Shown here: positions 1 through 50,338 of the stretch, one piece after another
How positions within the stretch are numbered: the first letter of the stretch is position 1
Layout of the letters: the number at the start of each line of letters is the position of its first letter
Source of the DNA: a virus
Virus record (IMG/VR): IMGVR_UViG_3300046474_000094
Coordinates: 1 to 50,338 of that record
Reading direction: 5' to 3' (one strand)
Length of the DNA stretch: 50,338 nt
The notes under the pieces: model-generated
The model's database searches: none
Told to the model about the DNA's origin: nothing
The model's input: the letters and a program-made list of their open reading frames with translations, nothing else
Program-made: the position numbers and the translations under genes

Positions 1-127
1 TAAGCCAGCGGCGTGAGAGTGTGATCGATGCGGGGTATTTGGGTAACCCCTCTGAAACCCGCGTGCTAGAGCCCTAGAATCGTACCCCGGATAGTTTTTC
101 AGAACCGGGGTACGGGGTATGGTTTTG
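1..127. repeat. Assembly-junction copy of the repeat (identical to 50212-50338)
   Basis: These 127 bases are identical to the last 127 bases of the window. Exactly 127 bp of end identity is typical of a circular contig closed by a 127-mer assembly graph, so this copy and the final one are probably the same DNA. It is the right-hand part of the 266-bp element also found at 35483-35748. After base 127 the sequence diverges from that other copy. A genuine terminal redundancy of this length cannot be excluded from sequence alone. Confidence 0.9.
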
Positions 128-335
128 GTTACTTTTTAACCAGATGTCAACCGAATTAAATTACTGGTCGACAGAGATAATTTATTTTCACCGTCAGTAA
201 TTTAAAAACACGTTAAAAATGACTCATCTCGACTGAAATTAAATTACTGAAGGTGAAAATAAATTATAAATCGATCAAATTTTAACCAGATGTCAACCAA
301 AAATGATTAAAAGTCGACAGCGATAATTATCTCAC
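128..335. repeat. AT-rich intergenic region with long inverted and direct repeats
   Basis: No gene is visible here. Two 29-bp arms, 177-205 and 239-267, are inverted copies with one mismatch, separated by 33 bp. They are flanked by direct repeats spaced 146 bp: TTTTAACCAGATGTCAACC at 134-152 and 280-298, followed at the same spacing by GTCGACAG-N-GATAATT-type blocks at 167 and 313. The base composition is much more AT-rich than the genes. Such an arrangement of an AT-rich segment, iterated blocks and a large dyad fits a replication origin or a multi-site regulatory region. Neither role is proven. Confidence 0.75.
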
Positions 336-340
336 CTAAG

Positions 341-362
341 AAAAAGCCCCAACGAAGGGGCT
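341..362 (-). terminator. Intrinsic terminator of the left early operon
   Basis: Read on the minus strand, a 6-bp GC stem (AGCCCC / GGGGCT, loop TTCGTT) is followed by a run of five T. It lies just past the stop of the last minus-strand gene (382-672), so it ends the early operon before the AT-rich repeat region. Confidence 0.85.
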
Positions 363-381
363 GCTTTTACCGCTACGGGGC

Positions 382-672
382 TCAACGGTTACGTTTCATC
401 CGACACAATTTGCACCATGCACCACACCCTGAAGCGCGGTCATCGTCTGTCCAATACGACTCAAGCTCACGGGCTGTCCCACACAGGTTGCAGCGCTTCG
501 CCAGGATCCCACCGATGCTGATCATTCGCCCCGACATGAAACGGTCTACATCCGTCACAGGGAGCGCAGCGACCACAGTGCTGCGCCGCACCCCATACAA
601 CAGCGCTACATGCCGCCGCGAACCGAGACGATACATGTGGAATTGAAGTTCAGCGGGTGTGGCGTTTAACAT
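382..672 (-). CDS. Small zinc-finger/HTH-like protein, function unknown
   Basis: The 96-residue product has a helix-turn-helix-like segment near residues 18-35 (VALLYGVRRSTV) and a probable zinc site made of CNLC near residue 61 and CKLC near residue 87. This suggests nucleic acid binding, but I recognise no family. The start has a good ribosome site (GGAGG, 9 nt upstream). It overlaps the end of the preceding gene by 15 bp and is the last gene of its operon, followed by a terminator. The operon is driven by the operator-bearing promoter at 1216-1244. Confidence 0.7.
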   Translation of the reverse strand: MLNATPAELQFHMYRLGSRRHVALLYGVRRSTVVAALPVTDVDRFMSGRMISIGGILAKRCNLCGTARELESYWTDDDRASGCGAWCKLCRMKRNR

Positions 673-964
673 AGTTTTCTAACCTCCGAGGATCGATACC
701 GGTTATACGTCCCAACTCTTTCCAAGTTGCTCCGGCAGACTTAAGCCGTTTCATACGCTCAAGTTCGTGAGCGCTCAGCAGTTCCTTACGACACTTACGC
801 GTTAACGACTGGTAGCGCTTGTCATGCTTGTAACCGGCCGCTGCAAGTGCACGTCGCACCAGATGTATTGTGGAGTCACATCCGCTCGCTACAGCGTGCC
901 AGGGGAGTCCGCGTGCGCGTAATTCCATCGCAAGGTCGGTATCAATTGCTATGAGACTGGTCAT
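650..964 (-). CDS. Small helix-turn-helix protein
   Basis: The 104-residue basic protein contains two candidate helix-turn-helix segments: GLPWHAVASGCDSTI around residues 20-35, and GATWKELGRITGIDPRRLEN around residues 78-97, which looks like a classical phage HTH. The ATG at 962-964 overlaps the upstream stop (TGATG), so I prefer it to the GTG one codon earlier. DNA binding is inferred from the HTH pattern. It is a possible early regulator, but the target is unknown. Confidence 0.7.
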   Translation of the reverse strand: MTSLIAIDTDLAMELRARGLPWHAVASGCDSTIHLVRRALAAAGYKHDKRYQSLTRKCRKELLSAHELERMKRLKSAGATWKELGRITGIDPRRLENYVKRHTR

Positions 965-1188
965 CACCGGGCACCGTCTTCAACCGCTAGGTACGACACC
1001 TCAAACGTCAGGAACGACCCGTCCTCGAAGTAGTAAGTGTGTTTATTCTGACCGTGCGGGCAATCGCGACGAGTGAACGACGTAATCGCTGCCCGGTGTG
1101 GGTCACTCGACCAGCGAATCGATTGTGCAATGGTCCGGTGACCGGGTACGGCTTGCGATGCGGTGTTCTGACGGCGTTCGGTGATCAT
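964..1188 (-). CDS. Hypothetical early protein, 74 aa
   Basis: The frame is open further upstream, but the ATG at 1186-1188 has a GGAG ribosome site 8 nt upstream and lies just after the promoter at 1216-1244, so I take it as the start. The N-terminal half is polar and Arg-rich. The middle holds a single C-P-H-G segment, and the end is acidic (LAVEDGAR). I recognise no family. It is first in a three-gene operon with two small HTH or zinc proteins, typical of early host-takeover genes. Confidence 0.6.
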   Translation of the reverse strand: MITERRQNTASQAVPGHRTIAQSIRWSSDPHRAAITSFTRRDCPHGQNKHTYYFEDGSFLTFEVSYLAVEDGAR

Positions 1189-1215
1189 GGTGTCGCTCCA
1201 ATTGATGACGTGATA

Positions 1216-1244
1216 ATTATTATCCCTAATGACGACACCGTCAA
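1216..1244 (-). promoter_or_regulatory. Sigma70-like promoter with TGACG-N4-CGTCA operator
   Basis: On the minus strand TTGACG is followed after exactly 17 bp by AATAAT. An exact 14-bp palindrome, TGACG-GTGT-CGTCA, occupies 1230-1243 and overlaps the -35 box. It drives 964-1188 and the two genes after it. It is one of the strongest members of the repeated promoter/operator set in this genome. Confidence 0.85.
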
Positions 1245-1255
1245 TACTCGGGTAA

Positions 1256-1276
1256 ATAAAAAGCCCCGAAGGGCTT
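1256..1276 (-). terminator. Intrinsic terminator
   Basis: On the minus strand, AAGCCC-TTCG-GGGCTT forms a tight UUCG hairpin followed by TTTTTATTT. It sits directly after the stop of 1280-1714 and just before the next promoter, separating two early transcription units. Confidence 0.9.
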
Positions 1277-1279
1277 GGG

Positions 1280-1714
1280 TTACCGACGTGCGGTTGAAAA
1301 CTCTCGACCCAGCTCACCCAGGCGACGCACGTCGGCCTTACTCGGGCCGTTGTAATAGGTCACACACCCGGCGTCAGCCATGCGCTGCACCTCGGCGTTC
1401 TGGAGTAACGACGTATCCCGCGCCGCCTGACACTCGACAGTCTGACCGCCGAGGTTCATACCGACAGTCTGGACGGTCACGAGACACACCTCAGCAACCG
1501 CCAGGGTCTGCCGTGTGAGTTCCCCGGCACGTGTACCGTCACAGAATTCCTCAGCCGATGCGAGCCCAGCAGCACAGAGAGCTACCGCCAGCACGACACC
1601 GCGTACCGCATTCCCAGATTTACACATTGGTCGATCCTCGTCGTCTACATCCCATTGGAAGCCACACACGTGGCAGTGGTACTGGTCGTTCACTCGCCGG
1701 GCACGACAGGTCAT
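1280..1714 (-). CDS. Zinc-ribbon leader fused in frame to a secreted Cys-rich protein
   Basis: Residues 1-29 look like a small zinc ribbon (C3, then CHVC near 14-17, C31). From Met30 the same frame encodes a textbook signal peptide (Lys, then VVLAVALCAAGLASA, cleavage before EEFC) and an exported domain of about 90 residues with five cysteines. The ATG at 1712-1714 overlaps the upstream stop (ATGA). The internal ATG at 1625-1627 has its own AGGA ribosome site, so a 115-residue secreted product may be made separately. Function is unknown; a periplasmic target is likely for the short form. A terminator follows. Confidence 0.65.
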   Translation of the reverse strand: MTCRARRVNDQYHCHVCGFQWDVDDEDRPMCKSGNAVRGVVLAVALCAAGLASAEEFCDGTRAGELTRQTLAVAEVCLVTVQTVGMNLGGQTVECQAARDTSLLQNAEVQRMADAGCVTYYNGPSKADVRRLGELGREFSTARR

Positions 1715-1908
1715 GATGCGAGGTGAATATAGAGCATGCCACGATCCATGATCGACAGTTCACCTGTACTGGTCATGATTTTACGCAATTCACGCTCGCC
1801 GCCTGCGATACCGACAACAGCCGCCACTACCCCGAGACGCCCTTTCGCGTCGGCGTTACGTAGGGCTTTGCGGATTTGTTCATCGCACTTCGGGTCTGTC
1901 AAATTCAT
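1711..1908 (-). CDS. Small helical phage protein, possible DNA-binding
   Basis: The 65-residue product contains a central segment GRLGVVAAVVGIAGGERELR that resembles the HTH of small phage Cox-like or antirepressor-like proteins, followed by GELSIMDRGMLYIHL. I recall similar short proteins in early regions of proteobacterial phages but cannot name a family. The start has GGAG at about 9 nt, and the end overlaps the next start by 4 bp. It is the first gene after the promoter at 1951-1979. Confidence 0.65.
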   Translation of the reverse strand: MNLTDPKCDEQIRKALRNADAKGRLGVVAAVVGIAGGERELRKIMTSTGELSIMDRGMLYIHLAS

Positions 1909-1914
1909 CTCGTG

Positions 1915-2145
1915 TTACTCCGTGTCGGGGTTATTTGCTGTCTGGACTCCAGTATTGACGAGTCCGTCATTAACGTCAATCGGTATTTTACGGTCCTGAC
2001 GATTCGACCCGACCAGCGGCAATTGCCCCGGTGATAAATCCCACGGGATGCACGTCTTACAATCGGGACACTGCTTCATATTCAGCGAGCTATACCGTAT
2101 CAGGTCGGTACACTTGCAGTTGGGACACACGGTGTGAGCAGTCAC
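1915..2145 (-). CDS. Small zinc-ribbon protein
   Basis: The 76-residue protein has two C-x2-C knuckles (CPNC near residue 7, CPDC near 26), the pattern of a zinc ribbon. Its C-terminal tail (DVNDGLVNTGV) is encoded by the reverse strand of an early promoter/operator, so the tail may simply be read-through of regulatory DNA. It starts with GTG overlapping the upstream stop (GTGA), with GAGGAG about 9 nt upstream. It belongs to a chain of tightly overlapping small genes. Nucleic acid or protein binding is inferred only from the zinc motif. Confidence 0.7.
   Translation of the reverse strand: MTAHTVCPNCKCTDLIRYSSLNMKQCPDCKTCIPWDLSPGQLPLVGSNRQDRKIPIDVNDGLVNTGVQTANNPDTE
1951..1979 (-). promoter_or_regulatory. 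Internal early promoter with operator
   Basis: On the minus strand TTGACG is followed after 17 bp by AATACT. The exact palindrome at 1956-1969 lies in the spacer and touches the -10 box rather than the -35. The promoter is inside the 3' end of 1915-2145 and would boost 1711-1908 and 1280-1714. Confidence 0.75.
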
Positions 2146-2315
2146 GCGTAAGGCTCCTCGTCCATGTCGAGATGTCGATCACAGCGGGGACAATGACTGT
2201 CGCATTGCGCAATATGATACCGGCTGACTTTGTTCCAGCAGTGGACACACTTCACGATCTCACCGTGTTGCTCGTCCATAAAACTCATCTGATTCAATTC
2301 ATCACTGTTGTTCAT
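2142..2315 (-). CDS. Small Cys/His-rich zinc protein
   Basis: The 57-residue product carries CVHC and CPRC knuckles with intervening Cys and His residues, consistent with one structural zinc. I chose the ATG at 2313-2315 because it slightly overlaps the preceding gene and has a GGAAGGA ribosome site about 11 nt upstream. The longer frame would start inside the previous gene. It lies in the chain of early zinc-finger minigenes between 1915 and 3209. No specific function can be assigned. Confidence 0.6.
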   Translation of the reverse strand: MNNSDELNQMSFMDEQHGEIVKCVHCWNKVSRYHIAQCDSHCPRCDRHLDMDEEPYA

Positions 2316-2526
2316 GGTCGCGCCAATCCTTCCTGTTGGAGTTGTAGTTACATTGTCCCGAGCCCTGACGATGGATGAACCAATACCCATCGCACGTACA
2401 CCGCACCTGGGAGTTCATCCACGCATCGAGTCGATACTCACCGCCACAGGCACAGCGCCGATACGTCGGCCACCGCGCCAGGGCTTTACGGGCGTCACAC
2501 TTGCGACATCTGGTGTGGATGCTCAC
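2302..2526 (-). CDS. Small zinc-finger protein
   Basis: The 74-residue protein contains CRKC near residue 7, CAC near 25 and CTC near 44, a repeated Cys arrangement typical of phage early zinc proteins. I place the start at the GTG 2524-2526, which follows the upstream stop by one base and is preceded by AGGG. A TTG start nine codons earlier is possible. The C-terminus is polar (NYNSNRKDWRDHEQQ). Family and function are unknown. Confidence 0.6.
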   Translation of the reverse strand: MSIHTRCRKCDARKALARWPTYRRCACGGEYRLDAWMNSQVRCTCDGYWFIHRQGSGQCNYNSNRKDWRDHEQQ

Positions 2527-2527
2527 G

Positions 2528-2758
2528 TCACCGACCCTGACGCAGATCTGCAAGCTTACGCGTCAGATCCATACTCGCCCGGGTTGCGGTTGCGTGTTCA
2601 GCGCTACACTCCCGACGGCACAGCGCCTCAGCGTTGATGTATTTCCGACCATCCCAGTCGTATGACGCAGCCTTACGGGCCGCCCGCAACGCCTTGAGCG
2701 CTTTCATCGTGCGAGCCAGTTCGATAAGCGTTTGGTCGATTGTGTGGTCCTGGATCAT
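2528..2758 (-). CDS. Hypothetical helical protein, 76 aa
   Basis: The product is mostly alpha-helical and basic: a first helix TLIELARTMKALKALRAARK, then YDWDGRKYINAEAL, then a second helix ending in DLTRKLADLRQGR. This resembles small coiled-coil phage proteins of unknown role. The ATG overlaps the preceding stop by 4 bp (ATGA), which supports translational coupling and this start over the longer open frame. Confidence 0.6.
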   Translation of the reverse strand: MIQDHTIDQTLIELARTMKALKALRAARKAASYDWDGRKYINAEALCRRECSAEHATATRASMDLTRKLADLRQGR

Positions 2759-3012
2759 TTCATCATCCCCATCAGTTTGGTGTGCAGGTCGCGGTCGGAC
2801 TGTTCGACGTAGCCTGGATTGGTATCCGAGATAGAGTTGAACCACTGCCGGAACAGATTGATTTCTTCGGTGGTGAACGTGTCACTCAGTCGCACCAGCG
2901 GCTCTTGCTTAACGTCGATCCACCCGTGACCGAATGGCGGCGGCTGCCACGCCCACATCAGCGCCACTTGCCCAGGATTGCGACATGTGTAAATGATAGC
3001 GATGGGTTTCAT
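2755..3012 (-). CDS. Hypothetical early protein, 85 aa
   Basis: The product begins MKPIAIIYTCRNPG, a beta-strand-like start, and has a central hydrophobic aromatic stretch (VALMWAWQPPPFGHGWIDVK). The C-terminal half is helical with TTEEINLFRQWFNSI. I do not recognise the family. The start overlaps the preceding stop (ATGA) and the end overlaps the next start the same way, so it is a true member of the early operon. Confidence 0.6.
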   Translation of the reverse strand: MKPIAIIYTCRNPGQVALMWAWQPPPFGHGWIDVKQEPLVRLSDTFTTEEINLFRQWFNSISDTNPGYVEQSDRDLHTKLMGMMK

Positions 3013-3209
3013 AGCGAGTACCACGCGCCGATTGTAATCCCGAACAATACCCACCCAATGTAAGCCCAATAAGACGCTATGCACCGAAGCCGTTCGAGTC
3101 GTTCCACTTCGATGACATACATTTGAAAGTTACGGTCATAGCCGTCGCACCACGGTTTACACGTGCAGGGGAGCCGCCCTTGGTTGCAGTCGCAGAATCC
3201 AGTAGTCAT
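3009..3209 (-). CDS. Small Cys-rich membrane-anchored protein
   Basis: The 66-residue product has a Cys-rich N-terminus (C6, C8, then CTCKPWC), a short amphipathic middle (VIEVERLERLRC) and a C-terminal transmembrane segment (YIGWVLFGITIGAWY). Topology suggests a zinc- or disulfide-bearing head on one side of the inner membrane. The ATG overlaps the upstream stop by 4 bp. Function is unknown; an inner-membrane modulator is an inference from topology only. Confidence 0.6.
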   Translation of the reverse strand: MTTGFCDCNQGRLPCTCKPWCDGYDRNFQMYVIEVERLERLRCIASYWAYIGWVLFGITIGAWYSL

Positions 3210-3349
3210 AGAACCACCAGTAACATGAGAACCCACCCGACGAGTGCAACGCCGCGCATCACATTGAGTCGAGCCTGGAGGATGTCCACGGTGGTCTCAG
3301 CCGCTCGTGCCCGGTTGTACCAAATCGCTGCGAGCTGTTTCATGGTCAT
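3206..3349 (-). CDS. Single-pass membrane miniprotein, 47 aa
   Basis: This short reading frame encodes MTMKQLAAIWYNRARAAETT, a helical stretch, then a C-terminal transmembrane segment rich in Val, Leu and Met. It has a GGAG ribosome site 7 nt upstream, and both ends overlap neighbours by 4 bp (ATGA), which makes it convincing despite its size. Its position beside another membrane-anchored miniprotein suggests a joint membrane role, which is inference. Confidence 0.6.
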   Translation of the reverse strand: MTMKQLAAIWYNRARAAETTVDILQARLNVMRGVALVGWVLMLLVVL

Positions 3350-3507
3350 AAGGTCTCCAGTTTGGCGATTGCTGTCAGTGCGGCGTCAAGACGGGTGACG
3401 GCTTTGTGGTAGGTAACGCAGGTCACGCTCACCACCGTGAGACTTGACCCACCTGTCGCAGTCCATGATTTATCCGGATTTTGTTTTACCTCTATGCAGT
3501 GACTCAT
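3346..3507 (-). CDS. First gene of the early operon, 53 aa, unknown
   Basis: The frame begins MSHCIEVKQNPDKSWTATGG, then a beta-rich stretch SSLTVVSVTC, and ends in an alpha-helix (AVTRLDAALTAIAKLETL). A GGGAGCGGG ribosome site precedes the ATG. It lies about 40 bp downstream of the -10 of the promoter at 3546-3574 and overlaps the next gene by 4 bp. No family recognised. Confidence 0.55.
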   Translation of the reverse strand: MSHCIEVKQNPDKSWTATGGSSLTVVSVTCVTYHKAVTRLDAALTAIAKLETL

Positions 3508-3545
3508 CAGTCCCGCTCCCACGTGTGTTAATTGATGTCATGACC

Positions 3546-3574
3546 AGTATTAGCCATTGTGACGGACTCGTCAA
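3546..3574 (-). promoter_or_regulatory. Main left early promoter with operator
   Basis: On the minus strand TTGACG is separated by 17 bp from AATACT. The exact palindrome TGACG-AGTC-CGTCA (3560-3573) overlaps the -35. It heads the ten-gene overlapping cluster from 3507 down to 1280. Confidence 0.85.
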
Positions 3575-3586
3575 TACCCGAGCAAT

Positions 3587-3607
3587 AAAAAGCCCCGTCA
3601 CCGGGGC
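3587..3607 (-). terminator. Intrinsic terminator after the ibrA-like gene
   Basis: On the minus strand a GCCCCG-GTGA-CGGGGC hairpin with a tetraloop is followed by TTTTTATT. It closes the 3614-5908 cassette and lies just upstream of the next early promoter. Confidence 0.9.
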
Positions 3608-3613
3608 CGTCGT

Positions 3614-4822
3614 CTACCGACCTTTCTTTTCCTTTCGCATGACGAGGTATCGACCGTACGCCTCGGACTTCGGTTGTGTCATGCCGAGCCCCTTACACCA
3701 CCAGTCATTGCGCAACAGGACTTTACACAGTCGACGCCAGGAAGGTGCCCATTGCTTGTCCTCAAGTACCTTCGGCGCGAAGTCAGGGATACCGTCGACG
3801 TAGCCGCGTCCCTTCCAACCGCGCAGGAACACTTTGAAGCGCGGGATGAAATGATCACGTGTCACCTTCGGCATAGTCGCCAGGAGCAGATTGCAGAACG
3901 ACTTATACGTGTGACCATCGGGCAATGTGATCTTGTTGTACCCCATGATGTTCCCCGTCTCTTGCACGTACAGCGCAGCACTGTTGGCACCGTTCACCCG
4001 CGCCACGACGCGATACCATGTCTCAGGTTCAAGGATGTGATACAGCCACAGACCACGACGTTGATCATCGCCGTACGGCTGACATAGACGCTGCTGTGAC
4101 GGTTTGACGCCCGCTTGGTGCATCAGGTCGTAGATAACGTTATGTTCTCTGTCCGGGTTCTTGGCGTGATACGTCCAGATGTCTTTGGTCCGCCAGTCGT
4201 AAATGGGATACACATTGTAAACATCTTTCATAACCTCAGTCGTCCAGCGGTTACCACCGTGTGTACCCTTGTTGAAAATCGCGATGGTCCGGAAACGGTT
4301 CAGGCTCTCATCGCAACGGATACCCACGAACGCTGCCGTCGGTTGATCGCCACCGTACCACTCAGCAAACAGTACGATGAATTCCTCGAATTCCATGTTC
4401 GGCTGGAACCACGGGAGCTGTGCCGGGTCGCTGATAACGCCTGCACGAGTCGGCATCGGGCGCACCCAGTCAGCCTTACGTTCCGGATCCCAGCAAGTCC
4501 ACACTGGTTCGAAGTTGCTCGACGCGTTGCGCAGCTTGATCGGTAGGCAGATCCAGTGCAGGTCGATGTTGTCGGCGTAACGCTCGAACATCTCATCGGC
4601 GTGTTCCGACGTGCGTTTGTACTGCGCCTCGAAGTCGATCAGCATCACGCCGACCACGCGGTTGCGTTTAATCGCCTCGTCCATCACCAGATGGAACATC
4701 ACCGACGAGTCTTTACCACCGCTGAAACTGATGAAAATGTTTTCGAAGTGATCGAACGTGTACGCGATCCGTTCCCGTGCAGCGGTGAGGACGTTGATAT
4801 CCAGGTATTTTTTAAGTTCCAT
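3614..4822 (-). CDS. IbrA-like PAPS-reductase-fold protein (DUF3440-type)
   Basis: The 402-residue protein has the PP-loop ATP-pyrophosphatase signature SGGKDS at residues 34-39, followed by VMFHLVMDEA. A conserved RCDESLNRFR segment, a PIYDWRTKDIWTY segment and QQRLCQPYGDD follow, all typical of IbrA/DUF3440 proteins. The family belongs to the PAPS reductase/DndC fold, which activates a substrate with ATP, often for sulfur or nucleotide chemistry. IbrA was described with the ParB-like IbrB as a regulator of immunoglobulin-binding surface proteins in E. coli. The biochemical reaction in phages is not established. GAGGT lies 5 nt before the ATG. It is the third gene of a cassette with 4830-5255 and 5255-5908, suggesting a joint pathway, possibly DNA or nucleotide modification. 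Confidence 0.85.
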   Translation of the reverse strand: MELKKYLDINVLTAARERIAYTFDHFENIFISFSGGKDSSVMFHLVMDEAIKRNRVVGVMLIDFEAQYKRTSEHADEMFERYADNIDLHWICLPIKLRNASSNFEPVWTCWDPERKADWVRPMPTRAGVISDPAQLPWFQPNMEFEEFIVLFAEWYGGDQPTAAFVGIRCDESLNRFRTIAIFNKGTHGGNRWTTEVMKDVYNVYPIYDWRTKDIWTYHAKNPDREHNVIYDLMHQAGVKPSQQRLCQPYGDDQRRGLWLYHILEPETWYRVVARVNGANSAALYVQETGNIMGYNKITLPDGHTYKSFCNLLLATMPKVTRDHFIPRFKVFLRGWKGRGYVDGIPDFAPKVLEDKQWAPSWRRLCKVLLRNDWWCKGLGMTQPKSEAYGRYLVMRKEKKGR

Positions 4823-4829
4823 TGTGACC

Positions 4830-5255
4830 TCAGTACAGGTTCATTTCGGTGCGAGAAATAGCTTCCTCGGGTGCCAGGGGATCGCCACCGTTCGCCACCA
4901 ACCAAGCGTTGAGCGCTTCCAGGGCGACACCATCCGCCGCTTGCTGCTGCTCTTCGGTCAACAGGTTGTAACCACCCCGGTAACGTGACGGGATGTGGAA
5001 CGCGTACGCCGCAGCGGCTTGACCGAGCCACGCGATCCGGTTCATGTTCGGGTTCGTCAAGTAATGCTCACATGAGTATTTCCACTCGGTGATGATCTTG
5101 TTCAAGATGCTGCGAAACAGCGTGGTGTCACTGAGTAACGCCCGGTACATTTCCTGGCAGTCTTCATCCTCGCCAAACCACGCCGGACCTTTGTTCTCGT
5201 AGAACCCAGCGGGGTAGCACTCCCACTTTTCCCACGTGTGGTAGATGCGTTCCAT
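4830..5255 (-). CDS. Conserved linker protein of the IbrA/IbrB-like cassette
   Basis: The 141-residue protein begins MERIYHTWEKWECYPAGFYE and has a helical body with a conserved aromatic and acidic N-terminal part. I recall similar proteins between phage PAPS-reductase and ParB-like genes but know no assigned function. Its ATG overlaps the stop of the ParB-like gene (TAATG) and it ends 7 bp before the ibrA-like start, so the three genes are surely one operon. A structural or adaptor role in a complex is possible but only inferred. Confidence 0.7.
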   Translation of the reverse strand: MERIYHTWEKWECYPAGFYENKGPAWFGEDEDCQEMYRALLSDTTLFRSILNKIITEWKYSCEHYLTNPNMNRIAWLGQAAAAYAFHIPSRYRGGYNLLTEEQQQAADGVALEALNAWLVANGGDPLAPEEAISRTEMNLY

Positions 5256-5908
5256 TACAGATCGACCTCGTCGAGTTGTTCAAGTTCTTCATCGGTGAAG
5301 ATCGCAGCGTCCCAGGCAGTCGAGAATTCCTCGTCGGCGAACACTTCCACCAACCCCGACACCTGACACAGACGCAACACCTCGTCCGGGTCCATACCCA
5401 GCTCTTTAGCCACACGCTCGTCAGACCAGTTACGTTTCTTCAATTCGATCACGATGTCTGACATCGACTCGACGTTGTGTTTACCGCGTGCCCGGTTGTG
5501 ACGGATGGTCGACGCCACACGGTCGTTACGTTCGGTGTTTTTCGCCTGGATCGCCACGATGGGCATGAACCCTTGCAGGCGTAACATCACGCTGGTGGAC
5601 CGCTTCGCCACGGTCGTACGGTGGAACCCGTCAACCACCTCGTACATGTCGTCGTCACCGAGCCAGCCGACCACCGGTTGAGTGAACCCGTCGTGATCAA
5701 TCGAATGCTCGAGCAACGCCATCTCAGGCGGTGCCACGCTGTTGGGGTTGTAGTCGTTCGCGTACACCGAATCGGTCGGCACCCAGCGAACGAAGTCAAT
5801 CGGTTCGGCCTTAAATGGGCTGTACTCGTGGATCAGTGCGCGCAGTCGGTTAATTTCCGTAACGCGTTCGTCAAGTGGAAGGTCTGCGAGGTATGCGAAG
5901 TCGTGCAT
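5255..5908 (-). CDS. IbrB/ParB-like nuclease-domain protein
   Basis: The 217-residue protein carries a ParB N-terminal domain: WVPTDSVYANDYNPN near 42-56 and the ParB box YEVVDGFHRT at 89-98, then NRARGKHN near 138. Its C-terminal part has an HTH-like segment (DERVAKELGMDPDEVLRLC). ParB-fold domains bind CTP or nucleotides and some act as nucleases. IbrB is the known partner of IbrA. The ATG has GGGAG 9 nt upstream. It is the first gene after the operator at 5938-5951, so this cassette probably belongs to the early regulon. Confidence 0.85.
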   Translation of the reverse strand: MHDFAYLADLPLDERVTEINRLRALIHEYSPFKAEPIDFVRWVPTDSVYANDYNPNSVAPPEMALLEHSIDHDGFTQPVVGWLGDDDMYEVVDGFHRTTVAKRSTSVMLRLQGFMPIVAIQAKNTERNDRVASTIRHNRARGKHNVESMSDIVIELKKRNWSDERVAKELGMDPDEVLRLCQVSGLVEVFADEEFSTAWDAAIFTDEELEQLDEVDL

Positions 5909-5931
5909 GTGTGTCTCCCTGGTGTGTCTGT

Positions 5932-5960
5932 ACAGTATGACGAAACCGTCAGGTCGATGT
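5932..5960 (-). promoter_or_regulatory. Operator and weak promoter upstream of the ParB-like gene
   Basis: An exact palindrome TGACG-N4-CGTCA spans 5938-5951. On the minus strand it directly precedes TACTGT, a possible -10, as at 1951-1979. The matching -35 (ACATCG) is poor, so activation or another start point is possible. The site overlaps the 3' end of the primase gene. Confidence 0.6.
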
Positions 5961-8351
5961 CAACGCCTGACTCAGCGCCGCAATCGCCACAGGGTCGCCC
6001 TGTGCCGCCTCGTAATGACGCACTACTTCGGCACCACCGACGAGATTGGCGTGGATATGACCCTGACGGATGTACAGGCGCGGCTTCCCGTTATCCATGA
6101 GAATGTGATTATTGACGCGACCGTCCTTCAACGCCGGGTGCCAATCGTAGCCGATGGATTTCATCAGGTCGCGGCGCTTACGTGGGGCAATGGCGCGACC
6201 CATCCGCAACCGTTCGATGAGTGCGTCGAGTGCCATACTCGACACCCACCCACCGGCAAATCCCTGGCGTCCCTCTTCGATACATTCCATCACTTCCTGT
6301 TCAACCGCGCCCATGCTCGCCTCAACCGCTTCGGTTGTGGTGCTGGTGAACGGTGCACGCTGACACCCAAGCGTTGGGTTGAACTCCACAGGGATCGCGT
6401 AGGTGCTGAGGAAGTGCGCCACGTGGGCATACCCGTCACCACGCAGCCAGTCGTACAGGTCAGGGAAGTAATCGCCGCCCATGCCATCACGGGTGATGTC
6501 TTCGACCTGTTGTTGCGCCGTGAACATCACGCAGAACCGACGGTCGTTGAGCGTCTTTTTAATGGCGTTGCGATGGTTACTATTAAAGATAAAATTTGCA
6601 CAGTTCGCCATCATGACCTGATCTTGCTGCATGGCACGTTTCGCCAGCCGGTCACCCGTGATCATTGGTTTCAGGATCTCCAGCACTTCGACTTTATGGT
6701 CCGGTACGTGAATGTCCTCGACGCCGACGAATATCGTGTTGAACAGCCACGAGTTGAATTTCTCACTGATCTCACTCGCTGGGGGCATGTGGGTGTAGCG
6801 CTGACCGACGGCGTATGCGACGCAGCGGGTGATCAACGTCTTACCGTTACCCTCGCAACCCTGGAACAGCGGAGCCCACTGGAACTTGTGACCCGGGTAT
6901 TGGACGATGGCGGCGGCGTAGCTAATGGCAATCGTTCGGTCGCGCTCGTTCGGCAGGATCTTCGACATGTGGGTCATGAACCGCGACACGTCGCCGGGTT
7001 CCTTGCGTACGTTGACCGGTACATACGTGTTGACCATCCGCCGACCCTCGTCGTCGATGATCGCCCCGGACGGGTGGCGCGGATCGAATACAGACCCGTC
7101 GACCTTGGGGAACATCACACCCTGGTTCTCGGTGAATGCTTCGAACGCCTTTTTCGTCGTCTTCTCGCCCGTGTCGTCCAGGCTGAAGGTGTAACCGCCA
7201 AACATACTGTTGAATTGTTCCGACTTGAGCATCGACCCGTTCGGCGTGAATACACGATGGGCGTCGGCCACATACACGCATCCACGGAAGTGATCCACCA
7301 CCTGGGTGATCGGCAGGAACTGGAACCCGGCGCGGATTATCGGATCCACGACACTCGCAATGGGTGTCATTTCGATGGGTTTGCCGACGCTGTAAAACGA
7401 CGTCTGACGCCCCATAGCGCGTGGAATCGTGCGACGTACCAGATACTCGGGGCGCTTCGTCCACTTATCCCGTTTGAGGCCCGACATGTGCATCAGGCGT
7501 AGGATACGGTCACAGTTGTTACCCGTGTAGAACGCAAGGTGCTGCGCCAGGGCAAGGTCGGCAGCCGATGCGTCGAATTGATCACCACCCTGGTCGGGAG
7601 GGAAGAACTCCAACAACTTGGCGGCGTCAGCGGTCCACAGGTCTTTGAATGATGCCCGGGCACCGAACGTACTCGCCACCGACTCAGCCTTGAGCGCTTT
7701 CTCGATCAGTCGGGCATCATCCTCAATCGGATAACTCCCCTCGCAGTGCGTCGAAGTCCACGCACTGCCGGTGATCGTTTCGGACGGATCCAGCTTGAGC
7801 CATTTTTCGACGATGTGATCCAGCGCCGGTTGATGCGTTGCCGAACCGGCATCGCCGGTCGCACTCGTACCCGTCAGGGCGATAAATCGTTCGGTGCGGT
7901 ATAGGTCGAATAGGTTGTCTTTCGAACCGGTGACAGGGTCTTTCGCCTTGCAAGCGTGATCATCAATCGCGATACGTGGCGCACCTGTCCCGACAATGTG
8001 GAGTCCCGACCCGGACTGTGATACCTCGACGGCGGCGCCAGCGAACAGCCCGCACAGCTCTACAGCAATGGGTGACCACGCGCCAGCCTGTAGGCAGTTG
8101 TCGATGTCGATAAAGAAGAAAGGGTCGTCATCAGTCAACACGAAACCCACACCCCACGACTCGCCGAGACGGGTAGCAGCTTCGCAAGCGACTTCAGCGG
8201 TTACCCAGTGTTGCGAGTCGTGAGCGTTGACGACTTTACCCGAGGTGTTGCACGGCTGTTTGAGGGTCTTCGCGCCGTTTGGAATCAAGTGATACAGGAT
8301 AAATTGGGCGTAAGAGGCCAGAGCCCCCAGCGCGGGAGGTAATGCTTGCAT
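5949..8351 (-). CDS. Primase-polymerase/SF3 (D5-like) helicase
   Basis: This 800-residue protein joins two replication activities. The N-terminal domain resembles archaeo-eukaryotic-type primase-polymerase: FIDID around residues 80-84 supplies the metal-binding acidic pair, and SGSGLH near 113-118 the conserved His motif. The C-terminal half is an SF3 helicase with Walker A GCEGNGKT near 493-500, an acidic Walker B-like FVGVEDIH about 40 residues later and the sensor-like FIFNSNHRNAI. It should unwind the template and prime DNA synthesis for the family B polymerase at 15909-18020. Length fits phage D5-like proteins. The start has AGGG about 12 nt upstream. Confidence 0.88.
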   Translation of the reverse strand: MQALPPALGALASYAQFILYHLIPNGAKTLKQPCNTSGKVVNAHDSQHWVTAEVACEAATRLGESWGVGFVLTDDDPFFFIDIDNCLQAGAWSPIAVELCGLFAGAAVEVSQSGSGLHIVGTGAPRIAIDDHACKAKDPVTGSKDNLFDLYRTERFIALTGTSATGDAGSATHQPALDHIVEKWLKLDPSETITGSAWTSTHCEGSYPIEDDARLIEKALKAESVASTFGARASFKDLWTADAAKLLEFFPPDQGGDQFDASAADLALAQHLAFYTGNNCDRILRLMHMSGLKRDKWTKRPEYLVRRTIPRAMGRQTSFYSVGKPIEMTPIASVVDPIIRAGFQFLPITQVVDHFRGCVYVADAHRVFTPNGSMLKSEQFNSMFGGYTFSLDDTGEKTTKKAFEAFTENQGVMFPKVDGSVFDPRHPSGAIIDDEGRRMVNTYVPVNVRKEPGDVSRFMTHMSKILPNERDRTIAISYAAAIVQYPGHKFQWAPLFQGCEGNGKTLITRCVAYAVGQRYTHMPPASEISEKFNSWLFNTIFVGVEDIHVPDHKVEVLEILKPMITGDRLAKRAMQQDQVMMANCANFIFNSNHRNAIKKTLNDRRFCVMFTAQQQVEDITRDGMGGDYFPDLYDWLRGDGYAHVAHFLSTYAIPVEFNPTLGCQRAPFTSTTTEAVEASMGAVEQEVMECIEEGRQGFAGGWVSSMALDALIERLRMGRAIAPRKRRDLMKSIGYDWHPALKDGRVNNHILMDNGKPRLYIRQGHIHANLVGGAEVVRHYEAAQGDPVAIAALSQALTST

Positions 8352-8387
8352 AATTATTTGCCCTGTTGAGTGTGACGTGCGTACGGG

Positions 8388-8672
8388 TCAGAGTAGAGTC
8401 TGCAACGCTCGAACTCGCAACGGCTTTGGCGCCTTCATCGCAACCGGATCACCCTCGGCCATACCAGCCGCCAGGATGTCGAGCTGTTCGGCGTCAATAG
8501 CCCTGCGCATGATGGCGGCCTTGAGGTTTTCCATCGTCGCGTAGTGAAGGTTCACGGTACCACCAGCCACACCAGCACGCTCGGCGATATTGTCACGTCG
8601 TAACGCTCTGTACCCACACTCGACAGCCAGGGTGAACGCTGCGTCGAGGATCTTGTCTTTCAAATGACTCAT
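8388..8672 (-). CDS. TetR-type HTH mini-protein, candidate early regulator
   Basis: The 94-residue protein matches the N-terminal DNA-binding domain of TetR regulators: KILDAAFTLAVECGYRALRR, then the recognition part NIAERAGVAGGTVNLHYATM, then a helix (ENLKAAIMRRAID). Only about 45 residues follow, so it lacks the usual ligand-binding domain. TetR-type proteins bind palindromes as dimers, and a near-perfect copy of the genome-wide palindrome lies in its own promoter (8723-8736). This makes it a candidate for the protein that reads TGACG-N4-CGTCA, which is inference. I chose the ATG at 8670-8672 with GGGA 8 nt upstream over a GTG four codons earlier. Confidence 0.75.
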   Translation of the reverse strand: MSHLKDKILDAAFTLAVECGYRALRRDNIAERAGVAGGTVNLHYATMENLKAAIMRRAIDAEQLDILAAGMAEGDPVAMKAPKPLRVRALQTLL

Positions 8673-8708
8673 AGGGTGTCCCACTCTTAAAATATTGGCA
8701 TCGGCGAC

Positions 8709-8737
8709 AGTGTGTCACTGACTGACAGGCGCGTCAA
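8709..8737 (-). promoter_or_regulatory. Promoter of the TetR-like gene with one-mismatch operator
   Basis: On the minus strand TTGACG is followed after 17 bp by CACACT. The palindrome at 8723-8736 reads TGACG-CGCC-TGTCA, one base off the consensus. It overlaps the stop of the nuclease gene 8734-9222. Confidence 0.65.
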
Positions 8738-9222
8738 TCGAATGAACCCGGACCGGTTACAAATTTAAAGTCGCCGCCAAGCATCGTCACGACCTGGCCG
8801 AACCGTAGCTGTGCGACTTCCCGTTCGGTCCCCGAGTAAACCCACCCCTCGGGCTTGCATTCACGGGCGGCGAATTGAGCGATGGTGGTGCCGACCATCT
8901 CAGGCGTAATGATGCGTGGATATGGCCCGATGAGGTCGCTCGACTTGATCTTCTTGTTCATCGCCGCCGAGTCGTTACATAGGCCCCAGCGCGTGCCGGG
9001 CGATGGTGGATGCTTCGCGTCATAAGCGCCGTTATTGTTACGCCAGCCACGACCGCCGAGTTCCGACCATTCCTGGCGCACGGCATTCTGTACCGCCGCC
9101 TCAGACTTCGGTTTCGCCGATGTGGGTTCATGCGTGTCGCCGATCCCCCACATGTCGTACAGTTCGGCGAGCGCTGCTTGGCTGACTCGGTGTTTCACTG
9201 CCCAGGCTACGAGTGTGGTCAT
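8734..9222 (-). CDS. VRR-NUC-like endonuclease
   Basis: The 162-residue protein has features of VRR-NUC/PD-(D/E)XK nucleases: SEAAVQNAVRQEWSELG near residues 40-56, then KSSDLIG with a catalytic Asp, and AQFAARECKPEG with the E-x-K pair around residue 119. Such phage proteins act on branched or recombining DNA, often next to helicases. Here it follows the SF2 helicase with one miniprotein between them. The ATG overlaps the preceding stop by 4 bp (ATGA). Confidence 0.75.
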   Translation of the reverse strand: MTTLVAWAVKHRVSQAALAELYDMWGIGDTHEPTSAKPKSEAAVQNAVRQEWSELGGRGWRNNNGAYDAKHPPSPGTRWGLCNDSAAMNKKIKSSDLIGPYPRIITPEMVGTTIAQFAARECKPEGWVYSGTEREVAQLRFGQVVTMLGGDFKFVTGPGSFD

Positions 9223-9332
9223 TTGGTGCCCACCGACATCAGTGCATGGATTATCCCGTCCAGAACATCCGGGTTACCCGAACACAGTACGACCCACAAT
9301 GTGATGAAACCGAACAGCCATTTATCATTCAT
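9219..9332 (-). CDS. Hydrophobic miniprotein, 37 aa
   Basis: This small gene encodes MNDKWLFGFITLWVVLCSGN and a short helical tail. The first 20 residues form a transmembrane or signal-like segment. It overlaps both the helicase stop and the nuclease start by 4 bp (ATGA each) and has GGGAG 10 nt upstream, which argues for real translation. Function unknown. Confidence 0.55.
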   Translation of the reverse strand: MNDKWLFGFITLWVVLCSGNPDVLDGIIHALMSVGTK

Positions 9333-11074
9333 CGTTTAATACTCCCGTTAATTCGTTCAATTAATGCCGTCATTTCAGCGGCTTTCCACGTCTGCGCAGT
9401 CCAAAGGTCAACCCCGAACACGCTGAAGAATTTCCGCATAATCTCCCGGTCGCTGAGTCCCGCTGCACGCTCGTAACCCGCCCACACCGCCTCAGCCTCA
9501 CGCAACTGCGCCACGACCTCCTGAGTCGCCACGAGACGCTTCACGTGTGCGGCCACGCCTATCATCGGTGTATGTTTCGCCAATAACTCGGCCCTGTATG
9601 CGTTCTGGTCGATATCCACACGGGCAATCGCTGCGCGCATTGTAGCCAGGGTAGCGGCGTCCAGTTCGTACAGGTCACCGTCGACCCACTCGACAGACGA
9701 ACGTTGCGCGGGTGCAGGGATCGGCTCGCCACAGTACGGGCATGCGTCGAGGAAGCGCGGGAACGTACCGGTGCAGGTGTTGCATGTACGGGTGTCATTG
9801 ATCTCACTCTTACCAGCGCTACGACGTTCCCGACGGTCGAGGGTCCACTCACGGTGACAGATTTCCACACGGGACTGATCGGCGTAGTGCACGACCGTAG
9901 CGTGACGGGCAATATTCCCCACGTGGTCGACGTAGATGCCGAAGTCCTTACCGTCCATCAATCGCAACATCCGACCGGCGCGTTGGACGAACCGCCCGAA
10001 CGATTCCGTGGCCGCCACGTCCTGCACCGCCTGGATCGCTGGAAGGTCGAAGCCCTCATCGAACAGGGCGATGTTGATCAGCACCAGATACTCACGCTTG
10101 CGGAACTTACGGATCGACCCGATACGCTCATCGTCACCCATGTCACCGCGCACCAACTTCGCCGGGATACCCGCCGCGTTGTACTCCTTTTCGAGCTGAC
10201 CACCCGTGATCATGTCCGGGGCGAATACGATTGTCAGAAGCCCGTCGAGCAACTTGCGATAGGTGCGCACCACATCACCCACCACCTGACCTTTCTCAGC
10301 GTGGGCGACGAGTGACGACGTACTGACGGCCTTACTCGACTCGTGCGCCGACACTTCACCCGTGGTCTTACTGATCGACTTGCTCAGACTGGACCGGTCG
10401 AAGTCGGATTTTGGCGCGAACAGTTTGTAATCGGTGAGACTACCCATCGTGATGAGTTCCCGCATTGACGGACCGACGACCATACCGTCCATCACCCCGT
10501 CGGCGTGACGCCCGAGCCCCATACCGTCGGCGCGGGAAGGTGTAGCGGTCACACCCAGGCCGCGAGCATTGGGGAACATCGTTGCAGCCTTACCCCACTT
10601 GTTGTCGCGAATCAGGTGGTGCGCCTCGTCCTGAACCCACAGCTTCACGGTCGGGAGCCATGCGGCGAGTTGTTCGCCACGACGCACGAGCGTATCAACC
10701 CCGGCAACGGCACACTTGGCATTCGCGTCATAGTAAGACGCACCCACCTCCTCCATGTGGAGACGAACGATTAATTTAACGACGGATTGAGGGCCGATGA
10801 TCCGGTGGCGCACACGGTTGCGGGCGAGCGCCAAACTGATCTGGCTGACCAGTTCCTGACGGTGAGCGACGGCACACGATGCAGCCGTCTCGTCCGCCAT
10901 GATTGTCGAGAACAGCGCAGTCTTACCGCCCCCGGTGGGCAGCACCGCGAGAACGTTTTTCGCGCCCATCGCCCACGCCGATTCCACATCGCCGCGTAGT
11001 TTTTGTTGATACGGGCGCAACGTGATCCGTGCAACCGCGTCAGCCAGTAACGTTCGGTGGAGAGCGACGGTCAC
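9329..11074 (-). CDS. SF2 DEAH-type DNA helicase with C-terminal zinc finger
   Basis: The 581-residue protein has the Walker A motif LPTGGGKT at residues 45-52, DEAH near 148-151, GVTATPSR (motif III region) and the arginine-rich motif VI QRAGRMLR near 363-370. A zinc finger formed by CNTC and CPYC lies near 428-450. It should translocate on duplex or branched DNA in replication or recombination, likely with the nuclease encoded after it. The start is GTG, overlapping the previous stop (GTGA). Length fits phage restriction/repair-type SF2 helicases. Confidence 0.88.
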   Translation of the reverse strand: MTVALHRTLLADAVARITLRPYQQKLRGDVESAWAMGAKNVLAVLPTGGGKTALFSTIMADETAASCAVAHRQELVSQISLALARNRVRHRIIGPQSVVKLIVRLHMEEVGASYYDANAKCAVAGVDTLVRRGEQLAAWLPTVKLWVQDEAHHLIRDNKWGKAATMFPNARGLGVTATPSRADGMGLGRHADGVMDGMVVGPSMRELITMGSLTDYKLFAPKSDFDRSSLSKSISKTTGEVSAHESSKAVSTSSLVAHAEKGQVVGDVVRTYRKLLDGLLTIVFAPDMITGGQLEKEYNAAGIPAKLVRGDMGDDERIGSIRKFRKREYLVLINIALFDEGFDLPAIQAVQDVAATESFGRFVQRAGRMLRLMDGKDFGIYVDHVGNIARHATVVHYADQSRVEICHREWTLDRRERRSAGKSEINDTRTCNTCTGTFPRFLDACPYCGEPIPAPAQRSSVEWVDGDLYELDAATLATMRAAIARVDIDQNAYRAELLAKHTPMIGVAAHVKRLVATQEVVAQLREAEAVWAGYERAAGLSDREIMRKFFSVFGVDLWTAQTWKAAEMTALIERINGSIKR

Positions 11075-11241
11075 TGCGCGTCACCCCGCTTAACCGCATC
11101 GACCGAGATTGTCACGCTGTCATCAGACCGAGCGGTGACACGTGGCGTCCCGAAGGTGTACGCGCCGGACAGTTCATCAATGAGACGTTGGACCACGTTC
11201 GTCCAGGGTGTGGAGCGTGCGAAGGTGTAGTTTATTTGCAT
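11071..11241 (-). CDS. Hypothetical small protein, 56 aa
   Basis: The frame encodes MQINYTFARSTPWTNVVQRL followed by a beta-rich C-terminus (DSVTISVDAV). It has GGGAG upstream, overlaps the preceding gene by 11 bp and the helicase start by 4 bp. The length and beta-hairpin ending resemble small helicase-associated or wHTH remnants, but no family is recognised. Confidence 0.55.
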   Translation of the reverse strand: MQINYTFARSTPWTNVVQRLIDELSGAYTFGTPRVTARSDDSVTISVDAVKRGDAQ

Positions 11242-11480
11242 GATGCGTCACTCCCGTTAACTGTGGTCGTGTTAATAGTTACGACGAGTGCCCAACCAGT
11301 ATTATTCGATTGATCGTGATCCGATGTTACGAGCCCTTCACGTTCCATCTTTTCGAGTTCGCGTCGAATCTGCTTCGTCTCGTAAGGCATATGAAACATG
11401 AATCGCCACGTGTGGAACCATCCGCGACACGACAATTTACTGTTACTCATGTACTCGATAATTTCTTCACGTATTCCCAT
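11232..11480 (-). CDS. Winged-helix-like small protein
   Basis: The 82-residue protein starts MGIREEIIEYMSNS and contains TKQIRRELEKMEREGLVTSD, the recognition helix and wing pattern of a winged HTH, then a beta ending GWALVVTINT. DNA binding is inferred. It is the first gene of the leftward replication operon and begins just across the operator at 11500-11513, so it might act on that divergent region. AGGGG lies 8 nt upstream of the ATG. Confidence 0.65.
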   Translation of the reverse strand: MGIREEIIEYMSNSKLSCRGWFHTWRFMFHMPYETKQIRRELEKMEREGLVTSDHDQSNNTGWALVVTINTTTVNGSDASCK

Positions 11481-11498
11481 TTTTATTCCCCTGATGTG

Positions 11499-11527
11499 TT
11501 GACGACGTCGTCATACTCGCATAGGAT
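11499..11527 (+). promoter_or_regulatory. Divergent replication control region with perfect palindrome
   Basis: On the plus strand TTGACG is followed after 17 bp by TAGGAT and drives the rightward replication genes. The operator at 11500-11513, TGACGACGTCGTCA, is a perfect 14-bp palindrome, the only copy symmetric through the centre. It lies between the divergent leftward (11480) and rightward (11562) operons, so one bound protein could control both. I found no convincing leftward -35/-10 pair. Confidence 0.8.
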
Positions 11528-11561
11528 TGCCCCACATTCAACCAACGCAGAGAAATAAAAC

Positions 11562-12488
11562 ATGATCATCACCATCAACAACGACACCAACGGTACCGAG
11601 CTGTACCACCTCAGCATTCTGTTTCAATCGCTGGCAAAGGCCCACGGGTTCGTCGTCCCAGTCGAAACCCAAACCTCGGCAAGTCAAACCAGCACCGTCG
11701 GCGAAATGTCGGTAACCCTCAACGTCGACACAGCCAACGCTACCTCGGCAGTTGAAGCGCTCGCCGACCTGATCGACCGTACCGGTGTGAAAGTTGAAGA
11801 CGTACCACCGGTTACTGTGTCGGTTGTGGACCAAGCAAAAGTCCAGTACGAAGAAATGTTAACCGCTGGCATCGTTGACCCGGTCGGTACACACCCCATT
11901 GTCATTCACCGCGCCACCAACGACAACCTCGACTCGTCTGGTCTTCCATGGGACGCCCGTATCCACGCTGGTAGCCGTGAGCGCAACACCGACGGATCGT
12001 GGCGTGTGCGTCGTCGCCCTAAAGGCGTCGAGGAAGCCGAGTGGGATGCAACGTTGACCCGTGTGACCTCGGAACTACGCGACCTGATGGAAATCCCCGT
12101 CACCCCCGGCGCTGTAGCTGATGCAGCGGCTGAGACTGCGTTGACCGACGCTGAAGTCGATCAATTCGTCGAAATCATGGACGGGATCACCGATGACACC
12201 CCGGCACCAATCGCACCGCCTGTAATTCTCCCACCAGTCGTACTGCCGCCTGTCACGATCACACCGCCAACTATCGCAACCGAGACGACACCCATCGACA
12301 CTTTCGCTCGTGTCATGACCTACCTCACCGCTCGTACGCCGAAGGTCGAAGCCGAGAAACCCGCGATGGTCGCAAAGGTGAACGAGATCCTGGCGGCGAA
12401 TGGTCTGACCGTTCTGACTCAACTCGGTCAACGTCCGGATCTGATCCCGCAAATCATGGCTGAATTCACCGCTGCGTTTGGGGAGTAA
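11562..12488 (+). CDS. Phage protein with PWD-RIH motif and Pro-rich linker
   Basis: The 308-residue protein opens the rightward replication operon. Around residues 123-150 it has LDSSGLPWDARIHAGSRER and SWRVRRRPKGV, a motif I have seen in various phage proteins near replication genes. A related copy is at the C-terminus of the DNA polymerase here. A Pro-rich linker (PPVILPPVVLPPVTITPPT) joins it to a C-terminal helical domain ending LIPQIMAEFTAAFGE. The motif may bind a shared partner or DNA, but its biochemical role is unknown. The ribosome site is weak (AGAG). Confidence 0.7.
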   Translation: MIITINNDTNGTELYHLSILFQSLAKAHGFVVPVETQTSASQTSTVGEMSVTLNVDTANATSAVEALADLIDRTGVKVEDVPPVTVSVVDQAKVQYEEMLTAGIVDPVGTHPIVIHRATNDNLDSSGLPWDARIHAGSRERNTDGSWRVRRRPKGVEEAEWDATLTRVTSELRDLMEIPVTPGAVADAAAETALTDAEVDQFVEIMDGITDDTPAPIAPPVILPPVVLPPVTITPPTIATETTPIDTFARVMTYLTARTPKVEAEKPAMVAKVNEILAANGLTVLTQLGQRPDLIPQIMAEFTAAFGE

Positions 12489-12494
12489 ATCACC

Positions 12495-12836
12495 GTGATC
12501 ATCAAATGGACGACATCCCCGTACAACACAAAGCCGTCACGTCATGAATACTGTAAAGAAACTGAACATTTCTACATGCACGCTCGTGGGCGCGGTCGGG
12601 ATGCGAAAATCAGTTCGTACACCAAATATTTCGACAGCGAGGCTGAAGCGCTGGAATACATCCATCAGCGCCAAGTAAACAAAGATGAGCAACGACGCGT
12701 TGATCGGATCAAATCGGCAGGTGTTGAACTACTCGACGCGATGGAGATACTGATGGCTCGTCTCGACCCGTACGACTACCCAGATGAGCAAGGTGTTGCA
12801 CGTGTCGCCATCGCCAAAGCACGAGGTGACGCATGA
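12495..12836 (+). CDS. Hypothetical replication-operon protein, 113 aa
   Basis: The start is GTG with GGGGAG about 11 nt upstream. The N-terminal half is polar and basic (HARGRGRDAKISSYTKYFDS) and the C-terminal half is helical (QRQVNKDEQRRVDRIKSAGV, LLDAMEILMARL). I know no family. It overlaps the following nuclease gene by 4 bp (ATGA), so the products probably act in the same DNA pathway. Confidence 0.65.
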   Translation: MIIKWTTSPYNTKPSRHEYCKETEHFYMHARGRGRDAKISSYTKYFDSEAEALEYIHQRQVNKDEQRRVDRIKSAGVELLDAMEILMARLDPYDYPDEQGVARVAIAKARGDA

Positions 12837-13993
12837 TCCTCCCACTCGTACACGATTCCAACGATTGGATGGCGTGTAAAGCTGCCGCACAAGCCCGCAA
12901 CCGTCACCCAGCGCTCGACAGTGAACCGTCCGAGTCGAAGCTTGAAGGTCGCGCCTGTCACGAGGCATCGCAACAGTTGCTCGAACGCTGGCGCAAGGGT
13001 GGCGTGCTGGACTTCACTGGTATCGTCGGCAGTCTCAGCAAAGACGGCATTGTGATCACTCAGGAACTGTTCGACGCGGCGTATGAATACGTCAACGACG
13101 TGGCGAAGTATTGCGACTTCAACTTCCTGACGAAAGAGGTACGAATCGAACAGCGTGTCGACCTGAGCCGCTGGTTACCGGGTTGGTACTGTATCCCCGA
13201 TGCGTCGGTGTATGACGTGTCGAGTAACGTACTGACCGTATGGGATGGGAAGTTCGGTCACAGCATCGTTGACCCGTTCGAAAACTGGCAACTGCTTATC
13301 GGCGCGTTCGGGATAATCCAGGCGCTTGATATCACCGAACCTGTACGTCAGGCGGTCAAGCTGGATTTACGCGTCGTACAACCCCGTGGGTTCACCAGTC
13401 AGGGGACGATTCGCAAATGGTTCGTCACGGCTGATGCGGTCGGTAAATACTGGAACGATTTACACCGTGCGCTACCGCTGGTTACGGGCGAGTCACCGCC
13501 GTGCACCACCGGACCACAGTGTAAAAACTGTTCGGCACGTGCGAACTGCGACACGTTGAGCCGAGTGGGTTACGAGGGTATCGACTTCGCTGGTCGACTC
13601 CAAACTCACACGTTGTCGGGTCACAACCTCGGCGTCGATTTAAAGCTGTTGCGACGTGCGCAGAAGGCCATCGAGTACCGGTTGAGCGGCCTGGAAGAAC
13701 AAGCGATTCACGAGCTGAGCAATGGCGGGCTCGTGTCGTATTTCAGCACCGAGCGCGGTAAGGGTCGCGAGCGTTGGAAGAAAGACGTACCACACGCCGA
13801 GGTGATCATGATGGGCGACCTGCTGGGTGTGGATATCCGTAAACCTGTCGAGATGGATACGCCTGCACAAGTTCGTAAAAAAGGTATTGACGAATCCGTC
13901 ATAGCTGAATACAGTGAGACACCAATGACCGCACTGAAGCTGGTCGAGGTCGACGGCGCCAAAATCCGTCAGATATTCAACACACAAGGGTAA
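12833..13993 (+). CDS. PD-(D/E)XK (DUF2800/Cas4-like) nuclease
   Basis: The 386-residue protein follows the RecB/Cas4-like pattern: His in EGRACHEA (residue 43), an Asp in WYCIPDASVYD and the D-x-K core in LTVWDGKFG. A four-Cys group near 223-239 (CTTGPQCKNCSARANC) probably holds an iron-sulfur cluster. Phage DUF2800 proteins of this type accompany a DUF2815 ssDNA-binding protein and are thought to process DNA ends in recombination-dependent replication. Exactly that partner follows 6 bp downstream, supporting the call. Confidence 0.85.
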   Translation: MILPLVHDSNDWMACKAAAQARNRHPALDSEPSESKLEGRACHEASQQLLERWRKGGVLDFTGIVGSLSKDGIVITQELFDAAYEYVNDVAKYCDFNFLTKEVRIEQRVDLSRWLPGWYCIPDASVYDVSSNVLTVWDGKFGHSIVDPFENWQLLIGAFGIIQALDITEPVRQAVKLDLRVVQPRGFTSQGTIRKWFVTADAVGKYWNDLHRALPLVTGESPPCTTGPQCKNCSARANCDTLSRVGYEGIDFAGRLQTHTLSGHNLGVDLKLLRRAQKAIEYRLSGLEEQAIHELSNGGLVSYFSTERGKGRERWKKDVPHAEVIMMGDLLGVDIRKPVEMDTPAQVRKKGIDESVIAEYSETPMTALKLVEVDGAKIRQIFNTQG

Positions 13994-13999
13994 TTTTAC

Positions 14000-14833
14000 A
14001 TGACTGTCAAATACGCACCGTTCAAAGCACGTCTGGTTATGGGTTCCCCGTTCGAACTGAAAGTGACCGACCACGAGGGTAAACCTCAACCCGAAGAGTC
14101 GAAACATCACTGGTTTATGGCGTTCGCCGTACCGAAAGGTCCGGAATGGGACAAGTTGTGGGCAACAATGTACAACGATGCCGCCGCCGATCCATCGTGC
14201 ACCGCCGCACTATGTGGTCAGGCGGGTTTCAACTGGAAAACCGAAGACTGTGATGCCCCGGAAGACCCGAAGAAACTCGGTAGCGACTCGCGTCCAGCCG
14301 GTCACATGCTGATCAAGTTCACCCGCTACAAAGCGATGGGTCCGGTGACACTGATCGACGGTAACAAACAGCCGATCATCAACAAGAATTCCATCAAGAA
14401 GGGTGATTACTTCTGGCTCGCAGCGTCCACCAAGTTCAACGGTGCGGCCACTGTGAAGACCAACGCCGGGATGTATCAGAACCTGGAAGGCATGATGTTC
14501 GCCGAAGCGGGTGCGGAGATCGTAAGCGAGGGCGCGTTCAACGCTGAAACCGAGTTCGCCGGTATCCAGGGTGGTGTGGTCGTCAACGGTGGTACGAGTC
14601 AGGAAGGCGCACCAGTAGCAGCCAAGCCGCCAGTGACCCACACCCCACCACCTGTCGTTACACCGCCACCACCGGCGCACGATCTGGTCACCCCACCACC
14701 TGTCGTTACACCGCCACCAGTAGTGGTTGAGCAGGCGTACATGTTGAACGGTGTGCGTTACCTGGGTTCGGCGTTGCTCGCCATGCCGGGTTGGACCGAC
14801 GCTCACCTCGCCACACTCGAAAAAGTGGCGTAA
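14000..14833 (+). CDS. DUF2815-type single-stranded DNA-binding protein
   Basis: The 277-residue protein has the beta-rich core of DUF2815 proteins (KARLVMGSPFELKV, VPKGPEWDKLW, GHMLIKFTRYKA, GDYFWLAASTKFN). A tail follows, made of Pro-rich repeats (HTPPPVVTPPPPAHDLVTPP and another) and a short end module (YMLNGVRYLGSALLAMPGWT). In SSB-like proteins the tail usually recruits partners. It probably coats ssDNA made by the nuclease and helicase and works with the polymerase. It is preceded by a short ribosome site region and followed by a stable hairpin. Confidence 0.8.
   Translation: MTVKYAPFKARLVMGSPFELKVTDHEGKPQPEESKHHWFMAFAVPKGPEWDKLWATMYNDAAADPSCTAALCGQAGFNWKTEDCDAPEDPKKLGSDSRPAGHMLIKFTRYKAMGPVTLIDGNKQPIINKNSIKKGDYFWLAASTKFNGAATVKTNAGMYQNLEGMMFAEAGAEIVSEGAFNAETEFAGIQGGVVVNGGTSQEGAPVAAKPPVTHTPPPVVTPPPPAHDLVTPPPVVTPPPVVVEQAYMLNGVRYLGSALLAMPGWTDAHLATLEKVA
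14641..14719 (+). repeat. 48-bp internal tandem repeat in the SSB-like gene
   Basis: A 31-bp block at 14641-14671 recurs identically at 14689-14719, a 48-bp (16-codon) in-frame offset. It codes for HTPPPVVTPPP-type Pro-rich linker. Identical third positions indicate a recent duplication or unstable length. Confidence 0.85.
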
Positions 14834-14844
14834 CACTCGCACAG

Positions 14845-14866
14845 GGTCCGGTTCGCCGGACCTCTT
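14845..14866 (+). terminator. Hairpin after the SSB-like gene, weak terminator
   Basis: GGTCCGG-TTCG-CCGGACC is a 7-bp GC stem with a UUCG loop, followed only by TCTT. It may reduce transcription of later genes relative to the highly needed ssDNA-binding protein, or protect the upstream mRNA end. Confidence 0.6.
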
Positions 14867-14891
14867 ACACCACGGGATCAGGAGTAACAAT

Positions 14892-15107
14892 ATGCGAGTC
14901 GCAATTACAACAACCATAATCACCTACGTTGACCTCTCCGAAGGGGTCACGGTCGAAGAGGCGCGCAAAGAAATATTTGGGCGATACAGCGAATCGGTTG
15001 AAGAGCACGACTATGTCGATGACATTTTATCAGTGCAAAGCAACTCAGTTGTGTTCGATGATGTCATTGTCGGCACTAGTATCGAACACTCATTCGGAGT
15101 CGTCTGA
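14892..15107 (+). CDS. Hypothetical acidic protein, 71 aa
   Basis: The product starts MRVAITTTIITYVDLSEG, then TVEEARKEIFGRYSESVEEH, and ends in beta strands (SVVFDDVIVGTSIEHS). It is small, acidic and mixed alpha/beta, with no recognised family. The ATG has AGGAG 8 nt upstream, and the stop overlaps the exonuclease start by one base (TGATG). Confidence 0.65.
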   Translation: MRVAITTTIITYVDLSEGVTVEEARKEIFGRYSESVEEHDYVDDILSVQSNSVVFDDVIVGTSIEHSFGVV

Positions 15108-15634
15108 TGTCTCAAATCATGCTCGACATTGAGACAATGGGTAACGGCTCGCAGGCAGCAATTATCGCTATCGGCGCCGTGGCTTTCGACATCAACGGTA
15201 TTCACGCCAAGTTTTACGCGCAGTGCAGTCTCGAATCATCCGTAAAAGCCGGACTGGTGATGGACACGTCGACCATCCTGTGGTGGTTGCAACAGTCCGA
15301 ACAGGCTCGTGCAGCGTTCAAGGGTAACGAGAGCGCCGATCCCGTCGAGGAAGCGCTGCGACTGTTCTCGTGGTTCTGTATGGAAAACAGCGTGTCAGGC
15401 ATGTGGGGCAACGGTGCGACCTTCGACAACGTGATCATGTCGAACGCGTATAAGCTGACCGGTCTGGAACAACCCTGGAAATTCTGGCACGACCGCTGCT
15501 ATCGCACCGTCAAATCGATGTACCCGGACGTGAAACTTGTGCGCACCGGTACTCACCACAATGCGGTCGACGACGCCGAAAGTCAGGCGTTACATCTGAT
15601 CGACATTTGCAAGACTTACGGAGTGAAACTGTGA
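15107..15634 (+). CDS. DnaQ-like 3'-5' exonuclease (DEDDh)
   Basis: The 175-residue protein has all DEDDh motifs: DIET at residues 7-10, NGATFDN around 102-108 and HNAVDDAES around 150-158. It resembles the Rv2179c-like phage exonucleases and the T4 DexA-type enzymes. It would remove 3' nucleotides from DNA or RNA. Its place between the SSB-like gene and the polymerase suggests a role in proofreading, repair or nucleotide recycling. The polymerase appears to carry its own exonuclease region as well. Confidence 0.88.
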   Translation: MSQIMLDIETMGNGSQAAIIAIGAVAFDINGIHAKFYAQCSLESSVKAGLVMDTSTILWWLQQSEQARAAFKGNESADPVEEALRLFSWFCMENSVSGMWGNGATFDNVIMSNAYKLTGLEQPWKFWHDRCYRTVKSMYPDVKLVRTGTHHNAVDDAESQALHLIDICKTYGVKL

Positions 15635-15846
15635 TGCGCGAATTATCAGAAATGCCCGAAGAGGGTCAGTTTGTCGTGGTGTGGGAATTCGGTGGTCGCA
15701 TCTGGTCTGATACATTTTTGGTGAGCGATGGGGATCCATCATTCGTGCACACATGGTTCAACGATGCCGATGAGTGGGGTGACGCTGAGCGTGTCGACGT
15801 CCAAGCATTTGCCGACAACCCGTCGAAATTCTATGTAATCGACTGA
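15634..15846 (+). CDS. Hypothetical acidic protein, 70 aa
   Basis: The product (MRELSEMPEEGQFVVVWEFG, later FVHTWFNDADEWGDAERVDV) is acidic and rich in Trp and Phe, like small phage proteins of the DUF551 style, but I cannot assign it firmly. The ATG overlaps the exonuclease stop (TGATG); a GTG one codon earlier is closer to GGAG and may be used instead. A strong terminator follows. Confidence 0.6.
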   Translation: MRELSEMPEEGQFVVVWEFGGRIWSDTFLVSDGDPSFVHTWFNDADEWGDAERVDVQAFADNPSKFYVID

Positions 15847-15866
15847 CCAATCTGTCACAATACGCG

Positions 15867-15891
15867 AAGCCCGGCACAGACCGGGCTTTTT
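15867..15891 (+). terminator. Intrinsic terminator before the DNA polymerase gene
   Basis: AAGCCCGG-CACAGA-CCGGGCTT forms an 8-bp stem followed by TTT. Since no promoter is evident before the polymerase at 15909, read-through or antitermination probably sets polymerase dose. Confidence 0.85.
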
Positions 15892-15908
15892 CACACAGGG
15901 AGAATGAT

Positions 15909-18020
15909 ATGCGACTGCTTTCCCGCTGCGAGCCCATCAACGGTTGCGGCAAGACATACCCGTCCGATCTGGAAAAATGCCCCCACTGTGGGACGCCTGA
16001 AGCGTTCAGCGTTGCCGCGCCGCTCGACCCGAGGGATTGGGGGTGGGACGAAGAGACCTATCCAAATTTTTACTCGGCGGCGTTCATCCACGCGGCCACA
16101 GGGCTCGAGCAAACATTTGAGATATCAGACCGCCGTAACGACTCGGCGGCGCTGATCGAATTCATGCTGGGGCTCGGTCGCAGCGGCGCACGTGGCGTCG
16201 GGTTCAACAACCTGGGGTTCGACTACCCCATCGCCCACTATATCGTCGCCAACCCCCACTGTGACGTCGCCGGGATCTACGCGAAAGCGATGCAGGTTCT
16301 CAAGTCGGATGAGAAGTTTGGGACGATCATTTGGGACGATCAGCAAGTGTTCGCCCAGCTCGACCTGTACAAGATCTGGCACTTCGACAACAACGCCAAA
16401 CGTACCAGTCTCAAAGCGCTTGAGATCGTCATGCGCTCGCAAAACGTGATCGACCTACCGTTCCCGGTCGGGACGTACCTCACCGACGAGCAGAAAGACA
16501 TCACGCTCGCGTACAACCGCCACGACGTTCGGGAGACGTTAAAGTTTTACGTTCGGTCACTGCAAGAGATCCATCTGCGTGAAGCGCTGTCGATCAAATA
16601 CGGTCGCAACATGTTGAACATGAGTAACACTAAGATCGGCGGAACGATCCTTGTCAGTCAGATGGAAGACGCCGGGATCGAATGTTACGTCCGTGGCCCA
16701 AGCGGCAAGCAACCGCGCCAAACGATCCGCGCAACAATCAAGCTCGCCGATGTGATATTCCCGTACGTGAGTTTTGAGCGCCCCGAATTCACACGGGTTC
16801 TGGAATATTTCCAGTCGATGTCGATCACTCAGACGAAAGGGACGTTTGCCGACCTGAACGCCGTGGTCGATGGTTTCACGTTCGTGTTCGGCGTGGGTGG
16901 TATACACGGATCAATTGAATCGCAGGTGGTGGTGAGCGATACCGAGTATCAAATCGTCGATGTCGACGTGACGTCGTTCTACCCGCGCATGGCAATCGTC
17001 AACAACATGTACCCGGAACACCTCGGTCCGGAATACTGCACCATCTACAACAGCATTTTCGAGCAGCGCCGAACGTTCGCCAAGGGTACACCCGAGAACG
17101 CCGCACTCAAGGAGGCGCTGAACGCGTCTTACGGTAACTCGAACAACGCCTACAGCCCGTTGTATGACCCACAGTACACGATGCAGACGACCATCAACGG
17201 TCAGTTGTTGCTGTGCATGCTCGCCGAACAGTTCATGAAAATTCCGGGACTCTCGATGGTCCAGGCGAACACAGACGGCGTGACCGTACGGTGTCCACGC
17301 GCCTATCTGGATCACATGCGCGCCGTCTGTAAGTGGTGGGAAGGTGTGACCGGCCTGGAACTTGAGGAAGCGTTGTACAGCCGTATGATGATCCGCGACG
17401 TTAACAACTACATTGCCGAGTACGAGGGCGGCAAGCTCAAGCGTAAAGGTGCGTACGAGTACAACACCCTGTGGCATCAAGACCCATCGGCACAAGTGGT
17501 CGCCCGGGCGGCTGAAGCAGCGTTGGTGCGCGGCGAATCGGTACGTGAGTTCATCACCAAACATCGCGACCCGTTCGACTTCATGTGCCGTGCCAAGGTG
17601 CCTCGGGCATCCACATTGCAGCTACGGTTCCCCGACTGGGGCGTCGATCAACAGTTACAGGGGACAACCCGTTACTTCGTCAGCCGCAACGGTGGAACAC
17701 TCGTGAAGGTGTCACCGCCGACGGGTGAGCCTGGGACGTGGAAGCGTCGGGCGAAGGTGACCGACTCGAACTTCAACGCGATCATGCGTGAGCTGGCGGG
17801 ACAACCTGGGGAACTCGACAGCGCCGGGACGCCGTGGGACATCCGAATTCACACAGGCAATCGCAGCAAACACGAGACACGCGAGATGAGCATATGCAGC
17901 GGCTGGCGCGTGACAGAGTGTGCCGACGCTGGACATTTTGACTGGTCGGATCTGAATTACGAGTGGTATATCGAGCAGGCTGAGAAATTGGTTAATCCGC
18001 TGTTAGGAGGCGCGCAATGA
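15909..18020 (+). CDS. Family B DNA polymerase
   Basis: The 703-residue protein begins with a zinc-ribbon (C7, C13, CPHC near 24-27). A 3'-5' exonuclease region follows with the acidic DEET near 47-50, GFNNLGFDYP and YNRHDVRETLKFY. Polymerase motifs are A (VTSFYP, about 352-360), B (NASYGN, about 405) and C (NTDG, 454-457, where YGDTD would be canonical). At the end, LDSAGTPWDIRIHTGNRSK (636-654) repeats the motif of the 11562-12488 protein. It should copy the phage genome with the primase-helicase. GGGAG lies 8 nt before the ATG. Confidence 0.88.
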   Translation: MRLLSRCEPINGCGKTYPSDLEKCPHCGTPEAFSVAAPLDPRDWGWDEETYPNFYSAAFIHAATGLEQTFEISDRRNDSAALIEFMLGLGRSGARGVGFNNLGFDYPIAHYIVANPHCDVAGIYAKAMQVLKSDEKFGTIIWDDQQVFAQLDLYKIWHFDNNAKRTSLKALEIVMRSQNVIDLPFPVGTYLTDEQKDITLAYNRHDVRETLKFYVRSLQEIHLREALSIKYGRNMLNMSNTKIGGTILVSQMEDAGIECYVRGPSGKQPRQTIRATIKLADVIFPYVSFERPEFTRVLEYFQSMSITQTKGTFADLNAVVDGFTFVFGVGGIHGSIESQVVVSDTEYQIVDVDVTSFYPRMAIVNNMYPEHLGPEYCTIYNSIFEQRRTFAKGTPENAALKEALNASYGNSNNAYSPLYDPQYTMQTTINGQLLLCMLAEQFMKIPGLSMVQANTDGVTVRCPRAYLDHMRAVCKWWEGVTGLELEEALYSRMMIRDVNNYIAEYEGGKLKRKGAYEYNTLWHQDPSAQVVARAAEAALVRGESVREFITKHRDPFDFMCRAKVPRASTLQLRFPDWGVDQQLQGTTRYFVSRNGGTLVKVSPPTGEPGTWKRRAKVTDSNFNAIMRELAGQPGELDSAGTPWDIRIHTGNRSKHETREMSICSGWRVTECADAGHFDWSDLNYEWYIEQAEKLVNPLLGGAQ

Positions 18021-18478
18021 TCATCACCGCAACTGGACATCGCCCGAACAAGCTCGGCGGTTACAGCCCACAAGCATTCAACAACTTGTGTAGGGTCGCC
18101 CGCGACTATCTGCGCGAGATGAATCCCGAAGGTGTGATATCAGGGCTTGCGTTGGGGTGGGATCAAGCGTGGGCGGTGAGCGCGATGGAACTGGGTATCC
18201 CGGTACATGGCGCAGCACCATTCGAAGGTCAGGAAAGCCAGTGGCCCGAGTCGTCACAATGGTTGTATCGAAAGCTCATCGCCGAATGTGCGAGCATGAC
18301 CTACGTCTGCGAACCCGGATACGCGGCGTGGAAAATGCAGAAACGCAACGAGTGGATGGTTGAGCGGTGCCACCGTGTGGCTGCATTGTGGGACGGCTCG
18401 TCAGGCGGTACAGCGAACTGTGTGAAGTTCGCGCAGGCTTACCCACGCGACATCGATAATCTGTGGGACCGTCTCTAA
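18017..18478 (+). CDS. SLOG-superfamily (YpsA/DUF1273-like) protein
   Basis: The 153-residue protein starts TATGHRPNKLGGY and has ISGLALGWDQAWAVSAMELG, the nucleotide-binding pattern of SLOG/YpsA proteins, then GAAPFEGQESQWP and VAALWDGSSGGTANCV. SLOG folds bind or cleave nucleotides such as NAD or ADP-ribose derivatives. YpsA-type phage copies are common but uncharacterised. A role in nucleotide metabolism or in counteracting nucleotide-signalling defences is possible but inferred. AGGAGG precedes the ATG, which overlaps the polymerase stop. Confidence 0.75.
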   Translation: MIITATGHRPNKLGGYSPQAFNNLCRVARDYLREMNPEGVISGLALGWDQAWAVSAMELGIPVHGAAPFEGQESQWPESSQWLYRKLIAECASMTYVCEPGYAAWKMQKRNEWMVERCHRVAALWDGSSGGTANCVKFAQAYPRDIDNLWDRL

Positions 18479-18750
18479 CCCACAATCCGGAGAGTCTCGG
18501 ACGCACTGTTCGAGGCTTTTTCACGTCTCAGTTGCTCACGCAAAATATCCTCACGCAATGCCGACTCCCGTGCCTCCTGGCGCATTTTGCGTATGTGCAT
18601 CACAATCAACGTGATCGACAGGATGATACCGACGACCGTTGCAAGCTTACCGATCTCGCTCGGTATCAGGTTCAACCACGTCGACAGGCCCGTCGCGGTC
18701 GTCCCGCTCGCCACCATGATACTGGTCGGTTGAGAGTCGATTATGCTCAT
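18475..18750 (-). CDS. Holin-like/membrane protein with C-terminal coiled coil
   Basis: The 91-residue protein has one transmembrane segment near residues 36-54 (LATVVGIILSITLIVMHIRK), preceded by STWLNLIPSEIG. A charged helix follows (MRQEARESALREDILREQLR). This resembles small HP1-type holins or spanin-like anchors. It overlaps the stop of the plus-strand SLOG gene by 4 bp, so the two operons converge. The ATG overlaps the preceding membrane gene stop (ATGA). Because a separate lysis cassette is present, it may be a second holin, an antiholin or a superinfection protein. Confidence 0.6.
   Translation of the reverse strand: MSIIDSQPTSIMVASGTTATGLSTWLNLIPSEIGKLATVVGIILSITLIVMHIRKMRQEARESALREDILREQLRREKASNSASETLRIVG
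18493..18521 (+). terminator. Intrinsic terminator of the rightward replication operon
   Basis: AGTCTCG pairs with CGAGGCT (one G-U pair), with an inner imperfect extension, followed by TTTTT. It lies 15 bp after the SLOG gene stop and inside the 3' end of the converging minus-strand gene. Confidence 0.8.
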
Positions 18751-18844
18751 ATTTTTTGATCGCCTTGATGACTAATGCGAACGCTTGCACGATCATTGTG
18801 CAGACGCCGAGAAAGTAACCTGTCAGCTCCACCCATTCCCACAT
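18647..18844 (-). CDS. Possible overlapping single-TM membrane protein, 65 aa
   Basis: In a different frame from its neighbours, this frame encodes MWEWVELTGYFLGVCTMIVQ, a clear transmembrane segment, and then a charged tail. The ATG has a strong AGGAAGG ribosome site 7 nt upstream. It overlaps the end of 18747-19217 by 98 bp and the start of 18475-18750 by 104 bp. The N-terminal half looks like real protein and the tail looks like out-of-frame sequence. It may be a genuine nested gene, or the site of a frameshift in the 18747-19217 protein. Confidence 0.4.
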   Translation of the reverse strand: MWEWVELTGYFLGVCTMIVQAFALVIKAIKKYEHNRLSTDQYHGGERDDRDGPVDVVEPDTERDR

Positions 18845-19217
18845 TCGAGCCTTCCTGATCCGCCAGTGCGATGATTACCCCGGCATACAGGGCGATGAAC
18901 AGCGCGTCATACATCGTCGCGGGTTGGTACATTTCGTACATCACCAACCCGATCAAATTGAGACACATGGATAACGCGCTAAAAATCATCAGGCGCACTG
19001 TGAGCTTGTCGACAGCGACGAGACATGATAGCAGGATGATAGCAAATGAGTCAGTTAACGCAGCACTGAGATAGTACCACTGGTCATTGAATGACCCTGA
19101 CACGAGCGAGTGGACAACGGTTGGAACGATGAATATGTACGCAGCTTTTCGCCGCGCTGCCGTGGGTTGACACCATGTAAAGATGCCCATCACGCACAAC
19201 AGCGCGGCGAGTGTCAT
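18747..19217 (-). CDS. Multi-pass membrane protein
   Basis: The 156-residue product has about four hydrophobic segments: the N-terminus (LAALLCVMGIFTW), YIFIVPTVVHSLVSG, AIILLSCLVAV, and MIFSALSMCLNLIGLVMY to ALFIALYAGVIIALA. The last 35 residues turn charged and Arg-rich, as if read in another frame. Its start overlaps the upstream miniprotein stop. The function may be holin or antiholin or membrane remodelling, inferred from topology and nearness to the lysis genes. Confidence 0.6.
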   Translation of the reverse strand: MTLAALLCVMGIFTWCQPTAARRKAAYIFIVPTVVHSLVSGSFNDQWYYLSAALTDSFAIILLSCLVAVDKLTVRLMIFSALSMCLNLIGLVMYEMYQPATMYDALFIALYAGVIIALADQEGSNVGMGGADRLLSRRLHNDRASVRISHQGDQKI

Positions 19218-19336
19218 TTCTTGCTACGACCTTTGCCACCAGAGTCACCGGTGCCACTGCCCGATGCTACTGGTTTGCTACGACCCTTACCGCCCGAGTC
19301 CTTGGATGGTTTCTTGTCGGCTACTTTAGGTTTCAT
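19214..19336 (-). CDS. Basic repeat miniprotein, 40 aa
   Basis: This short gene encodes MKPKVADKKPSKDSGGKGRS and a second copy of the DSGGKGRSK block before the stop. The sequence is strongly basic and disordered, as in nucleic acid- or membrane-surface-binding tails. Its stop overlaps the next start (ATGA), which supports translation as part of the membrane-protein operon. The ribosome site is weak. Confidence 0.5.
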   Translation of the reverse strand: MKPKVADKKPSKDSGGKGRSKPVASGSGTGDSGGKGRSKK

Positions 19337-19389
19337 CGTCAGTTTCCAGTATGATAAGTGCTTGACATTCTATTCGGAGCGCGACGGTT

Positions 19390-19611
19390 ATGCAATTAAT
19401 CCCACAGTGGCGGCAGTGCTGGAAGCGTTACAGTACGTGGTTACTCGTGGTACTCGGCGGTCTGTCCGTCAACGACATCATGGGTTTCATGCCGACGATC
19501 CAAGAGTACATCGACCCTCAAACGTACAAGCTCGTGATGCTCGGCCTGTCCCTGGCGACGTTCATCGCGCTTCAGGTTCACCAACCATCCGTATCAGGTC
19601 CAAAACCATGA
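19390..19611 (+). CDS. Holin
   Basis: The 73-residue protein begins MQLIPQWRQCWKRYSTWLLV, which closely recalls the DUF7940-type holins found with lambda R-like endolysins in proteobacterial phages. It has two hydrophobic segments (TWLLVVLGGLSVNDIMGF and VMLGLSLATFIALQV). GGAG lies 9 nt upstream, and the stop overlaps the endolysin start (ATGA). It would form the inner-membrane holes that time lysis. Confidence 0.8.
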   Translation: MQLIPQWRQCWKRYSTWLLVVLGGLSVNDIMGFMPTIQEYIDPQTYKLVMLGLSLATFIALQVHQPSVSGPKP

Positions 19612-20063
19612 CCAACCTCGTCGCGTTCCTCGATACCATCGCTTATAGCGAGGGGACCGATAAGCCAGGGCAGCCGACAAATGATCGCGGGTACGATGTT
19701 CTGGTGGGTGGCGCCCTATTCACCGGTTACGCCGACCACCCGCGTAAGTTGATCACGCTACCGCGTCTTGGCATCAAGTCCACGGCGGCGGGTCGCTATC
19801 AGATCCTGGCGCGGTATTACGATCATTACCGGGCACAACTTAAACTCCCGGACTTCTCACCGCGCAGCCAGGATTTGATAGCGATTCAGTTAATCCGAGA
19901 ATGCAAGGCGCTGGACGACATCGACACGGGTCGTATAACTGTAGCGCTCGATAAGTGTCGGTCACGTTGGGCGTCACTTCCCGGGGCTGGATATGGTCAA
20001 CATGAACATAAAGTCGACACGTTGGTCGCGGTGTTCAAACGTCGCGGGGGTATCGTTGCATGA
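19608..20063 (+). CDS. Lambda R-like endolysin (lytic transglycosylase)
   Basis: The 151-residue protein closely follows lambda R: FLDTIAYSEGTD with the catalytic Glu at residue 15, NDRGYDVLVGGALFTGYADH, STAAGRYQIL, FSPRSQDLIA and WASLPGAGYGQHEHK. Lambda R cleaves peptidoglycan glycan strands by transglycosylation. No signal peptide is present, so it needs the holin encoded just upstream. It overlaps both neighbours by 4 bp. Confidence 0.93.
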   Translation: MTNLVAFLDTIAYSEGTDKPGQPTNDRGYDVLVGGALFTGYADHPRKLITLPRLGIKSTAAGRYQILARYYDHYRAQLKLPDFSPRSQDLIAIQLIRECKALDDIDTGRITVALDKCRSRWASLPGAGYGQHEHKVDTLVAVFKRRGGIVA

Positions 20064-20314
20064 GTATCACAGCGATCCTACTGTCCATCGGTGCAGCCAT
20101 TGTGGCGTTACTCGGTGCGCTTGCTGGTCACCGTATCGGCAAGTCCAGCGGCATTACCCAGGGTACCGAACAAGCGTCACAAACCCAACAAATCGAACAA
20201 GCTCAAGCGACGGTACAAGCCGTCAAGGAACGTACACATGTCGAAGTCACAGTGGTTGCTGATTCTGATGCTGAGCTTGACGCAAGGCTGTCAAAGCACA
20301 ATCGTCCCGATTGA
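20060..20314 (+). CDS. i-spanin (Rz-like)
   Basis: The 84-residue protein has an N-terminal transmembrane anchor (MSITAILLSIGAAIVALLGA), then a Gln/Ala-rich coiled coil (TQQIEQAQATVQAVKERTHV). This is the architecture of inner-membrane spanins. The outer-membrane partner is encoded in the +1 frame inside and beyond its 3' end, as in many Rz/Rz1 pairs. Together they fuse inner and outer membranes in the last step of lysis. Confidence 0.85.
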   Translation: MSITAILLSIGAAIVALLGALAGHRIGKSSGITQGTEQASQTQQIEQAQATVQAVKERTHVEVTVVADSDAELDARLSKHNRPD

Positions 20315-20438
20315 TACGGCGTGTAGCTGGGTCAGACCGATCACCACCTCGTCAGCAGACCGAAAAGCAATGAGTCGCCAGCTCAAAGAACAAGTGGCGA
20401 CTCATAACGATTTATACGACATCAGGTGTGGCGGTTAA
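20238..20438 (+). CDS. o-spanin lipoprotein (Rz1-like)
   Basis: The 66-residue protein starts MSKSQWLLILMLSLTQGCQS, a lipoprotein signal peptide with the lipobox cysteine at residue 18. A short periplasmic part follows (VRPITTSSADRKAMSRQLKE). The ATG at 20238 has AAGGA upstream and lies inside the i-spanin gene in another frame. The stop codon shares a TTAA with the stop of the minus-strand tailspike gene. Confidence 0.88.
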   Translation: MSKSQWLLILMLSLTQGCQSTIVPIDTACSWVRPITTSSADRKAMSRQLKEQVATHNDLYDIRCGG

Positions 20439-21559
20439 CCTATGTTATCGACCTTGCCGAATTGGTTGGTCGATGCATTGCAACCGCCAGTCCCGTTGTA
20501 GAGCAAGGTGTTTCCGGTCACTTGGTAATTTCCGCAGTAGTTGCTGACGAAAACACCCCACTTTCTGTTAGGAACCATCCCGGCCCCATACCCAATTGTG
20601 GCGTTCTGAACCCTGAACCCGCTAACCATCTCGGCGATCCAAACTCCGAAGTCATTGCCTGCAATCTCTCCACCGTTTATCGCAAAATCTTCAACCCCAG
20701 ATCCGACAGCAAAGCCAGACAGAACGTTGTTGATGGAGTGGTGGGCATCAAAGTGCATGCCGCTAATGCTGCCGGTTCCGTCCTTGTGCATGTCTACGCC
20801 ATTGCCTGTGCCGCCACCAGTCCAGCACCCTGACCACCTGCAGCGGGAAACGTTTGCCCCGTTAGAGGGGGCAACCATGATCCCGGTAGAGCCACTATCG
20901 AAGAAACAATCGCTGGCAAACAGCGAATGAACACCCTTCCCTGATCCGCTTGGGATAAGACCAAGACCAACACCGGCATTCATAATCCTTGTGGCCCTAA
21001 TGATCAGCGCGGCGCTGTCTACCACACGGATTCCGAAGTCTGGGAAAGGGCCGTTTTGCGCGCCGCAGACCACGCGGTCGATGACTTGGGAGGTATCCCC
21101 TCCATCTACCAGGATTCGAGTGCTGTGTGCCAAACCAGTGCCAAGCAGTCCTTTGGATATTTCAGCGGCGGCCCCGGTCAAGTGCACACCTATGACGTCG
21201 TTCTCGATTTTAAAGTCTTTGAGCTGGGTGTGCGCGCCGAGCAAATGCACTGACGTGCCGCCGGTGCGTGGAACACCAGCGTCGAAACCAATGTCACGCG
21301 CTTCCGAGTACCAGCCGTTTAGCTCAAGAATATTTCTGGACGAATGCATGGTCTTGATGGTAGTGCCAAGTCTGTTTGCGCCTCGCAACGTCGTGCCAGG
21401 TGCATCAATCTTGATCACATCGCCGACGCAGATAACGCCACTGGGCAGAACGATATCGCGATCACCAGTCGATGCGCTCAGCGCGATTACCGCCTGCATG
21501 GCCAGCGTGTCGTCGGTAGCGCCGTCAGCAACGACGCCGTAGTCCTCAGCGATGATCAA
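20435..21559 (-). CDS. Tailspike with pectate-lyase-like beta-helix
   Basis: The 374-residue protein starts with the typical tailspike head (MIIAEDYGVVADGATDDTLA) followed by right-handed beta-helix turns: repeated short hydrophobic strands such as ILELNGWYSEARDIGFDAG and FKIENDVIGVHLTGAA, and many Gly/Asn turns. Such spikes bind and often degrade host surface polysaccharide. It is last in the tail operon, behind the fibre and a small fibre-associated protein, and so is probably a receptor-binding depolymerase or deacetylase. Catalytic residues are not evident to me. Confidence 0.82.
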   Translation of the reverse strand: MIIAEDYGVVADGATDDTLAMQAVIALSASTGDRDIVLPSGVICVGDVIKIDAPGTTLRGANRLGTTIKTMHSSRNILELNGWYSEARDIGFDAGVPRTGGTSVHLLGAHTQLKDFKIENDVIGVHLTGAAAEISKGLLGTGLAHSTRILVDGGDTSQVIDRVVCGAQNGPFPDFGIRVVDSAALIIRATRIMNAGVGLGLIPSGSGKGVHSLFASDCFFDSGSTGIMVAPSNGANVSRCRWSGCWTGGGTGNGVDMHKDGTGSISGMHFDAHHSINNVLSGFAVGSGVEDFAINGGEIAGNDFGVWIAEMVSGFRVQNATIGYGAGMVPNRKWGVFVSNYCGNYQVTGNTLLYNGTGGCNASTNQFGKVDNIG

Positions 21560-21807
21560 GAGAGAATCGCCGCCACGTCTGGATTGGCAGCAAGGAAGGC
21601 TTTCAGCTTGTCGACTGGGTCCATGTCTTCTATGGGAACTGGCTTGGTCGACTCAAGGTAAGCAAAGTAACGCGGGTCATCGTCTTCAACCTCCCCTTGA
21701 TGTGGGTGAGCATCGGTGTCCGGCTGAGGATTACCGTAGATGCCCACTATTCGTGTGCTGGTTCCGTCTTCGAACTGAACGAATATGGTCATGGGCTTAA
21801 AACTCAT
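21556..21807 (-). CDS. Small tail-fibre-associated protein (probable assembly chaperone)
   Basis: The 83-residue acidic protein contains a beta-rich N-terminus (MTIFVQFEDGTSTRIVGIYG), a DDDPRYFAYLES segment and a C-terminal helix (VDKLKAFLAANPDVAAIL). This pattern is common in small proteins encoded between fibre genes of Pseudomonas phages, taken as fibre-assembly chaperones or fibre subunits. It overlaps the fibre end and the spike start. No clear ribosome site is present, so translation is likely coupled. Confidence 0.65.
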   Translation of the reverse strand: MSFKPMTIFVQFEDGTSTRIVGIYGNPQPDTDAHPHQGEVEDDDPRYFAYLESTKPVPIEDMDPVDKLKAFLAANPDVAAILS

Positions 21808-22774
21808 AGGAGGAAATTTGAATTGTGAAGTTACCGGGAGCTGCAGTTACGGTCATCTGATAGAACATTGTTTGCGCCGTAGTTAGGTCAAGTTCGAAAT
21901 TTCCAGATACGCCAGTCCCTGGACCCTGCGACGTATATTGGTATCCGACCCCGGCAACATCCGAAGCAACAGCAGCGTTGTTGTTTGACCCGGCGGCGCT
22001 GGTTATTGTCACGTCCCCCCGGCAAGATACTGCGTTAAATGGGACTGCTGACGATATAGAAAGCGTGGTCATCGACCCAGCACCTACGGACGTATTTAGG
22101 ACGGTTACGCCAGTCCTGGAATGTCGGCGCCCACGCATTAAGCCGACGCCGAGCAAGCTTGCCGCCGTGGTGGGCCACACTGCCAACAGCGCGGAGGCGG
22201 TGTAACCAGACGGCATTGTCACGCCGCATATTTCAGGCTGTGCAGCGGACGAAGCGTTTACGGCGAACAAAGCTCGCGTAGTGGTGGTTGGGTTGTAAAT
22301 GGCGTAGATAGCTACGTATCCGCTGGCTGGCGCCGATCCGGTGTTCATGCCCCCCGCGCCAGTAGTGGCCACGTTGATAACCTGGCTGAATGAAGGAAGC
22401 AAATAAGATGAGCCGCCAAGAGCAGTTTTAACAAGCACCTCATCGGATGCGATAGTTAGACTTGATCCCGCGGTGGCCAGTGCGGCACGAGCTTGCCGTC
22501 TGCCGGAAACCGCACCACTCGATTGGTTGAGCAAAGTTTGCATGGCACTGAAATATTGCGACGCACCAACTGCGTCCACGTTGCCGTTTGCGGTCAAACC
22601 TGCTGCATTCAACAACGACGAAAAATAACCGTCCCAGTCGTTCGCCCAGTCCTGTTCGATATAGGAACCGTCCAGGGAACCGGGGGCCGTGCGGTTTTTA
22701 AACGCGCCCTGGGGGTGACCACTGCTTGCAGTGGTCCAGCGCCCCGGATATCGTGTGTCACGTTGTAAAGCCAT
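21797..22774 (-). CDS. Tail fibre protein
   Basis: The 325-residue protein has a baseplate-binding N-terminus (QRDTRYPGRWTTASS, QGAFKNRTAPGSLDGSYIEQ, DWANDWDGYFSSLLNAAGLT) that I recognise from fibres of Pseudomonas P2-like phages and tailocins. The rest is low-complexity Ser/Thr/Ala/Gly, typical of fibre shaft and tip. GGAG precedes the ATG. It should bind the host receptor. The C-terminal part is likely the host-specific, exchangeable region. Confidence 0.8.
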   Translation of the reverse strand: MALQRDTRYPGRWTTASSGHPQGAFKNRTAPGSLDGSYIEQDWANDWDGYFSSLLNAAGLTANGNVDAVGASQYFSAMQTLLNQSSGAVSGRRQARAALATAGSSLTIASDEVLVKTALGGSSYLLPSFSQVINVATTGAGGMNTGSAPASGYVAIYAIYNPTTTTRALFAVNASSAAQPEICGVTMPSGYTASALLAVWPTTAASLLGVGLMRGRRHSRTGVTVLNTSVGAGSMTTLSISSAVPFNAVSCRGDVTITSAAGSNNNAAVASDVAGVGYQYTSQGPGTGVSGNFELDLTTAQTMFYQMTVTAAPGNFTIQISSYEF

Positions 22775-22777
22775 TGG

Positions 22778-23416
22778 TCAAACTCCTACATAACCGTGGA
22801 ATTGTGCGTCAGTGTCACCGAATTCAGCATCGACGTCACCGAATTCCGAGGGTAGAAAACTATCGAGGAACCCGTTGAACCGGACCCCCTGCGGTTTTGG
22901 GATCAGTTTCGCGTTGAGAAGTGCCCATCGTTCAAGATCAGTAATAGCACCGTTGAACTCGATAGCGAACGACATGTCCTCGCCGTCGATCACCCTGATG
23001 ACATTGGCGCCGGGGATCAAAAACGTCACCCCGTTCAAAATCGATTCGATGGTCGCGTCACTATTATTTTTCACGATCTTCGCACGAATGACGAGTCTGA
23101 AAAACTCGTCTGACATCTGAGAATCAGTACCGATACTCAGCGCACTGAACACCGCATCGAGGTCACCAAACTCAGCGTCGGCATCGCCGAATTGAGTTAC
23201 GGTCAGCGGCGTACTTGCGAGGAAATTTCGATCCGCAACGACGATCCGACCGATAATGTCAAGCTGCGCACCGACGTTATTGTCGATATCGTACATGGTG
23301 CGTACGGCTTGAGCGGCTGCATCGATCTGATCGCCGAGCCCGCGAGTAATCGCATACCATGCCACGGCCTTCGGCTTATTTCGATACTGTGCGTAGATCC
23401 GGTCGGGAATGTTCAT
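22778..23416 (-). CDS. DUF2612-type baseplate protein
   Basis: The 212-residue protein resembles DUF2612 baseplate proteins: NIPDRIYAQYRNKPKAVAWY, then NNVGAQLDIIGRIVVADRN and IESILNGVTFLI. A repeated motif, FGDADAEFGDLDAVF near residue 77 and FGDVDAEFGDTDAQF near the C-terminus, may form a metal-binding or fibre-attachment element. It lies between baseplate J and the fibre gene, so it probably joins the fibre to the baseplate wedge. The ATG overlaps the upstream stop (TGATG). Confidence 0.8.
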   Translation of the reverse strand: MNIPDRIYAQYRNKPKAVAWYAITRGLGDQIDAAAQAVRTMYDIDNNVGAQLDIIGRIVVADRNFLASTPLTVTQFGDADAEFGDLDAVFSALSIGTDSQMSDEFFRLVIRAKIVKNNSDATIESILNGVTFLIPGANVIRVIDGEDMSFAIEFNGAITDLERWALLNAKLIPKPQGVRFNGFLDSFLPSEFGDVDAEFGDTDAQFHGYVGV

Positions 23417-24630
23417 CACACCACCGTCGTGCTGATATTGGCGGATGTCCAGCGCGACAACTGGTTGAACGCAATCGCGATGTTCGCTGTACCACCGTTG
23501 ACAGTGAATGACTGGATGTAGCTGTTACCATATTCGCCGAGCACCTTGTTGATCGGTGTGGTCAGTGTCAGATATGGAACACTCTCACCGATGTCGAATC
23601 CAGACTGCTTAAACCCATCACCAGCCGGGACGAGACTACCGACGGCGAACTCGAGAAACGCCTCGTCGATCAGATCGGCAATATTCGTCGGCAATGTCCC
23701 GTCGTTCTTTACCGTGATCGCAACGATCATGTCGAGGTATAGCGGTGTTGCCCAACGGATCAACTTGGTGTTGGTCGGATACTTTGGCGATATGACAGTG
23801 GTCGATACAGGGGTGCCGGACTGGTTGAGTAAGACGCCTGGGTTTTTCTTGACGTAAATCGCCATACCCACATCGGCAATGGCACCCCCGTCGACGATTA
23901 CAGAGATCGAATGCGCCGGGAGACCCCACGGGTTGTCGATGGGCACCACGGCGGCACTGTTCGTATCGTTCTCGTAAATCTTGACACGGCGAACACCGCT
24001 TACGGCGAACAGTTCACCGAGCATCGAGTCGATCTGATTATTACCGGGGCGCCCAACGGCTGTGGCACGCTCTACACGCAATGATGAGTCGAGTTGTTCA
24101 TCTGTGCCGGGGGTGGCCACGCTGGGGTTGTTGGCCGCCGCCCAGCCGCCCACCACGTCGATGATCCGGGTCAGTGTGGCGATATCAGCCTGAGTTGGTC
24201 CGACGACCGTACACGTTGCCGTGGTGGACGCTGTACCACCCGTAAGCGTTACGGTTTCATCAGTGACCCAACGCGAACCGGTAGTCGTCGATTCGATACG
24301 TCGACCAGCCGGGACAATCGTACCCGCCGTACCGGTGAGAGTGATCGCGACGTTCGAAGGTGTACCCTCGGATCGAACGGTACCAGTGAGCGAACAGATG
24401 ACATCCAGATCGACCGCGACGGCCTTGTTCGGGTCTTTGGAGTTATACGCCTGTTGCAGCGTCTCATCCAGAACACCAAACACTTCGGCGTCGTGAGCGA
24501 GCTTTAGGCCATCGGGGGTGGACGGATCGAGATTCCACGATGGGTCAATGCCCAGATAGAGCTGACGTTCATCGTCGAACCATTCGTTTTGCGTCTTGAG
24601 GACGTACCCCTGCGCTGTGACTTCAGCCAT
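23416..24630 (-). CDS. Baseplate J-like wedge protein
   Basis: The 404-residue protein has the baseplate J signature: QNEWFDDERQLYLGIDPSWN at the N-terminus, RRIESTTTGSRWVTDE, GTDEQLDSSLRVERATAVGR and VYENDTNSA-like segments, and an NVSVIVDGGA-type C-terminal region. It corresponds to P2 gpJ/T4 gp6, which form the baseplate wedge ring and trigger contraction. It is flanked by a gp25-like wedge gene and a DUF2612 gene, the usual order. Confidence 0.88.
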   Translation of the reverse strand: MAEVTAQGYVLKTQNEWFDDERQLYLGIDPSWNLDPSTPDGLKLAHDAEVFGVLDETLQQAYNSKDPNKAVAVDLDVICSLTGTVRSEGTPSNVAITLTGTAGTIVPAGRRIESTTTGSRWVTDETVTLTGGTASTTATCTVVGPTQADIATLTRIIDVVGGWAAANNPSVATPGTDEQLDSSLRVERATAVGRPGNNQIDSMLGELFAVSGVRRVKIYENDTNSAAVVPIDNPWGLPAHSISVIVDGGAIADVGMAIYVKKNPGVLLNQSGTPVSTTVISPKYPTNTKLIRWATPLYLDMIVAITVKNDGTLPTNIADLIDEAFLEFAVGSLVPAGDGFKQSGFDIGESVPYLTLTTPINKVLGEYGNSYIQSFTVNGGTANIAIAFNQLSRWTSANISTTVV

Positions 24631-24976
24631 TGAATGTTACCTCGTCAACCCCGAAGGCGGTGAGAATGCCCGCCGTCACGCTGTACCTGCGGGTGTCGAT
24701 ATCGAAATCTGTGTCGAAACTGGTCAACCGTATCACACCTGGGGTCGACGCGATCCGTACACGTAGGACTGACTCGGCGACGTCAAGACTTGTGAACTTG
24801 CCGAGGATCTGCTCGTACCACGGCGTACCGTCGAGAATGTTTCGGAAATACTCACCGAGGAACAGTGCGAGACGCGTCTTGACGGTCTGCGCGATCTCCT
24901 CACGCCCGTCAATGAATTGCAGTTCACCGCTGGTGATGATATCACCCGTATCGGGATCTAAGCGTCGTACCGTCAT
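24623..24976 (-). CDS. gp25/W-like baseplate wedge protein
   Basis: The 117-residue protein matches the small wedge proteins of the T4 gp25/P2 W type: RRLDPDTGDIITSGELQF, EEIAQTVKTRLALFLGEYFR with the typical FLGEYF core, and GTPWYEQILGK. It would nucleate sheath assembly on the baseplate. It overlaps the spike gene stop (ATGA) and baseplate J by 8 bp. Confidence 0.85.
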   Translation of the reverse strand: MTVRRLDPDTGDIITSGELQFIDGREEIAQTVKTRLALFLGEYFRNILDGTPWYEQILGKFTSLDVAESVLRVRIASTPGVIRLTSFDTDFDIDTRRYSVTAGILTAFGVDEVTFNG

Positions 24977-25689
24977 GGGGTAGGTGTCCCGGATGTGCCG
25001 CTGCCTGGGGTGACCCCAGTGTGGCGATGAGTCTTCAGGAGTATCGTACCAGCCTTCACATCGTTGGGTGTTTCTACGAGGCTTGCCGGATTAATCGTAA
25101 CACCGTTGATGTTTACAATCCCATCGGCACCGATACGAATAAACCCCGACCCGTTCTGCATGGACGCAGCACCATCGGGCATCAAGTTGAAATTGGCCAC
25201 ACCATTGTTCATGGTGATCGTGTTGTCGTTCTTCAGCCACGCATATTGCGTACCAGCTTTGTTGCTCAACCTCACGCCGTTATTCTGGAAGGCGGGGAGC
25301 TTGTTCGGCATCGACCGGAATCCCGGTAAGAAAAACGCGTCCTGCGGGTCATGAAATCGACCGATGGGATTCGCTGCGATACCGCCAGATTGCAACCACC
25401 CGTCGACACATCGCTGACTGAACAGGATATCCCCCTCGCAGCCTGGGTCGATCTGGTATTCGATATGGTATTCACCGCCCGGGAAATATACGGGTGTCTC
25501 GATGATCGCTGGTGGGTCGAATGTCGCGCCGTTCAAGTCCACACGGGTTACGCCAATCTGAACTTGGGCGAGCTGTGTCACAGGGTCGAACGCAAGGATG
25601 TGACCGGGCGATGAGGTGGCGACACCTTTCATCATTTCCCGGAATGCTTCCCGCAGCATCTGTGGCTGATTCGCCCGCGTATGCGCCAT
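24973..25689 (-). CDS. Baseplate central spike (Gp138-type OB-fold)
   Basis: The 238-residue protein has an N-terminal OB-fold region (GHILAFDPVTQLAQVQIGVT, ETPVYFPGGEYHIEYQIDPG, GDILFSQRCVDGWLQSGG), then a beta-helix-like segment. The C-terminus ends HRHTGVTPGSGTSG, the His-containing apex seen in membrane-piercing spikes. It should sit at the tip of the tail tube and puncture the outer membrane. GGGG precedes the ATG. It begins the baseplate gene group just downstream of its own promoter region. Confidence 0.85.
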   Translation of the reverse strand: MAHTRANQPQMLREAFREMMKGVATSSPGHILAFDPVTQLAQVQIGVTRVDLNGATFDPPAIIETPVYFPGGEYHIEYQIDPGCEGDILFSQRCVDGWLQSGGIAANPIGRFHDPQDAFFLPGFRSMPNKLPAFQNNGVRLSNKAGTQYAWLKNDNTITMNNGVANFNLMPDGAASMQNGSGFIRIGADGIVNINGVTINPASLVETPNDVKAGTILLKTHRHTGVTPGSGTSGTPTP

Positions 25690-25716
25690 GTGTCGACCCC
25701 ATTAAATATGGACATG

Positions 25717-25745
25717 ATAATACATTGCCCGCGCTTGACAGTCAC
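25717..25745 (-). promoter_or_regulatory. Candidate promoter restarting the baseplate operon
   Basis: On the minus strand GTGACT is followed after 17 bp by TATTAT. A one-mismatch copy of the operator (TGACA-GTCA-CGTCA, 25736-25749) overlaps the -35. It would restart transcription of the baseplate genes after the plus-strand insert at 25882-26518. Confidence 0.55.
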
Positions 25746-25790
25746 GTCATTAAGTGCGAACGTAAAGCCTCCCTGCTGTGTGTTGATGTC

Positions 25791-25811
25791 GCCCGGTTCG
25801 CCGGGCTTTTT
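25791..25811 (+). terminator. Plus-strand intrinsic terminator
   Basis: GCCCGG-TTCG-CCGGGC is followed by TTTTT on the plus strand. No plus-strand gene precedes it nearby, so it probably stops antisense transcription through the baseplate genes before the accessory promoter, or ends a short RNA. Confidence 0.8.
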
Positions 25812-25823
25812 AACGGGTAGGGA

Positions 25824-25852
25824 TTGACGAACTCGTCACGGTGGGTGAGACT
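25824..25852 (+). promoter_or_regulatory. Operator-bearing promoter of the 25882-26518 cassette
   Basis: TTGACG is followed after 17 bp by GAGACT. The exact palindrome TGACG-AACT-CGTCA at 25825-25838 overlaps the -35. The -10 is weak but the layout matches the other accessory promoters. Confidence 0.75.
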
Positions 25853-25881
25853 GGTGATACACAGACAGGAGTGATACGGCG

Positions 25882-26247
25882 ATGAGTGAAGTTAGAACAA
25901 TACCGTGGGATAGCATTGCGGATTGGTTTGCAATGCACGAACAGACCATCCGCGACGTTATGAAGTTTGAAGGGCTTCGAGGCGCAGTCAACGAAGTTCT
26001 ACGTCTTGCACCCGATCAGCCTGAACTCGTTGCTTTGCGGGGAGAGCTGGCGGAATGCAAGCAAGACTACCGAGAACTGTCCACCGAAAATGATCGGTTG
26101 CTAGATGTCTCGTGCTCAGCAGAGCAGCGGAATTCTGAACTATTACAGCTTGCAGAAATTGCGAAGGAATGGGATGGAAGTTGGCTACCATCGGATTTTC
26201 ATCGCCGACTGGAAGCACTCATCGCGGCGAAGGGGATCATACGATGA
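25882..26247 (+). CDS. Coiled-coil accessory protein, 121 aa
   Basis: The product begins MSEVRTIPWDSIADWFAMHE and has a long central helix with heptad-like spacing (LVALRGELAECKQDYRELST, NDRLLDVSCSAEQRNSELLQ), ending in SDFHRRLEALIAAKGII. It resembles short phage coiled-coil proteins of unknown function. It is the first of three plus-strand genes inserted between two minus-strand baseplate genes and controlled by an early-type promoter, so it is likely expressed early. Confidence 0.65.
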   Translation: MSEVRTIPWDSIADWFAMHEQTIRDVMKFEGLRGAVNEVLRLAPDQPELVALRGELAECKQDYRELSTENDRLLDVSCSAEQRNSELLQLAEIAKEWDGSWLPSDFHRRLEALIAAKGIIR

Positions 26248-26384
26248 CACCCTTCGAGCAAGGTTACGCGGCGTTCCTGGCGGGCGTCGGTAAGGACGAC
26301 AACCCATTCGACGGCGAGAAATGCCCGCACTCGCGCTGGCGGTGGGACTATGGTTGGGCACGCGCAAGAGGTGACCGGAAATGA
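26244..26384 (+). CDS. RMF-like miniprotein, 46 aa
   Basis: The sequence TPFEQGYAAFLAGVGKDDNP and RWRWDYGWARARGDR follow the pattern of ribosome modulation factor-type proteins (a GYxAFLxG helix, then a Trp-rich helix with basic residues). RMF makes inactive ribosome dimers in bacteria. Phage RMF-like proteins are widespread but their action is not established. It overlaps both neighbours by 4 bp. Confidence 0.65.
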   Translation: MTPFEQGYAAFLAGVGKDDNPFDGEKCPHSRWRWDYGWARARGDRK

Positions 26385-26518
26385 AACGCACGTACGCTAC
26401 GCGGATGTACACTTTTCAGGAACTCATGAACCGTCTCGACAGTGACTATTGGTACGTGCACCACCACGGTATGGGTTATTACACATTCGTACCGGTCAAC
26501 CAAGCGGGGAGGGGTTAA
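26381..26518 (+). CDS. Accessory miniprotein, 45 aa
   Basis: The frame encodes MKRTYATRMYTFQELMNRLD and an aromatic C-terminus (YWYVHHHGMGYYTFVPVNQ). It starts with an ATGA overlap, and its stop shares TTAA with the stop of the minus-strand hub gene, so the insertion is tightly packed. No family is recognised. Confidence 0.5.
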   Translation: MKRTYATRMYTFQELMNRLDSDYWYVHHHGMGYYTFVPVNQAGRG

Positions 26519-27939
26519 CGCGCATACGACGCCCCACGCATGAGCGACGTGTTAACTCGGGCGACTGCCTCACCTCGTGTGATCTGGTCGTCCCGGTTAA
26601 CGTCCAATCCAGCGTTCGCAGCATACTGTGTAGCGTACGTACCGACCTTCGTCCACATCACGTATGAATCCGGACGACCCATCGCCACCGGCCACAACAC
26701 CGCCATGTAGCAATCCCCGAGATTCGTGATACGGCTCGCATACTGCGCGAAATACTTCTCGACGTAGTCCAGTTGCTGAACAGCCGTCATGCGTCGCAGC
26801 GCTGTCGTCGTCGTACCAAGTCCACGCGCGGTGGATTCTAGGAACTGAATCAGACCGGTCGCTGAGCTACCGGGGTTGCTGGTGGTCGGATCGAACGTAT
26901 AACCCGTCTCAAACCCCATCACAGCCATCAGCCAGTCAGGATTGATGTTCAGGTTGTCACCCATCTGACGCACACGCACACGGAACGCTTGATCGACTCG
27001 GGCACCCCATACCAGTACACCCGTGGCGTCTACCGAGTTAGGAACGGTTCCAGGCGCTGGCGCAACAGCCCCGGCTCGAATCCCGTCGATCTCGGTAGAC
27101 CACAGACCACCGTGGCTGTCCCCACGCTGGCGCAGTGCGAAAATGTTGTAATCCCCGTTCGCCGTTGCGTCACCGCCGAGTTCAACCACATACAGATTCC
27201 CAGTGTTATAGGTCGCGAACTCGCTCTGAATCGTGATCTGACCGTTCACCCTGAAGTACGGGTTCATTTTGACGCTGACGAAAACCCCGAGACCGTCGGG
27301 CCCGCGTGTCACTTCCGGTATACCCTGCATCCCGGTGAACTGGTTGATGAGTGTCGGCGTACCTGTCCGAGGGAACCCACGCCGGGTGATTACGAGTCGA
27401 CCACGTTCCTGCACCCAGTCGAACCCGTAAGCGTACCCAAGGTCGAACAGGCTGGTTGGTATGTCACCGTTTGTCACGTATCCGCTCACCAGCAGTGGTG
27501 AGCTATCGAACTGACTCTCGACGATATCAAGTTGAATGGGCCACGAGTGCGCCAGATCGCGCAGGACGTCGACGATCTTCGTACCGCGACCATACGAACC
27601 CTGTGCCGACCCGCGATCCTTGACGGGGTCGCCCGACTTGCATATCAGGCGTGTTACGATCTCTGCCGACCCTGGATCACGTTCACGCAGAACATTCGTA
27701 ACGTAGCCGATGAATATCGTGTCGTTCGCGTCTTCGAATCCAGCGCGGAAAACAATCGACGAGCCCTGTTGAATCGCGGTTGTCTTTTGCAGGTTGTAAA
27801 TCCGAATGTCAGCCAACGACAGCGCATCGCCCGGGCTGATCTGGATGTCGAACACCACGCGGAACATGCGCAAACCGAACTGAGGCTCGATATACGGTTC
27901 ACCGTTGATGTCCATCGACCACGTGCGACCATTGCTCAT
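26515..27939 (-). CDS. Baseplate hub fused to a lytic transglycosylase domain
   Basis: The 474-residue protein starts with a gp27/hub-like beta domain (WSMDINGEPYIEPQFGLRMF, ALSLADIRIYNLQKTTAIQQ, FIGYVTNVLRERDPGSAE, DVLRDLAHSWPIQLDIVESQ). Near residues 335-390 is a lysozyme-like region: WLMAVMGFETGYTFDPTTSN with a candidate catalytic Glu, SSATGLIQFLESTARGLG, and QLDYVEKYFAQY. This suits a tail-borne lysin that opens peptidoglycan during DNA entry. I placed the start at the ATG overlapping the upstream stop (ATGA). Confidence 0.83.
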   Translation of the reverse strand: MSNGRTWSMDINGEPYIEPQFGLRMFRVVFDIQISPGDALSLADIRIYNLQKTTAIQQGSSIVFRAGFEDANDTIFIGYVTNVLRERDPGSAEIVTRLICKSGDPVKDRGSAQGSYGRGTKIVDVLRDLAHSWPIQLDIVESQFDSSPLLVSGYVTNGDIPTSLFDLGYAYGFDWVQERGRLVITRRGFPRTGTPTLINQFTGMQGIPEVTRGPDGLGVFVSVKMNPYFRVNGQITIQSEFATYNTGNLYVVELGGDATANGDYNIFALRQRGDSHGGLWSTEIDGIRAGAVAPAPGTVPNSVDATGVLVWGARVDQAFRVRVRQMGDNLNINPDWLMAVMGFETGYTFDPTTSNPGSSATGLIQFLESTARGLGTTTTALRRMTAVQQLDYVEKYFAQYASRITNLGDCYMAVLWPVAMGRPDSYVMWTKVGTYATQYAANAGLDVNRDDQITRGEAVARVNTSLMRGASYAR

Positions 27940-28232
27940 TCGGTCACCCATACCAGATGGTTGGCGATGCCGAGGTTATCCAGGGTCACAGGGTCACCCA
28001 CGAAGACGAGTAGGCCGATCTTGGCGCGGTAGTTCGCAATCACGTCGCACCCTGGTTCGAGCATGGCCCCGCGCACCAACGGTGAACCGTCACGAAACAG
28101 ATTCATCGACCACGCCGGACGGTCGAGATACGAAATGTAATCCAACTCGAAGTCGATCAAATTCACGCCGAGTTGGATCGAGAACCGTTGGTGGGCATTT
28201 GTCGAACCGCTGAGGATCGGGATTTCAACCAT
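27936..28232 (-). CDS. Baseplate/tail protein, 98 aa
   Basis: The beta-rich 98-residue protein (MVEIPILSGSTNAHQRFSIQ, LIDFELDYISYLDRPAWSMN, GLLVFVGDPVTLDNLGIANH) resembles the small DUF6983-type proteins encoded between tail-tube-initiator and hub genes in such myoviruses. It probably forms part of the hub. Its start overlaps the preceding stop (TAATG) and its stop overlaps the hub start. Confidence 0.75.
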   Translation of the reverse strand: MVEIPILSGSTNAHQRFSIQLGVNLIDFELDYISYLDRPAWSMNLFRDGSPLVRGAMLEPGCDVIANYRAKIGLLVFVGDPVTLDNLGIANHLVWVTE

Positions 28233-28888
28233 TAGAATATCGCCGCCAATACTGTATCGACTTGTTTGGTTACGGCAGCCTTCGCGTCCGCGACCATTTT
28301 CTGACCACGATTAATCGCCCGGGTGATCGCCGACTTCGACTGGTCACCGTCGCGCAGTTGATCGGGAGAGGGTGGTCCAACGAACGAGATACGTTCTAGG
28401 GTGATCAGCTCTTGCAGGTCGGCGATGAATATCAGACCGTTCTCATTGCTCGGGTCTTTCGTACGCGACAAACGAGTGATCACCATGTTGCGTAGCGTGA
28501 TGTCGCCTGCGTCAATATCGAACGGGTCACCGGACTGCATCAACACGATGAGGAACTGTAACGTGGTACTGGCGCGTGTCTCGTCGCTACCCGCCAGGAA
28601 TCCCGCCGACAGACCGGCGATGCTTGCAACCAACGGGTTGTTGGTCAGGTTCGACAGCGCACCACCGAGGAAGTCGGTAATCTGCACCTTGAGCGGGTTG
28701 TTACTTACCGCCCCGACCATCGACCATTTGAACGGCTGCAAAATCCGGTGGTCGGAAATGCGCACACCCGACTCAATCGGGTAAGTCGTCACTTCCACCG
28801 TGGCTTCAAACGTATCCTCCAACACCGCGTCGAAGGAATACCCCGCGATGGTCGGCGCCTGTTTGGTGAATAGTTGAACAATGCTCAC
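28232..28888 (-). CDS. Tail tube initiator/Dit-like baseplate protein
   Basis: The 218-residue protein (APTIAGYSFDAVLEDTFEAT, YPIESGVRISDHRILQPFKW, VLIVLMQSGDPFDIDAGDIT-like core) shows the beta-sandwich signature of the phage baseplate proteins that cap the tube. The motif YPIESG-x-x-SDH is characteristic. It is positioned between the tape measure and the hub, as expected for a protein that starts tube assembly on the tape measure. The start is GTG with GAGG 7 nt upstream. Confidence 0.78.
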   Translation of the reverse strand: MSIVQLFTKQAPTIAGYSFDAVLEDTFEATVEVTTYPIESGVRISDHRILQPFKWSMVGAVSNNPLKVQITDFLGGALSNLTNNPLVASIAGLSAGFLAGSDETRASTTLQFLIVLMQSGDPFDIDAGDITLRNMVITRLSRTKDPSNENGLIFIADLQELITLERISFVGPPSPDQLRDGDQSKSAITRAINRGQKMVADAKAAVTKQVDTVLAAIF

Positions 28889-28891
28889 GGG

Positions 28892-30181
28892 TTACCTCGC
28901 CGTCGTCGATTTGACGTCGTCGATTGTACTGTAATTGGCGCGCTCTGTAACTTCGGTAATCTTGGCGTCAATCGCTTGACCATCGAGGGTGACGTTTAAG
29001 TTCACATTGTTTGACACGTTGACCTTTGCTGCCTGGATCGCTTTCACTAGCGCGTCGTTGGCTTCGTCGGTCGGCGGTGTGACGTCTTTGTACGGGGTCG
29101 GCATCGCTTCGGGTGATTGTGCATTGCCCGAATTGAACAACCAGTTGGAGAAATCCACAAGTGGTCCGAGTCCCGCGTCACGAGCCTTCTGGTCAACGTC
29201 TTGTTCGTATTGTTTCAGACCGGGGAACTTTGTCTCCAGGGTGTCGAATGTCACATCCGTGGCGAGTGTTGCGCCGCCGACAATCATGCCCGCCGTACCG
29301 ACTTTCGATGCTGCACCGCCGATGGTCGACAGTCCGAGCTTGGACAACAACGCGCCGATAGTAGCACTGGTGGCGCCCGCACCGAGAGCCGTTACGGAAC
29401 CCGGATTATCCGCGACGGTATCAATCACGCCTGAAATGTCTTCACGGTGTTTCTCAACGAACTGATTTGCCCAGGTCGAAAAACTTACGAGGCCGGGGAG
29501 CGTTTTCTCAGTGAGCTCGTTCGTGATACCAGTCATGCGTAGCCCAAACTCGGCCATCTGGTCGCTAAGCTTTCGCGAGTTGTCGGTGAGTTGCGTAATC
29601 GTACCCGTCAGATCTTGAGAGCGTTGTACGAGTGCCTCGAACTGCTGACTACCCCCACCGATTGCCTTCATCGTGGCGTCGGATAAACCGAGCGATGACT
29701 GAACAGCTTGGCGTTGGTTATTGTTCAGGTTGGGGAGTTGGTCGGACAGCTCAGATAGAAAACCCTCGGCGGTTTTCTTATTCGTCAAATTGGTAATGTC
29801 TACGCCAGCTGTGGCGAGTTCCGAGAACGGGCCGATTTCACCTTTGACTTGTAGGTTTGTCAGCGCCTCCTCAATCCCACGTACCTCGGTCAGAGCAGCG
29901 GCAGCATCACCACCCATGAGTTTCATGGCGCCACCAAGGTTCGACACGAATTGTTTATTCGTGTTCAGGTTCTGGGTGGCGAGAGACAGTTGATCGACGC
30001 GTTGAGCAGTATTGACAGCGGCGGTCGCGACCCCGGCGAACACCCCCAGGATCGCAGCAGAGACGGCGAGCGTGGACACCTTGACGCCTTGGAGTCCACG
30101 CTCGATGTCACGTGTGCCACGGTCAAAATCAGACGTGTCCCACCCAATGCCGACGAGGAACGAAGTGAGAACGTTTGCCAT
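28892..30181 (-). CDS. Tail tape measure protein
   Basis: The 429-residue protein is rich in Ala, Gly, Thr and long helices (LAVSAAILGVFAGVATAAVN, QRVDQLSLATQNLNTNKQF, ALGAGATSATIGALLSKLGL). This is the composition and position of tape measure proteins, directly after the tail assembly chaperone genes. With about 1.5 angstrom per residue it predicts a rather short tail of about 60-65 nm (inference). AAGGA lies 8 nt before the ATG. Two hydrophobic glycine-rich stretches may insert in the membrane during DNA ejection. Confidence 0.85.
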   Translation of the reverse strand: MANVLTSFLVGIGWDTSDFDRGTRDIERGLQGVKVSTLAVSAAILGVFAGVATAAVNTAQRVDQLSLATQNLNTNKQFVSNLGGAMKLMGGDAAAALTEVRGIEEALTNLQVKGEIGPFSELATAGVDITNLTNKKTAEGFLSELSDQLPNLNNNQRQAVQSSLGLSDATMKAIGGGSQQFEALVQRSQDLTGTITQLTDNSRKLSDQMAEFGLRMTGITNELTEKTLPGLVSFSTWANQFVEKHREDISGVIDTVADNPGSVTALGAGATSATIGALLSKLGLSTIGGAASKVGTAGMIVGGATLATDVTFDTLETKFPGLKQYEQDVDQKARDAGLGPLVDFSNWLFNSGNAQSPEAMPTPYKDVTPPTDEANDALVKAIQAAKVNVSNNVNLNVTLDGQAIDAKITEVTERANYSTIDDVKSTTAR

Positions 30182-30194
30182 ATTCGATCCTTAC

Positions 30195-30217
30195 AAAAAA
30201 GGGGCCTTTCGACCCCT
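30195..30217 (-). terminator. Attenuator-like terminator between tail chaperone and tape measure
   Basis: On the minus strand a short AGGGG/CCCCT stem with an 8-nt loop is followed by TTTTTT. It immediately follows the chaperone gene stop and precedes the tape measure start. It probably lowers tape measure transcription, since few tape measure copies per tail are needed. Confidence 0.65.
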
Positions 30218-30368
30218 ATGCTTCAAGTTGTGCAATCCGGGCGTCGCGTAACTCAGTGATTGTCTGATTGAATCGTTCTACGTCACCCAAGCTGTACGTC
30301 CCGTCGTTCAGTTGTGCCCAGGTACATAGAGGAGGGCATACACCGTCGATCCCCGTGCACGGACGCAT
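30216..30368 (-). CDS. DUF6889-like tail assembly protein (possible frameshift product)
   Basis: From the ATG at 30366-30368, overlapping the upstream stop (TGATG), the frame encodes 50 residues: MRPCTGIDGVCPPLCTWAQL, then DGTYSLGDVERFNQTITELR. This matches the small second tail-assembly protein (DUF6889-like, RPC-G-C-L-DG-L-D pattern). The frame is also open upstream to give NWYLMRPC in -1 phase to the 30368-30790 gene, so it may be made as a -1 frameshift extension, as in lambda G-GT. Confidence 0.7.
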   Translation of the reverse strand: MRPCTGIDGVCPPLCTWAQLNDGTYSLGDVERFNQTITELRDARIAQLEA

Positions 30369-30790
30369 CAGATACCAGTTGACGTTACTGCGTTGGCCGC
30401 CGAGGTTTGCGGCTGCATTGCGTCGTTGACGGCGCCTTGCAGCCAATAAGAAAAATCCCCGAGGTTAAATACCAGAAGTTTCGCCAGCAGTTGATTGTAT
30501 TCAACCATACGACCGGAAAAATCGTCGATGGTGACCGGGATGGTGGTACCAGCGACGAACACCTGACACATTAATATGTCGGCAATTTTGACCTTCGCAA
30601 CAGTCGGCATGCCCAGCATCATGGTGGCGATCATTGTATTGTCCAGCGGTTTACCAATTTTTGCCGCCACCATTGCACGACTGATCAAATCGGCAGTCAA
30701 CATGCTGAGCAGTTCATCCTGCTTCACTGCTGACGCCATTGCCGCGTTGTACGTCTTGGCACCGACGGTGAATGCTTTGACTTGACTCAT
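30368..30790 (-). CDS. Tail assembly chaperone (G-like)
   Basis: The 140-residue protein (QVKAFTVGAKTYNAAMASAV, LLSMLTADLISRAMVAAKIG, TTIPVTIDDFSGRMVEYNQL) has the fold pattern of tail assembly chaperones encoded between tail tube and tape measure. These proteins coat the tape measure before tube polymerisation. Near its end GATTTTTCTTAT includes a T run where a -1 shift into the 30216-30368 frame could occur. It has no close ribosome overlap with the tube gene (3 bp gap). Confidence 0.78.
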   Translation of the reverse strand: MSQVKAFTVGAKTYNAAMASAVKQDELLSMLTADLISRAMVAAKIGKPLDNTMIATMMLGMPTVAKVKIADILMCQVFVAGTTIPVTIDDFSGRMVEYNQLLAKLLVFNLGDFSYWLQGAVNDAMQPQTSAANAVTSTGI

Positions 30791-30793
30791 CGA

Positions 30794-31201
30794 TTAACCC
30801 CGGCTCGCCGTCCAGTTGTTGAACTCGAACATGAACTGATCGTCGTTGATGGTCATACCGCCGCGACCACGCTCGCCGTCGTTCACCATGACACCTTCTA
30901 CACCAAGCGCCACTTCCAGGGTGCCGATCTGGGTGTAGGTCAACGTGATGTCGGCGTTCGAGGTGTGAAGACCTTGTAAATACGCCGAGTCGGGCGAGCC
31001 CGGGTTCAGGTACAGGCTCACAGCGCGACCCGGGTTGATCCGGTTCAGGCGAATGGCGTTACCACCCTGACCGCGCCGTAACGCAGCCTTCGGGTCGATG
31101 GATGCATCAGTGTACGGTGTGGCAGTCTCGCCCCAGTCTTTGATCTGACGACCGTTGACGGTGACGACACAGAAGTCTGTAGAGAAGTTCGATAAGCTCA
31201 C
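30794..31201 (-). CDS. Tail tube protein (DUF3277-type)
   Basis: The 135-residue protein (FSTDFCVVTVNGRQIKDWGE, NAIRLNRINPGRAVSLYLNP, NADITLTYTQIGTLEVALGV, MTINDDQFMFEFNNW) matches DUF3277 tail tube subunits of contractile tails. It forms the inner tube through which DNA passes. The start is GTG with AGGGG 9 nt upstream, and it follows the sheath gene by 11 bp as expected. Confidence 0.88.
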   Translation of the reverse strand: MSLSNFSTDFCVVTVNGRQIKDWGETATPYTDASIDPKAALRRGQGGNAIRLNRINPGRAVSLYLNPGSPDSAYLQGLHTSNADITLTYTQIGTLEVALGVEGVMVNDGERGRGGMTINDDQFMFEFNNWTASRG

Positions 31202-31212
31202 AGGTGTTCCCC

Positions 31213-32352
31213 TTAGTAGACGTCGAGGTCGACGATGGCGCTATGGATTGCCCCGGCGCGGAACAGACGCATGCGGATCGGCGCGGATTTACGGGCGTTG
31301 CGGTCAGCTTCGGACAAGTCGAGAATGTCCTCAGGTACGGTCAGGATTTCGAAACCGAGGGTGTAAGCCTCTAGACCGTCGTCGGGGTTGATGTAGTTGC
31401 GCGGACCCAAGTAACCGTTCGAGATGAACTGCTGACCGATCTGGCGAGCAGTACCGAGCAACACGGCCTGACCTACTGGGGTCTGTTGAAGCTTGGTCGG
31501 TACGTTCGCCAATGAGTTGTACAGTGCAGTGGTTAGGAAGTTGATGAACGCGTCAAGGTTCACGACGTCATCAATGAACTCACCGTAGGCACTGTGGGTT
31601 CGAGTATTGATCCAGCGCCCAGCATCAGTAGAACCTTGGTTGTCCACAACGGTGTAGAACACTGCCTTGACCGTGTCGAGCATCATGTTCGAGTAGGCGG
31701 TATCAGTCAGATCCTCAGCAGTCACACCTGGGGATTTCTTGAACTCACCGGTGATGGTCGACAGATCCGCCGAGTAGTTCACAGCGGCAAAGTGTTTCGC
31801 CAGCGCGTTACCCGCGTACGCGTCAGTTGCATGAACCGGCGTGAACACGTGGCGGAACCCAGCAGTCGTGAAGTCAATCGCGATGTTGCCAGCGGTATTC
31901 GTACGGATCAGACCAGCAGACGTGCCGGTTTGGTTGTTGATGAACATCGAACCGTTATCTTCACACCATTGAGCGATCAGGGTAGCGGTCGCTTCGACTG
32001 CCAGGATCGGTGCGGTGATCAGTGTCCAGTACCACCAGACGACATTGCGAGCCTTGTTCAGCGTCGCGGTGAACGTTGCATCGGCGAGAGCGGTCGCCCA
32101 CACCTTGACTTCGCGAGTCGCCGGAGTGCCGCCGAGCCAGCGTTGAGCGGCCTTGTACGTTTCGGTGGTGTCAGGGAAGTCGACGGCGAGTGCGGTCAAC
32201 GTGAAATACGTGCGATAGGTATCGGCGGTAAACCCGACAGGCAGTTCACCATTGGGAGCGAACAACATCGCACTTGCGAAGTTAGCTGTCCCGAGGCCCG
32301 CAGGTCGAATTCTCGTGTTGATCTGAATGATATTCGTTGCTGGGTAGCTCAT
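31213..32352 (-). CDS. Tail sheath protein (DUF3383-type)
   Basis: The 379-residue protein (YPATNIIQINTRIRPAGLGT, LTALAVDFPDTTETYKAAQR, NVVWWYWTLITAPILAVEAT, PTKLQQTPVGQAVLLGTARQ, GFEILTVPEDILDLSEADRN) matches the DUF3383 contractile sheath family. Many copies surround the tube and contract at infection. This identifies the phage as a myovirus. GGAG lies 9 nt before the ATG. Confidence 0.92.
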   Translation of the reverse strand: MSYPATNIIQINTRIRPAGLGTANFASAMLFAPNGELPVGFTADTYRTYFTLTALAVDFPDTTETYKAAQRWLGGTPATREVKVWATALADATFTATLNKARNVVWWYWTLITAPILAVEATATLIAQWCEDNGSMFINNQTGTSAGLIRTNTAGNIAIDFTTAGFRHVFTPVHATDAYAGNALAKHFAAVNYSADLSTITGEFKKSPGVTAEDLTDTAYSNMMLDTVKAVFYTVVDNQGSTDAGRWINTRTHSAYGEFIDDVVNLDAFINFLTTALYNSLANVPTKLQQTPVGQAVLLGTARQIGQQFISNGYLGPRNYINPDDGLEAYTLGFEILTVPEDILDLSEADRNARKSAPIRMRLFRAGAIHSAIVDLDVY

Positions 32353-32375
32353 TTGCTAACTCCGAGAAGGTGTGT

Positions 32376-32402
32376 AATCCCGCGAGAGTCTATCACGGGA
32401 TT
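32376..32402. other. Inverted repeat upstream of the sheath gene
   Basis: AATCCCG and CGGGATT form a 7-bp stem with a 13-nt loop and no following T run. It lies in the untranslated stretch between the fibre/hydrolase gene and the sheath gene, and could act as an mRNA processing or stabilising hairpin before the most expressed tail genes. Confidence 0.55.
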
Positions 32403-32416
32403 GGAACGGGTGGCTA

Positions 32417-33886
32417 TTATGCGTAAATAACCTTATGACAGTCCACAGCGCGGAAACGAACCGTGATGTTGGCGGCGACGCTCTGCCTCAGTACGACAGT
32501 ACCGCGAGTCCGCAATGTGTTCAGTGTCACACCACTAGGGATGGTCATTGGTGGGGTTTTCAACAGGTAGGACGGGTGAGCCAGCGAATCACCGATGAAC
32601 GCCGTTTCACCTGACGCTTGACCACCGTCCTCGCAAACAACGATCACACTTGACGACGTGTGAGCCAGCCGGAGTCCAAAAAATATCGATGCGTAACCGG
32701 TATTGCCAGCAGGTGCGTCATACTCAGAGTACGCCTCGACAATATCGCCGCCCGCCAAGTTCGCGACGCCTACGTTGTTTTGAAACTCGACAGATGGGGA
32801 TGCGTCCGTCGGGGTACCGGTGATCACTAGTTTCTGCCATGTTTCGATGATCCCCGACGCGTTTACGATATCCTCCTTTGAACACACTGTGGTCACGCCG
32901 GTGCAGTTCAGATGCTGCACCGTGTGGCTGTCAGCGACCTGACCGGTACACGTACCAGTGGAAGCCGTGATTGTGCCTCCAGTACCGGTCGTCAGCGGGT
33001 TGGCGTTGATGATGCCACCAGGGTTCTTGGTCGCGTTATATGCTGCCGACAAATTCACGTACGGGCGCAAGCTATACACGGGGAATATGGTCCCGAGTAG
33101 TGACGCGAGAGCCTGACCGGTGCGCGTCGCTGCCTCTTGGCTCTCATGGGTGTGGTCCGATAGCCACCCCGGGATTGCGTAACCAAGCGTGGATGTGGTC
33201 AACCACCCGAACTGGGTCGTATCACACACATACACGTTGCGTTGCCATCTACGCGACCGCTGCCACGCGATGCACGCGTGATGTTCTGCCACCTGATCAG
33301 TTGTGAACACCGGGGCACCGACGGCAGCGGCGTCAGTGGGTGGGATGTCAGTCATCCATATGACGATGACCCCTGCGTTCCTGATCCGGGTTTCAATTTC
33401 CAGCATGTTTGCGACACTTTGCGCGACGGTCAGCCCGGCCGGACGATCATTACGCGACATGAAAAGCGTCACAAAGGTGACGTTTTGCGCGAGCCAGCCA
33501 GCGATAGAGGCGTTGATCCGTGCAAGGATGTCGGCGGTAGTGCTGCCCCCAATGGCGTAGTTTGCGGTCACCGGGAAGTCAATGCACTGACGTAGGATTG
33601 CGCGCGCATGATGGGCCGGACCATAGGAGTGCATGCGGGTTGCCAGCGCGCTTATCGACGAGTTTCGAGCCCATCGGCTATCGCCCTCACCACCACCGAG
33701 AATGGAAGGTCGAGAGTATCGATACAGATCGACAAATCCTGTTTTTTGGGCAGATAGGGATTCGGTCCGATTGAGCAGGGCTTGAGCCTGGCTGTTCATT
33801 GGACCACCGGGACCACCCAACGCCGGAGTAGTTATCTCAAGCTGTGGGACGTCGTCCATGCCCGGAACAGGTGTCAGGTTTGTCAT
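32417..33886 (-). CDS. SGNH-hydrolase-like virion appendage protein
   Basis: The 489-residue protein begins with a virion-anchoring segment (LEITTPALGGPGGPMNSQAQ, ALLNRTE), known from phage fibre and head-appendage proteins. A domain similar to SGNH/GDSL esterases follows: FVDLYRYSRPSILGGGEGDS, SRND near residue 145 and SDHTHES with the terminal Asp-His pair. The C-terminal 200 residues are beta-rich and Thr/Ser-rich. It probably deacetylates host polysaccharide or decorates the neck. The Ser nucleophile block (usually GDS) is seen only as EGDSRW, so activity is uncertain. Confidence 0.7.
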   Translation of the reverse strand: MTNLTPVPGMDDVPQLEITTPALGGPGGPMNSQAQALLNRTESLSAQKTGFVDLYRYSRPSILGGGEGDSRWARNSSISALATRMHSYGPAHHARAILRQCIDFPVTANYAIGGSTTADILARINASIAGWLAQNVTFVTLFMSRNDRPAGLTVAQSVANMLEIETRIRNAGVIVIWMTDIPPTDAAAVGAPVFTTDQVAEHHACIAWQRSRRWQRNVYVCDTTQFGWLTTSTLGYAIPGWLSDHTHESQEAATRTGQALASLLGTIFPVYSLRPYVNLSAAYNATKNPGGIINANPLTTGTGGTITASTGTCTGQVADSHTVQHLNCTGVTTVCSKEDIVNASGIIETWQKLVITGTPTDASPSVEFQNNVGVANLAGGDIVEAYSEYDAPAGNTGYASIFFGLRLAHTSSSVIVVCEDGGQASGETAFIGDSLAHPSYLLKTPPMTIPSGVTLNTLRTRGTVVLRQSVAANITVRFRAVDCHKVIYA

Positions 33887-34485
33887 ATAGTTTCTCCACT
33901 CAAAGTATGACTACCGTCAAGCGTCCACGATCCGTCCACGAGTAGAAGGCTCGATGGCGGCGGCAGTGTGACGTCAATCGTCTCCAACACAACACCATCC
34001 TCGTTTTCCACGATCACGCTGGCGCTGAGAATGTTGTTGATGTCGTTGATGTTCGATACCTCGTAACCGAGACGGATCGATACCTGCGAACGCTGCTCCC
34101 AGTTGACCGACTGTAACGCCGTGAGGTTGTTGGCGGCTGACGTGCCGAGCCACCGTACCTTTGCGCGGAACAGATTCATCGATATGTCGGGGCGCTTGTG
34201 ACACTCCTGCAACCGTTCAACGCGAGCCATCGCGTCACCCCGGTAAAAGTTCACAGTGGCTGTGGCGATGACTTGAGCGCGTACGTCAACGGTGACCAGA
34301 TCGCCGACCTTGTTGACCGGATAAATGTGCGCCTGACCACGCTGCGTGATGCTCTGACGCGGTCGGATCGATGCGTACTCGCCAGTGGGCGACTTGGCGT
34401 TCTGATCCGCCAGGATGCACTCAGGGACACCTGTCACGGTCATGATGATCGGTCGCAGAATGGCGAACAGTTGCTCATTGGTCAT
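33883..34485 (-). CDS. Neck/tail terminator-type protein
   Basis: The 200-residue protein (QLFAILRPIIMTVTGVPECI, GEYASIRPRQSITQRGQAHI, VDVRAQVIATATVNFYRGDA) resembles the LIC_12616-type phage neck proteins encoded between connector and sheath genes. It should cap the tail tube and join head and tail. The C-terminal end (SLLLVDGSWTLDGSHTLSGE) is a small beta-rich add-on. The start overlaps the previous stop by 11 bp. Confidence 0.72.
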   Translation of the reverse strand: MTNEQLFAILRPIIMTVTGVPECILADQNAKSPTGEYASIRPRQSITQRGQAHIYPVNKVGDLVTVDVRAQVIATATVNFYRGDAMARVERLQECHKRPDISMNLFRAKVRWLGTSAANNLTALQSVNWEQRSQVSIRLGYEVSNINDINNILSASVIVENEDGVVLETIDVTLPPPSSLLLVDGSWTLDGSHTLSGETI

Positions 34486-34831
34486 CGATTCGACTCACTA
34501 TGACTTTGCAGTAATCCCGCCAGTACCGGTTGTCGCACCGGTGCGCCTTCCAAAGCTGACCGATGAATGACCATGTACCGGTCTGGTCGATCAGTTGCAT
34601 GTTGCCGTCGTTGATGTAGATCCGGCGAGGGTCGACGATACGCTCACCACCTTGCGACAGGAAGTCGAGTTCACGCTCGCTGACCGGCTGGATGTTCACG
34701 ATGTAGGGGAGGGTGGTGGTTGAGCCAGGGACGAATATCCCGTCGACGTATCCGCCGCCTGTCATTGCGGTACGGGTCGCAGGGACCGACACAAATACCG
34801 CGTCGATGTGCCCGTTCATGGAAAGGCTCAT
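34475..34831 (-). CDS. Head-tail connector protein, 118 aa
   Basis: The 118-residue beta-rich protein (FVPGSTTTLPYIVNIQPVSE, ELDFLSQGGERIVDPRRIYI, TGTWSFIGQLWKAHRCDNRY) resembles small neck proteins of the gpFII or DUF-type stopper group in this gene position. It has GAGGG 7 nt before the ATG and overlaps both neighbours. The exact position in the connector is inferred from gene order. Confidence 0.7.
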   Translation of the reverse strand: MSLSMNGHIDAVFVSVPATRTAMTGGGYVDGIFVPGSTTTLPYIVNIQPVSERELDFLSQGGERIVDPRRIYINDGNMQLIDQTGTWSFIGQLWKAHRCDNRYWRDYCKVIVSRIDDQ

Positions 34832-35430
34832 TGGATGCCCTCAATTGGGGTTTCCGAGGTTACTTCGTACGTGACAGAACTGCGGAGCGCCCCAGTGTCG
34901 ATCAATGGATTGTCCGATCCCTTCTTACGAACCGTGCTGGGGGCGTTCGGCGGCGATTTCAGATCGGTCATGAACTGCTGAACCGTACCGGCGGCGATGT
35001 TGCCGACGACCTCGAGCGTGGTGTCAAGCGTGTCGCCTTTCTTGATCGACGATGCTATCTCAGCGAGGTATTCCTGCGTACCTGACTCCACGCCAGGGAC
35101 GAGCCACGGGCGGGCAGGGATTGTGACCTTGTGCGGTTGTGTGACACCGAGTTCCATGTAACCCGTACCCTTCTTCAAGAATCTCACTTCGCCACGCTCA
35201 ACAGCTTGTGGACTGGCGTAACCGTACGGTGTGCCACCAGGATGATCGATGTCGGCGCCGAACTCGTGTACAGCTCCGAGTTGCGCCATCGTGAGGTCAG
35301 TCCCTTCGTGAGCTTCCGCCGATTCGTGAATCCCAACGGTGACGAACTTGTCCCCGCGAAACTTTTTCAGTTCCGTTTTCAGGGTGTCGACGGCCCGTTG
35401 AAAGTCAACGGTTTTCAGGGTGATAGGCAT
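34828..35430 (-). CDS. HK97 gp10-like neck protein
   Basis: The 200-residue protein (VDTLKTELKKFRGDKFVTVG, GAVHEFGADIDHPGG, ARPWLVPGVESGTQEYLAEI, NPLIDTGALRSSVTYEV) shows the HK97 gp10/minor tail pattern, with an HEFG and a DTGALRSS motif. These proteins bind between the portal connector and the tail tube. It is first in the tail operon, about 50 bp from the 266-bp repeat. The ribosome site is weak, so coupling to a short leader frame (35415-35459) is possible. Confidence 0.82.
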   Translation of the reverse strand: MPITLKTVDFQRAVDTLKTELKKFRGDKFVTVGIHESAEAHEGTDLTMAQLGAVHEFGADIDHPGGTPYGYASPQAVERGEVRFLKKGTGYMELGVTQPHKVTIPARPWLVPGVESGTQEYLAEIASSIKKGDTLDTTLEVVGNIAAGTVQQFMTDLKSPPNAPSTVRKKGSDNPLIDTGALRSSVTYEVTSETPIEGIQ

Positions 35431-35459
35431 GTCTCGGATAATACCACAATGGTTTTCAT
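35415..35459 (-). CDS. Possible 14-residue leader peptide
   Basis: The frame MKTIVVLSETCLSP begins with ATG at 35457-35459 after GTAAGGATGATC, a good ribosome site, and runs in another frame over the start of the gp10-like gene, which itself lacks a good site. It could couple translation. Very short and unsupported by homology. Confidence 0.3.
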   Translation of the reverse strand: MKTIVVLSETCLSP

Positions 35460-35482
35460 GATCATCCTTACCACCCCGTATA

Positions 35483-35748
35483 TTTCACCGGGGTATTTAT
35501 CGGGGTATGTCTGAAACCCCCGGAATAGACACCTCCTTTTATTTTATACCCCGATACCCCGAATAAATAATATTAGATAGTAAGTATATAGGTATATGAT
35601 AATGTATATCATTAAGATGTATAAGCCAGCGGCGTGAGAGTGTGATCGATGCGGGGTATTTGGGTAACCCCTCTGAAACCCGCGTGCTAGAGCCCTAGAA
35701 TCGTACCCCGGATAGTTTTTCAGAACCGGGGTACGGGGTATGGTTTTG
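35483..35748. repeat. 266-bp element, copy upstream of the tail operon
   Basis: The whole 266 bp is identical to 50073-50338 (which continues into 1-127 by circularity). It holds many GGGGTA motifs in both orientations, several in close direct pairs (35491-35508, 35547-35560, 35731-35740), an ATGATA/TATCAT palindrome near 35597-35613 and no gene. It stands upstream of the minus-strand tail operon. Exact conservation of noncoding DNA in two places implies recent duplication, gene conversion or strong selection. Confidence 0.95.
35541..35560 (-). promoter_or_regulatory. Candidate late promoter of the tail operon
   Basis: On the minus strand two GGGGTA motifs 8 bp apart run straight into TATAAAAT, an excellent -10-like box without a good -35. 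This looks like an activator-dependent promoter facing the neck/tail operon. The predicted RNA would start near AAGGAGG and carry a CCGGGG/CCCCGG stem. The activator is unknown. Confidence 0.5.
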
Positions 35749-35750
35749 AG

Positions 35751-35884
35751 ACTGACCAGCGTGAAAAAGACATTTCATGACTATTTACACGTTTCTGGTC
35801 ACGCTGCGACTATTAAGTCACCCTTATCTCAGTGACCAGAAAATTACACTGGACATTCCGTGACTATTTTACGTGTTCTGGTCA
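35751..35884. repeat. Alternating TGACCAG/CTGGTCA repeats next to the 266-bp element
   Basis: Four 7-bp half-sites alternate in orientation: TGACCAG at 35753 and 35833, CTGGTCA at 35795 and 35878. Two 33-bp imperfect direct units (35769-35801 and 35852-35884) contain GACATT, TGACTATTT and TCTGGTCA. This is a locus-specific array that follows the 266-bp copy, as the different array at 128-335 follows the other copy. It may bind a regulator or initiator. Confidence 0.75.
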
Positions 35885-35905
35885 TCTTTCCCCCGACAAA
35901 CGGTA

Positions 35906-35934
35906 TTGACGAGTCCGTCAGTTGAGTCATACTG
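35906..35934 (+). promoter_or_regulatory. Operator-bearing promoter of the 36014 cassette
   Basis: TTGACG is followed after 16 bp by CATACT (or after 17 bp by ATACTG). The exact palindrome TGACG-AGTC-CGTCA is at 35907-35920. It drives the plus-strand genes from 36014. Confidence 0.8.
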
Positions 35935-36013
35935 ACATTGCCGCACAGACATGATAACGACGGCGCTACAAATGCACGGACGCTACCCAACTTATAAATT
36001 GAGGTAGTGCACC

Positions 36014-36580
36014 ATGAAAACTCAAACATTAGCAGTGGACTTCATCAACATCGCCCGCAAAGCAGCAGGTGTAGAAAGCGCCGCGAACGGGATATTCAAC
36101 ACCTTGAAAGCGGAAGACGTTAAGACCCTGGATCACTTCAACGAGAAGGTCCGTGACGCATTCCAGGCCAATGGGTGGAGTCAGACGGCAGGTCGCCCCG
36201 CAGCAGGCTCGAAAGAGAAGCCAGCCCCCGACGCCGTGAAACTCTACGTGTCGACCTTCCGGGCGGCATACAGGATGAAAATCGACGTACTGTCGTTCGA
36301 GACGGTCGGGGCGATGCGCACGACTATCCGTGAGATGCGTGCAGCAGCGCACCAACGCAAGCTCGCCGAGCCCCCTACACCGTCACGCCCTGAGATGGAA
36401 GGGGTCGAAGTGAAGGGTCCGCAAAACCTCATAGGCGCCCTGTGGCATGACGCGATGCTCCTAGCTGAAAAGATCCCCGCCGACAACCAGCAGGAGATGG
36501 AGCGCGAGGTGCGCATGGTGATGCAGCGGTTCCTACGCTTCGCGCCGCCCGAACTCACAGTGGTCCCGATGGCTGCTTGA
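36014..36580 (+). CDS. Accessory protein of unknown function, 188 aa
   Basis: The product (LAVDFINIARKAAGVESAAN, HFNEKVRDAFQANGWSQTAG) has a helical N-terminal domain, a short Pro/Lys-rich linker and a C-terminal helical domain (LIGALWHDAMLLAEKIPADN, MEREVRMVMQRFLRFAPPEL). I recognise no family. GAGG stands 11 nt before the ATG. The stop codon is part of the next promoter's operator, so the two units are tightly packed. It is the first gene clockwise of the 266-bp element and is probably early. Confidence 0.7.
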   Translation: MKTQTLAVDFINIARKAAGVESAANGIFNTLKAEDVKTLDHFNEKVRDAFQANGWSQTAGRPAAGSKEKPAPDAVKLYVSTFRAAYRMKIDVLSFETVGAMRTTIREMRAAAHQRKLAEPPTPSRPEMEGVEVKGPQNLIGALWHDAMLLAEKIPADNQQEMEREVRMVMQRFLRFAPPELTVVPMAA

Positions 36581-36605
36581 CGAGTTCGTCATTAGCGGTA
36601 ATACT
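36577..36605 (+). promoter_or_regulatory. Operator-bearing promoter overlapping the 36014 gene stop
   Basis: TTGACG is followed after 17 bp by AATACT. The exact palindrome TGACG-AGTT-CGTCA lies at 36578-36591, and its first three bases are the TGA stop of the previous gene. It drives 36641-37271. Confidence 0.82.
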
Positions 36606-36640
36606 GACTCCATCGAACCCCAACCGATGGAGTCAACACC

Positions 36641-36871
36641 GTGAAATACTTCCTCATGGATATCGCTGGTAGCCTCTACGAAACCGTCACACTCCAGAAC
36701 CATACCCAGCGATTGATTCGCCGCAAGGTCGGCAACGTGTTCCGTCGGTTGAAAGGTGAGAAACCTTTGCGCAGTTGGCAGGACGGTCGAGTCAACACTG
36801 TCTCACGCGCACCTATTCCGAGTGACGCCGAGTGCGAGCGCCTGAATTTTGAAGCAGGTCGTTCCGTATGA
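36641..36871 (+). CDS. Accessory protein, 76 aa
   Basis: The basic 76-residue protein (MDIAGSLYETVTLQNHTQRL, IRRKVGNVFRRLKGEKPLRS) has an N-terminal beta hairpin and an Arg/Lys-rich helix that may contact nucleic acid. The start is GTG with GGAG 10 nt upstream. It overlaps the next gene by 4 bp. Family unknown. Confidence 0.6.
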   Translation: MKYFLMDIAGSLYETVTLQNHTQRLIRRKVGNVFRRLKGEKPLRSWQDGRVNTVSRAPIPSDAECERLNFEAGRSV

Positions 36872-37044
36872 CCAACGCGACCATAACGTTCAAGGGCGCC
36901 GGTCGTGCAACGCTGTCAAAGGTCGCACGTGACGCGCTCCAGGCTGCTGGGTTCGTGTGCAGCGACATGCGCTATAACGACGCACACGATAACGAAAGTT
37001 TCGTCGTGCAGAACCCACGTCGTACGATTAAGGAGAAAGGGTGA
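36868..37044 (+). CDS. Accessory miniprotein, 58 aa
   Basis: The frame encodes MTNATITFKGAGRATLSKVA, then DALQAAGFVCSDMRYND and a polar end. The alternation of strand, helix and strand suggests a tiny alpha/beta fold. It overlaps both neighbours by one or four bases (ATGA, TGATG), which supports it as a real gene. No family is recognised. Confidence 0.55.
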   Translation: MTNATITFKGAGRATLSKVARDALQAAGFVCSDMRYNDAHDNESFVVQNPRRTIKEKG

Positions 37045-37271
37045 TGAGTGACGAATGCGGCGGGGCGATGTACACATCGGCTGAACCCGTCAAATGTTGG
37101 TGTGGCGGCGGGGAAGGGTGTCGAGCCCGGATCAACATTTCAAACTCGAAAGCTTTCGTCGGTCGACACGAGTACGTTCAATGTTGGACGCATCGTTACT
37201 GCGTCCACTGTGGTCGACTGGCTACCGCTCCACAACCAGCACCTGAGCCGGTGACCCCACCACGTTCGTAA
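37044..37271 (+). CDS. Cys-rich zinc-finger accessory protein, 75 aa
   Basis: The protein is Cys/His-rich (MSDECGG, KCWCGGGEGCRARIN, QCWTHRYCVHCGRLAT), consistent with one or two zinc sites, and has a Pro-rich tail (PQPAPEPVTPPRS). AAGGAG lies 9 nt upstream of the ATG. Its last 50 bp overlap the coding end of the convergent minus-strand gene 37222-37527, an unusually deep overlap. Likely an early modulator, function unknown. Confidence 0.65.
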   Translation: MSDECGGAMYTSAEPVKCWCGGGEGCRARINISNSKAFVGRHEYVQCWTHRYCVHCGRLATAPQPAPEPVTPPRS

Positions 37272-37527
37272 CGGTGCCGAGCAACACTTGCACCGCCAGG
37301 AGCGTCACTGTAGCGCGCTGGACGAGTCGGATGCTGAACCCGTTGACCGTACTCGATACCAGCGCCCACACCATGTCAGAACTCGGCACCGGCCCGGGTT
37401 GTACGTTTGGGACCAGGGTGAACGGGGTAGGGTACGTGACGGTGATCAGACCGTTCGCGTCCGTGGTGCCCGTGTACGTCTCGATTCGTTTACCCTTGGC
37501 GCCGCGCAGTGTTCGAGGCTTAAGCAT
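37222..37527 (-). CDS. Head/neck-module beta-rich protein, 101 aa
   Basis: The 101-residue protein (TYTGTTDANGLITVTYPTPF, LVPNVQPGPVPSSDMVWALV, TVNGFSIRLVQRATV) has the beta-sandwich style of fibre- or appendage-tip domains (F-P-NV and GFSI patterns). The last gene of the head operon, it overlaps the preceding gene by 8 bp and the converging Cys-rich gene by 50 bp. It may decorate the capsid or neck. This is inferred from pattern and position. Confidence 0.65.
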   Translation of the reverse strand: MLKPRTLRGAKGKRIETYTGTTDANGLITVTYPTPFTLVPNVQPGPVPSSDMVWALVSSTVNGFSIRLVQRATVTLLAVQVLLGTVTNVVGSPAQVLVVER

Positions 37528-37792
37528 TCGACACCACCTGCACGTTGAGCCATATAGGCCCGCGTGACTTTACCCAACAGCCTGTCACACCTTGCTGATC
37601 GACCGTCCACGCCTCAGCACGACAAATGCATGGACCGTCCCACGATGCAGCGCCGGGAGCCGTCGCGACTTCCTGGGCGGTTACATCCCATATCGACTTG
37701 TTGTAGATCATGATCGGGGTACCGGGCGTAATCCCGGCAGCAGCGTATACGTTGATCCACGTGTCGGATGCACCAGTGATGTCGTTGCTCAT
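37520..37792 (-). CDS. Head-module protein, 90 aa
   Basis: The 90-residue protein (GASDTWINVYAAAGITPGTP, IMIYNKSIWDVTAQEVATAP, CRAEAWTVDQQGVTGCWVK) is beta-rich and resembles small virion proteins of unknown exact role located between connector and fibre genes. It overlaps both neighbours (ATGA at its start), so it is translated with the head operon. Confidence 0.65.
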   Translation of the reverse strand: MSNDITGASDTWINVYAAAGITPGTPIMIYNKSIWDVTAQEVATAPGAASWDGPCICRAEAWTVDQQGVTGCWVKSRGPIWLNVQVVSNA

Positions 37793-38202
37793 ACGACTAT
37801 CGCTCCCATCCCTGCGCGTCGGCGCAATCTGTAGAACTGCATACCGTAGTTCGTGAACGTCAACCAGTCGTCGCCCACGTCCATCATCTTAGGTACTCGG
37901 AAATCAATCGACTCATCACCCACTGACTTCGCTTGCACGTTCAATCGCGCCTCAGATGACGGATCAGCGGTCACACCGGCTGTACCGTAGTTTGTCGCGA
38001 GCCAGTGCGCAGCGAAGTAAAACATCCCGCGTCGCTTGAAGTTGTGACACTCGTCCTGGTACGCGCCCCAGCGAGTGGAACCTGTTTCGCAGTCAGCCTC
38101 GCACAGTGCGCAAGTGATCAGCGCGTCGGGCCACTTCGTCTCGTCGCTGAACGCCTGGAACTCAGCTCGAAAGCTGTCGACCATCGCCTGGGTAATATCC
38201 AT
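37789..38202 (-). CDS. DUF4054-type head-tail adaptor
   Basis: The 137-residue protein (DSFRAEFQAFSDETKWPDAL, ITCALCEADCETGSTRWGAY, KRRGMFYFAAHWLATNYG) matches DUF4054 head-tail connector proteins, with the F-x-x-EF-P-FSD start and the late aromatic LTFTNYGMQFYRL. It should bind under the portal. The ATG overlaps the preceding stop (TAATG), which fixes the start. Confidence 0.85.
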   Translation of the reverse strand: MDITQAMVDSFRAEFQAFSDETKWPDALITCALCEADCETGSTRWGAYQDECHNFKRRGMFYFAAHWLATNYGTAGVTADPSSEARLNVQAKSVGDESIDFRVPKMMDVGDDWLTFTNYGMQFYRLRRRAGMGAIVV

Positions 38203-38786
38203 TACGCGTAATCCGTGTTCGGGAAGTCTGGGGTGCCTTCGAACCATGTCAGGTACGACGAGACGCGCTGCGCTGCGCCAGAATCGTTCGTGATCCGCTG
38301 CAAGTACGTGGTGTTGGGGCGCAATACACGCTCGTTACCGGTGACAGCGTAGGTGCTGACACTTACGTTACCTATGCCCGCTGAACCTATGTCGAACGTT
38401 GGGGCACCGAACTCAGTCCCCACGACTGTTACAGTTGGTGTGGTGCGGATCACTACGCCACCGGTCACTGGGGCGATGTCATTCAGGTTGAAATACGGAG
38501 TGATCGTACCACCCGTGTACGTCGGCGCACGATAGACACGGGTTGCGAGACTCGTACCATTGAACTTGATGATCCGGCTCTTGATGATGACCGGAAGCGC
38601 GCCAGTCGTGAAAATGGTGTCAATCGATGCACCGTCGGCGAGTACAGCAGTGTTGCCCGACAGCTCGTACTGGACACCTTTCTTCACGTTGACCGAGTTG
38701 TAATCCTGGGTCACGAGTCCACGTAGGCCATTCATGACGCGCAGGAACATCGCGTCGAGTGCTAAGTCGTCTTTCCAGCTCGCCAT
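38202..38786 (-). CDS. Head-module beta-rich protein, 194 aa
   Basis: The product starts MASWKDDLALDAMFLRVMNG and is then mostly beta (VQYELSGNTAVLADGASIDT, ITPYFNLNDIAPVTGGVVIR), ending RITNDSGAAQRVSSYLTWFE. It resembles trimeric fibre-like or decoration proteins. GGAGG precedes the ATG at 38784-38786, which I prefer to the longer open frame. A terminator lies upstream, so it may have its own promoter or depend on read-through. Role uncertain. Confidence 0.65.
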   Translation of the reverse strand: MASWKDDLALDAMFLRVMNGLRGLVTQDYNSVNVKKGVQYELSGNTAVLADGASIDTIFTTGALPVIIKSRIIKFNGTSLATRVYRAPTYTGGTITPYFNLNDIAPVTGGVVIRTTPTVTVVGTEFGAPTFDIGSAGIGNVSVSTYAVTGNERVLRPNTTYLQRITNDSGAAQRVSSYLTWFEGTPDFPNTDYA

Positions 38787-38827
38787 GGTGCGGCCTCCGA
38801 TTGGTTCGCTACAGAATAGCACGCATG

Positions 38828-38851
38828 AAAAAGCCCGCACAGTGGCGGGCT
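38828..38851 (-). terminator. Intrinsic terminator inside the head operon
   Basis: On the minus strand AGCCCGC-CACTGT-GCGGGCT is followed by TTTTT. It follows 38910-39221 and precedes 38202-38786, so it probably reduces expression of the connector genes relative to capsid genes. Confidence 0.85.
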
Positions 38852-38909
38852 CGTGAAGCACCGGAGATTTGAGCATCGTCGAGAGGCTTACCGGTTTTGG
38901 CGCTGGTTG

Positions 38910-39221
38910 TCAGCTGTTCGCTTTGTCAATCTCGACGCGGATGCGTGGGGCTTTCCACTTCTTGTCGACGTCGATACCGAGCAACAGCGCTTCGTTGCGC
39001 AGCGATTCCAGGTCGTCGTCACCGGTGGCGGGTTGAACGTATTCGACGGTGAGGTCACGAGTTCTCAGCAGGTTCTGGACGAAGTCGGATTTGCACAGTT
39101 CGTCGGGTACCTCGACCGCTGGGTTATCACCGGGCTTGACGTCGTAAAACGTGTCGTAACCGGTTTCACCCATAGGGGCGTTGATAGTGATCAGTCGTGC
39201 CGAATTGTTTCGCAGGAGCAT
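38910..39221 (-). CDS. Head-module protein, 103 aa
   Basis: The 103-residue protein (LLRNNSARLITINAPMGETG, YDVKPGDNPAVEVPDELCKS, LRNEALLLGIDVDKKWKAPR) has a pattern known from small proteins next to DUF2184 capsid genes: a beta N-terminus with PG-NPAVEVP and a C-terminal helix. It may be a head completion protein. AGGT lies 9 nt before the ATG. It is separated from the capsid gene by the plus-strand HNH insert. Confidence 0.65.
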   Translation of the reverse strand: MLLRNNSARLITINAPMGETGYDTFYDVKPGDNPAVEVPDELCKSDFVQNLLRTRDLTVEYVQPATGDDDLESLRNEALLLGIDVDKKWKAPRIRVEIDKANS

Positions 39222-39257
39222 GTGGGGTTACCTGTTGAGTGAGGGGTGGGTTCGATA

Positions 39258-39286
39258 TTGACAGGATGGTCATGGGGTGTCAATGT
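39258..39286 (+). promoter_or_regulatory. Possible promoter of the HNH gene
   Basis: TTGACA is followed after 17 bp by CAATGT, with a degenerate operator (TGACA-GGAT-GGTCA, two mismatches) over the -35. The -10 is poor, and a run of 12 G lies just downstream. It is a possible decayed member of the operator set. Confidence 0.4.
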
Positions 39287-39299
39287 ACGCAGGCGGATA

Positions 39300-39311
39300 G
39301 GGGGGGGGGGG
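39300..39311 (+). repeat. Run of 12 G
   Basis: A homopolymer of 12 G lies between the head gene 39221 and the plus-strand HNH gene start at 39378. Such runs are prone to length change in replication and in sequencing. It is in untranslated DNA. Confidence 0.9.
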
Positions 39312-39377
39312 CACCCGAACCCCAGCTAGTCACTGGTTTCCGCAATCCCCTGACTCCTTTTGACCGAGGTCACACCG

Positions 39378-40235
39378 ATGGAAATTATATCCCGCGCCGA
39401 CGCCACGTCTGCTGGTCTGACTCATTATTTTACGGGTGTGTCGTGTAAACATGGGCATTTGTCGCCGCGTTATACCCGCGATACTAAATGCACTGCCTGC
39501 GTGACCGATACAGCAAAACGCTCAACTGCTGCGAACGCTGAAAAGGTCGCCACGTCTCGGCAAGCATATCGAGATGCCAATCGCGAACGACTCGCTGCTG
39601 ATACGCAAGCGAGTCGATTGATGAACCCCGACAAGGTGAAAGCTGCACAACGTAAGTGGCGTGACAAGCCTGAAAATCGCGCCAAATTGAATGCGTACTC
39701 CCGTGAATATCACCGTGTGAACGCCGACCAAATCACAGCGCGTAAACGGGCGCTCCACCACGTGACGTATCCAGGACGCGCAGAGAAGACAAAAGCATGG
39801 CGTCATGCAAATCGCGAAAAGGTCGCAGCGACCCGAAACAAATACTTCACGAATAAGAAGGCTACCGACCCGGTGTTCAAAGCATCCGTAAAGATGCGAG
39901 CGATGCTCCGGCGTATTTTGACATCGACCGGTCAGATTAAACGTGGGTCATCCAGGGAAATGATGGGGTACGGCGGTGAGGAACTTCGGGTACACCTTGA
40001 GTCACTATTCCAACCGGGCATGACCTGGGACAACTACGGCGAGTGGCACATCGATCACAAGATACCCGTGAGCATGCTAACTATGTTCGGGATATGTGAT
40101 CCGGCGTTCATCAATGCACTGTCGAACCTTCAACCGATGTGGGCGATTGATAATTTGAAGAAAGGGAATCGTTCCGCCTGCGAATGTAAAGAGACCCCGC
40201 TTCGGCGGGGTCTCTTTACATTTGTGACACCTTAG
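39378..40235 (+). CDS. HNH homing-type endonuclease
   Basis: The 285-residue protein has an N-terminal zinc site (CKHGHLSPRYTRDTKCTAC), a long basic helical middle (NREKVAATRNKYFTNKK-type repeats) and a C-terminal HNH motif: WHIDHKIPVS near 222-233 and NLQPMWAIDNLKKGN. GAGGT lies 8 nt before the ATG at 39378. It is inserted on the plus strand between two minus-strand head genes, typical of free-standing homing endonucleases. Its 3' end codes through a very strong terminator hairpin. Confidence 0.85.
   Translation: MEIISRADATSAGLTHYFTGVSCKHGHLSPRYTRDTKCTACVTDTAKRSTAANAEKVATSRQAYRDANRERLAADTQASRLMNPDKVKAAQRKWRDKPENRAKLNAYSREYHRVNADQITARKRALHHVTYPGRAEKTKAWRHANREKVAATRNKYFTNKKATDPVFKASVKMRAMLRRILTSTGQIKRGSSREMMGYGGEELRVHLESLFQPGMTWDNYGEWHIDHKIPVSMLTMFGICDPAFINALSNLQPMWAIDNLKKGNRSACECKETPLRRGLFTFVTP
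40183..40222. terminator. Bidirectional terminator, 18-bp perfect stem
   Basis: AATGTAAAGAGACCCCGC, loop TTCG and its exact complement form an 18-bp perfect stem, with T runs on both strands. It lies within the last codons of the HNH gene and just after the capsid gene stop, and so ends converging transcripts. Confidence 0.92.
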
Positions 40236-41257
40236 AGGCTATCACGGTACGCCGCGCTGAACAGGTAGCGAACCTCGACGCCCGAGCACTTGTACTCCGC
40301 AGGGACGAACACGTTCAGTCCCTTCATCTGCGGAGCCAAGGCTCGCCAGGAAATGGGCATCACCATACCCAGGTTCTCATCATTTAATTCGTAAGCCATC
40401 ATCCGGTCTTTCGAACCGTTCGACACGCCACCAGCGGCGAGGTTTGCGGCGGTCAGTTGCAGACGTGGCACAACGCGCAATGCGTTACCGGTCAACTGGG
40501 TGTACAGGTTGTTCAACAGGAAGAACTGAAGAACCGTGGTGTCGGTACCAGTGTCCATACGCTTGCTGGAGATCTGTGCATAACGCACCGAATCCAGTAC
40601 CAGCACGTTTGGAACGTGTACGTTCGCCGAGTTCACCCACACCTTGACGAGCAGGGAGTTCATGTCCTGCACGATGTTCGCGCCGGTATCGGTCGCCCAG
40701 TTGATGGTCGACGAATCGAGCTGAACGTTGGTGTTGTTGAACAGACCGGTCATCTGGCGGGCGGCGTCACCGAAGTAAGCCACGCGCTGAACGTGTTCCT
40801 GCGAACCACGGAACGCCGCTTGGGCCTTGGTGGTGTCCAGCGGGATGCGCATTTGTTGCGACTTGCGCAGCTCGTCCAGGCTGTAATCGTAGCTGTTGCC
40901 AGCGTAGCCGATTGGCACCGAGGTTTTGTTCGCAGCGATGGCCACGTTTGGTAGGTCGTCAGCGCTGGAGCCGATGAACTTACCAACGGTGACCGCATCG
41001 TACGAGATGTAGTCCCAGGAATCCGCCCACTCCGGAACGTTGGTGTTGATCGGCACCAGATCCTGGAAGTTGATCGCGGTGTATTTCGCTTGGTAAATCC
41101 GAGCTTCCAGATTCGCCAGTTGCGAGATGTAGAACGCGATACCGTCATCCACGGTCGGTAAACCGTCGGTGAAGGTGACTTGGTGACCTTTCGCGAGACC
41201 GTTGCGCTCAGCGTATGCGTCGGCGACAGCTACGGAAATCTTAGTGCGCTGAGTCAT
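40232..41257 (-). CDS. Major capsid protein (DUF2184-type)
   Basis: The 341-residue protein (EARIYQAKYTAINFQDLVPI, NTNVPEWADSWDYISYDAVT, GYAGNSYDYSLDELRKSQQM, VYFGDAARQ-like, LVLDSVRYAQISSKRM) matches the DUF2184 HK97-fold capsid family. It builds the icosahedral head. GGGGG lies 8 nt before the ATG, the strongest site in the module, fitting high expression. The stop meets the HNH gene stop. Confidence 0.92.
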   Translation of the reverse strand: MTQRTKISVAVADAYAERNGLAKGHQVTFTDGLPTVDDGIAFYISQLANLEARIYQAKYTAINFQDLVPINTNVPEWADSWDYISYDAVTVGKFIGSSADDLPNVAIAANKTSVPIGYAGNSYDYSLDELRKSQQMRIPLDTTKAQAAFRGSQEHVQRVAYFGDAARQMTGLFNNTNVQLDSSTINWATDTGANIVQDMNSLLVKVWVNSANVHVPNVLVLDSVRYAQISSKRMDTGTDTTVLQFFLLNNLYTQLTGNALRVVPRLQLTAANLAAGGVSNGSKDRMMAYELNDENLGMVMPISWRALAPQMKGLNVFVPAEYKCSGVEVRYLFSAAYRDSL

Positions 41258-41259
41258 GA

Positions 41260-41757
41260 TCAGCCCCCAATATTCAGAGAAATTTTAGCCAGCGCACCGG
41301 CACCCGCCGAACTGGTCCATTTTGCATCTGGTACGAGAACAGCGAGAGTCGCAGCAGCACCGACGACGTTCGAGAACTGACCCTGGTTGGTACCAGTACC
41401 GTCGCCGATCACCACGTACACCGGGTCATCTTTGACTACGGCCACACGGGCAGTAACCCAGATCTCGCCGGAAGTAACGACGGTCATGTCACGCTTGGCG
41501 ACTGCACCGACGACATCGGTAGCGGTGTAAGCGCGGTTCATCTCACGCTTGATAACACCGATGAACTGTGCCGCGGTCGAGCCGGCTACGGGCAGTTTCG
41601 CACCGTCGTCACCGTCGGTCACTACGCCCAGGCCGAACGCGAGGTTCACCGTGCCCTTGTTGAGTTTGGAGACGCCGTTGCGCATCTGGAAGCCGGTGGA
41701 CACCATGCCTGCATATGCGACGCCGTGATTGATGCTGTTGCCGCCACTTACGCTCAT
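41260..41757 (-). CDS. Structural cement/decoration protein
   Basis: The 165-residue protein (NHGVAYAGMVSTGFQMRNGV, NLAFGLGVVTDGDDGAKLPV, FIGVIKREMNRAYTATDV, EIWVTARVAVVKDDPVYVVI) resembles the phage structural cement proteins that stabilise the capsid and lie just before the capsid gene. AAGGAG lies 8 nt upstream. It overlaps the protease stop (ATGA). Confidence 0.8.
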   Translation of the reverse strand: MSVSGGNSINHGVAYAGMVSTGFQMRNGVSKLNKGTVNLAFGLGVVTDGDDGAKLPVAGSTAAQFIGVIKREMNRAYTATDVVGAVAKRDMTVVTSGEIWVTARVAVVKDDPVYVVIGDGTGTNQGQFSNVVGAAATLAVLVPDAKWTSSAGAGALAKISLNIGG

Positions 41758-42335
41758 TTTGCGTCTCCTTTCCAGGCATTGGCCAGTTTGTCTTGATGCG
41801 CTTGGTACGCGTCGACAGTTGGTGTTGCGGTGTCAGCGGTGGTCTTACCCGATGCGTCTTTCGCCAGTGCGAGCAACTGACTCAGGACGGTCGCGGTGTC
41901 ACCGGTAACTGTTGTCTTGTCATCCTTTTCGGTCGGCTCGGCTTCGGCAGCCATGTCGAACGATGCCTGGATGTACGCCGGGGACTTCGCAGCCCAGTCG
42001 ACGGATGGACGCTTGACCAGCAGAGCGGCGCGCATCACTTCGGTCGGGTCGACGCTGTCGCAGGTGAACGAGTCGCCAGCCACTTTACGAGCGGTAGCAC
42101 CCAGCGCACCGAGAGCGGCGACACGGATCTTGATCGCGTCGTCGCTGCCCAGCGCCAGAGCGGCGGTCAGTTTCTCGGCGGTACCGTCGGCTGTCGCTTG
42201 AGCCTTCTCGGCGGCAGCTTCAGCAGTGGTTGCGCGCAGGGTCAGTCGGTCGAACGCGTCGGCGACCACCTGAGCATTTGCAGGATCAGCAACATCAACG
42301 CTGCGCCCGCTATCAGTGGTAATGAGTACAGGCAT
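41754..42335 (-). CDS. Nested in-frame scaffold protein start
   Basis: Inside the protease gene an ATG at 42333-42335 follows CTGGAGGCAACACA, a strong ribosome site. Translation from here gives a 193-residue helical protein (MPVLITTDSGRSVDVADPAN, LTLRATTAEAAAEKAQATA) with the profile of a scaffold. This mirrors lambda C/Nu3, where an internal start gives free scaffold. The protein would guide capsid assembly and be removed by the protease. Confidence 0.7.
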   Translation of the reverse strand: MPVLITTDSGRSVDVADPANAQVVADAFDRLTLRATTAEAAAEKAQATADGTAEKLTAALALGSDDAIKIRVAALGALGATARKVAGDSFTCDSVDPTEVMRAALLVKRPSVDWAAKSPAYIQASFDMAAEAEPTEKDDKTTVTGDTATVLSQLLALAKDASGKTTADTATPTVDAYQAHQDKLANAWKGDAK

Positions 42336-42899
42336 TGTGTTGCCTCCAGAGTGAGTATGGTCGAACAGTTTTGCTAGGTTACCGGCCCTGGCACGGTCGA
42401 CGACCGCGACATGGTTGATGCGAATGTCGCTTTGCACGTAGTCGTACGGGTCGCCGTCAGCGGTCATCCCGGGCATTTCGGTGTAGACAGCGGTGTAACC
42501 CACGCTGAGTTCACACTTGCCAGAGTTAATCGCGTTGATCGCCGCTTTGTCTTTGACGATCAGGTCACACTGTACGAAATCCCCGTCGCGTCGACCCGCA
42601 CCACGCACCACGCCAGCGGAAACCTTTTTAAAGTTCTCACTGTTGACGAGGCCGTCAGGGTGGTTTACAGTGACGTCAACACCATCGAATGAGGCGAGTG
42701 ATTCATCTTTGAACACTTCTTCAGCGGGGCGGTACACGCGGATAATGCGATTCGGATCGCCAGGAAGTCCCAGCTCACGAGCGAGATATTCCTGAATACC
42801 GGTACGTGCGACGTTGCCGGGAACGCGTAGAAACCCCTCGTCGGTATATTCACGACGAGTGACGCGATAGCTTGACCTGTCACAGACGATAATCGGCAT
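41754..42899 (-). CDS. Prohead protease with scaffold domain (DUF2213-type)
   Basis: The 381-residue protein combines a DUF2213 head protease (PIIVCDRSSYRVTRREYTDE, GFLRVPGNVARTGIQEYLAR, VTVNHPDGLVNSENFKKVSA with the conserved NHP, SVGYTAVY, DIRINHVAVVDRARAGN) and a C-terminal scaffold region. In this family the NHP His and a Ser probably form the catalytic site. The ATG at 42897-42899 has a weak GGAT site, but I prefer it to a longer start. The DGLVN codons coincide with an antisense promoter at 42643-42671. Confidence 0.85.
   Translation of the reverse strand: MPIIVCDRSSYRVTRREYTDEGFLRVPGNVARTGIQEYLARELGLPGDPNRIIRVYRPAEEVFKDESLASFDGVDVTVNHPDGLVNSENFKKVSAGVVRGAGRRDGDFVQCDLIVKDKAAINAINSGKCELSVGYTAVYTEMPGMTADGDPYDYVQSDIRINHVAVVDRARAGNLAKLFDHTHSGGNTMPVLITTDSGRSVDVADPANAQVVADAFDRLTLRATTAEAAAEKAQATADGTAEKLTAALALGSDDAIKIRVAALGALGATARKVAGDSFTCDSVDPTEVMRAALLVKRPSVDWAAKSPAYIQASFDMAAEAEPTEKDDKTTVTGDTATVLSQLLALAKDASGKTTADTATPTVDAYQAHQDKLANAWKGDAK
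42643..42671 (+). promoter_or_regulatory. Operator-bearing promoter antisense inside the protease gene
   Basis: On the plus strand TTGACG is followed after exactly 17 bp by TACAGT, with the exact palindrome TGACG-AGGC-CGTCA at 42644-42657. It points to the plus-strand gene at 42960, about 290 bp away. It is identical in layout to the promoter at 44821-44849. Confidence 0.75.
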
Positions 42900-42959
42900 T
42901 AACTGATCCACATGACCCAATGCGGGCAATCATAACCGTTAACACACAATGAGGCAAAT

Positions 42960-43469
42960 ATGAGCGAGTTCGAGCGTGAGGACCGTTACATCGTCGTCAA
43001 ACACAGTGATATTCAAGGTTTCTGGCGTGAGGACGTCAGGGAACAGTTCTTCGCAGCTTTGGAACGTCTGAACGAGCATCATGTACGTATCCCCCAGCGA
43101 AAATATCTCGTCATCGAAAGCGACTGGCCCGAGTACGAGCCGGTGTGGCGGATGATCGAAAAGCGCATGAGCGACGACACCATGACACCACGCATCGCCG
43201 CTCACGAGTTCCTAGAGCGTGGTGTCAAGCACATGCGTGACAGGGCGGTGCAACGTGACAGTGATGCGGGTGAGCGGTCGATGGCTCGCGCTGTGGCGGC
43301 GTTCAACGCCCAGGAAGGGACGAACCTTACCGAGGCGCAAGGGTGGCGATTCATGATTCAGCTCAAGTATGCCCGGGCGGTAAATGGCGTGTTCGTGGCG
43401 GATGATTACGAGGATTTATGCTCGTACGGAGGGCTTGCCGGTGAAGCCGCGTCTGCCGAAGCGAAGTAA
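42960..43469 (+). CDS. DUF6378-like accessory protein
   Basis: The 169-residue protein (YIVVKHSDIQGFWREDVREQ, KYLVIESDWPEYEPVWRMIE) ends with ARAVAAFNAQEGTNLTEAQG, WRFMIQLKYARAVNG and DDYEDLCSYGGLAGEA. This C-terminal pattern is that of DUF6378, a common early phage family of unknown function, related to MazG-like all-helical folds in my judgement. GAGG lies 7 nt before the ATG. It is likely driven by the antisense promoter inside the protease gene. Confidence 0.72.
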   Translation: MSEFEREDRYIVVKHSDIQGFWREDVREQFFAALERLNEHHVRIPQRKYLVIESDWPEYEPVWRMIEKRMSDDTMTPRIAAHEFLERGVKHMRDRAVQRDSDAGERSMARAVAAFNAQEGTNLTEAQGWRFMIQLKYARAVNGVFVADDYEDLCSYGGLAGEAASAEAK

Positions 43470-43995
43470 CCTAACTTTTGAGCAGGTCAACGCAGTTCTG
43501 AGTTACGATCCGGAAACGGGTCATCTTACTTGGAAACCTCGCGGACGCGACATGTTTTGGGATGACAGGTCATTCAAGACGTGGAACACCCGTTTCGCTA
43601 ACAAACGTGCAGGGAGTCTGAAAGGAACCAACGGTTACGAGAACGTAGGGATTTTCAACAGTCTCTACTTATCCCACCGAATCGCGTGGCTGCTCCATTA
43701 TGGTGAGTGGGTTGAGGAGATTGATCACATCGATCATGACCCACTTAACAATCGCATCGTCAACTTGAGGGAGGCTGACCGCAAGACCAATATGCAAAAC
43801 ACGTCAATGAGTTCGGCTAACACATCAGGCTTTAACGGTGTTCATTGGCACAAGTGGCATGGTAAGTGGTGTGCGGCGATATCGGTCAATAGCAAAAAGG
43901 TCCAGCTCGGATTATTTACCAATTTTGACGATGCTGTAGCAGCCCGGGAGGAGGCCAACAAGTTTTACGGTTACCATCCAAGCCACGGTATTTAA
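43441..43995 (+). CDS. HNH endonuclease with AP2-type DNA-binding domain
   Basis: The 184-residue protein starts at GTG 43441, with GGAGG 8 nt upstream, and overlaps the preceding gene. It has the HNH_3 core (LSHRIAWLLHYGEWVEEIDH, DHDPLNNRIVNLREA) and a C-terminal AP2-like module (GFNGVHWHKWHGKWCAAISV, LGLFTNFDDAVAAREEANKF). HNH-AP2 proteins are typical free-standing homing endonucleases. It is inserted on the plus strand between the protease and MuF genes. Confidence 0.88.
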   Translation: MKPRLPKRSNLTFEQVNAVLSYDPETGHLTWKPRGRDMFWDDRSFKTWNTRFANKRAGSLKGTNGYENVGIFNSLYLSHRIAWLLHYGEWVEEIDHIDHDPLNNRIVNLREADRKTNMQNTSMSSANTSGFNGVHWHKWHGKWCAAISVNSKKVQLGLFTNFDDAVAAREEANKFYGYHPSHGI

Positions 43996-44016
43996 CCCAT
44001 CAGCACCGGGCGATTA

Positions 44017-44817
44017 CTACTTTGTAACTCCCGGCTTGGTCAAACCATCTCGAATGTACCGGTCGACCTGAGACTGGGTGACAGCTTTCGCGATACACCT
44101 GCATTGGTAGTCACTACCTGGCTGTAGTGGTTCACCCTTATCGCTCAACGGGAGGTCATCCCACCTGTACACTCCGGGTCCCAACTGCGTAACCTTATTG
44201 GCGATTTCACGGTGTCGGTGTCGCACTCGTTGATCATGAGAGTCAACCCATTGGAACATTTCAAAGCCCGCAGCCATTTGCTTTCTTTTATTGATTTCAC
44301 CTTGCACTTTGGCGTGTTGATCTCTCGCAATCATTTTCGCCCGACGCGATGTAACGCCGAACTGCTGACTCAACGCCTTCTCGATGAACGACGGTCGCAT
44401 ACCGGCGCGCATGTTCGTCATGACGATGTTCTGCACCTGTTCCAGATATTGCGCAGGGATCGACGTGATGAGCATGGCGTTCTGGAACGTCGCGGCTTCC
44501 AGGTAGTCACGCGCCTGTTGCGAGTTGCTGAACACGTCAATACCGACCGACCGACGTCCCCGGGAATTCACGCTAACCTGTGAGCGCACGAACTCCGACG
44601 CGATTGATTCAGCGGCCTGACGTGCGGGAGGGGAGAGCCATTTGCCGATGAGGAACTGTAACGCTCTGGCAATCGTGTCGGCCCAACCGTCGAGCGTTGG
44701 CGTGGAGTCCTGAACGTATTCAGGCGCGTACTGTTTCACGAGCGGAACGATCACCTCGTCGATGTCTTTCCTCACCGCTCGGGCGATTCGTTGGAGTGCT
44801 GCGTTATATCGAACCAT
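44017..44817 (-). CDS. MuF-like head morphogenesis protein
   Basis: The 266-residue protein ends with the Mu gpF signature: FQWVDSHDQRVRHRHREIAN, LPLSDKGEPLQPGSDYQCRC. MuF proteins are minor head proteins near the portal, sometimes injected. The expected neighbour, the portal gene, is displaced by a plus-strand insert of about 660 bp. The ATG lacks a clear ribosome site, and its upstream DNA is the operator of the insert's promoter. Confidence 0.85.
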   Translation of the reverse strand: MVRYNAALQRIARAVRKDIDEVIVPLVKQYAPEYVQDSTPTLDGWADTIARALQFLIGKWLSPPARQAAESIASEFVRSQVSVNSRGRRSVGIDVFSNSQQARDYLEAATFQNAMLITSIPAQYLEQVQNIVMTNMRAGMRPSFIEKALSQQFGVTSRRAKMIARDQHAKVQGEINKRKQMAAGFEMFQWVDSHDQRVRHRHREIANKVTQLGPGVYRWDDLPLSDKGEPLQPGSDYQCRCIAKAVTQSQVDRYIRDGLTKPGVTK

Positions 44818-44820
44818 GTG

Positions 44821-44849
44821 TTGACGAGTCCGTCAGATAGCGTTACAGT
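44821..44849 (+). promoter_or_regulatory. Operator-bearing promoter of the 44879 gene
   Basis: TTGACG is followed after 17 bp by TACAGT. The exact palindrome TGACG-AGTC-CGTCA is at 44822-44835. It abuts the MuF start codon on the other strand. Confidence 0.87.
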
Positions 44850-44878
44850 TGGCTCACATTAACACAACGAGGTGAGTT

Positions 44879-45502
44879 ATGAAGCTGATTGAACTGTTGG
44901 CGCGTGAGTTGAAAGAGTGGCCGATTGATTTTCGACACGCTCAATTGACTCAGTCGGTAAACGGGAAAATAGAATACATCGTCAATAACAAATCCAAATG
45001 GTCACACTGTGATCCGCTCCCTCTCGCTGATGATTGGCGCGTATCAATCATAAATTATGACGACTGGTCACATGCAGTTGTCACCCCAGGCTCTACCACC
45101 ACCCCAACACTCGAAACGATGCTGGCTGAGTGGCGCGACCTCGAAGCACGTGCCCAGGCGGCACAAGCGGAAGCCGACGCGCTGTTTGAACACGCCGGTC
45201 AATGCCACGGTGAGATCGTTGTGCGACTCGCTGAACTCGGTTGGGGTGCGCCACGGGGTCCAATGGTTCCGGGTGAGCCGGTTGTGACGCTGGATGATAA
45301 CGACGGGTGGATTGATTGGAACGGTGGTGATCAACCGGTGCCGGACGGAACCATCATTGACACCAAGTATCGCGACGGTGACGAGATGTTCCACGGTGAA
45401 ACGGGTCAGTTCGGTACAAAGACGTCGGTTTCATTCTGGATCCACGAGAACCACGAGAACGACATCGTCGCCTATCGCCTCACCCCATCAGCACAGCCAT
45501 AG
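44879..45502 (+). CDS. Accessory protein of unknown function, 207 aa
   Basis: The N-terminal part (LIELLARELKEWPIDFRHAQ, DWRVSIINYDDWSHAV) and central coiled coil (MLAEWRDLEARAQAAQAEAD) lead to a C-terminal beta module with PVPDGTIIDTKYRDGDE and ENDIVAYRL. The last is a small module common in phage proteins of early regions. GAGGT precedes the ATG. It is expressed from its own operator-bearing promoter and converges with the portal gene, overlapping its end by 23 bp. Confidence 0.7.
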   Translation: MKLIELLARELKEWPIDFRHAQLTQSVNGKIEYIVNNKSKWSHCDPLPLADDWRVSIINYDDWSHAVVTPGSTTTPTLETMLAEWRDLEARAQAAQAEADALFEHAGQCHGEIVVRLAELGWGAPRGPMVPGEPVVTLDDNDGWIDWNGGDQPVPDGTIIDTKYRDGDEMFHGETGQFGTKTSVSFWIHENHENDIVAYRLTPSAQP

Positions 45503-46868
45503 CCGACTCATGCGATACACCGTCAGCGGTCAGGGCGGTGTAGGCACTCATGAACGCGTCGGTACTCAGCGCCTGTTTCGGTTCGGGCTCTACCGGCTCG
45601 GCAGGCATGTTCGGTTCTTCCAACCCTTCCAGTTCTTCGATGTCCTCGTCGTTGAACTGATACGCCTCTTCAGCCTGGAGACGGCGTTGAATCTGACTCA
45701 CTTGGATAACACCCGCATCGAGATAGATCAGATCCGTCTCGGCGCGGGTTTTATCGGCTGTCGCCATCTCCACACTGTCGGGCTGCTGTAGCGGGTTCCA
45801 GACGTAGTTGTAATCGTCAGGGAAGTAACCCAGCGCCGAACGTACCAGCACCTCGTCGAGTGTGCGCATACCCGGGTCGAGCTGGCACAGTTGCTTCGAA
45901 CGAATCGAGTTGAAGTAGTTCGTCAGGTCACCCTCACCTGTGGCGTTCAAACCCTTGGCGCTCGTACCGAATAGGCGAGTGACCGGGATGTCGGCGGCAC
46001 CACTGATCCACGTCATCAACGTTTCAAGCACTGGCGCGACCCCGGCGAGATCCAGGGTCTTACGGTCGTACGTCTCGTCACCATCGAGCAACGCCATCTG
46101 TACGAGCGACTTCATCTGACTGAACAGGGTGTAACGGTCGATGATCGCTGAGTCCTGATCGCTCGCCAGCTCATCGCTTAAGCCCACGCGTGTGATCACA
46201 TCGACGTTCGCTTCCTGCATCAGCTCAGCGATACCGTCCTTGCTCGCGACGATATCCATGATGTCTTCGAGACACTTGCGCAGTTCCGAGTCGCCCCAGC
46301 CTTGCGTCTGTGCACGTTGACGACGTGGCAGCTTGGCGCCCATGAACCGCGCAAAGTGTGACCAGTGAACCTGTTGTCCACCACCGTTGATAGTGTAGAA
46401 CTCCGGTTCGAGGTAATTCGCTGCCAGGACGTTCCAGGTATTGAGCGTCATCGCTTGCATGTCGAAGCGGTCGAATACGATCACACGTTGCAGAGAGCCG
46501 CGCTTGACGAGGTTCAGGTTCAACGGTTTGGTCAAGTCTTGACCGGTGATCATGAGAATACCGCCGCCACCGTACAGACGTGCCCAGCTCAGCGCCTCGT
46601 TGCAGTCCATCGGGATATGCAACCGGTCTTCCTCGGCGCGGATCTCGTCAGCACCGTCACACTTGATCGTGCGCCACTCGCGGGTCATGTCCTCAGCTGG
46701 AATGTCCACAATTTGACGGGCGAGCCACGATGTGGCGTATGCGGCGTCCCACTCCGCCCAGGCATTGAGTAACGAGTAGCTGAATTGGTTATGCGAACGC
46801 TTGGCCTTTGCGGTTCCGAGGCCCGATGCGACGTTGACAAGTCCGTCTGTGGTGGCTGGTAAAGTCAT
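45480..46868 (-). CDS. Portal protein (DUF1073-type)
   Basis: The 462-residue protein (AYATSWLARQIVDIPAEDMT, ALSWARLYGGGGILMITGQD, GWGDSELRKCLEDIMDIVAS, PVTRLFGTSAKGLNATGEGD, LTNYFNSIRSKQ) matches the DUF1073 phage portal family, which forms the dodecameric DNA gate. I chose the ATG at 46866-46868 with GGGG 7 nt upstream; a longer start is possible. The N-terminal TTDGLVNVAS is antisense to a decayed operator. Confidence 0.9.
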   Translation of the reverse strand: MTLPATTDGLVNVASGLGTAKAKRSHNQFSYSLLNAWAEWDAAYATSWLARQIVDIPAEDMTREWRTIKCDGADEIRAEEDRLHIPMDCNEALSWARLYGGGGILMITGQDLTKPLNLNLVKRGSLQRVIVFDRFDMQAMTLNTWNVLAANYLEPEFYTINGGGQQVHWSHFARFMGAKLPRRQRAQTQGWGDSELRKCLEDIMDIVASKDGIAELMQEANVDVITRVGLSDELASDQDSAIIDRYTLFSQMKSLVQMALLDGDETYDRKTLDLAGVAPVLETLMTWISGAADIPVTRLFGTSAKGLNATGEGDLTNYFNSIRSKQLCQLDPGMRTLDEVLVRSALGYFPDDYNYVWNPLQQPDSVEMATADKTRAETDLIYLDAGVIQVSQIQRRLQAEEAYQFNDEDIEELEGLEEPNMPAEPVEPEPKQALSTDAFMSAYTALTADGVSHESAMAVLMG

Positions 46869-46882
46869 GGTTACCCCGGTGA

Positions 46883-46911
46883 TTGGCATTATCCAATAGC
46901 TATGGTACAGT
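46883..46911 (+). promoter_or_regulatory. Promoter of the GIY-YIG gene without operator
   Basis: TTGGCA is followed after 17 bp by TACAGT. No TGACG palindrome overlaps it. A two-mismatch copy (TGACA-AGTC-CGTCT) lies at 46835-46848 inside the portal gene. Confidence 0.65.
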
Positions 46912-46942
46912 GTCGTAATAGACCAACTGGACAACATTAACT

Positions 46943-47785
46943 ATGCGAACGAAAACAGTAGCCGAAAGAATATCACAGTTTACTTCGGTTCACGGTAACC
47001 GCTACGACTACTCGAAAATGGTCGACCCGATCAAGTGGAATTCAAAAATACCTGTCGGGTGCCCTGTGCACGGGGAGTTCATCATTTCTGTCAACGGTCA
47101 TCAGACCGGATCAGGATGTCTCAAATGCTCGGGAAAGATGAAGACGTCAAAGAGTGTTCGACTGATGGAATGCTGCGAGGTGCATGGTGACGTATACGAT
47201 TACTCACAGTGGCCCGCAGACGTATCTGCATTGACCCGCGTGACGACTATCTGTCGTGAGCATGGTCCGTGGGAACACAGTGTGCATAACCACATCAATC
47301 GCAAGTCAGGATGCCCAGCATGCGCGAAGAATAAGCCCCGTACGTTCGAGGACTTCATTGCGAAGGCACGGGCGATCCATGGTGACCGTTATGAGTATGA
47401 TTATTGCGACAGACCGAACAATTCAGTCAGGGTGATGATTCATTGCGCAGAACATGGCGAATTCCTGCAAACCGCTGGCGCGCACATGGTCGGGAAAGGT
47501 TGCCCAGGCTGCGCGTCGAAAGGGTTGGACATGATCGCACCGTGCAAGCTCTACATCCTAAAGGGGGTTGGCGTGTTCAAGGTGGGTGTGACCGCTGACA
47601 TCGACCGGCGAGTGGTACAGCTCACAAAGGCCACGCCGTTTGAGTTTGAGCTGTTCTCAGTTCGAGAGTTCGAGACGGGGAGGGCGGCGTGGGACACCGA
47701 GCAAACATTGCTGAAAGCGTACACGTCGGCTGAGTTCAGAGGGTTTGACGGTGCAACGGAATGGTGTTTGGGTCAACCGGACTAA
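46943..47785 (+). CDS. GIY-YIG-type homing endonuclease with zinc repeats
   Basis: The 280-residue protein has three similar repeats with the pattern HG-RYDY ... V-C-HG-F ... G-GCP-C (DUF723-like), each a probable zinc unit. The C-terminal domain begins KLYILKGVGVFKVGVTADID, a degenerate GIY-YIG nuclease core. Such proteins are free-standing homing endonucleases. It lies on the plus strand between portal and terminase genes. Confidence 0.82.
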   Translation: MRTKTVAERISQFTSVHGNRYDYSKMVDPIKWNSKIPVGCPVHGEFIISVNGHQTGSGCLKCSGKMKTSKSVRLMECCEVHGDVYDYSQWPADVSALTRVTTICREHGPWEHSVHNHINRKSGCPACAKNKPRTFEDFIAKARAIHGDRYEYDYCDRPNNSVRVMIHCAEHGEFLQTAGAHMVGKGCPGCASKGLDMIAPCKLYILKGVGVFKVGVTADIDRRVVQLTKATPFEFELFSVREFETGRAAWDTEQTLLKAYTSAEFRGFDGATEWCLGQPD

Positions 47786-47791
47786 GTCATG

Positions 47792-47820
47792 TTGACGAGC
47801 CCGTCATAGTGTCATATGCT
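47792..47820 (+). promoter_or_regulatory. Operator-bearing promoter of the 47861 gene
   Basis: TTGACG is followed after 17 bp by TATGCT, one of the best -10 boxes of the set. The exact palindrome TGACG-AGCC-CGTCA lies at 47793-47806. Confidence 0.88.
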
Positions 47821-47860
47821 CCATGGTACATCAATCGCACCACTGAGGGGAAATAGGGTT

Positions 47861-48073
47861 ATGAAGAGCGTGTTCCTGTCATGTTCGACCAACAGTACAA
47901 TGTTCACCACATGCTGCGAGGTTGCGATTCTTGATTACCAATCGTGCTGCCCAAAATGTCACGATGAGGTTTATCCGGGTATCGACTCGACCGAACATCA
48001 GCGCCGCACTCAACGTTGGGAAAGAGCTTACGACCCTATTCGCAGACGGAAGGTCAGACTCAACTGGTCATAA
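47861..48073 (+). CDS. Cys-rich zinc-finger accessory protein, 70 aa
   Basis: The 70-residue protein (FLSCSTNSTMFTTCCEVAIL, DYQSCCPKCHDEVYPG) carries at least six Cys including CPKC, a zinc pattern, and a basic C-terminal helix (RRTQRWERAYDPIRRRKVRL). The start is supported by an upstream GAGGGG. Its stop lies in the last codons of the converging terminase gene. An early modulator role is inferred from the operator-bearing promoter. Confidence 0.65.
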   Translation: MKSVFLSCSTNSTMFTTCCEVAILDYQSCCPKCHDEVYPGIDSTEHQRRTQRWERAYDPIRRRKVRLNWS

Positions 48074-49459
48074 CATCGACCCAATCGGCACTTTCGCCAA
48101 CATCCCCCGGCACGCAGCGATGATGAAACTGTCTGCGATGTTGGGGGATACGATTTCTCGCTTAGCCAAATCCTTCTTGCTCTCCACCTTGACCTTCCCT
48201 GCGTTGTCAAAGTCACGCATCGGCGTCGACAGCTCATCGATCAGCTTGTTCAACAACTTCACATCGCACTCACTCGACAGGCTGATCATCTGATCGGCGG
48301 GGAACTGTCGACCCTTCGTCACGGCCAGATACGTGTTACGGAATCGATCCGCTGCGAGCCACCACGCCTGGGCTTTCAGGTTCGCGAAAAAGTCCTCGTT
48401 CGTGATCTTGGTGTCGCCGTAGTGACGTTTCGGGTCGACGACCTTGCCGCCAGCGTTGAAACGGTAGTGACGGCGCCATCCGAGCGAGTTGAGGTGCGAC
48501 CCTGTACCAGCGCCTACCCCGATGCTGTCGTAACCCACCTGCGACGCCTGGAGACGTTCAGCGGTCATTTTCACACGGGCTGCCGACTCGCGTAGCTCAT
48601 CCTGTCCGCCTTTCCACTCGTCGAGGTCGATACAGACCATCCCATCCATCGCAGTGGTGGCGTTCTTATCGTCCCCATCGTCTGCCACGTCGTAGCCAAC
48701 GGTCTTACCCCCGGTCCATGTACCCGACAGGGGCTTAACGGTCTTATGCGCGTCTATGGCGGCCTGGAGCCACGCACGTTTGATCACGACGCTGTCGTCG
48801 CTGTCGAACGGGACACCCTGGTACGTGTGGACGGCGAGGTCGTAGTCTTCCTCGAACGCCGACTCGATGTCAGCCAGGGCAGAAGGGGAGAGGAACGGGT
48901 TCTCGTCGTAATTGATTTGACGGATGAGCGTACCGCGTGGCGGTGAGATGACCAGACGCTTCCAGGCGAAGTCAGTAGCGAACCGGGCGTTGAACGAGAA
49001 CCACATCTCGGCGCCATCGTTACGCATGACGGTCGGTCGCACAGTATTGAACGCTGATTCAGTCATCAAGTGAGCTTCTTCCCACCACGACACCGTTGCA
49101 CCCTCGAACGACTTGATCTCATCGACGTTACGCGCCACACCGTAGAACCTGAACAACGACCCGTTGGTCTTGTGCTCGATGGCGTCGGCGTAAATCTTGA
49201 AATTCTTGTCGAGGTCGAAATAACTGATCTTGTCCTTCAGCAACGTGTACACCGAGTCGGCGATACGGTTCTGGAACATCCGCAAGCACAGGAATCGCTC
49301 GGTGCTGAAATTTGCCCGGGCTATAGCCACACCGGCCATGTCGTGAGACTTGGACGACATCCGCCCACCGTGGAGAACCCTGAACCGTACCGGATCGCCT
49401 TCGGGCGTTTCACGGGTAGTCCAGAATCCACGCAGTGCGGGGTTAAGAGTTGGACCCAT
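48068..49459 (-). CDS. terL: Terminase large subunit
   Basis: The 463-residue protein has the ATPase Walker A-like HGGRMSSKS (30-38), Walker B VSWWEEAH (123-130) and a C-terminal RNase H-like nuclease with GYDVADDG near 254-261 and a late acidic region (SPNIADSF). This is the PBSX/Terminase_3-type packaging motor, which cuts and pumps DNA through the portal. It overlaps terS by 17 bp. Ribosome site is weak, consistent with coupled translation. Confidence 0.93.
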   Translation of the reverse strand: MGPTLNPALRGFWTTRETPEGDPVRFRVLHGGRMSSKSHDMAGVAIARANFSTERFLCLRMFQNRIADSVYTLLKDKISYFDLDKNFKIYADAIEHKTNGSLFRFYGVARNVDEIKSFEGATVSWWEEAHLMTESAFNTVRPTVMRNDGAEMWFSFNARFATDFAWKRLVISPPRGTLIRQINYDENPFLSPSALADIESAFEEDYDLAVHTYQGVPFDSDDSVVIKRAWLQAAIDAHKTVKPLSGTWTGGKTVGYDVADDGDDKNATTAMDGMVCIDLDEWKGGQDELRESAARVKMTAERLQASQVGYDSIGVGAGTGSHLNSLGWRRHYRFNAGGKVVDPKRHYGDTKITNEDFFANLKAQAWWLAADRFRNTYLAVTKGRQFPADQMISLSSECDVKLLNKLIDELSTPMRDFDNAGKVKVESKKDLAKREIVSPNIADSFIIAACRGMLAKVPIGSML

Positions 49460-49988
49460 AGAAATCGTCGAGCCTTGCGCGGGTGGTTAACTCACCGGAT
49501 ATTTTAAGTTCGGTTGGTTTGTTCCAACCCAGCATTTCGGCAAGTTGTTTGGCGGCTGCACGTCGATCAGCAGGACCAGTAAACTTGTAACGAACTTCAC
49601 CGCCTGCATCGATAATTACTTCCGATACATGTTTGAAGTTTTCAGGTTTATTTAAATCCTGGAGACCGATGTCGCAAGTTGCTTGTTCGGCGAGCATCGC
49701 AATGATTCGTTCGCGATCAATTACAACTTTCCCGAGCGATTCAACTTTATCAACTTTGAACGAATCAATAAATTTAGCGACGTCAGGTTTCGTCAGGATC
49801 TCGCTCGCTAGTCTTGGGCGCTGCGATTCGGTCTTGCACTTCCCACCAGCTCGACGATGTGCATCAGCCGGGGATAACCCTTCCAACGATCCGAGCGCCA
49901 TGCCTTGCTGCAAACGAGTCAGGCTGTGAAACGCCGTGACTTGCTCATCGCTTAGCTCGATGGTGCGGTTGTCGATGGTGATCAGCAT
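49443..49988 (-). CDS. terS: Terminase small subunit
   Basis: The 181-residue protein (ITIDNRTIELSDEQVTAFHS, LTRLQQGMALGSLEGLSPAD) has the N-terminal HTH-like DNA-recognition part, a central helical region (KVVIDRERIIAMLAEQATCD) and a C-terminal part ending ARLDDFYGSNS. It matches the Terminase_2 group. I chose the ATG at 49986-49988 with AAGG 9 nt upstream. It opens the head operon immediately left of the 266-bp repeat, so a packaging site may lie nearby. Confidence 0.85.
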   Translation of the reverse strand: MLITIDNRTIELSDEQVTAFHSLTRLQQGMALGSLEGLSPADAHRRAGGKCKTESQRPRLASEILTKPDVAKFIDSFKVDKVESLGKVVIDRERIIAMLAEQATCDIGLQDLNKPENFKHVSEVIIDAGGEVRYKFTGPADRRAAAKQLAEMLGWNKPTELKISGELTTRARLDDFYGSNS

Positions 49989-50018
49989 TGCGAAAGCCTT
50001 ACGGTTTGAGGTCACAGG

Positions 50019-50047
50019 ATTGTCGCCGACGCTGACACTCTGGTCAA
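50019..50047 (-). promoter_or_regulatory. Candidate terS promoter
   Basis: On the minus strand TTGACC is followed after 17 bp by GACAAT, 30 bp before the terS start. It lacks the palindrome. It may give basal expression in addition to the late element in the repeat. Confidence 0.5.
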
Positions 50048-50072
50048 CCCATCACGTTTATACCCTGTATCG

Positions 50073-50338
50073 TTTCACCGGGGTATTTATCGGGGTATGT
50101 CTGAAACCCCCGGAATAGACACCTCCTTTTATTTTATACCCCGATACCCCGAATAAATAATATTAGATAGTAAGTATATAGGTATATGATAATGTATATC
50201 ATTAAGATGTATAAGCCAGCGGCGTGAGAGTGTGATCGATGCGGGGTATTTGGGTAACCCCTCTGAAACCCGCGTGCTAGAGCCCTAGAATCGTACCCCG
50301 GATAGTTTTTCAGAACCGGGGTACGGGGTATGGTTTTG
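50073..50338. repeat. 266-bp element, copy upstream of the head operon
   Basis: This copy is identical over 266 bp to 35483-35748. Its last 127 bp are also the first 127 bp of the window, so in the circle it continues into the AT-rich region at 128-335. It lies upstream of the minus-strand terS/head operon. It has the same GGGGTA pairs and the TATAAAAT box (50131-50138 on the minus strand) next to two GGGGTA motifs. Confidence 0.95.
50131..50150 (-). promoter_or_regulatory. Candidate late promoter of the head operon
   Basis: This is the identical counterpart of 35541-35560: two GGGGTA motifs leading into TATAAAAT, facing terS about 140 bp away. Identical control DNA before both late operons suggests joint regulation by a phage activator. 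Confidence 0.5.

Follow-up and report, generated by a model that had tools for sequence, protein, structure and literature searches.

Lambda Cro is a small phage repressor of early promoters and of its own gene, and the palindromic operators to which it binds overlap the -35 and -10 elements. Mycobacteriophage L5, a truly temperate phage, has stoperators that are asymmetric and lie mostly within transcribed regions. A tetR-like gene has been noted in phages phiPLPE, CP-T1, and 138, with a proposed origin by co-option of a bacterial gene (PMC3391216). Promoter, operator, and palindrome are nowhere mentioned in that report, which describes 138 as lytic and CP-T1 as capable of temperate behaviour despite a genome without any known lysogeny genes (PMC3391216).

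The window, by which we mean the whole 50,338-nt stretch analysed, belongs to a myophage of lytic type. It contains 12 exact TGACG-N4-CGTCA palindromes, where 300 first-order Markov simulations predict a mean of 0.21 (maximum 3) and half-site counts predict 0.27. We consider it probable, on the evidence of sequence, that these palindromes are the operators of an autoregulated mini-TetR repressor that shuts off early promoters in the manner of Cro, in phages without known lysogeny genes. Pairing of TGACG with CGTCA half-sites is confined almost entirely to one spacing, with 12 copies at 4 bases, none at 0-3 or 5-12, and one at 13. The central four bases are R..Y (purine-N-N-pyrimidine) at 12 of 12 exact sites, and the fuller motif is thus TGACGRNNYCGTCA. 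A preliminary description of this DNA had listed 11 exact copies, all of which are returned by motif search; it overlooked the twelfth, at 13888. Its estimate of 0.05 copies expected by chance was too low, but the excess that it reported holds. Allowing up to one mismatch gives 20 matches in the window against 4.83 expected, so that the one-mismatch matches are mostly due to chance. Among the eight imperfect matches, only those at 8723 and 25736, both proposed in the preliminary description, are supported by conservation in relatives, and these are therefore probably real. The copies at 5860, 6113, 28501, 31156, 31542, and 42554 were dropped because their number is close to the chance expectation. 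The sites and the regulator gene are as follows.

1230..1243, minus strand: operator, TTGACG-17-AATAAT, before the small-gene cluster 382-1191; arms identical in 7 relatives.
1956..1969, minus strand: operator between -35 TTGACG and -10 AATACT, before 1711-1908 and 1280-1714; arms identical in 4 relatives, flanks 62%.
3560..3573, minus strand: operator, TTGACG-17-AATACT, ahead of 3009-3236 and of a 53-aa ORF that starts near 3508; arms identical in 7 relatives, all 7 with the centre reversed.
5938..5951, minus strand: operator between -35 TTGACA and -10 CATACT, before the ParB-like and PAPS-reductase-like genes 5255-5908 and 3614-4822.
8388..8684, minus strand: mini-TetR gene; the product has 98 aa with GTG 8684 as the start or 94 aa with ATG 8672.
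8723..8736, minus strand: imperfect operator in the tetR promoter, TTGACG-CGCC-TGTCA, 17-bp spacer, CACACT.
11500..11513, plus strand: operator, TTGACG-17-TAGGAT, before 11562-12488, 12495-12836, and the exonuclease gene 12833-13993; lies between divergent genes (11232-11480 on the minus strand); arms identical in 7 relatives.
13888..13901, plus strand: operator, TTGACG-17-TACAGT, within the 3'-terminal part of the exonuclease gene and ahead of the SSB/annealing gene 14000-14833 and the DNA polymerase gene 15909-18020; the counterpart keeps both arms in CP-T1, MSW-3, PEi21, and SppYZU01.
25736..25749, strand unassigned: one-mismatch operator TGACAGTCACGTCA, upstream of the baseplate-type gene 24973-25689 (minus strand); all 14 bases identical in 5 relatives.
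25825..25838, plus strand: operator, TTGACG-17-GAGACT, before accessory gene 25882-26247; arms and promoter-operator kept in 5 relatives despite differing downstream sequence.
35907..35920, plus strand: operator, TTGACG-16-CATACT, before accessory gene 36014-36580.
36578..36591, plus strand: operator, TTGACG-17-AATACT, before accessory gene 36641-36871.
42644..42657, plus strand: operator, TTGACG-17-TACAGT, antisense inside the head gene 41754-42929 (minus strand), 302 bp ahead of 42960-43469 and the HNH gene 43384-43995.
44822..44835, plus strand: operator, TTGACG-17-TACAGT, before accessory gene 44879-45502.
47793..47806, plus strand: operator, TTGACG-17-TATGCT, before accessory gene 47861-48073.

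The relationship between palindrome and promoter is close. At 10 of the 12 exact sites, the left arm forms the -35 element (TTGACG) of a sigma70-like promoter, followed after 16-18 bp by a -10, which bears out the geometry first described (a TTGACG box, a 17-bp spacer, and a -10). A T precedes TGACG on the promoter strand at those ten sites and also at 8723. At 1956 and 5938, as had also been noticed, the palindrome is displaced and lies in the spacer, between a separate upstream -35 and the -10. Scores for the -10 at its predicted place average 8.45 against a background of 4.42 (0 of 20,000 resamples); those in the opposite orientation are at background level. An equal frequency of the motif away from promoters, named at the outset as the result that would count against a regulon, was not what we found, because every exact copy overlaps a promoter-like core, the gene-internal sites 13888 and 42644 included. 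In a six-genome set made up of the window and phages KsaM-C1, PEAT2, JD001, ZCEC13, and RCIP0033, the arm is the -35 at 56 of 64 exact sites; of the remaining eight, four lie just past the -10 of promoters whose -35 is TTGACA, two are in the spacer, and two are without a clear promoter. A placement that ranges over -35, spacer, and start site suits steric repression, not activation.

The units that carry exact sites comprise the exonuclease, SSB, and polymerase genes, the ParB-like/PAPS-reductase-like pair, the small-gene clusters at the left end, and accessory genes. The plus-strand accessory genes behind the sites at 25825, 35907, 36578, 42644, 44822, and 47793 are inserted in a structural region that is otherwise on the minus strand. 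None of the 12 exact sites is directed towards a structural gene, with the imperfect copy at 25736 as a possible exception, and from this gene content the promoters are predicted to be early. The position of that conserved one-mismatch site, upstream of a structural gene, suggests that the set may not be purely early. In KsaM-C1, sites stand ahead of SSB, helicase/methylase, tetR, and minus-strand accessory genes. Comparison with 4-7 relatives shows the ten arm bases to be 100% identical at 1230, 1956, 3560, 11500, 13888, 25736, and 25825, with flanks at 62-94%.

The likely binder of the palindromes is the mini-TetR. It matches the TetR_N helix-turn-helix family PF00440 with 36.6 bits (cut-off 24) and phrog_8723, annotated as of unknown function, with an E value of 5e-26. 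An AF2 model is all helical (pLDDT 93.9, pTM 0.84), and the solved folds nearest to it are TetR-family proteins, among which the EilR-DNA complex ranks first. Most solved TetR chains align over only approximately the first 45-60 residues, NCBIfam models of full-length TetR proteins score far below cut-off, and the C-terminal ligand/dimerisation domain is absent (94-98 aa vs about 190-220 aa for a full-length protein). The symmetry of the site suggests that the mini-TetR acts on it as a dimer; the lack of the domain through which TetR proteins usually dimerise is an observation against a dimeric repressor. The promoter of the gene itself, TTGACG-CGCC-TGTCAGTCAGTGA-CACACT, contains the operator with one arm base changed. 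This imperfect site is kept in 9 IMG/VR relatives, and TTGACC-ACYC-CGTCAA or a similar sequence is found at the same place in the Jedunaviruses, which indicates that the presence of a weakened operator in the promoter of the regulator itself is a conserved property.

Occurrence of the protein and of the site coincide across phages. Between 4 and 13 exact sites are present in each of the nine IMG/VR records whose protein is 82-93% identical, and there are 10-12 in JD001, PEAT2, KsaM-C1, and ZCEC13, phages of Klebsiella, Pectobacterium, and E. coli in which the protein is ~48% identical; RCIP0033 has 10. In this main group, TGAC-N6-GTCA is present in 9-18 copies, compared with 1-2 at other spacings. 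Variant TGAC-N6-GTCA sites occupy the same promoter position in relatives from Acinetobacter, Edwardsiella, and Vibrio cholerae. In Scuro, the corresponding figures for this broader pattern are 5 against 0.15, the copies having the form TGACA-N4-TGTCA (five copies against 0.03 expected); one copy is 36 bp ahead of the phage's own tetR gene, and all five sites consist of TTGACA, 17 bp, and a TANNNT -10. The Edwardsiella phages MSW-3 and PEi21, together with CP-T1, have TTGAC-N6-GTCAA sites. Thus, in Scuro, MSW-3, PEi21, and CP-T1, the sequence of the site differs along with that of helix 3, with retention of the position in the promoter. No excess of TGAC-N6-GTCA is seen in PD0307, Vibrio 1.009, VP16C, R9Y2, and phiPLPE, which have a different helix 3, nor in ZF40 and Amjad_SA, where a mini-TetR-type protein was not found. 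De novo palindrome counts gave no clear operator in PD0307, VP16C, Vibrio 1.009, Vibrio 97.13, R9Y2, and phiPLPE. Further afield, Agrobacterium phage 7-7-1 has a distant phrog_8723 member in the same place and a palindrome of its own, TACAA-N5-TTGTA, in 7 copies, four of them between a TTGACN -35 and a -10, which hints that the arrangement may extend beyond this group.

The association was also approached from the DNA alone. A multi-family alignment was too divergent to serve as a scan query. A set of 2.9 million viral contigs was scanned with TTGACGAGTCCGTCA-N8-TANNNT, ignoring the protein. This returned 43 stretches, and 23 of the 35 contigs tested encode a mini-TetR-type protein; among new contigs of at least 15 kb, the proportion is 22 of 23. 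The sole exception is a contig of 26.8 kb, possibly a fragment, that has the operator sequence and in which the regulator gene was not seen. Most of the contigs found in this way have several sites, and nearly all those retrieved show a site, exact or imperfect, ahead of the regulator gene. Protein searches by themselves turned up no more than a few dozen loci among the 2.9 million contigs, a rarity that makes background an untenable account of co-occurrence in 22 of 23. Many of the phages compared are related and hence not independent, and variant sites and divergent genomes were relied on as an offset. The number of sites, their spacing, their position in promoters, the conservation of their arms, the imperfect copy at the tetR promoter, and the co-occurrence and covariation with the protein are seen directly in the sequences. 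They lend strong support to the earlier proposal of a regulon under a single protein, to which the mini-TetR can now be put as a name, with the motif in its own promoter.

During infection, the RNA polymerase of the host, with sigma70, would use the early and accessory promoters, the -35 of which (TTGACG) is embedded in the left arm of the operator, and the mini-TetR would be expressed from one of these promoters. As it accumulated, the protein, presumably as a dimer on both arms, would occlude the -35, the spacer, or the transcription start, blocking RNA polymerase, and all operator-bearing units would be shut off together. With its weaker imperfect operator, the tetR promoter would be repressed last, so that the level of the regulator would be buffered through Cro-like autorepression. 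From the sequence patterns we infer binding and dimerisation, repression rather than activation, the early timing, and the ranking of affinities.

The main rival holds that the same protein and operators keep the phage silent, as an immunity or pseudolysogeny repressor, instead of ending early lytic transcription. It draws on CP-T1, reported to behave as temperate without known lysogeny genes, which possesses both the protein and TTGAC-N6-GTCAA sites (PMC3391216 for the phenotype). We regard it as unlikely and favour early shut-off over prophage maintenance, because a pattern-based search of 84,980 bacterial and archaeal species genomes found no close relative of the mini-TetR, only ordinary chromosomal TetR N-domains. 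Furthermore, phage 138, which also has the gene, is the one described as lytic, and an autorepressed gene with a weakened operator is better suited to a temporary shut-off than to stably maintained repression. Activation of the promoters from the palindrome might be considered since some TetR-type regulators are activators and the -10 boxes here are imperfect. Activators, however, need a fixed upstream position, and this site overlaps the core promoter itself, varying in position from the -35 to the spacer to just past the -10; we consider activation very improbable.

It is less credible still that a host regulator, such as a RutR-type TetR protein, or the ParB-like protein of the phage reads the site. 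The RutR operator is TTGACCA-NN-TGGTCAA, and the weak family-level matches to the mini-TetR helix-turn-helix include RutR, but the sites persist across phages of several host genera, changing with the phage's own helix-turn-helix, and are lacking in ZF40, a cI-type sister phage with an Enterobacterales host. The ParB-like gene is directly behind site 5938. This protein was rejected as the binder on the basis of the organisms named in its match list, relatives being absent from site-bearing Klebsiella and Edwardsiella phages. Finally, as TTGACG is a near-consensus -35, the sites could in principle be a shared promoter module with no regulator at all, palindromic by chance or for bidirectional transcription. 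To this we attach almost no probability: the right arm, which is no promoter element, is nevertheless invariant, -10 scores on the opposite strand are at background, and the palindromes at 1956 and 5938 stand apart from the -35.

A search of the open-access literature, preprints excluded, found no earlier description of the operator, nor one of early promoters under TetR control in such phages. Early repressors of phages and TetR repressors are each already known, and what is new is their combination in a truncated TetR whose dozen scattered operators form the -35 boxes of early promoters. With this, phrog_8723, listed as unknown, gains a predicted function and a predicted binding site, and the early regulon becomes predictable from DNA alone for a large group of phages, among them many Klebsiella phages under study as therapeutic agents. 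Viruses of many other bacteria keep this arrangement, in which a single protein could probably turn off all early genes at once. The recognition helices that occur naturally, with the operators matching them, are a ready data set on TetR specificity. Tentatively, it is possible that PHROG 8723 represents a widespread class of master regulators in phages, made up of truncated TetR proteins whose operators, spread over the genome, drift in sequence with the recognition helix (TGACG, TGACA, and TTGAC types, and TACAAATNATTTGTA in Agrobacterium phage 7-7-1), and that in some phages, CP-T1 among them, these replace CI-type repression and underlie temperate behaviour. The mini-TetR is a concrete candidate for explaining how CP-T1 could behave as temperate without known lysogeny genes.

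Viewed against the described systems, the locus has something in common with each. Like members of the TetR family (PF00440; EilR, RutR, and TetR), the mini-TetR has an N-terminal helix-turn-helix and a short palindromic operator that overlaps promoters and recurs at its own: TGACGRNNYCGTCA is predicted to be that operator, in 12 exact copies that co-occur with the protein, and 8723 and its counterparts to be the own-gene sites. It differs in being only 94-98 aa in length, without the ligand/dimerisation domain of ~150 residues and with no ligand suspected, and in having a dozen dispersed sites in the window as opposed to one or two adjoining the TetR gene. As with lambda Cro, a small phage protein would repress early promoters and itself through operators on promoter cores; the helix-turn-helix, however, is of TetR type and not of the Cro/CI fold, the sites are genome-wide and include the accessory-gene slots, and a partner CI-type repressor was not seen in these genomes. 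The L5 repressor offers a parallel in the service of many dispersed sites by one phage protein, but unlike stoperators the sites of the window are symmetric and placed on promoter cores. The tetR genes of the phiPLPE group (phiPLPE, CP-T1, and 138) and of the Jedunaviruses belong to the same gene family as the mini-TetR.

Agrobacterium phage 7-7-1 (L064), in which the primase is preceded by a distant mini-TetR (phrog_8723), carries seven TACAAATNATTTGTA-type palindromes, two of which lie within annotated promoters.

Positions of the TACAAATNATTTGTA-type palindromes in Agrobacterium phage 7-7-1
27273
30181
32660
33443
35651
37798
39108

In the phages L026, L027, L028 and L034, TGAC/GTCA pairs with any spacing other than N6 are almost missing, with means of 0 to 0.3 against 1–2 elsewhere, perhaps because these phages avoid a target of restriction or methylation.

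Comparison of the window with its relatives L076–L080 delineated an accessory-gene slot at 25736–26247, where the relatives keep the terminator, operator and promoter, and the DNA 3' of the promoter varies. Within the structural region lie genes that are probably homing genes:

43384–43995 and 46943–47785, plus strand, HNH and T5orf172-type endonuclease genes

The ends of the window are identical over 127 nt (nt 1–127 and the final 127 nt), and a 266-nt repeat is present in two exact copies, at 35483–35748 and 50073–50338. It is likely that the assembly behind this record is circular and was opened at a genuine two-copy repeat. Within the 266-nt repeat are GGGGT-N9-ACCCC palindromes, 151 bp apart, and the repeat may be related to the GC-rich repeats of the phages phiPLPE, CP-T1 and 138. 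Near the left end, a pair of imperfect 49-nt repeats beginning TTTTAACCAGATGTCAACC (134–182 and 280–328) sits in non-coding, AT-rich DNA, possibly as an origin or regulatory element.

A ParB-like gene is found near a PAPS-reductase-like gene at 3614–5908, the latter giving a weak match to DndC. Together, the two resemble the IbrA/IbrB pairs found in many unrelated phages, IbrA/IbrB being a co-activator of prophage gene expression.
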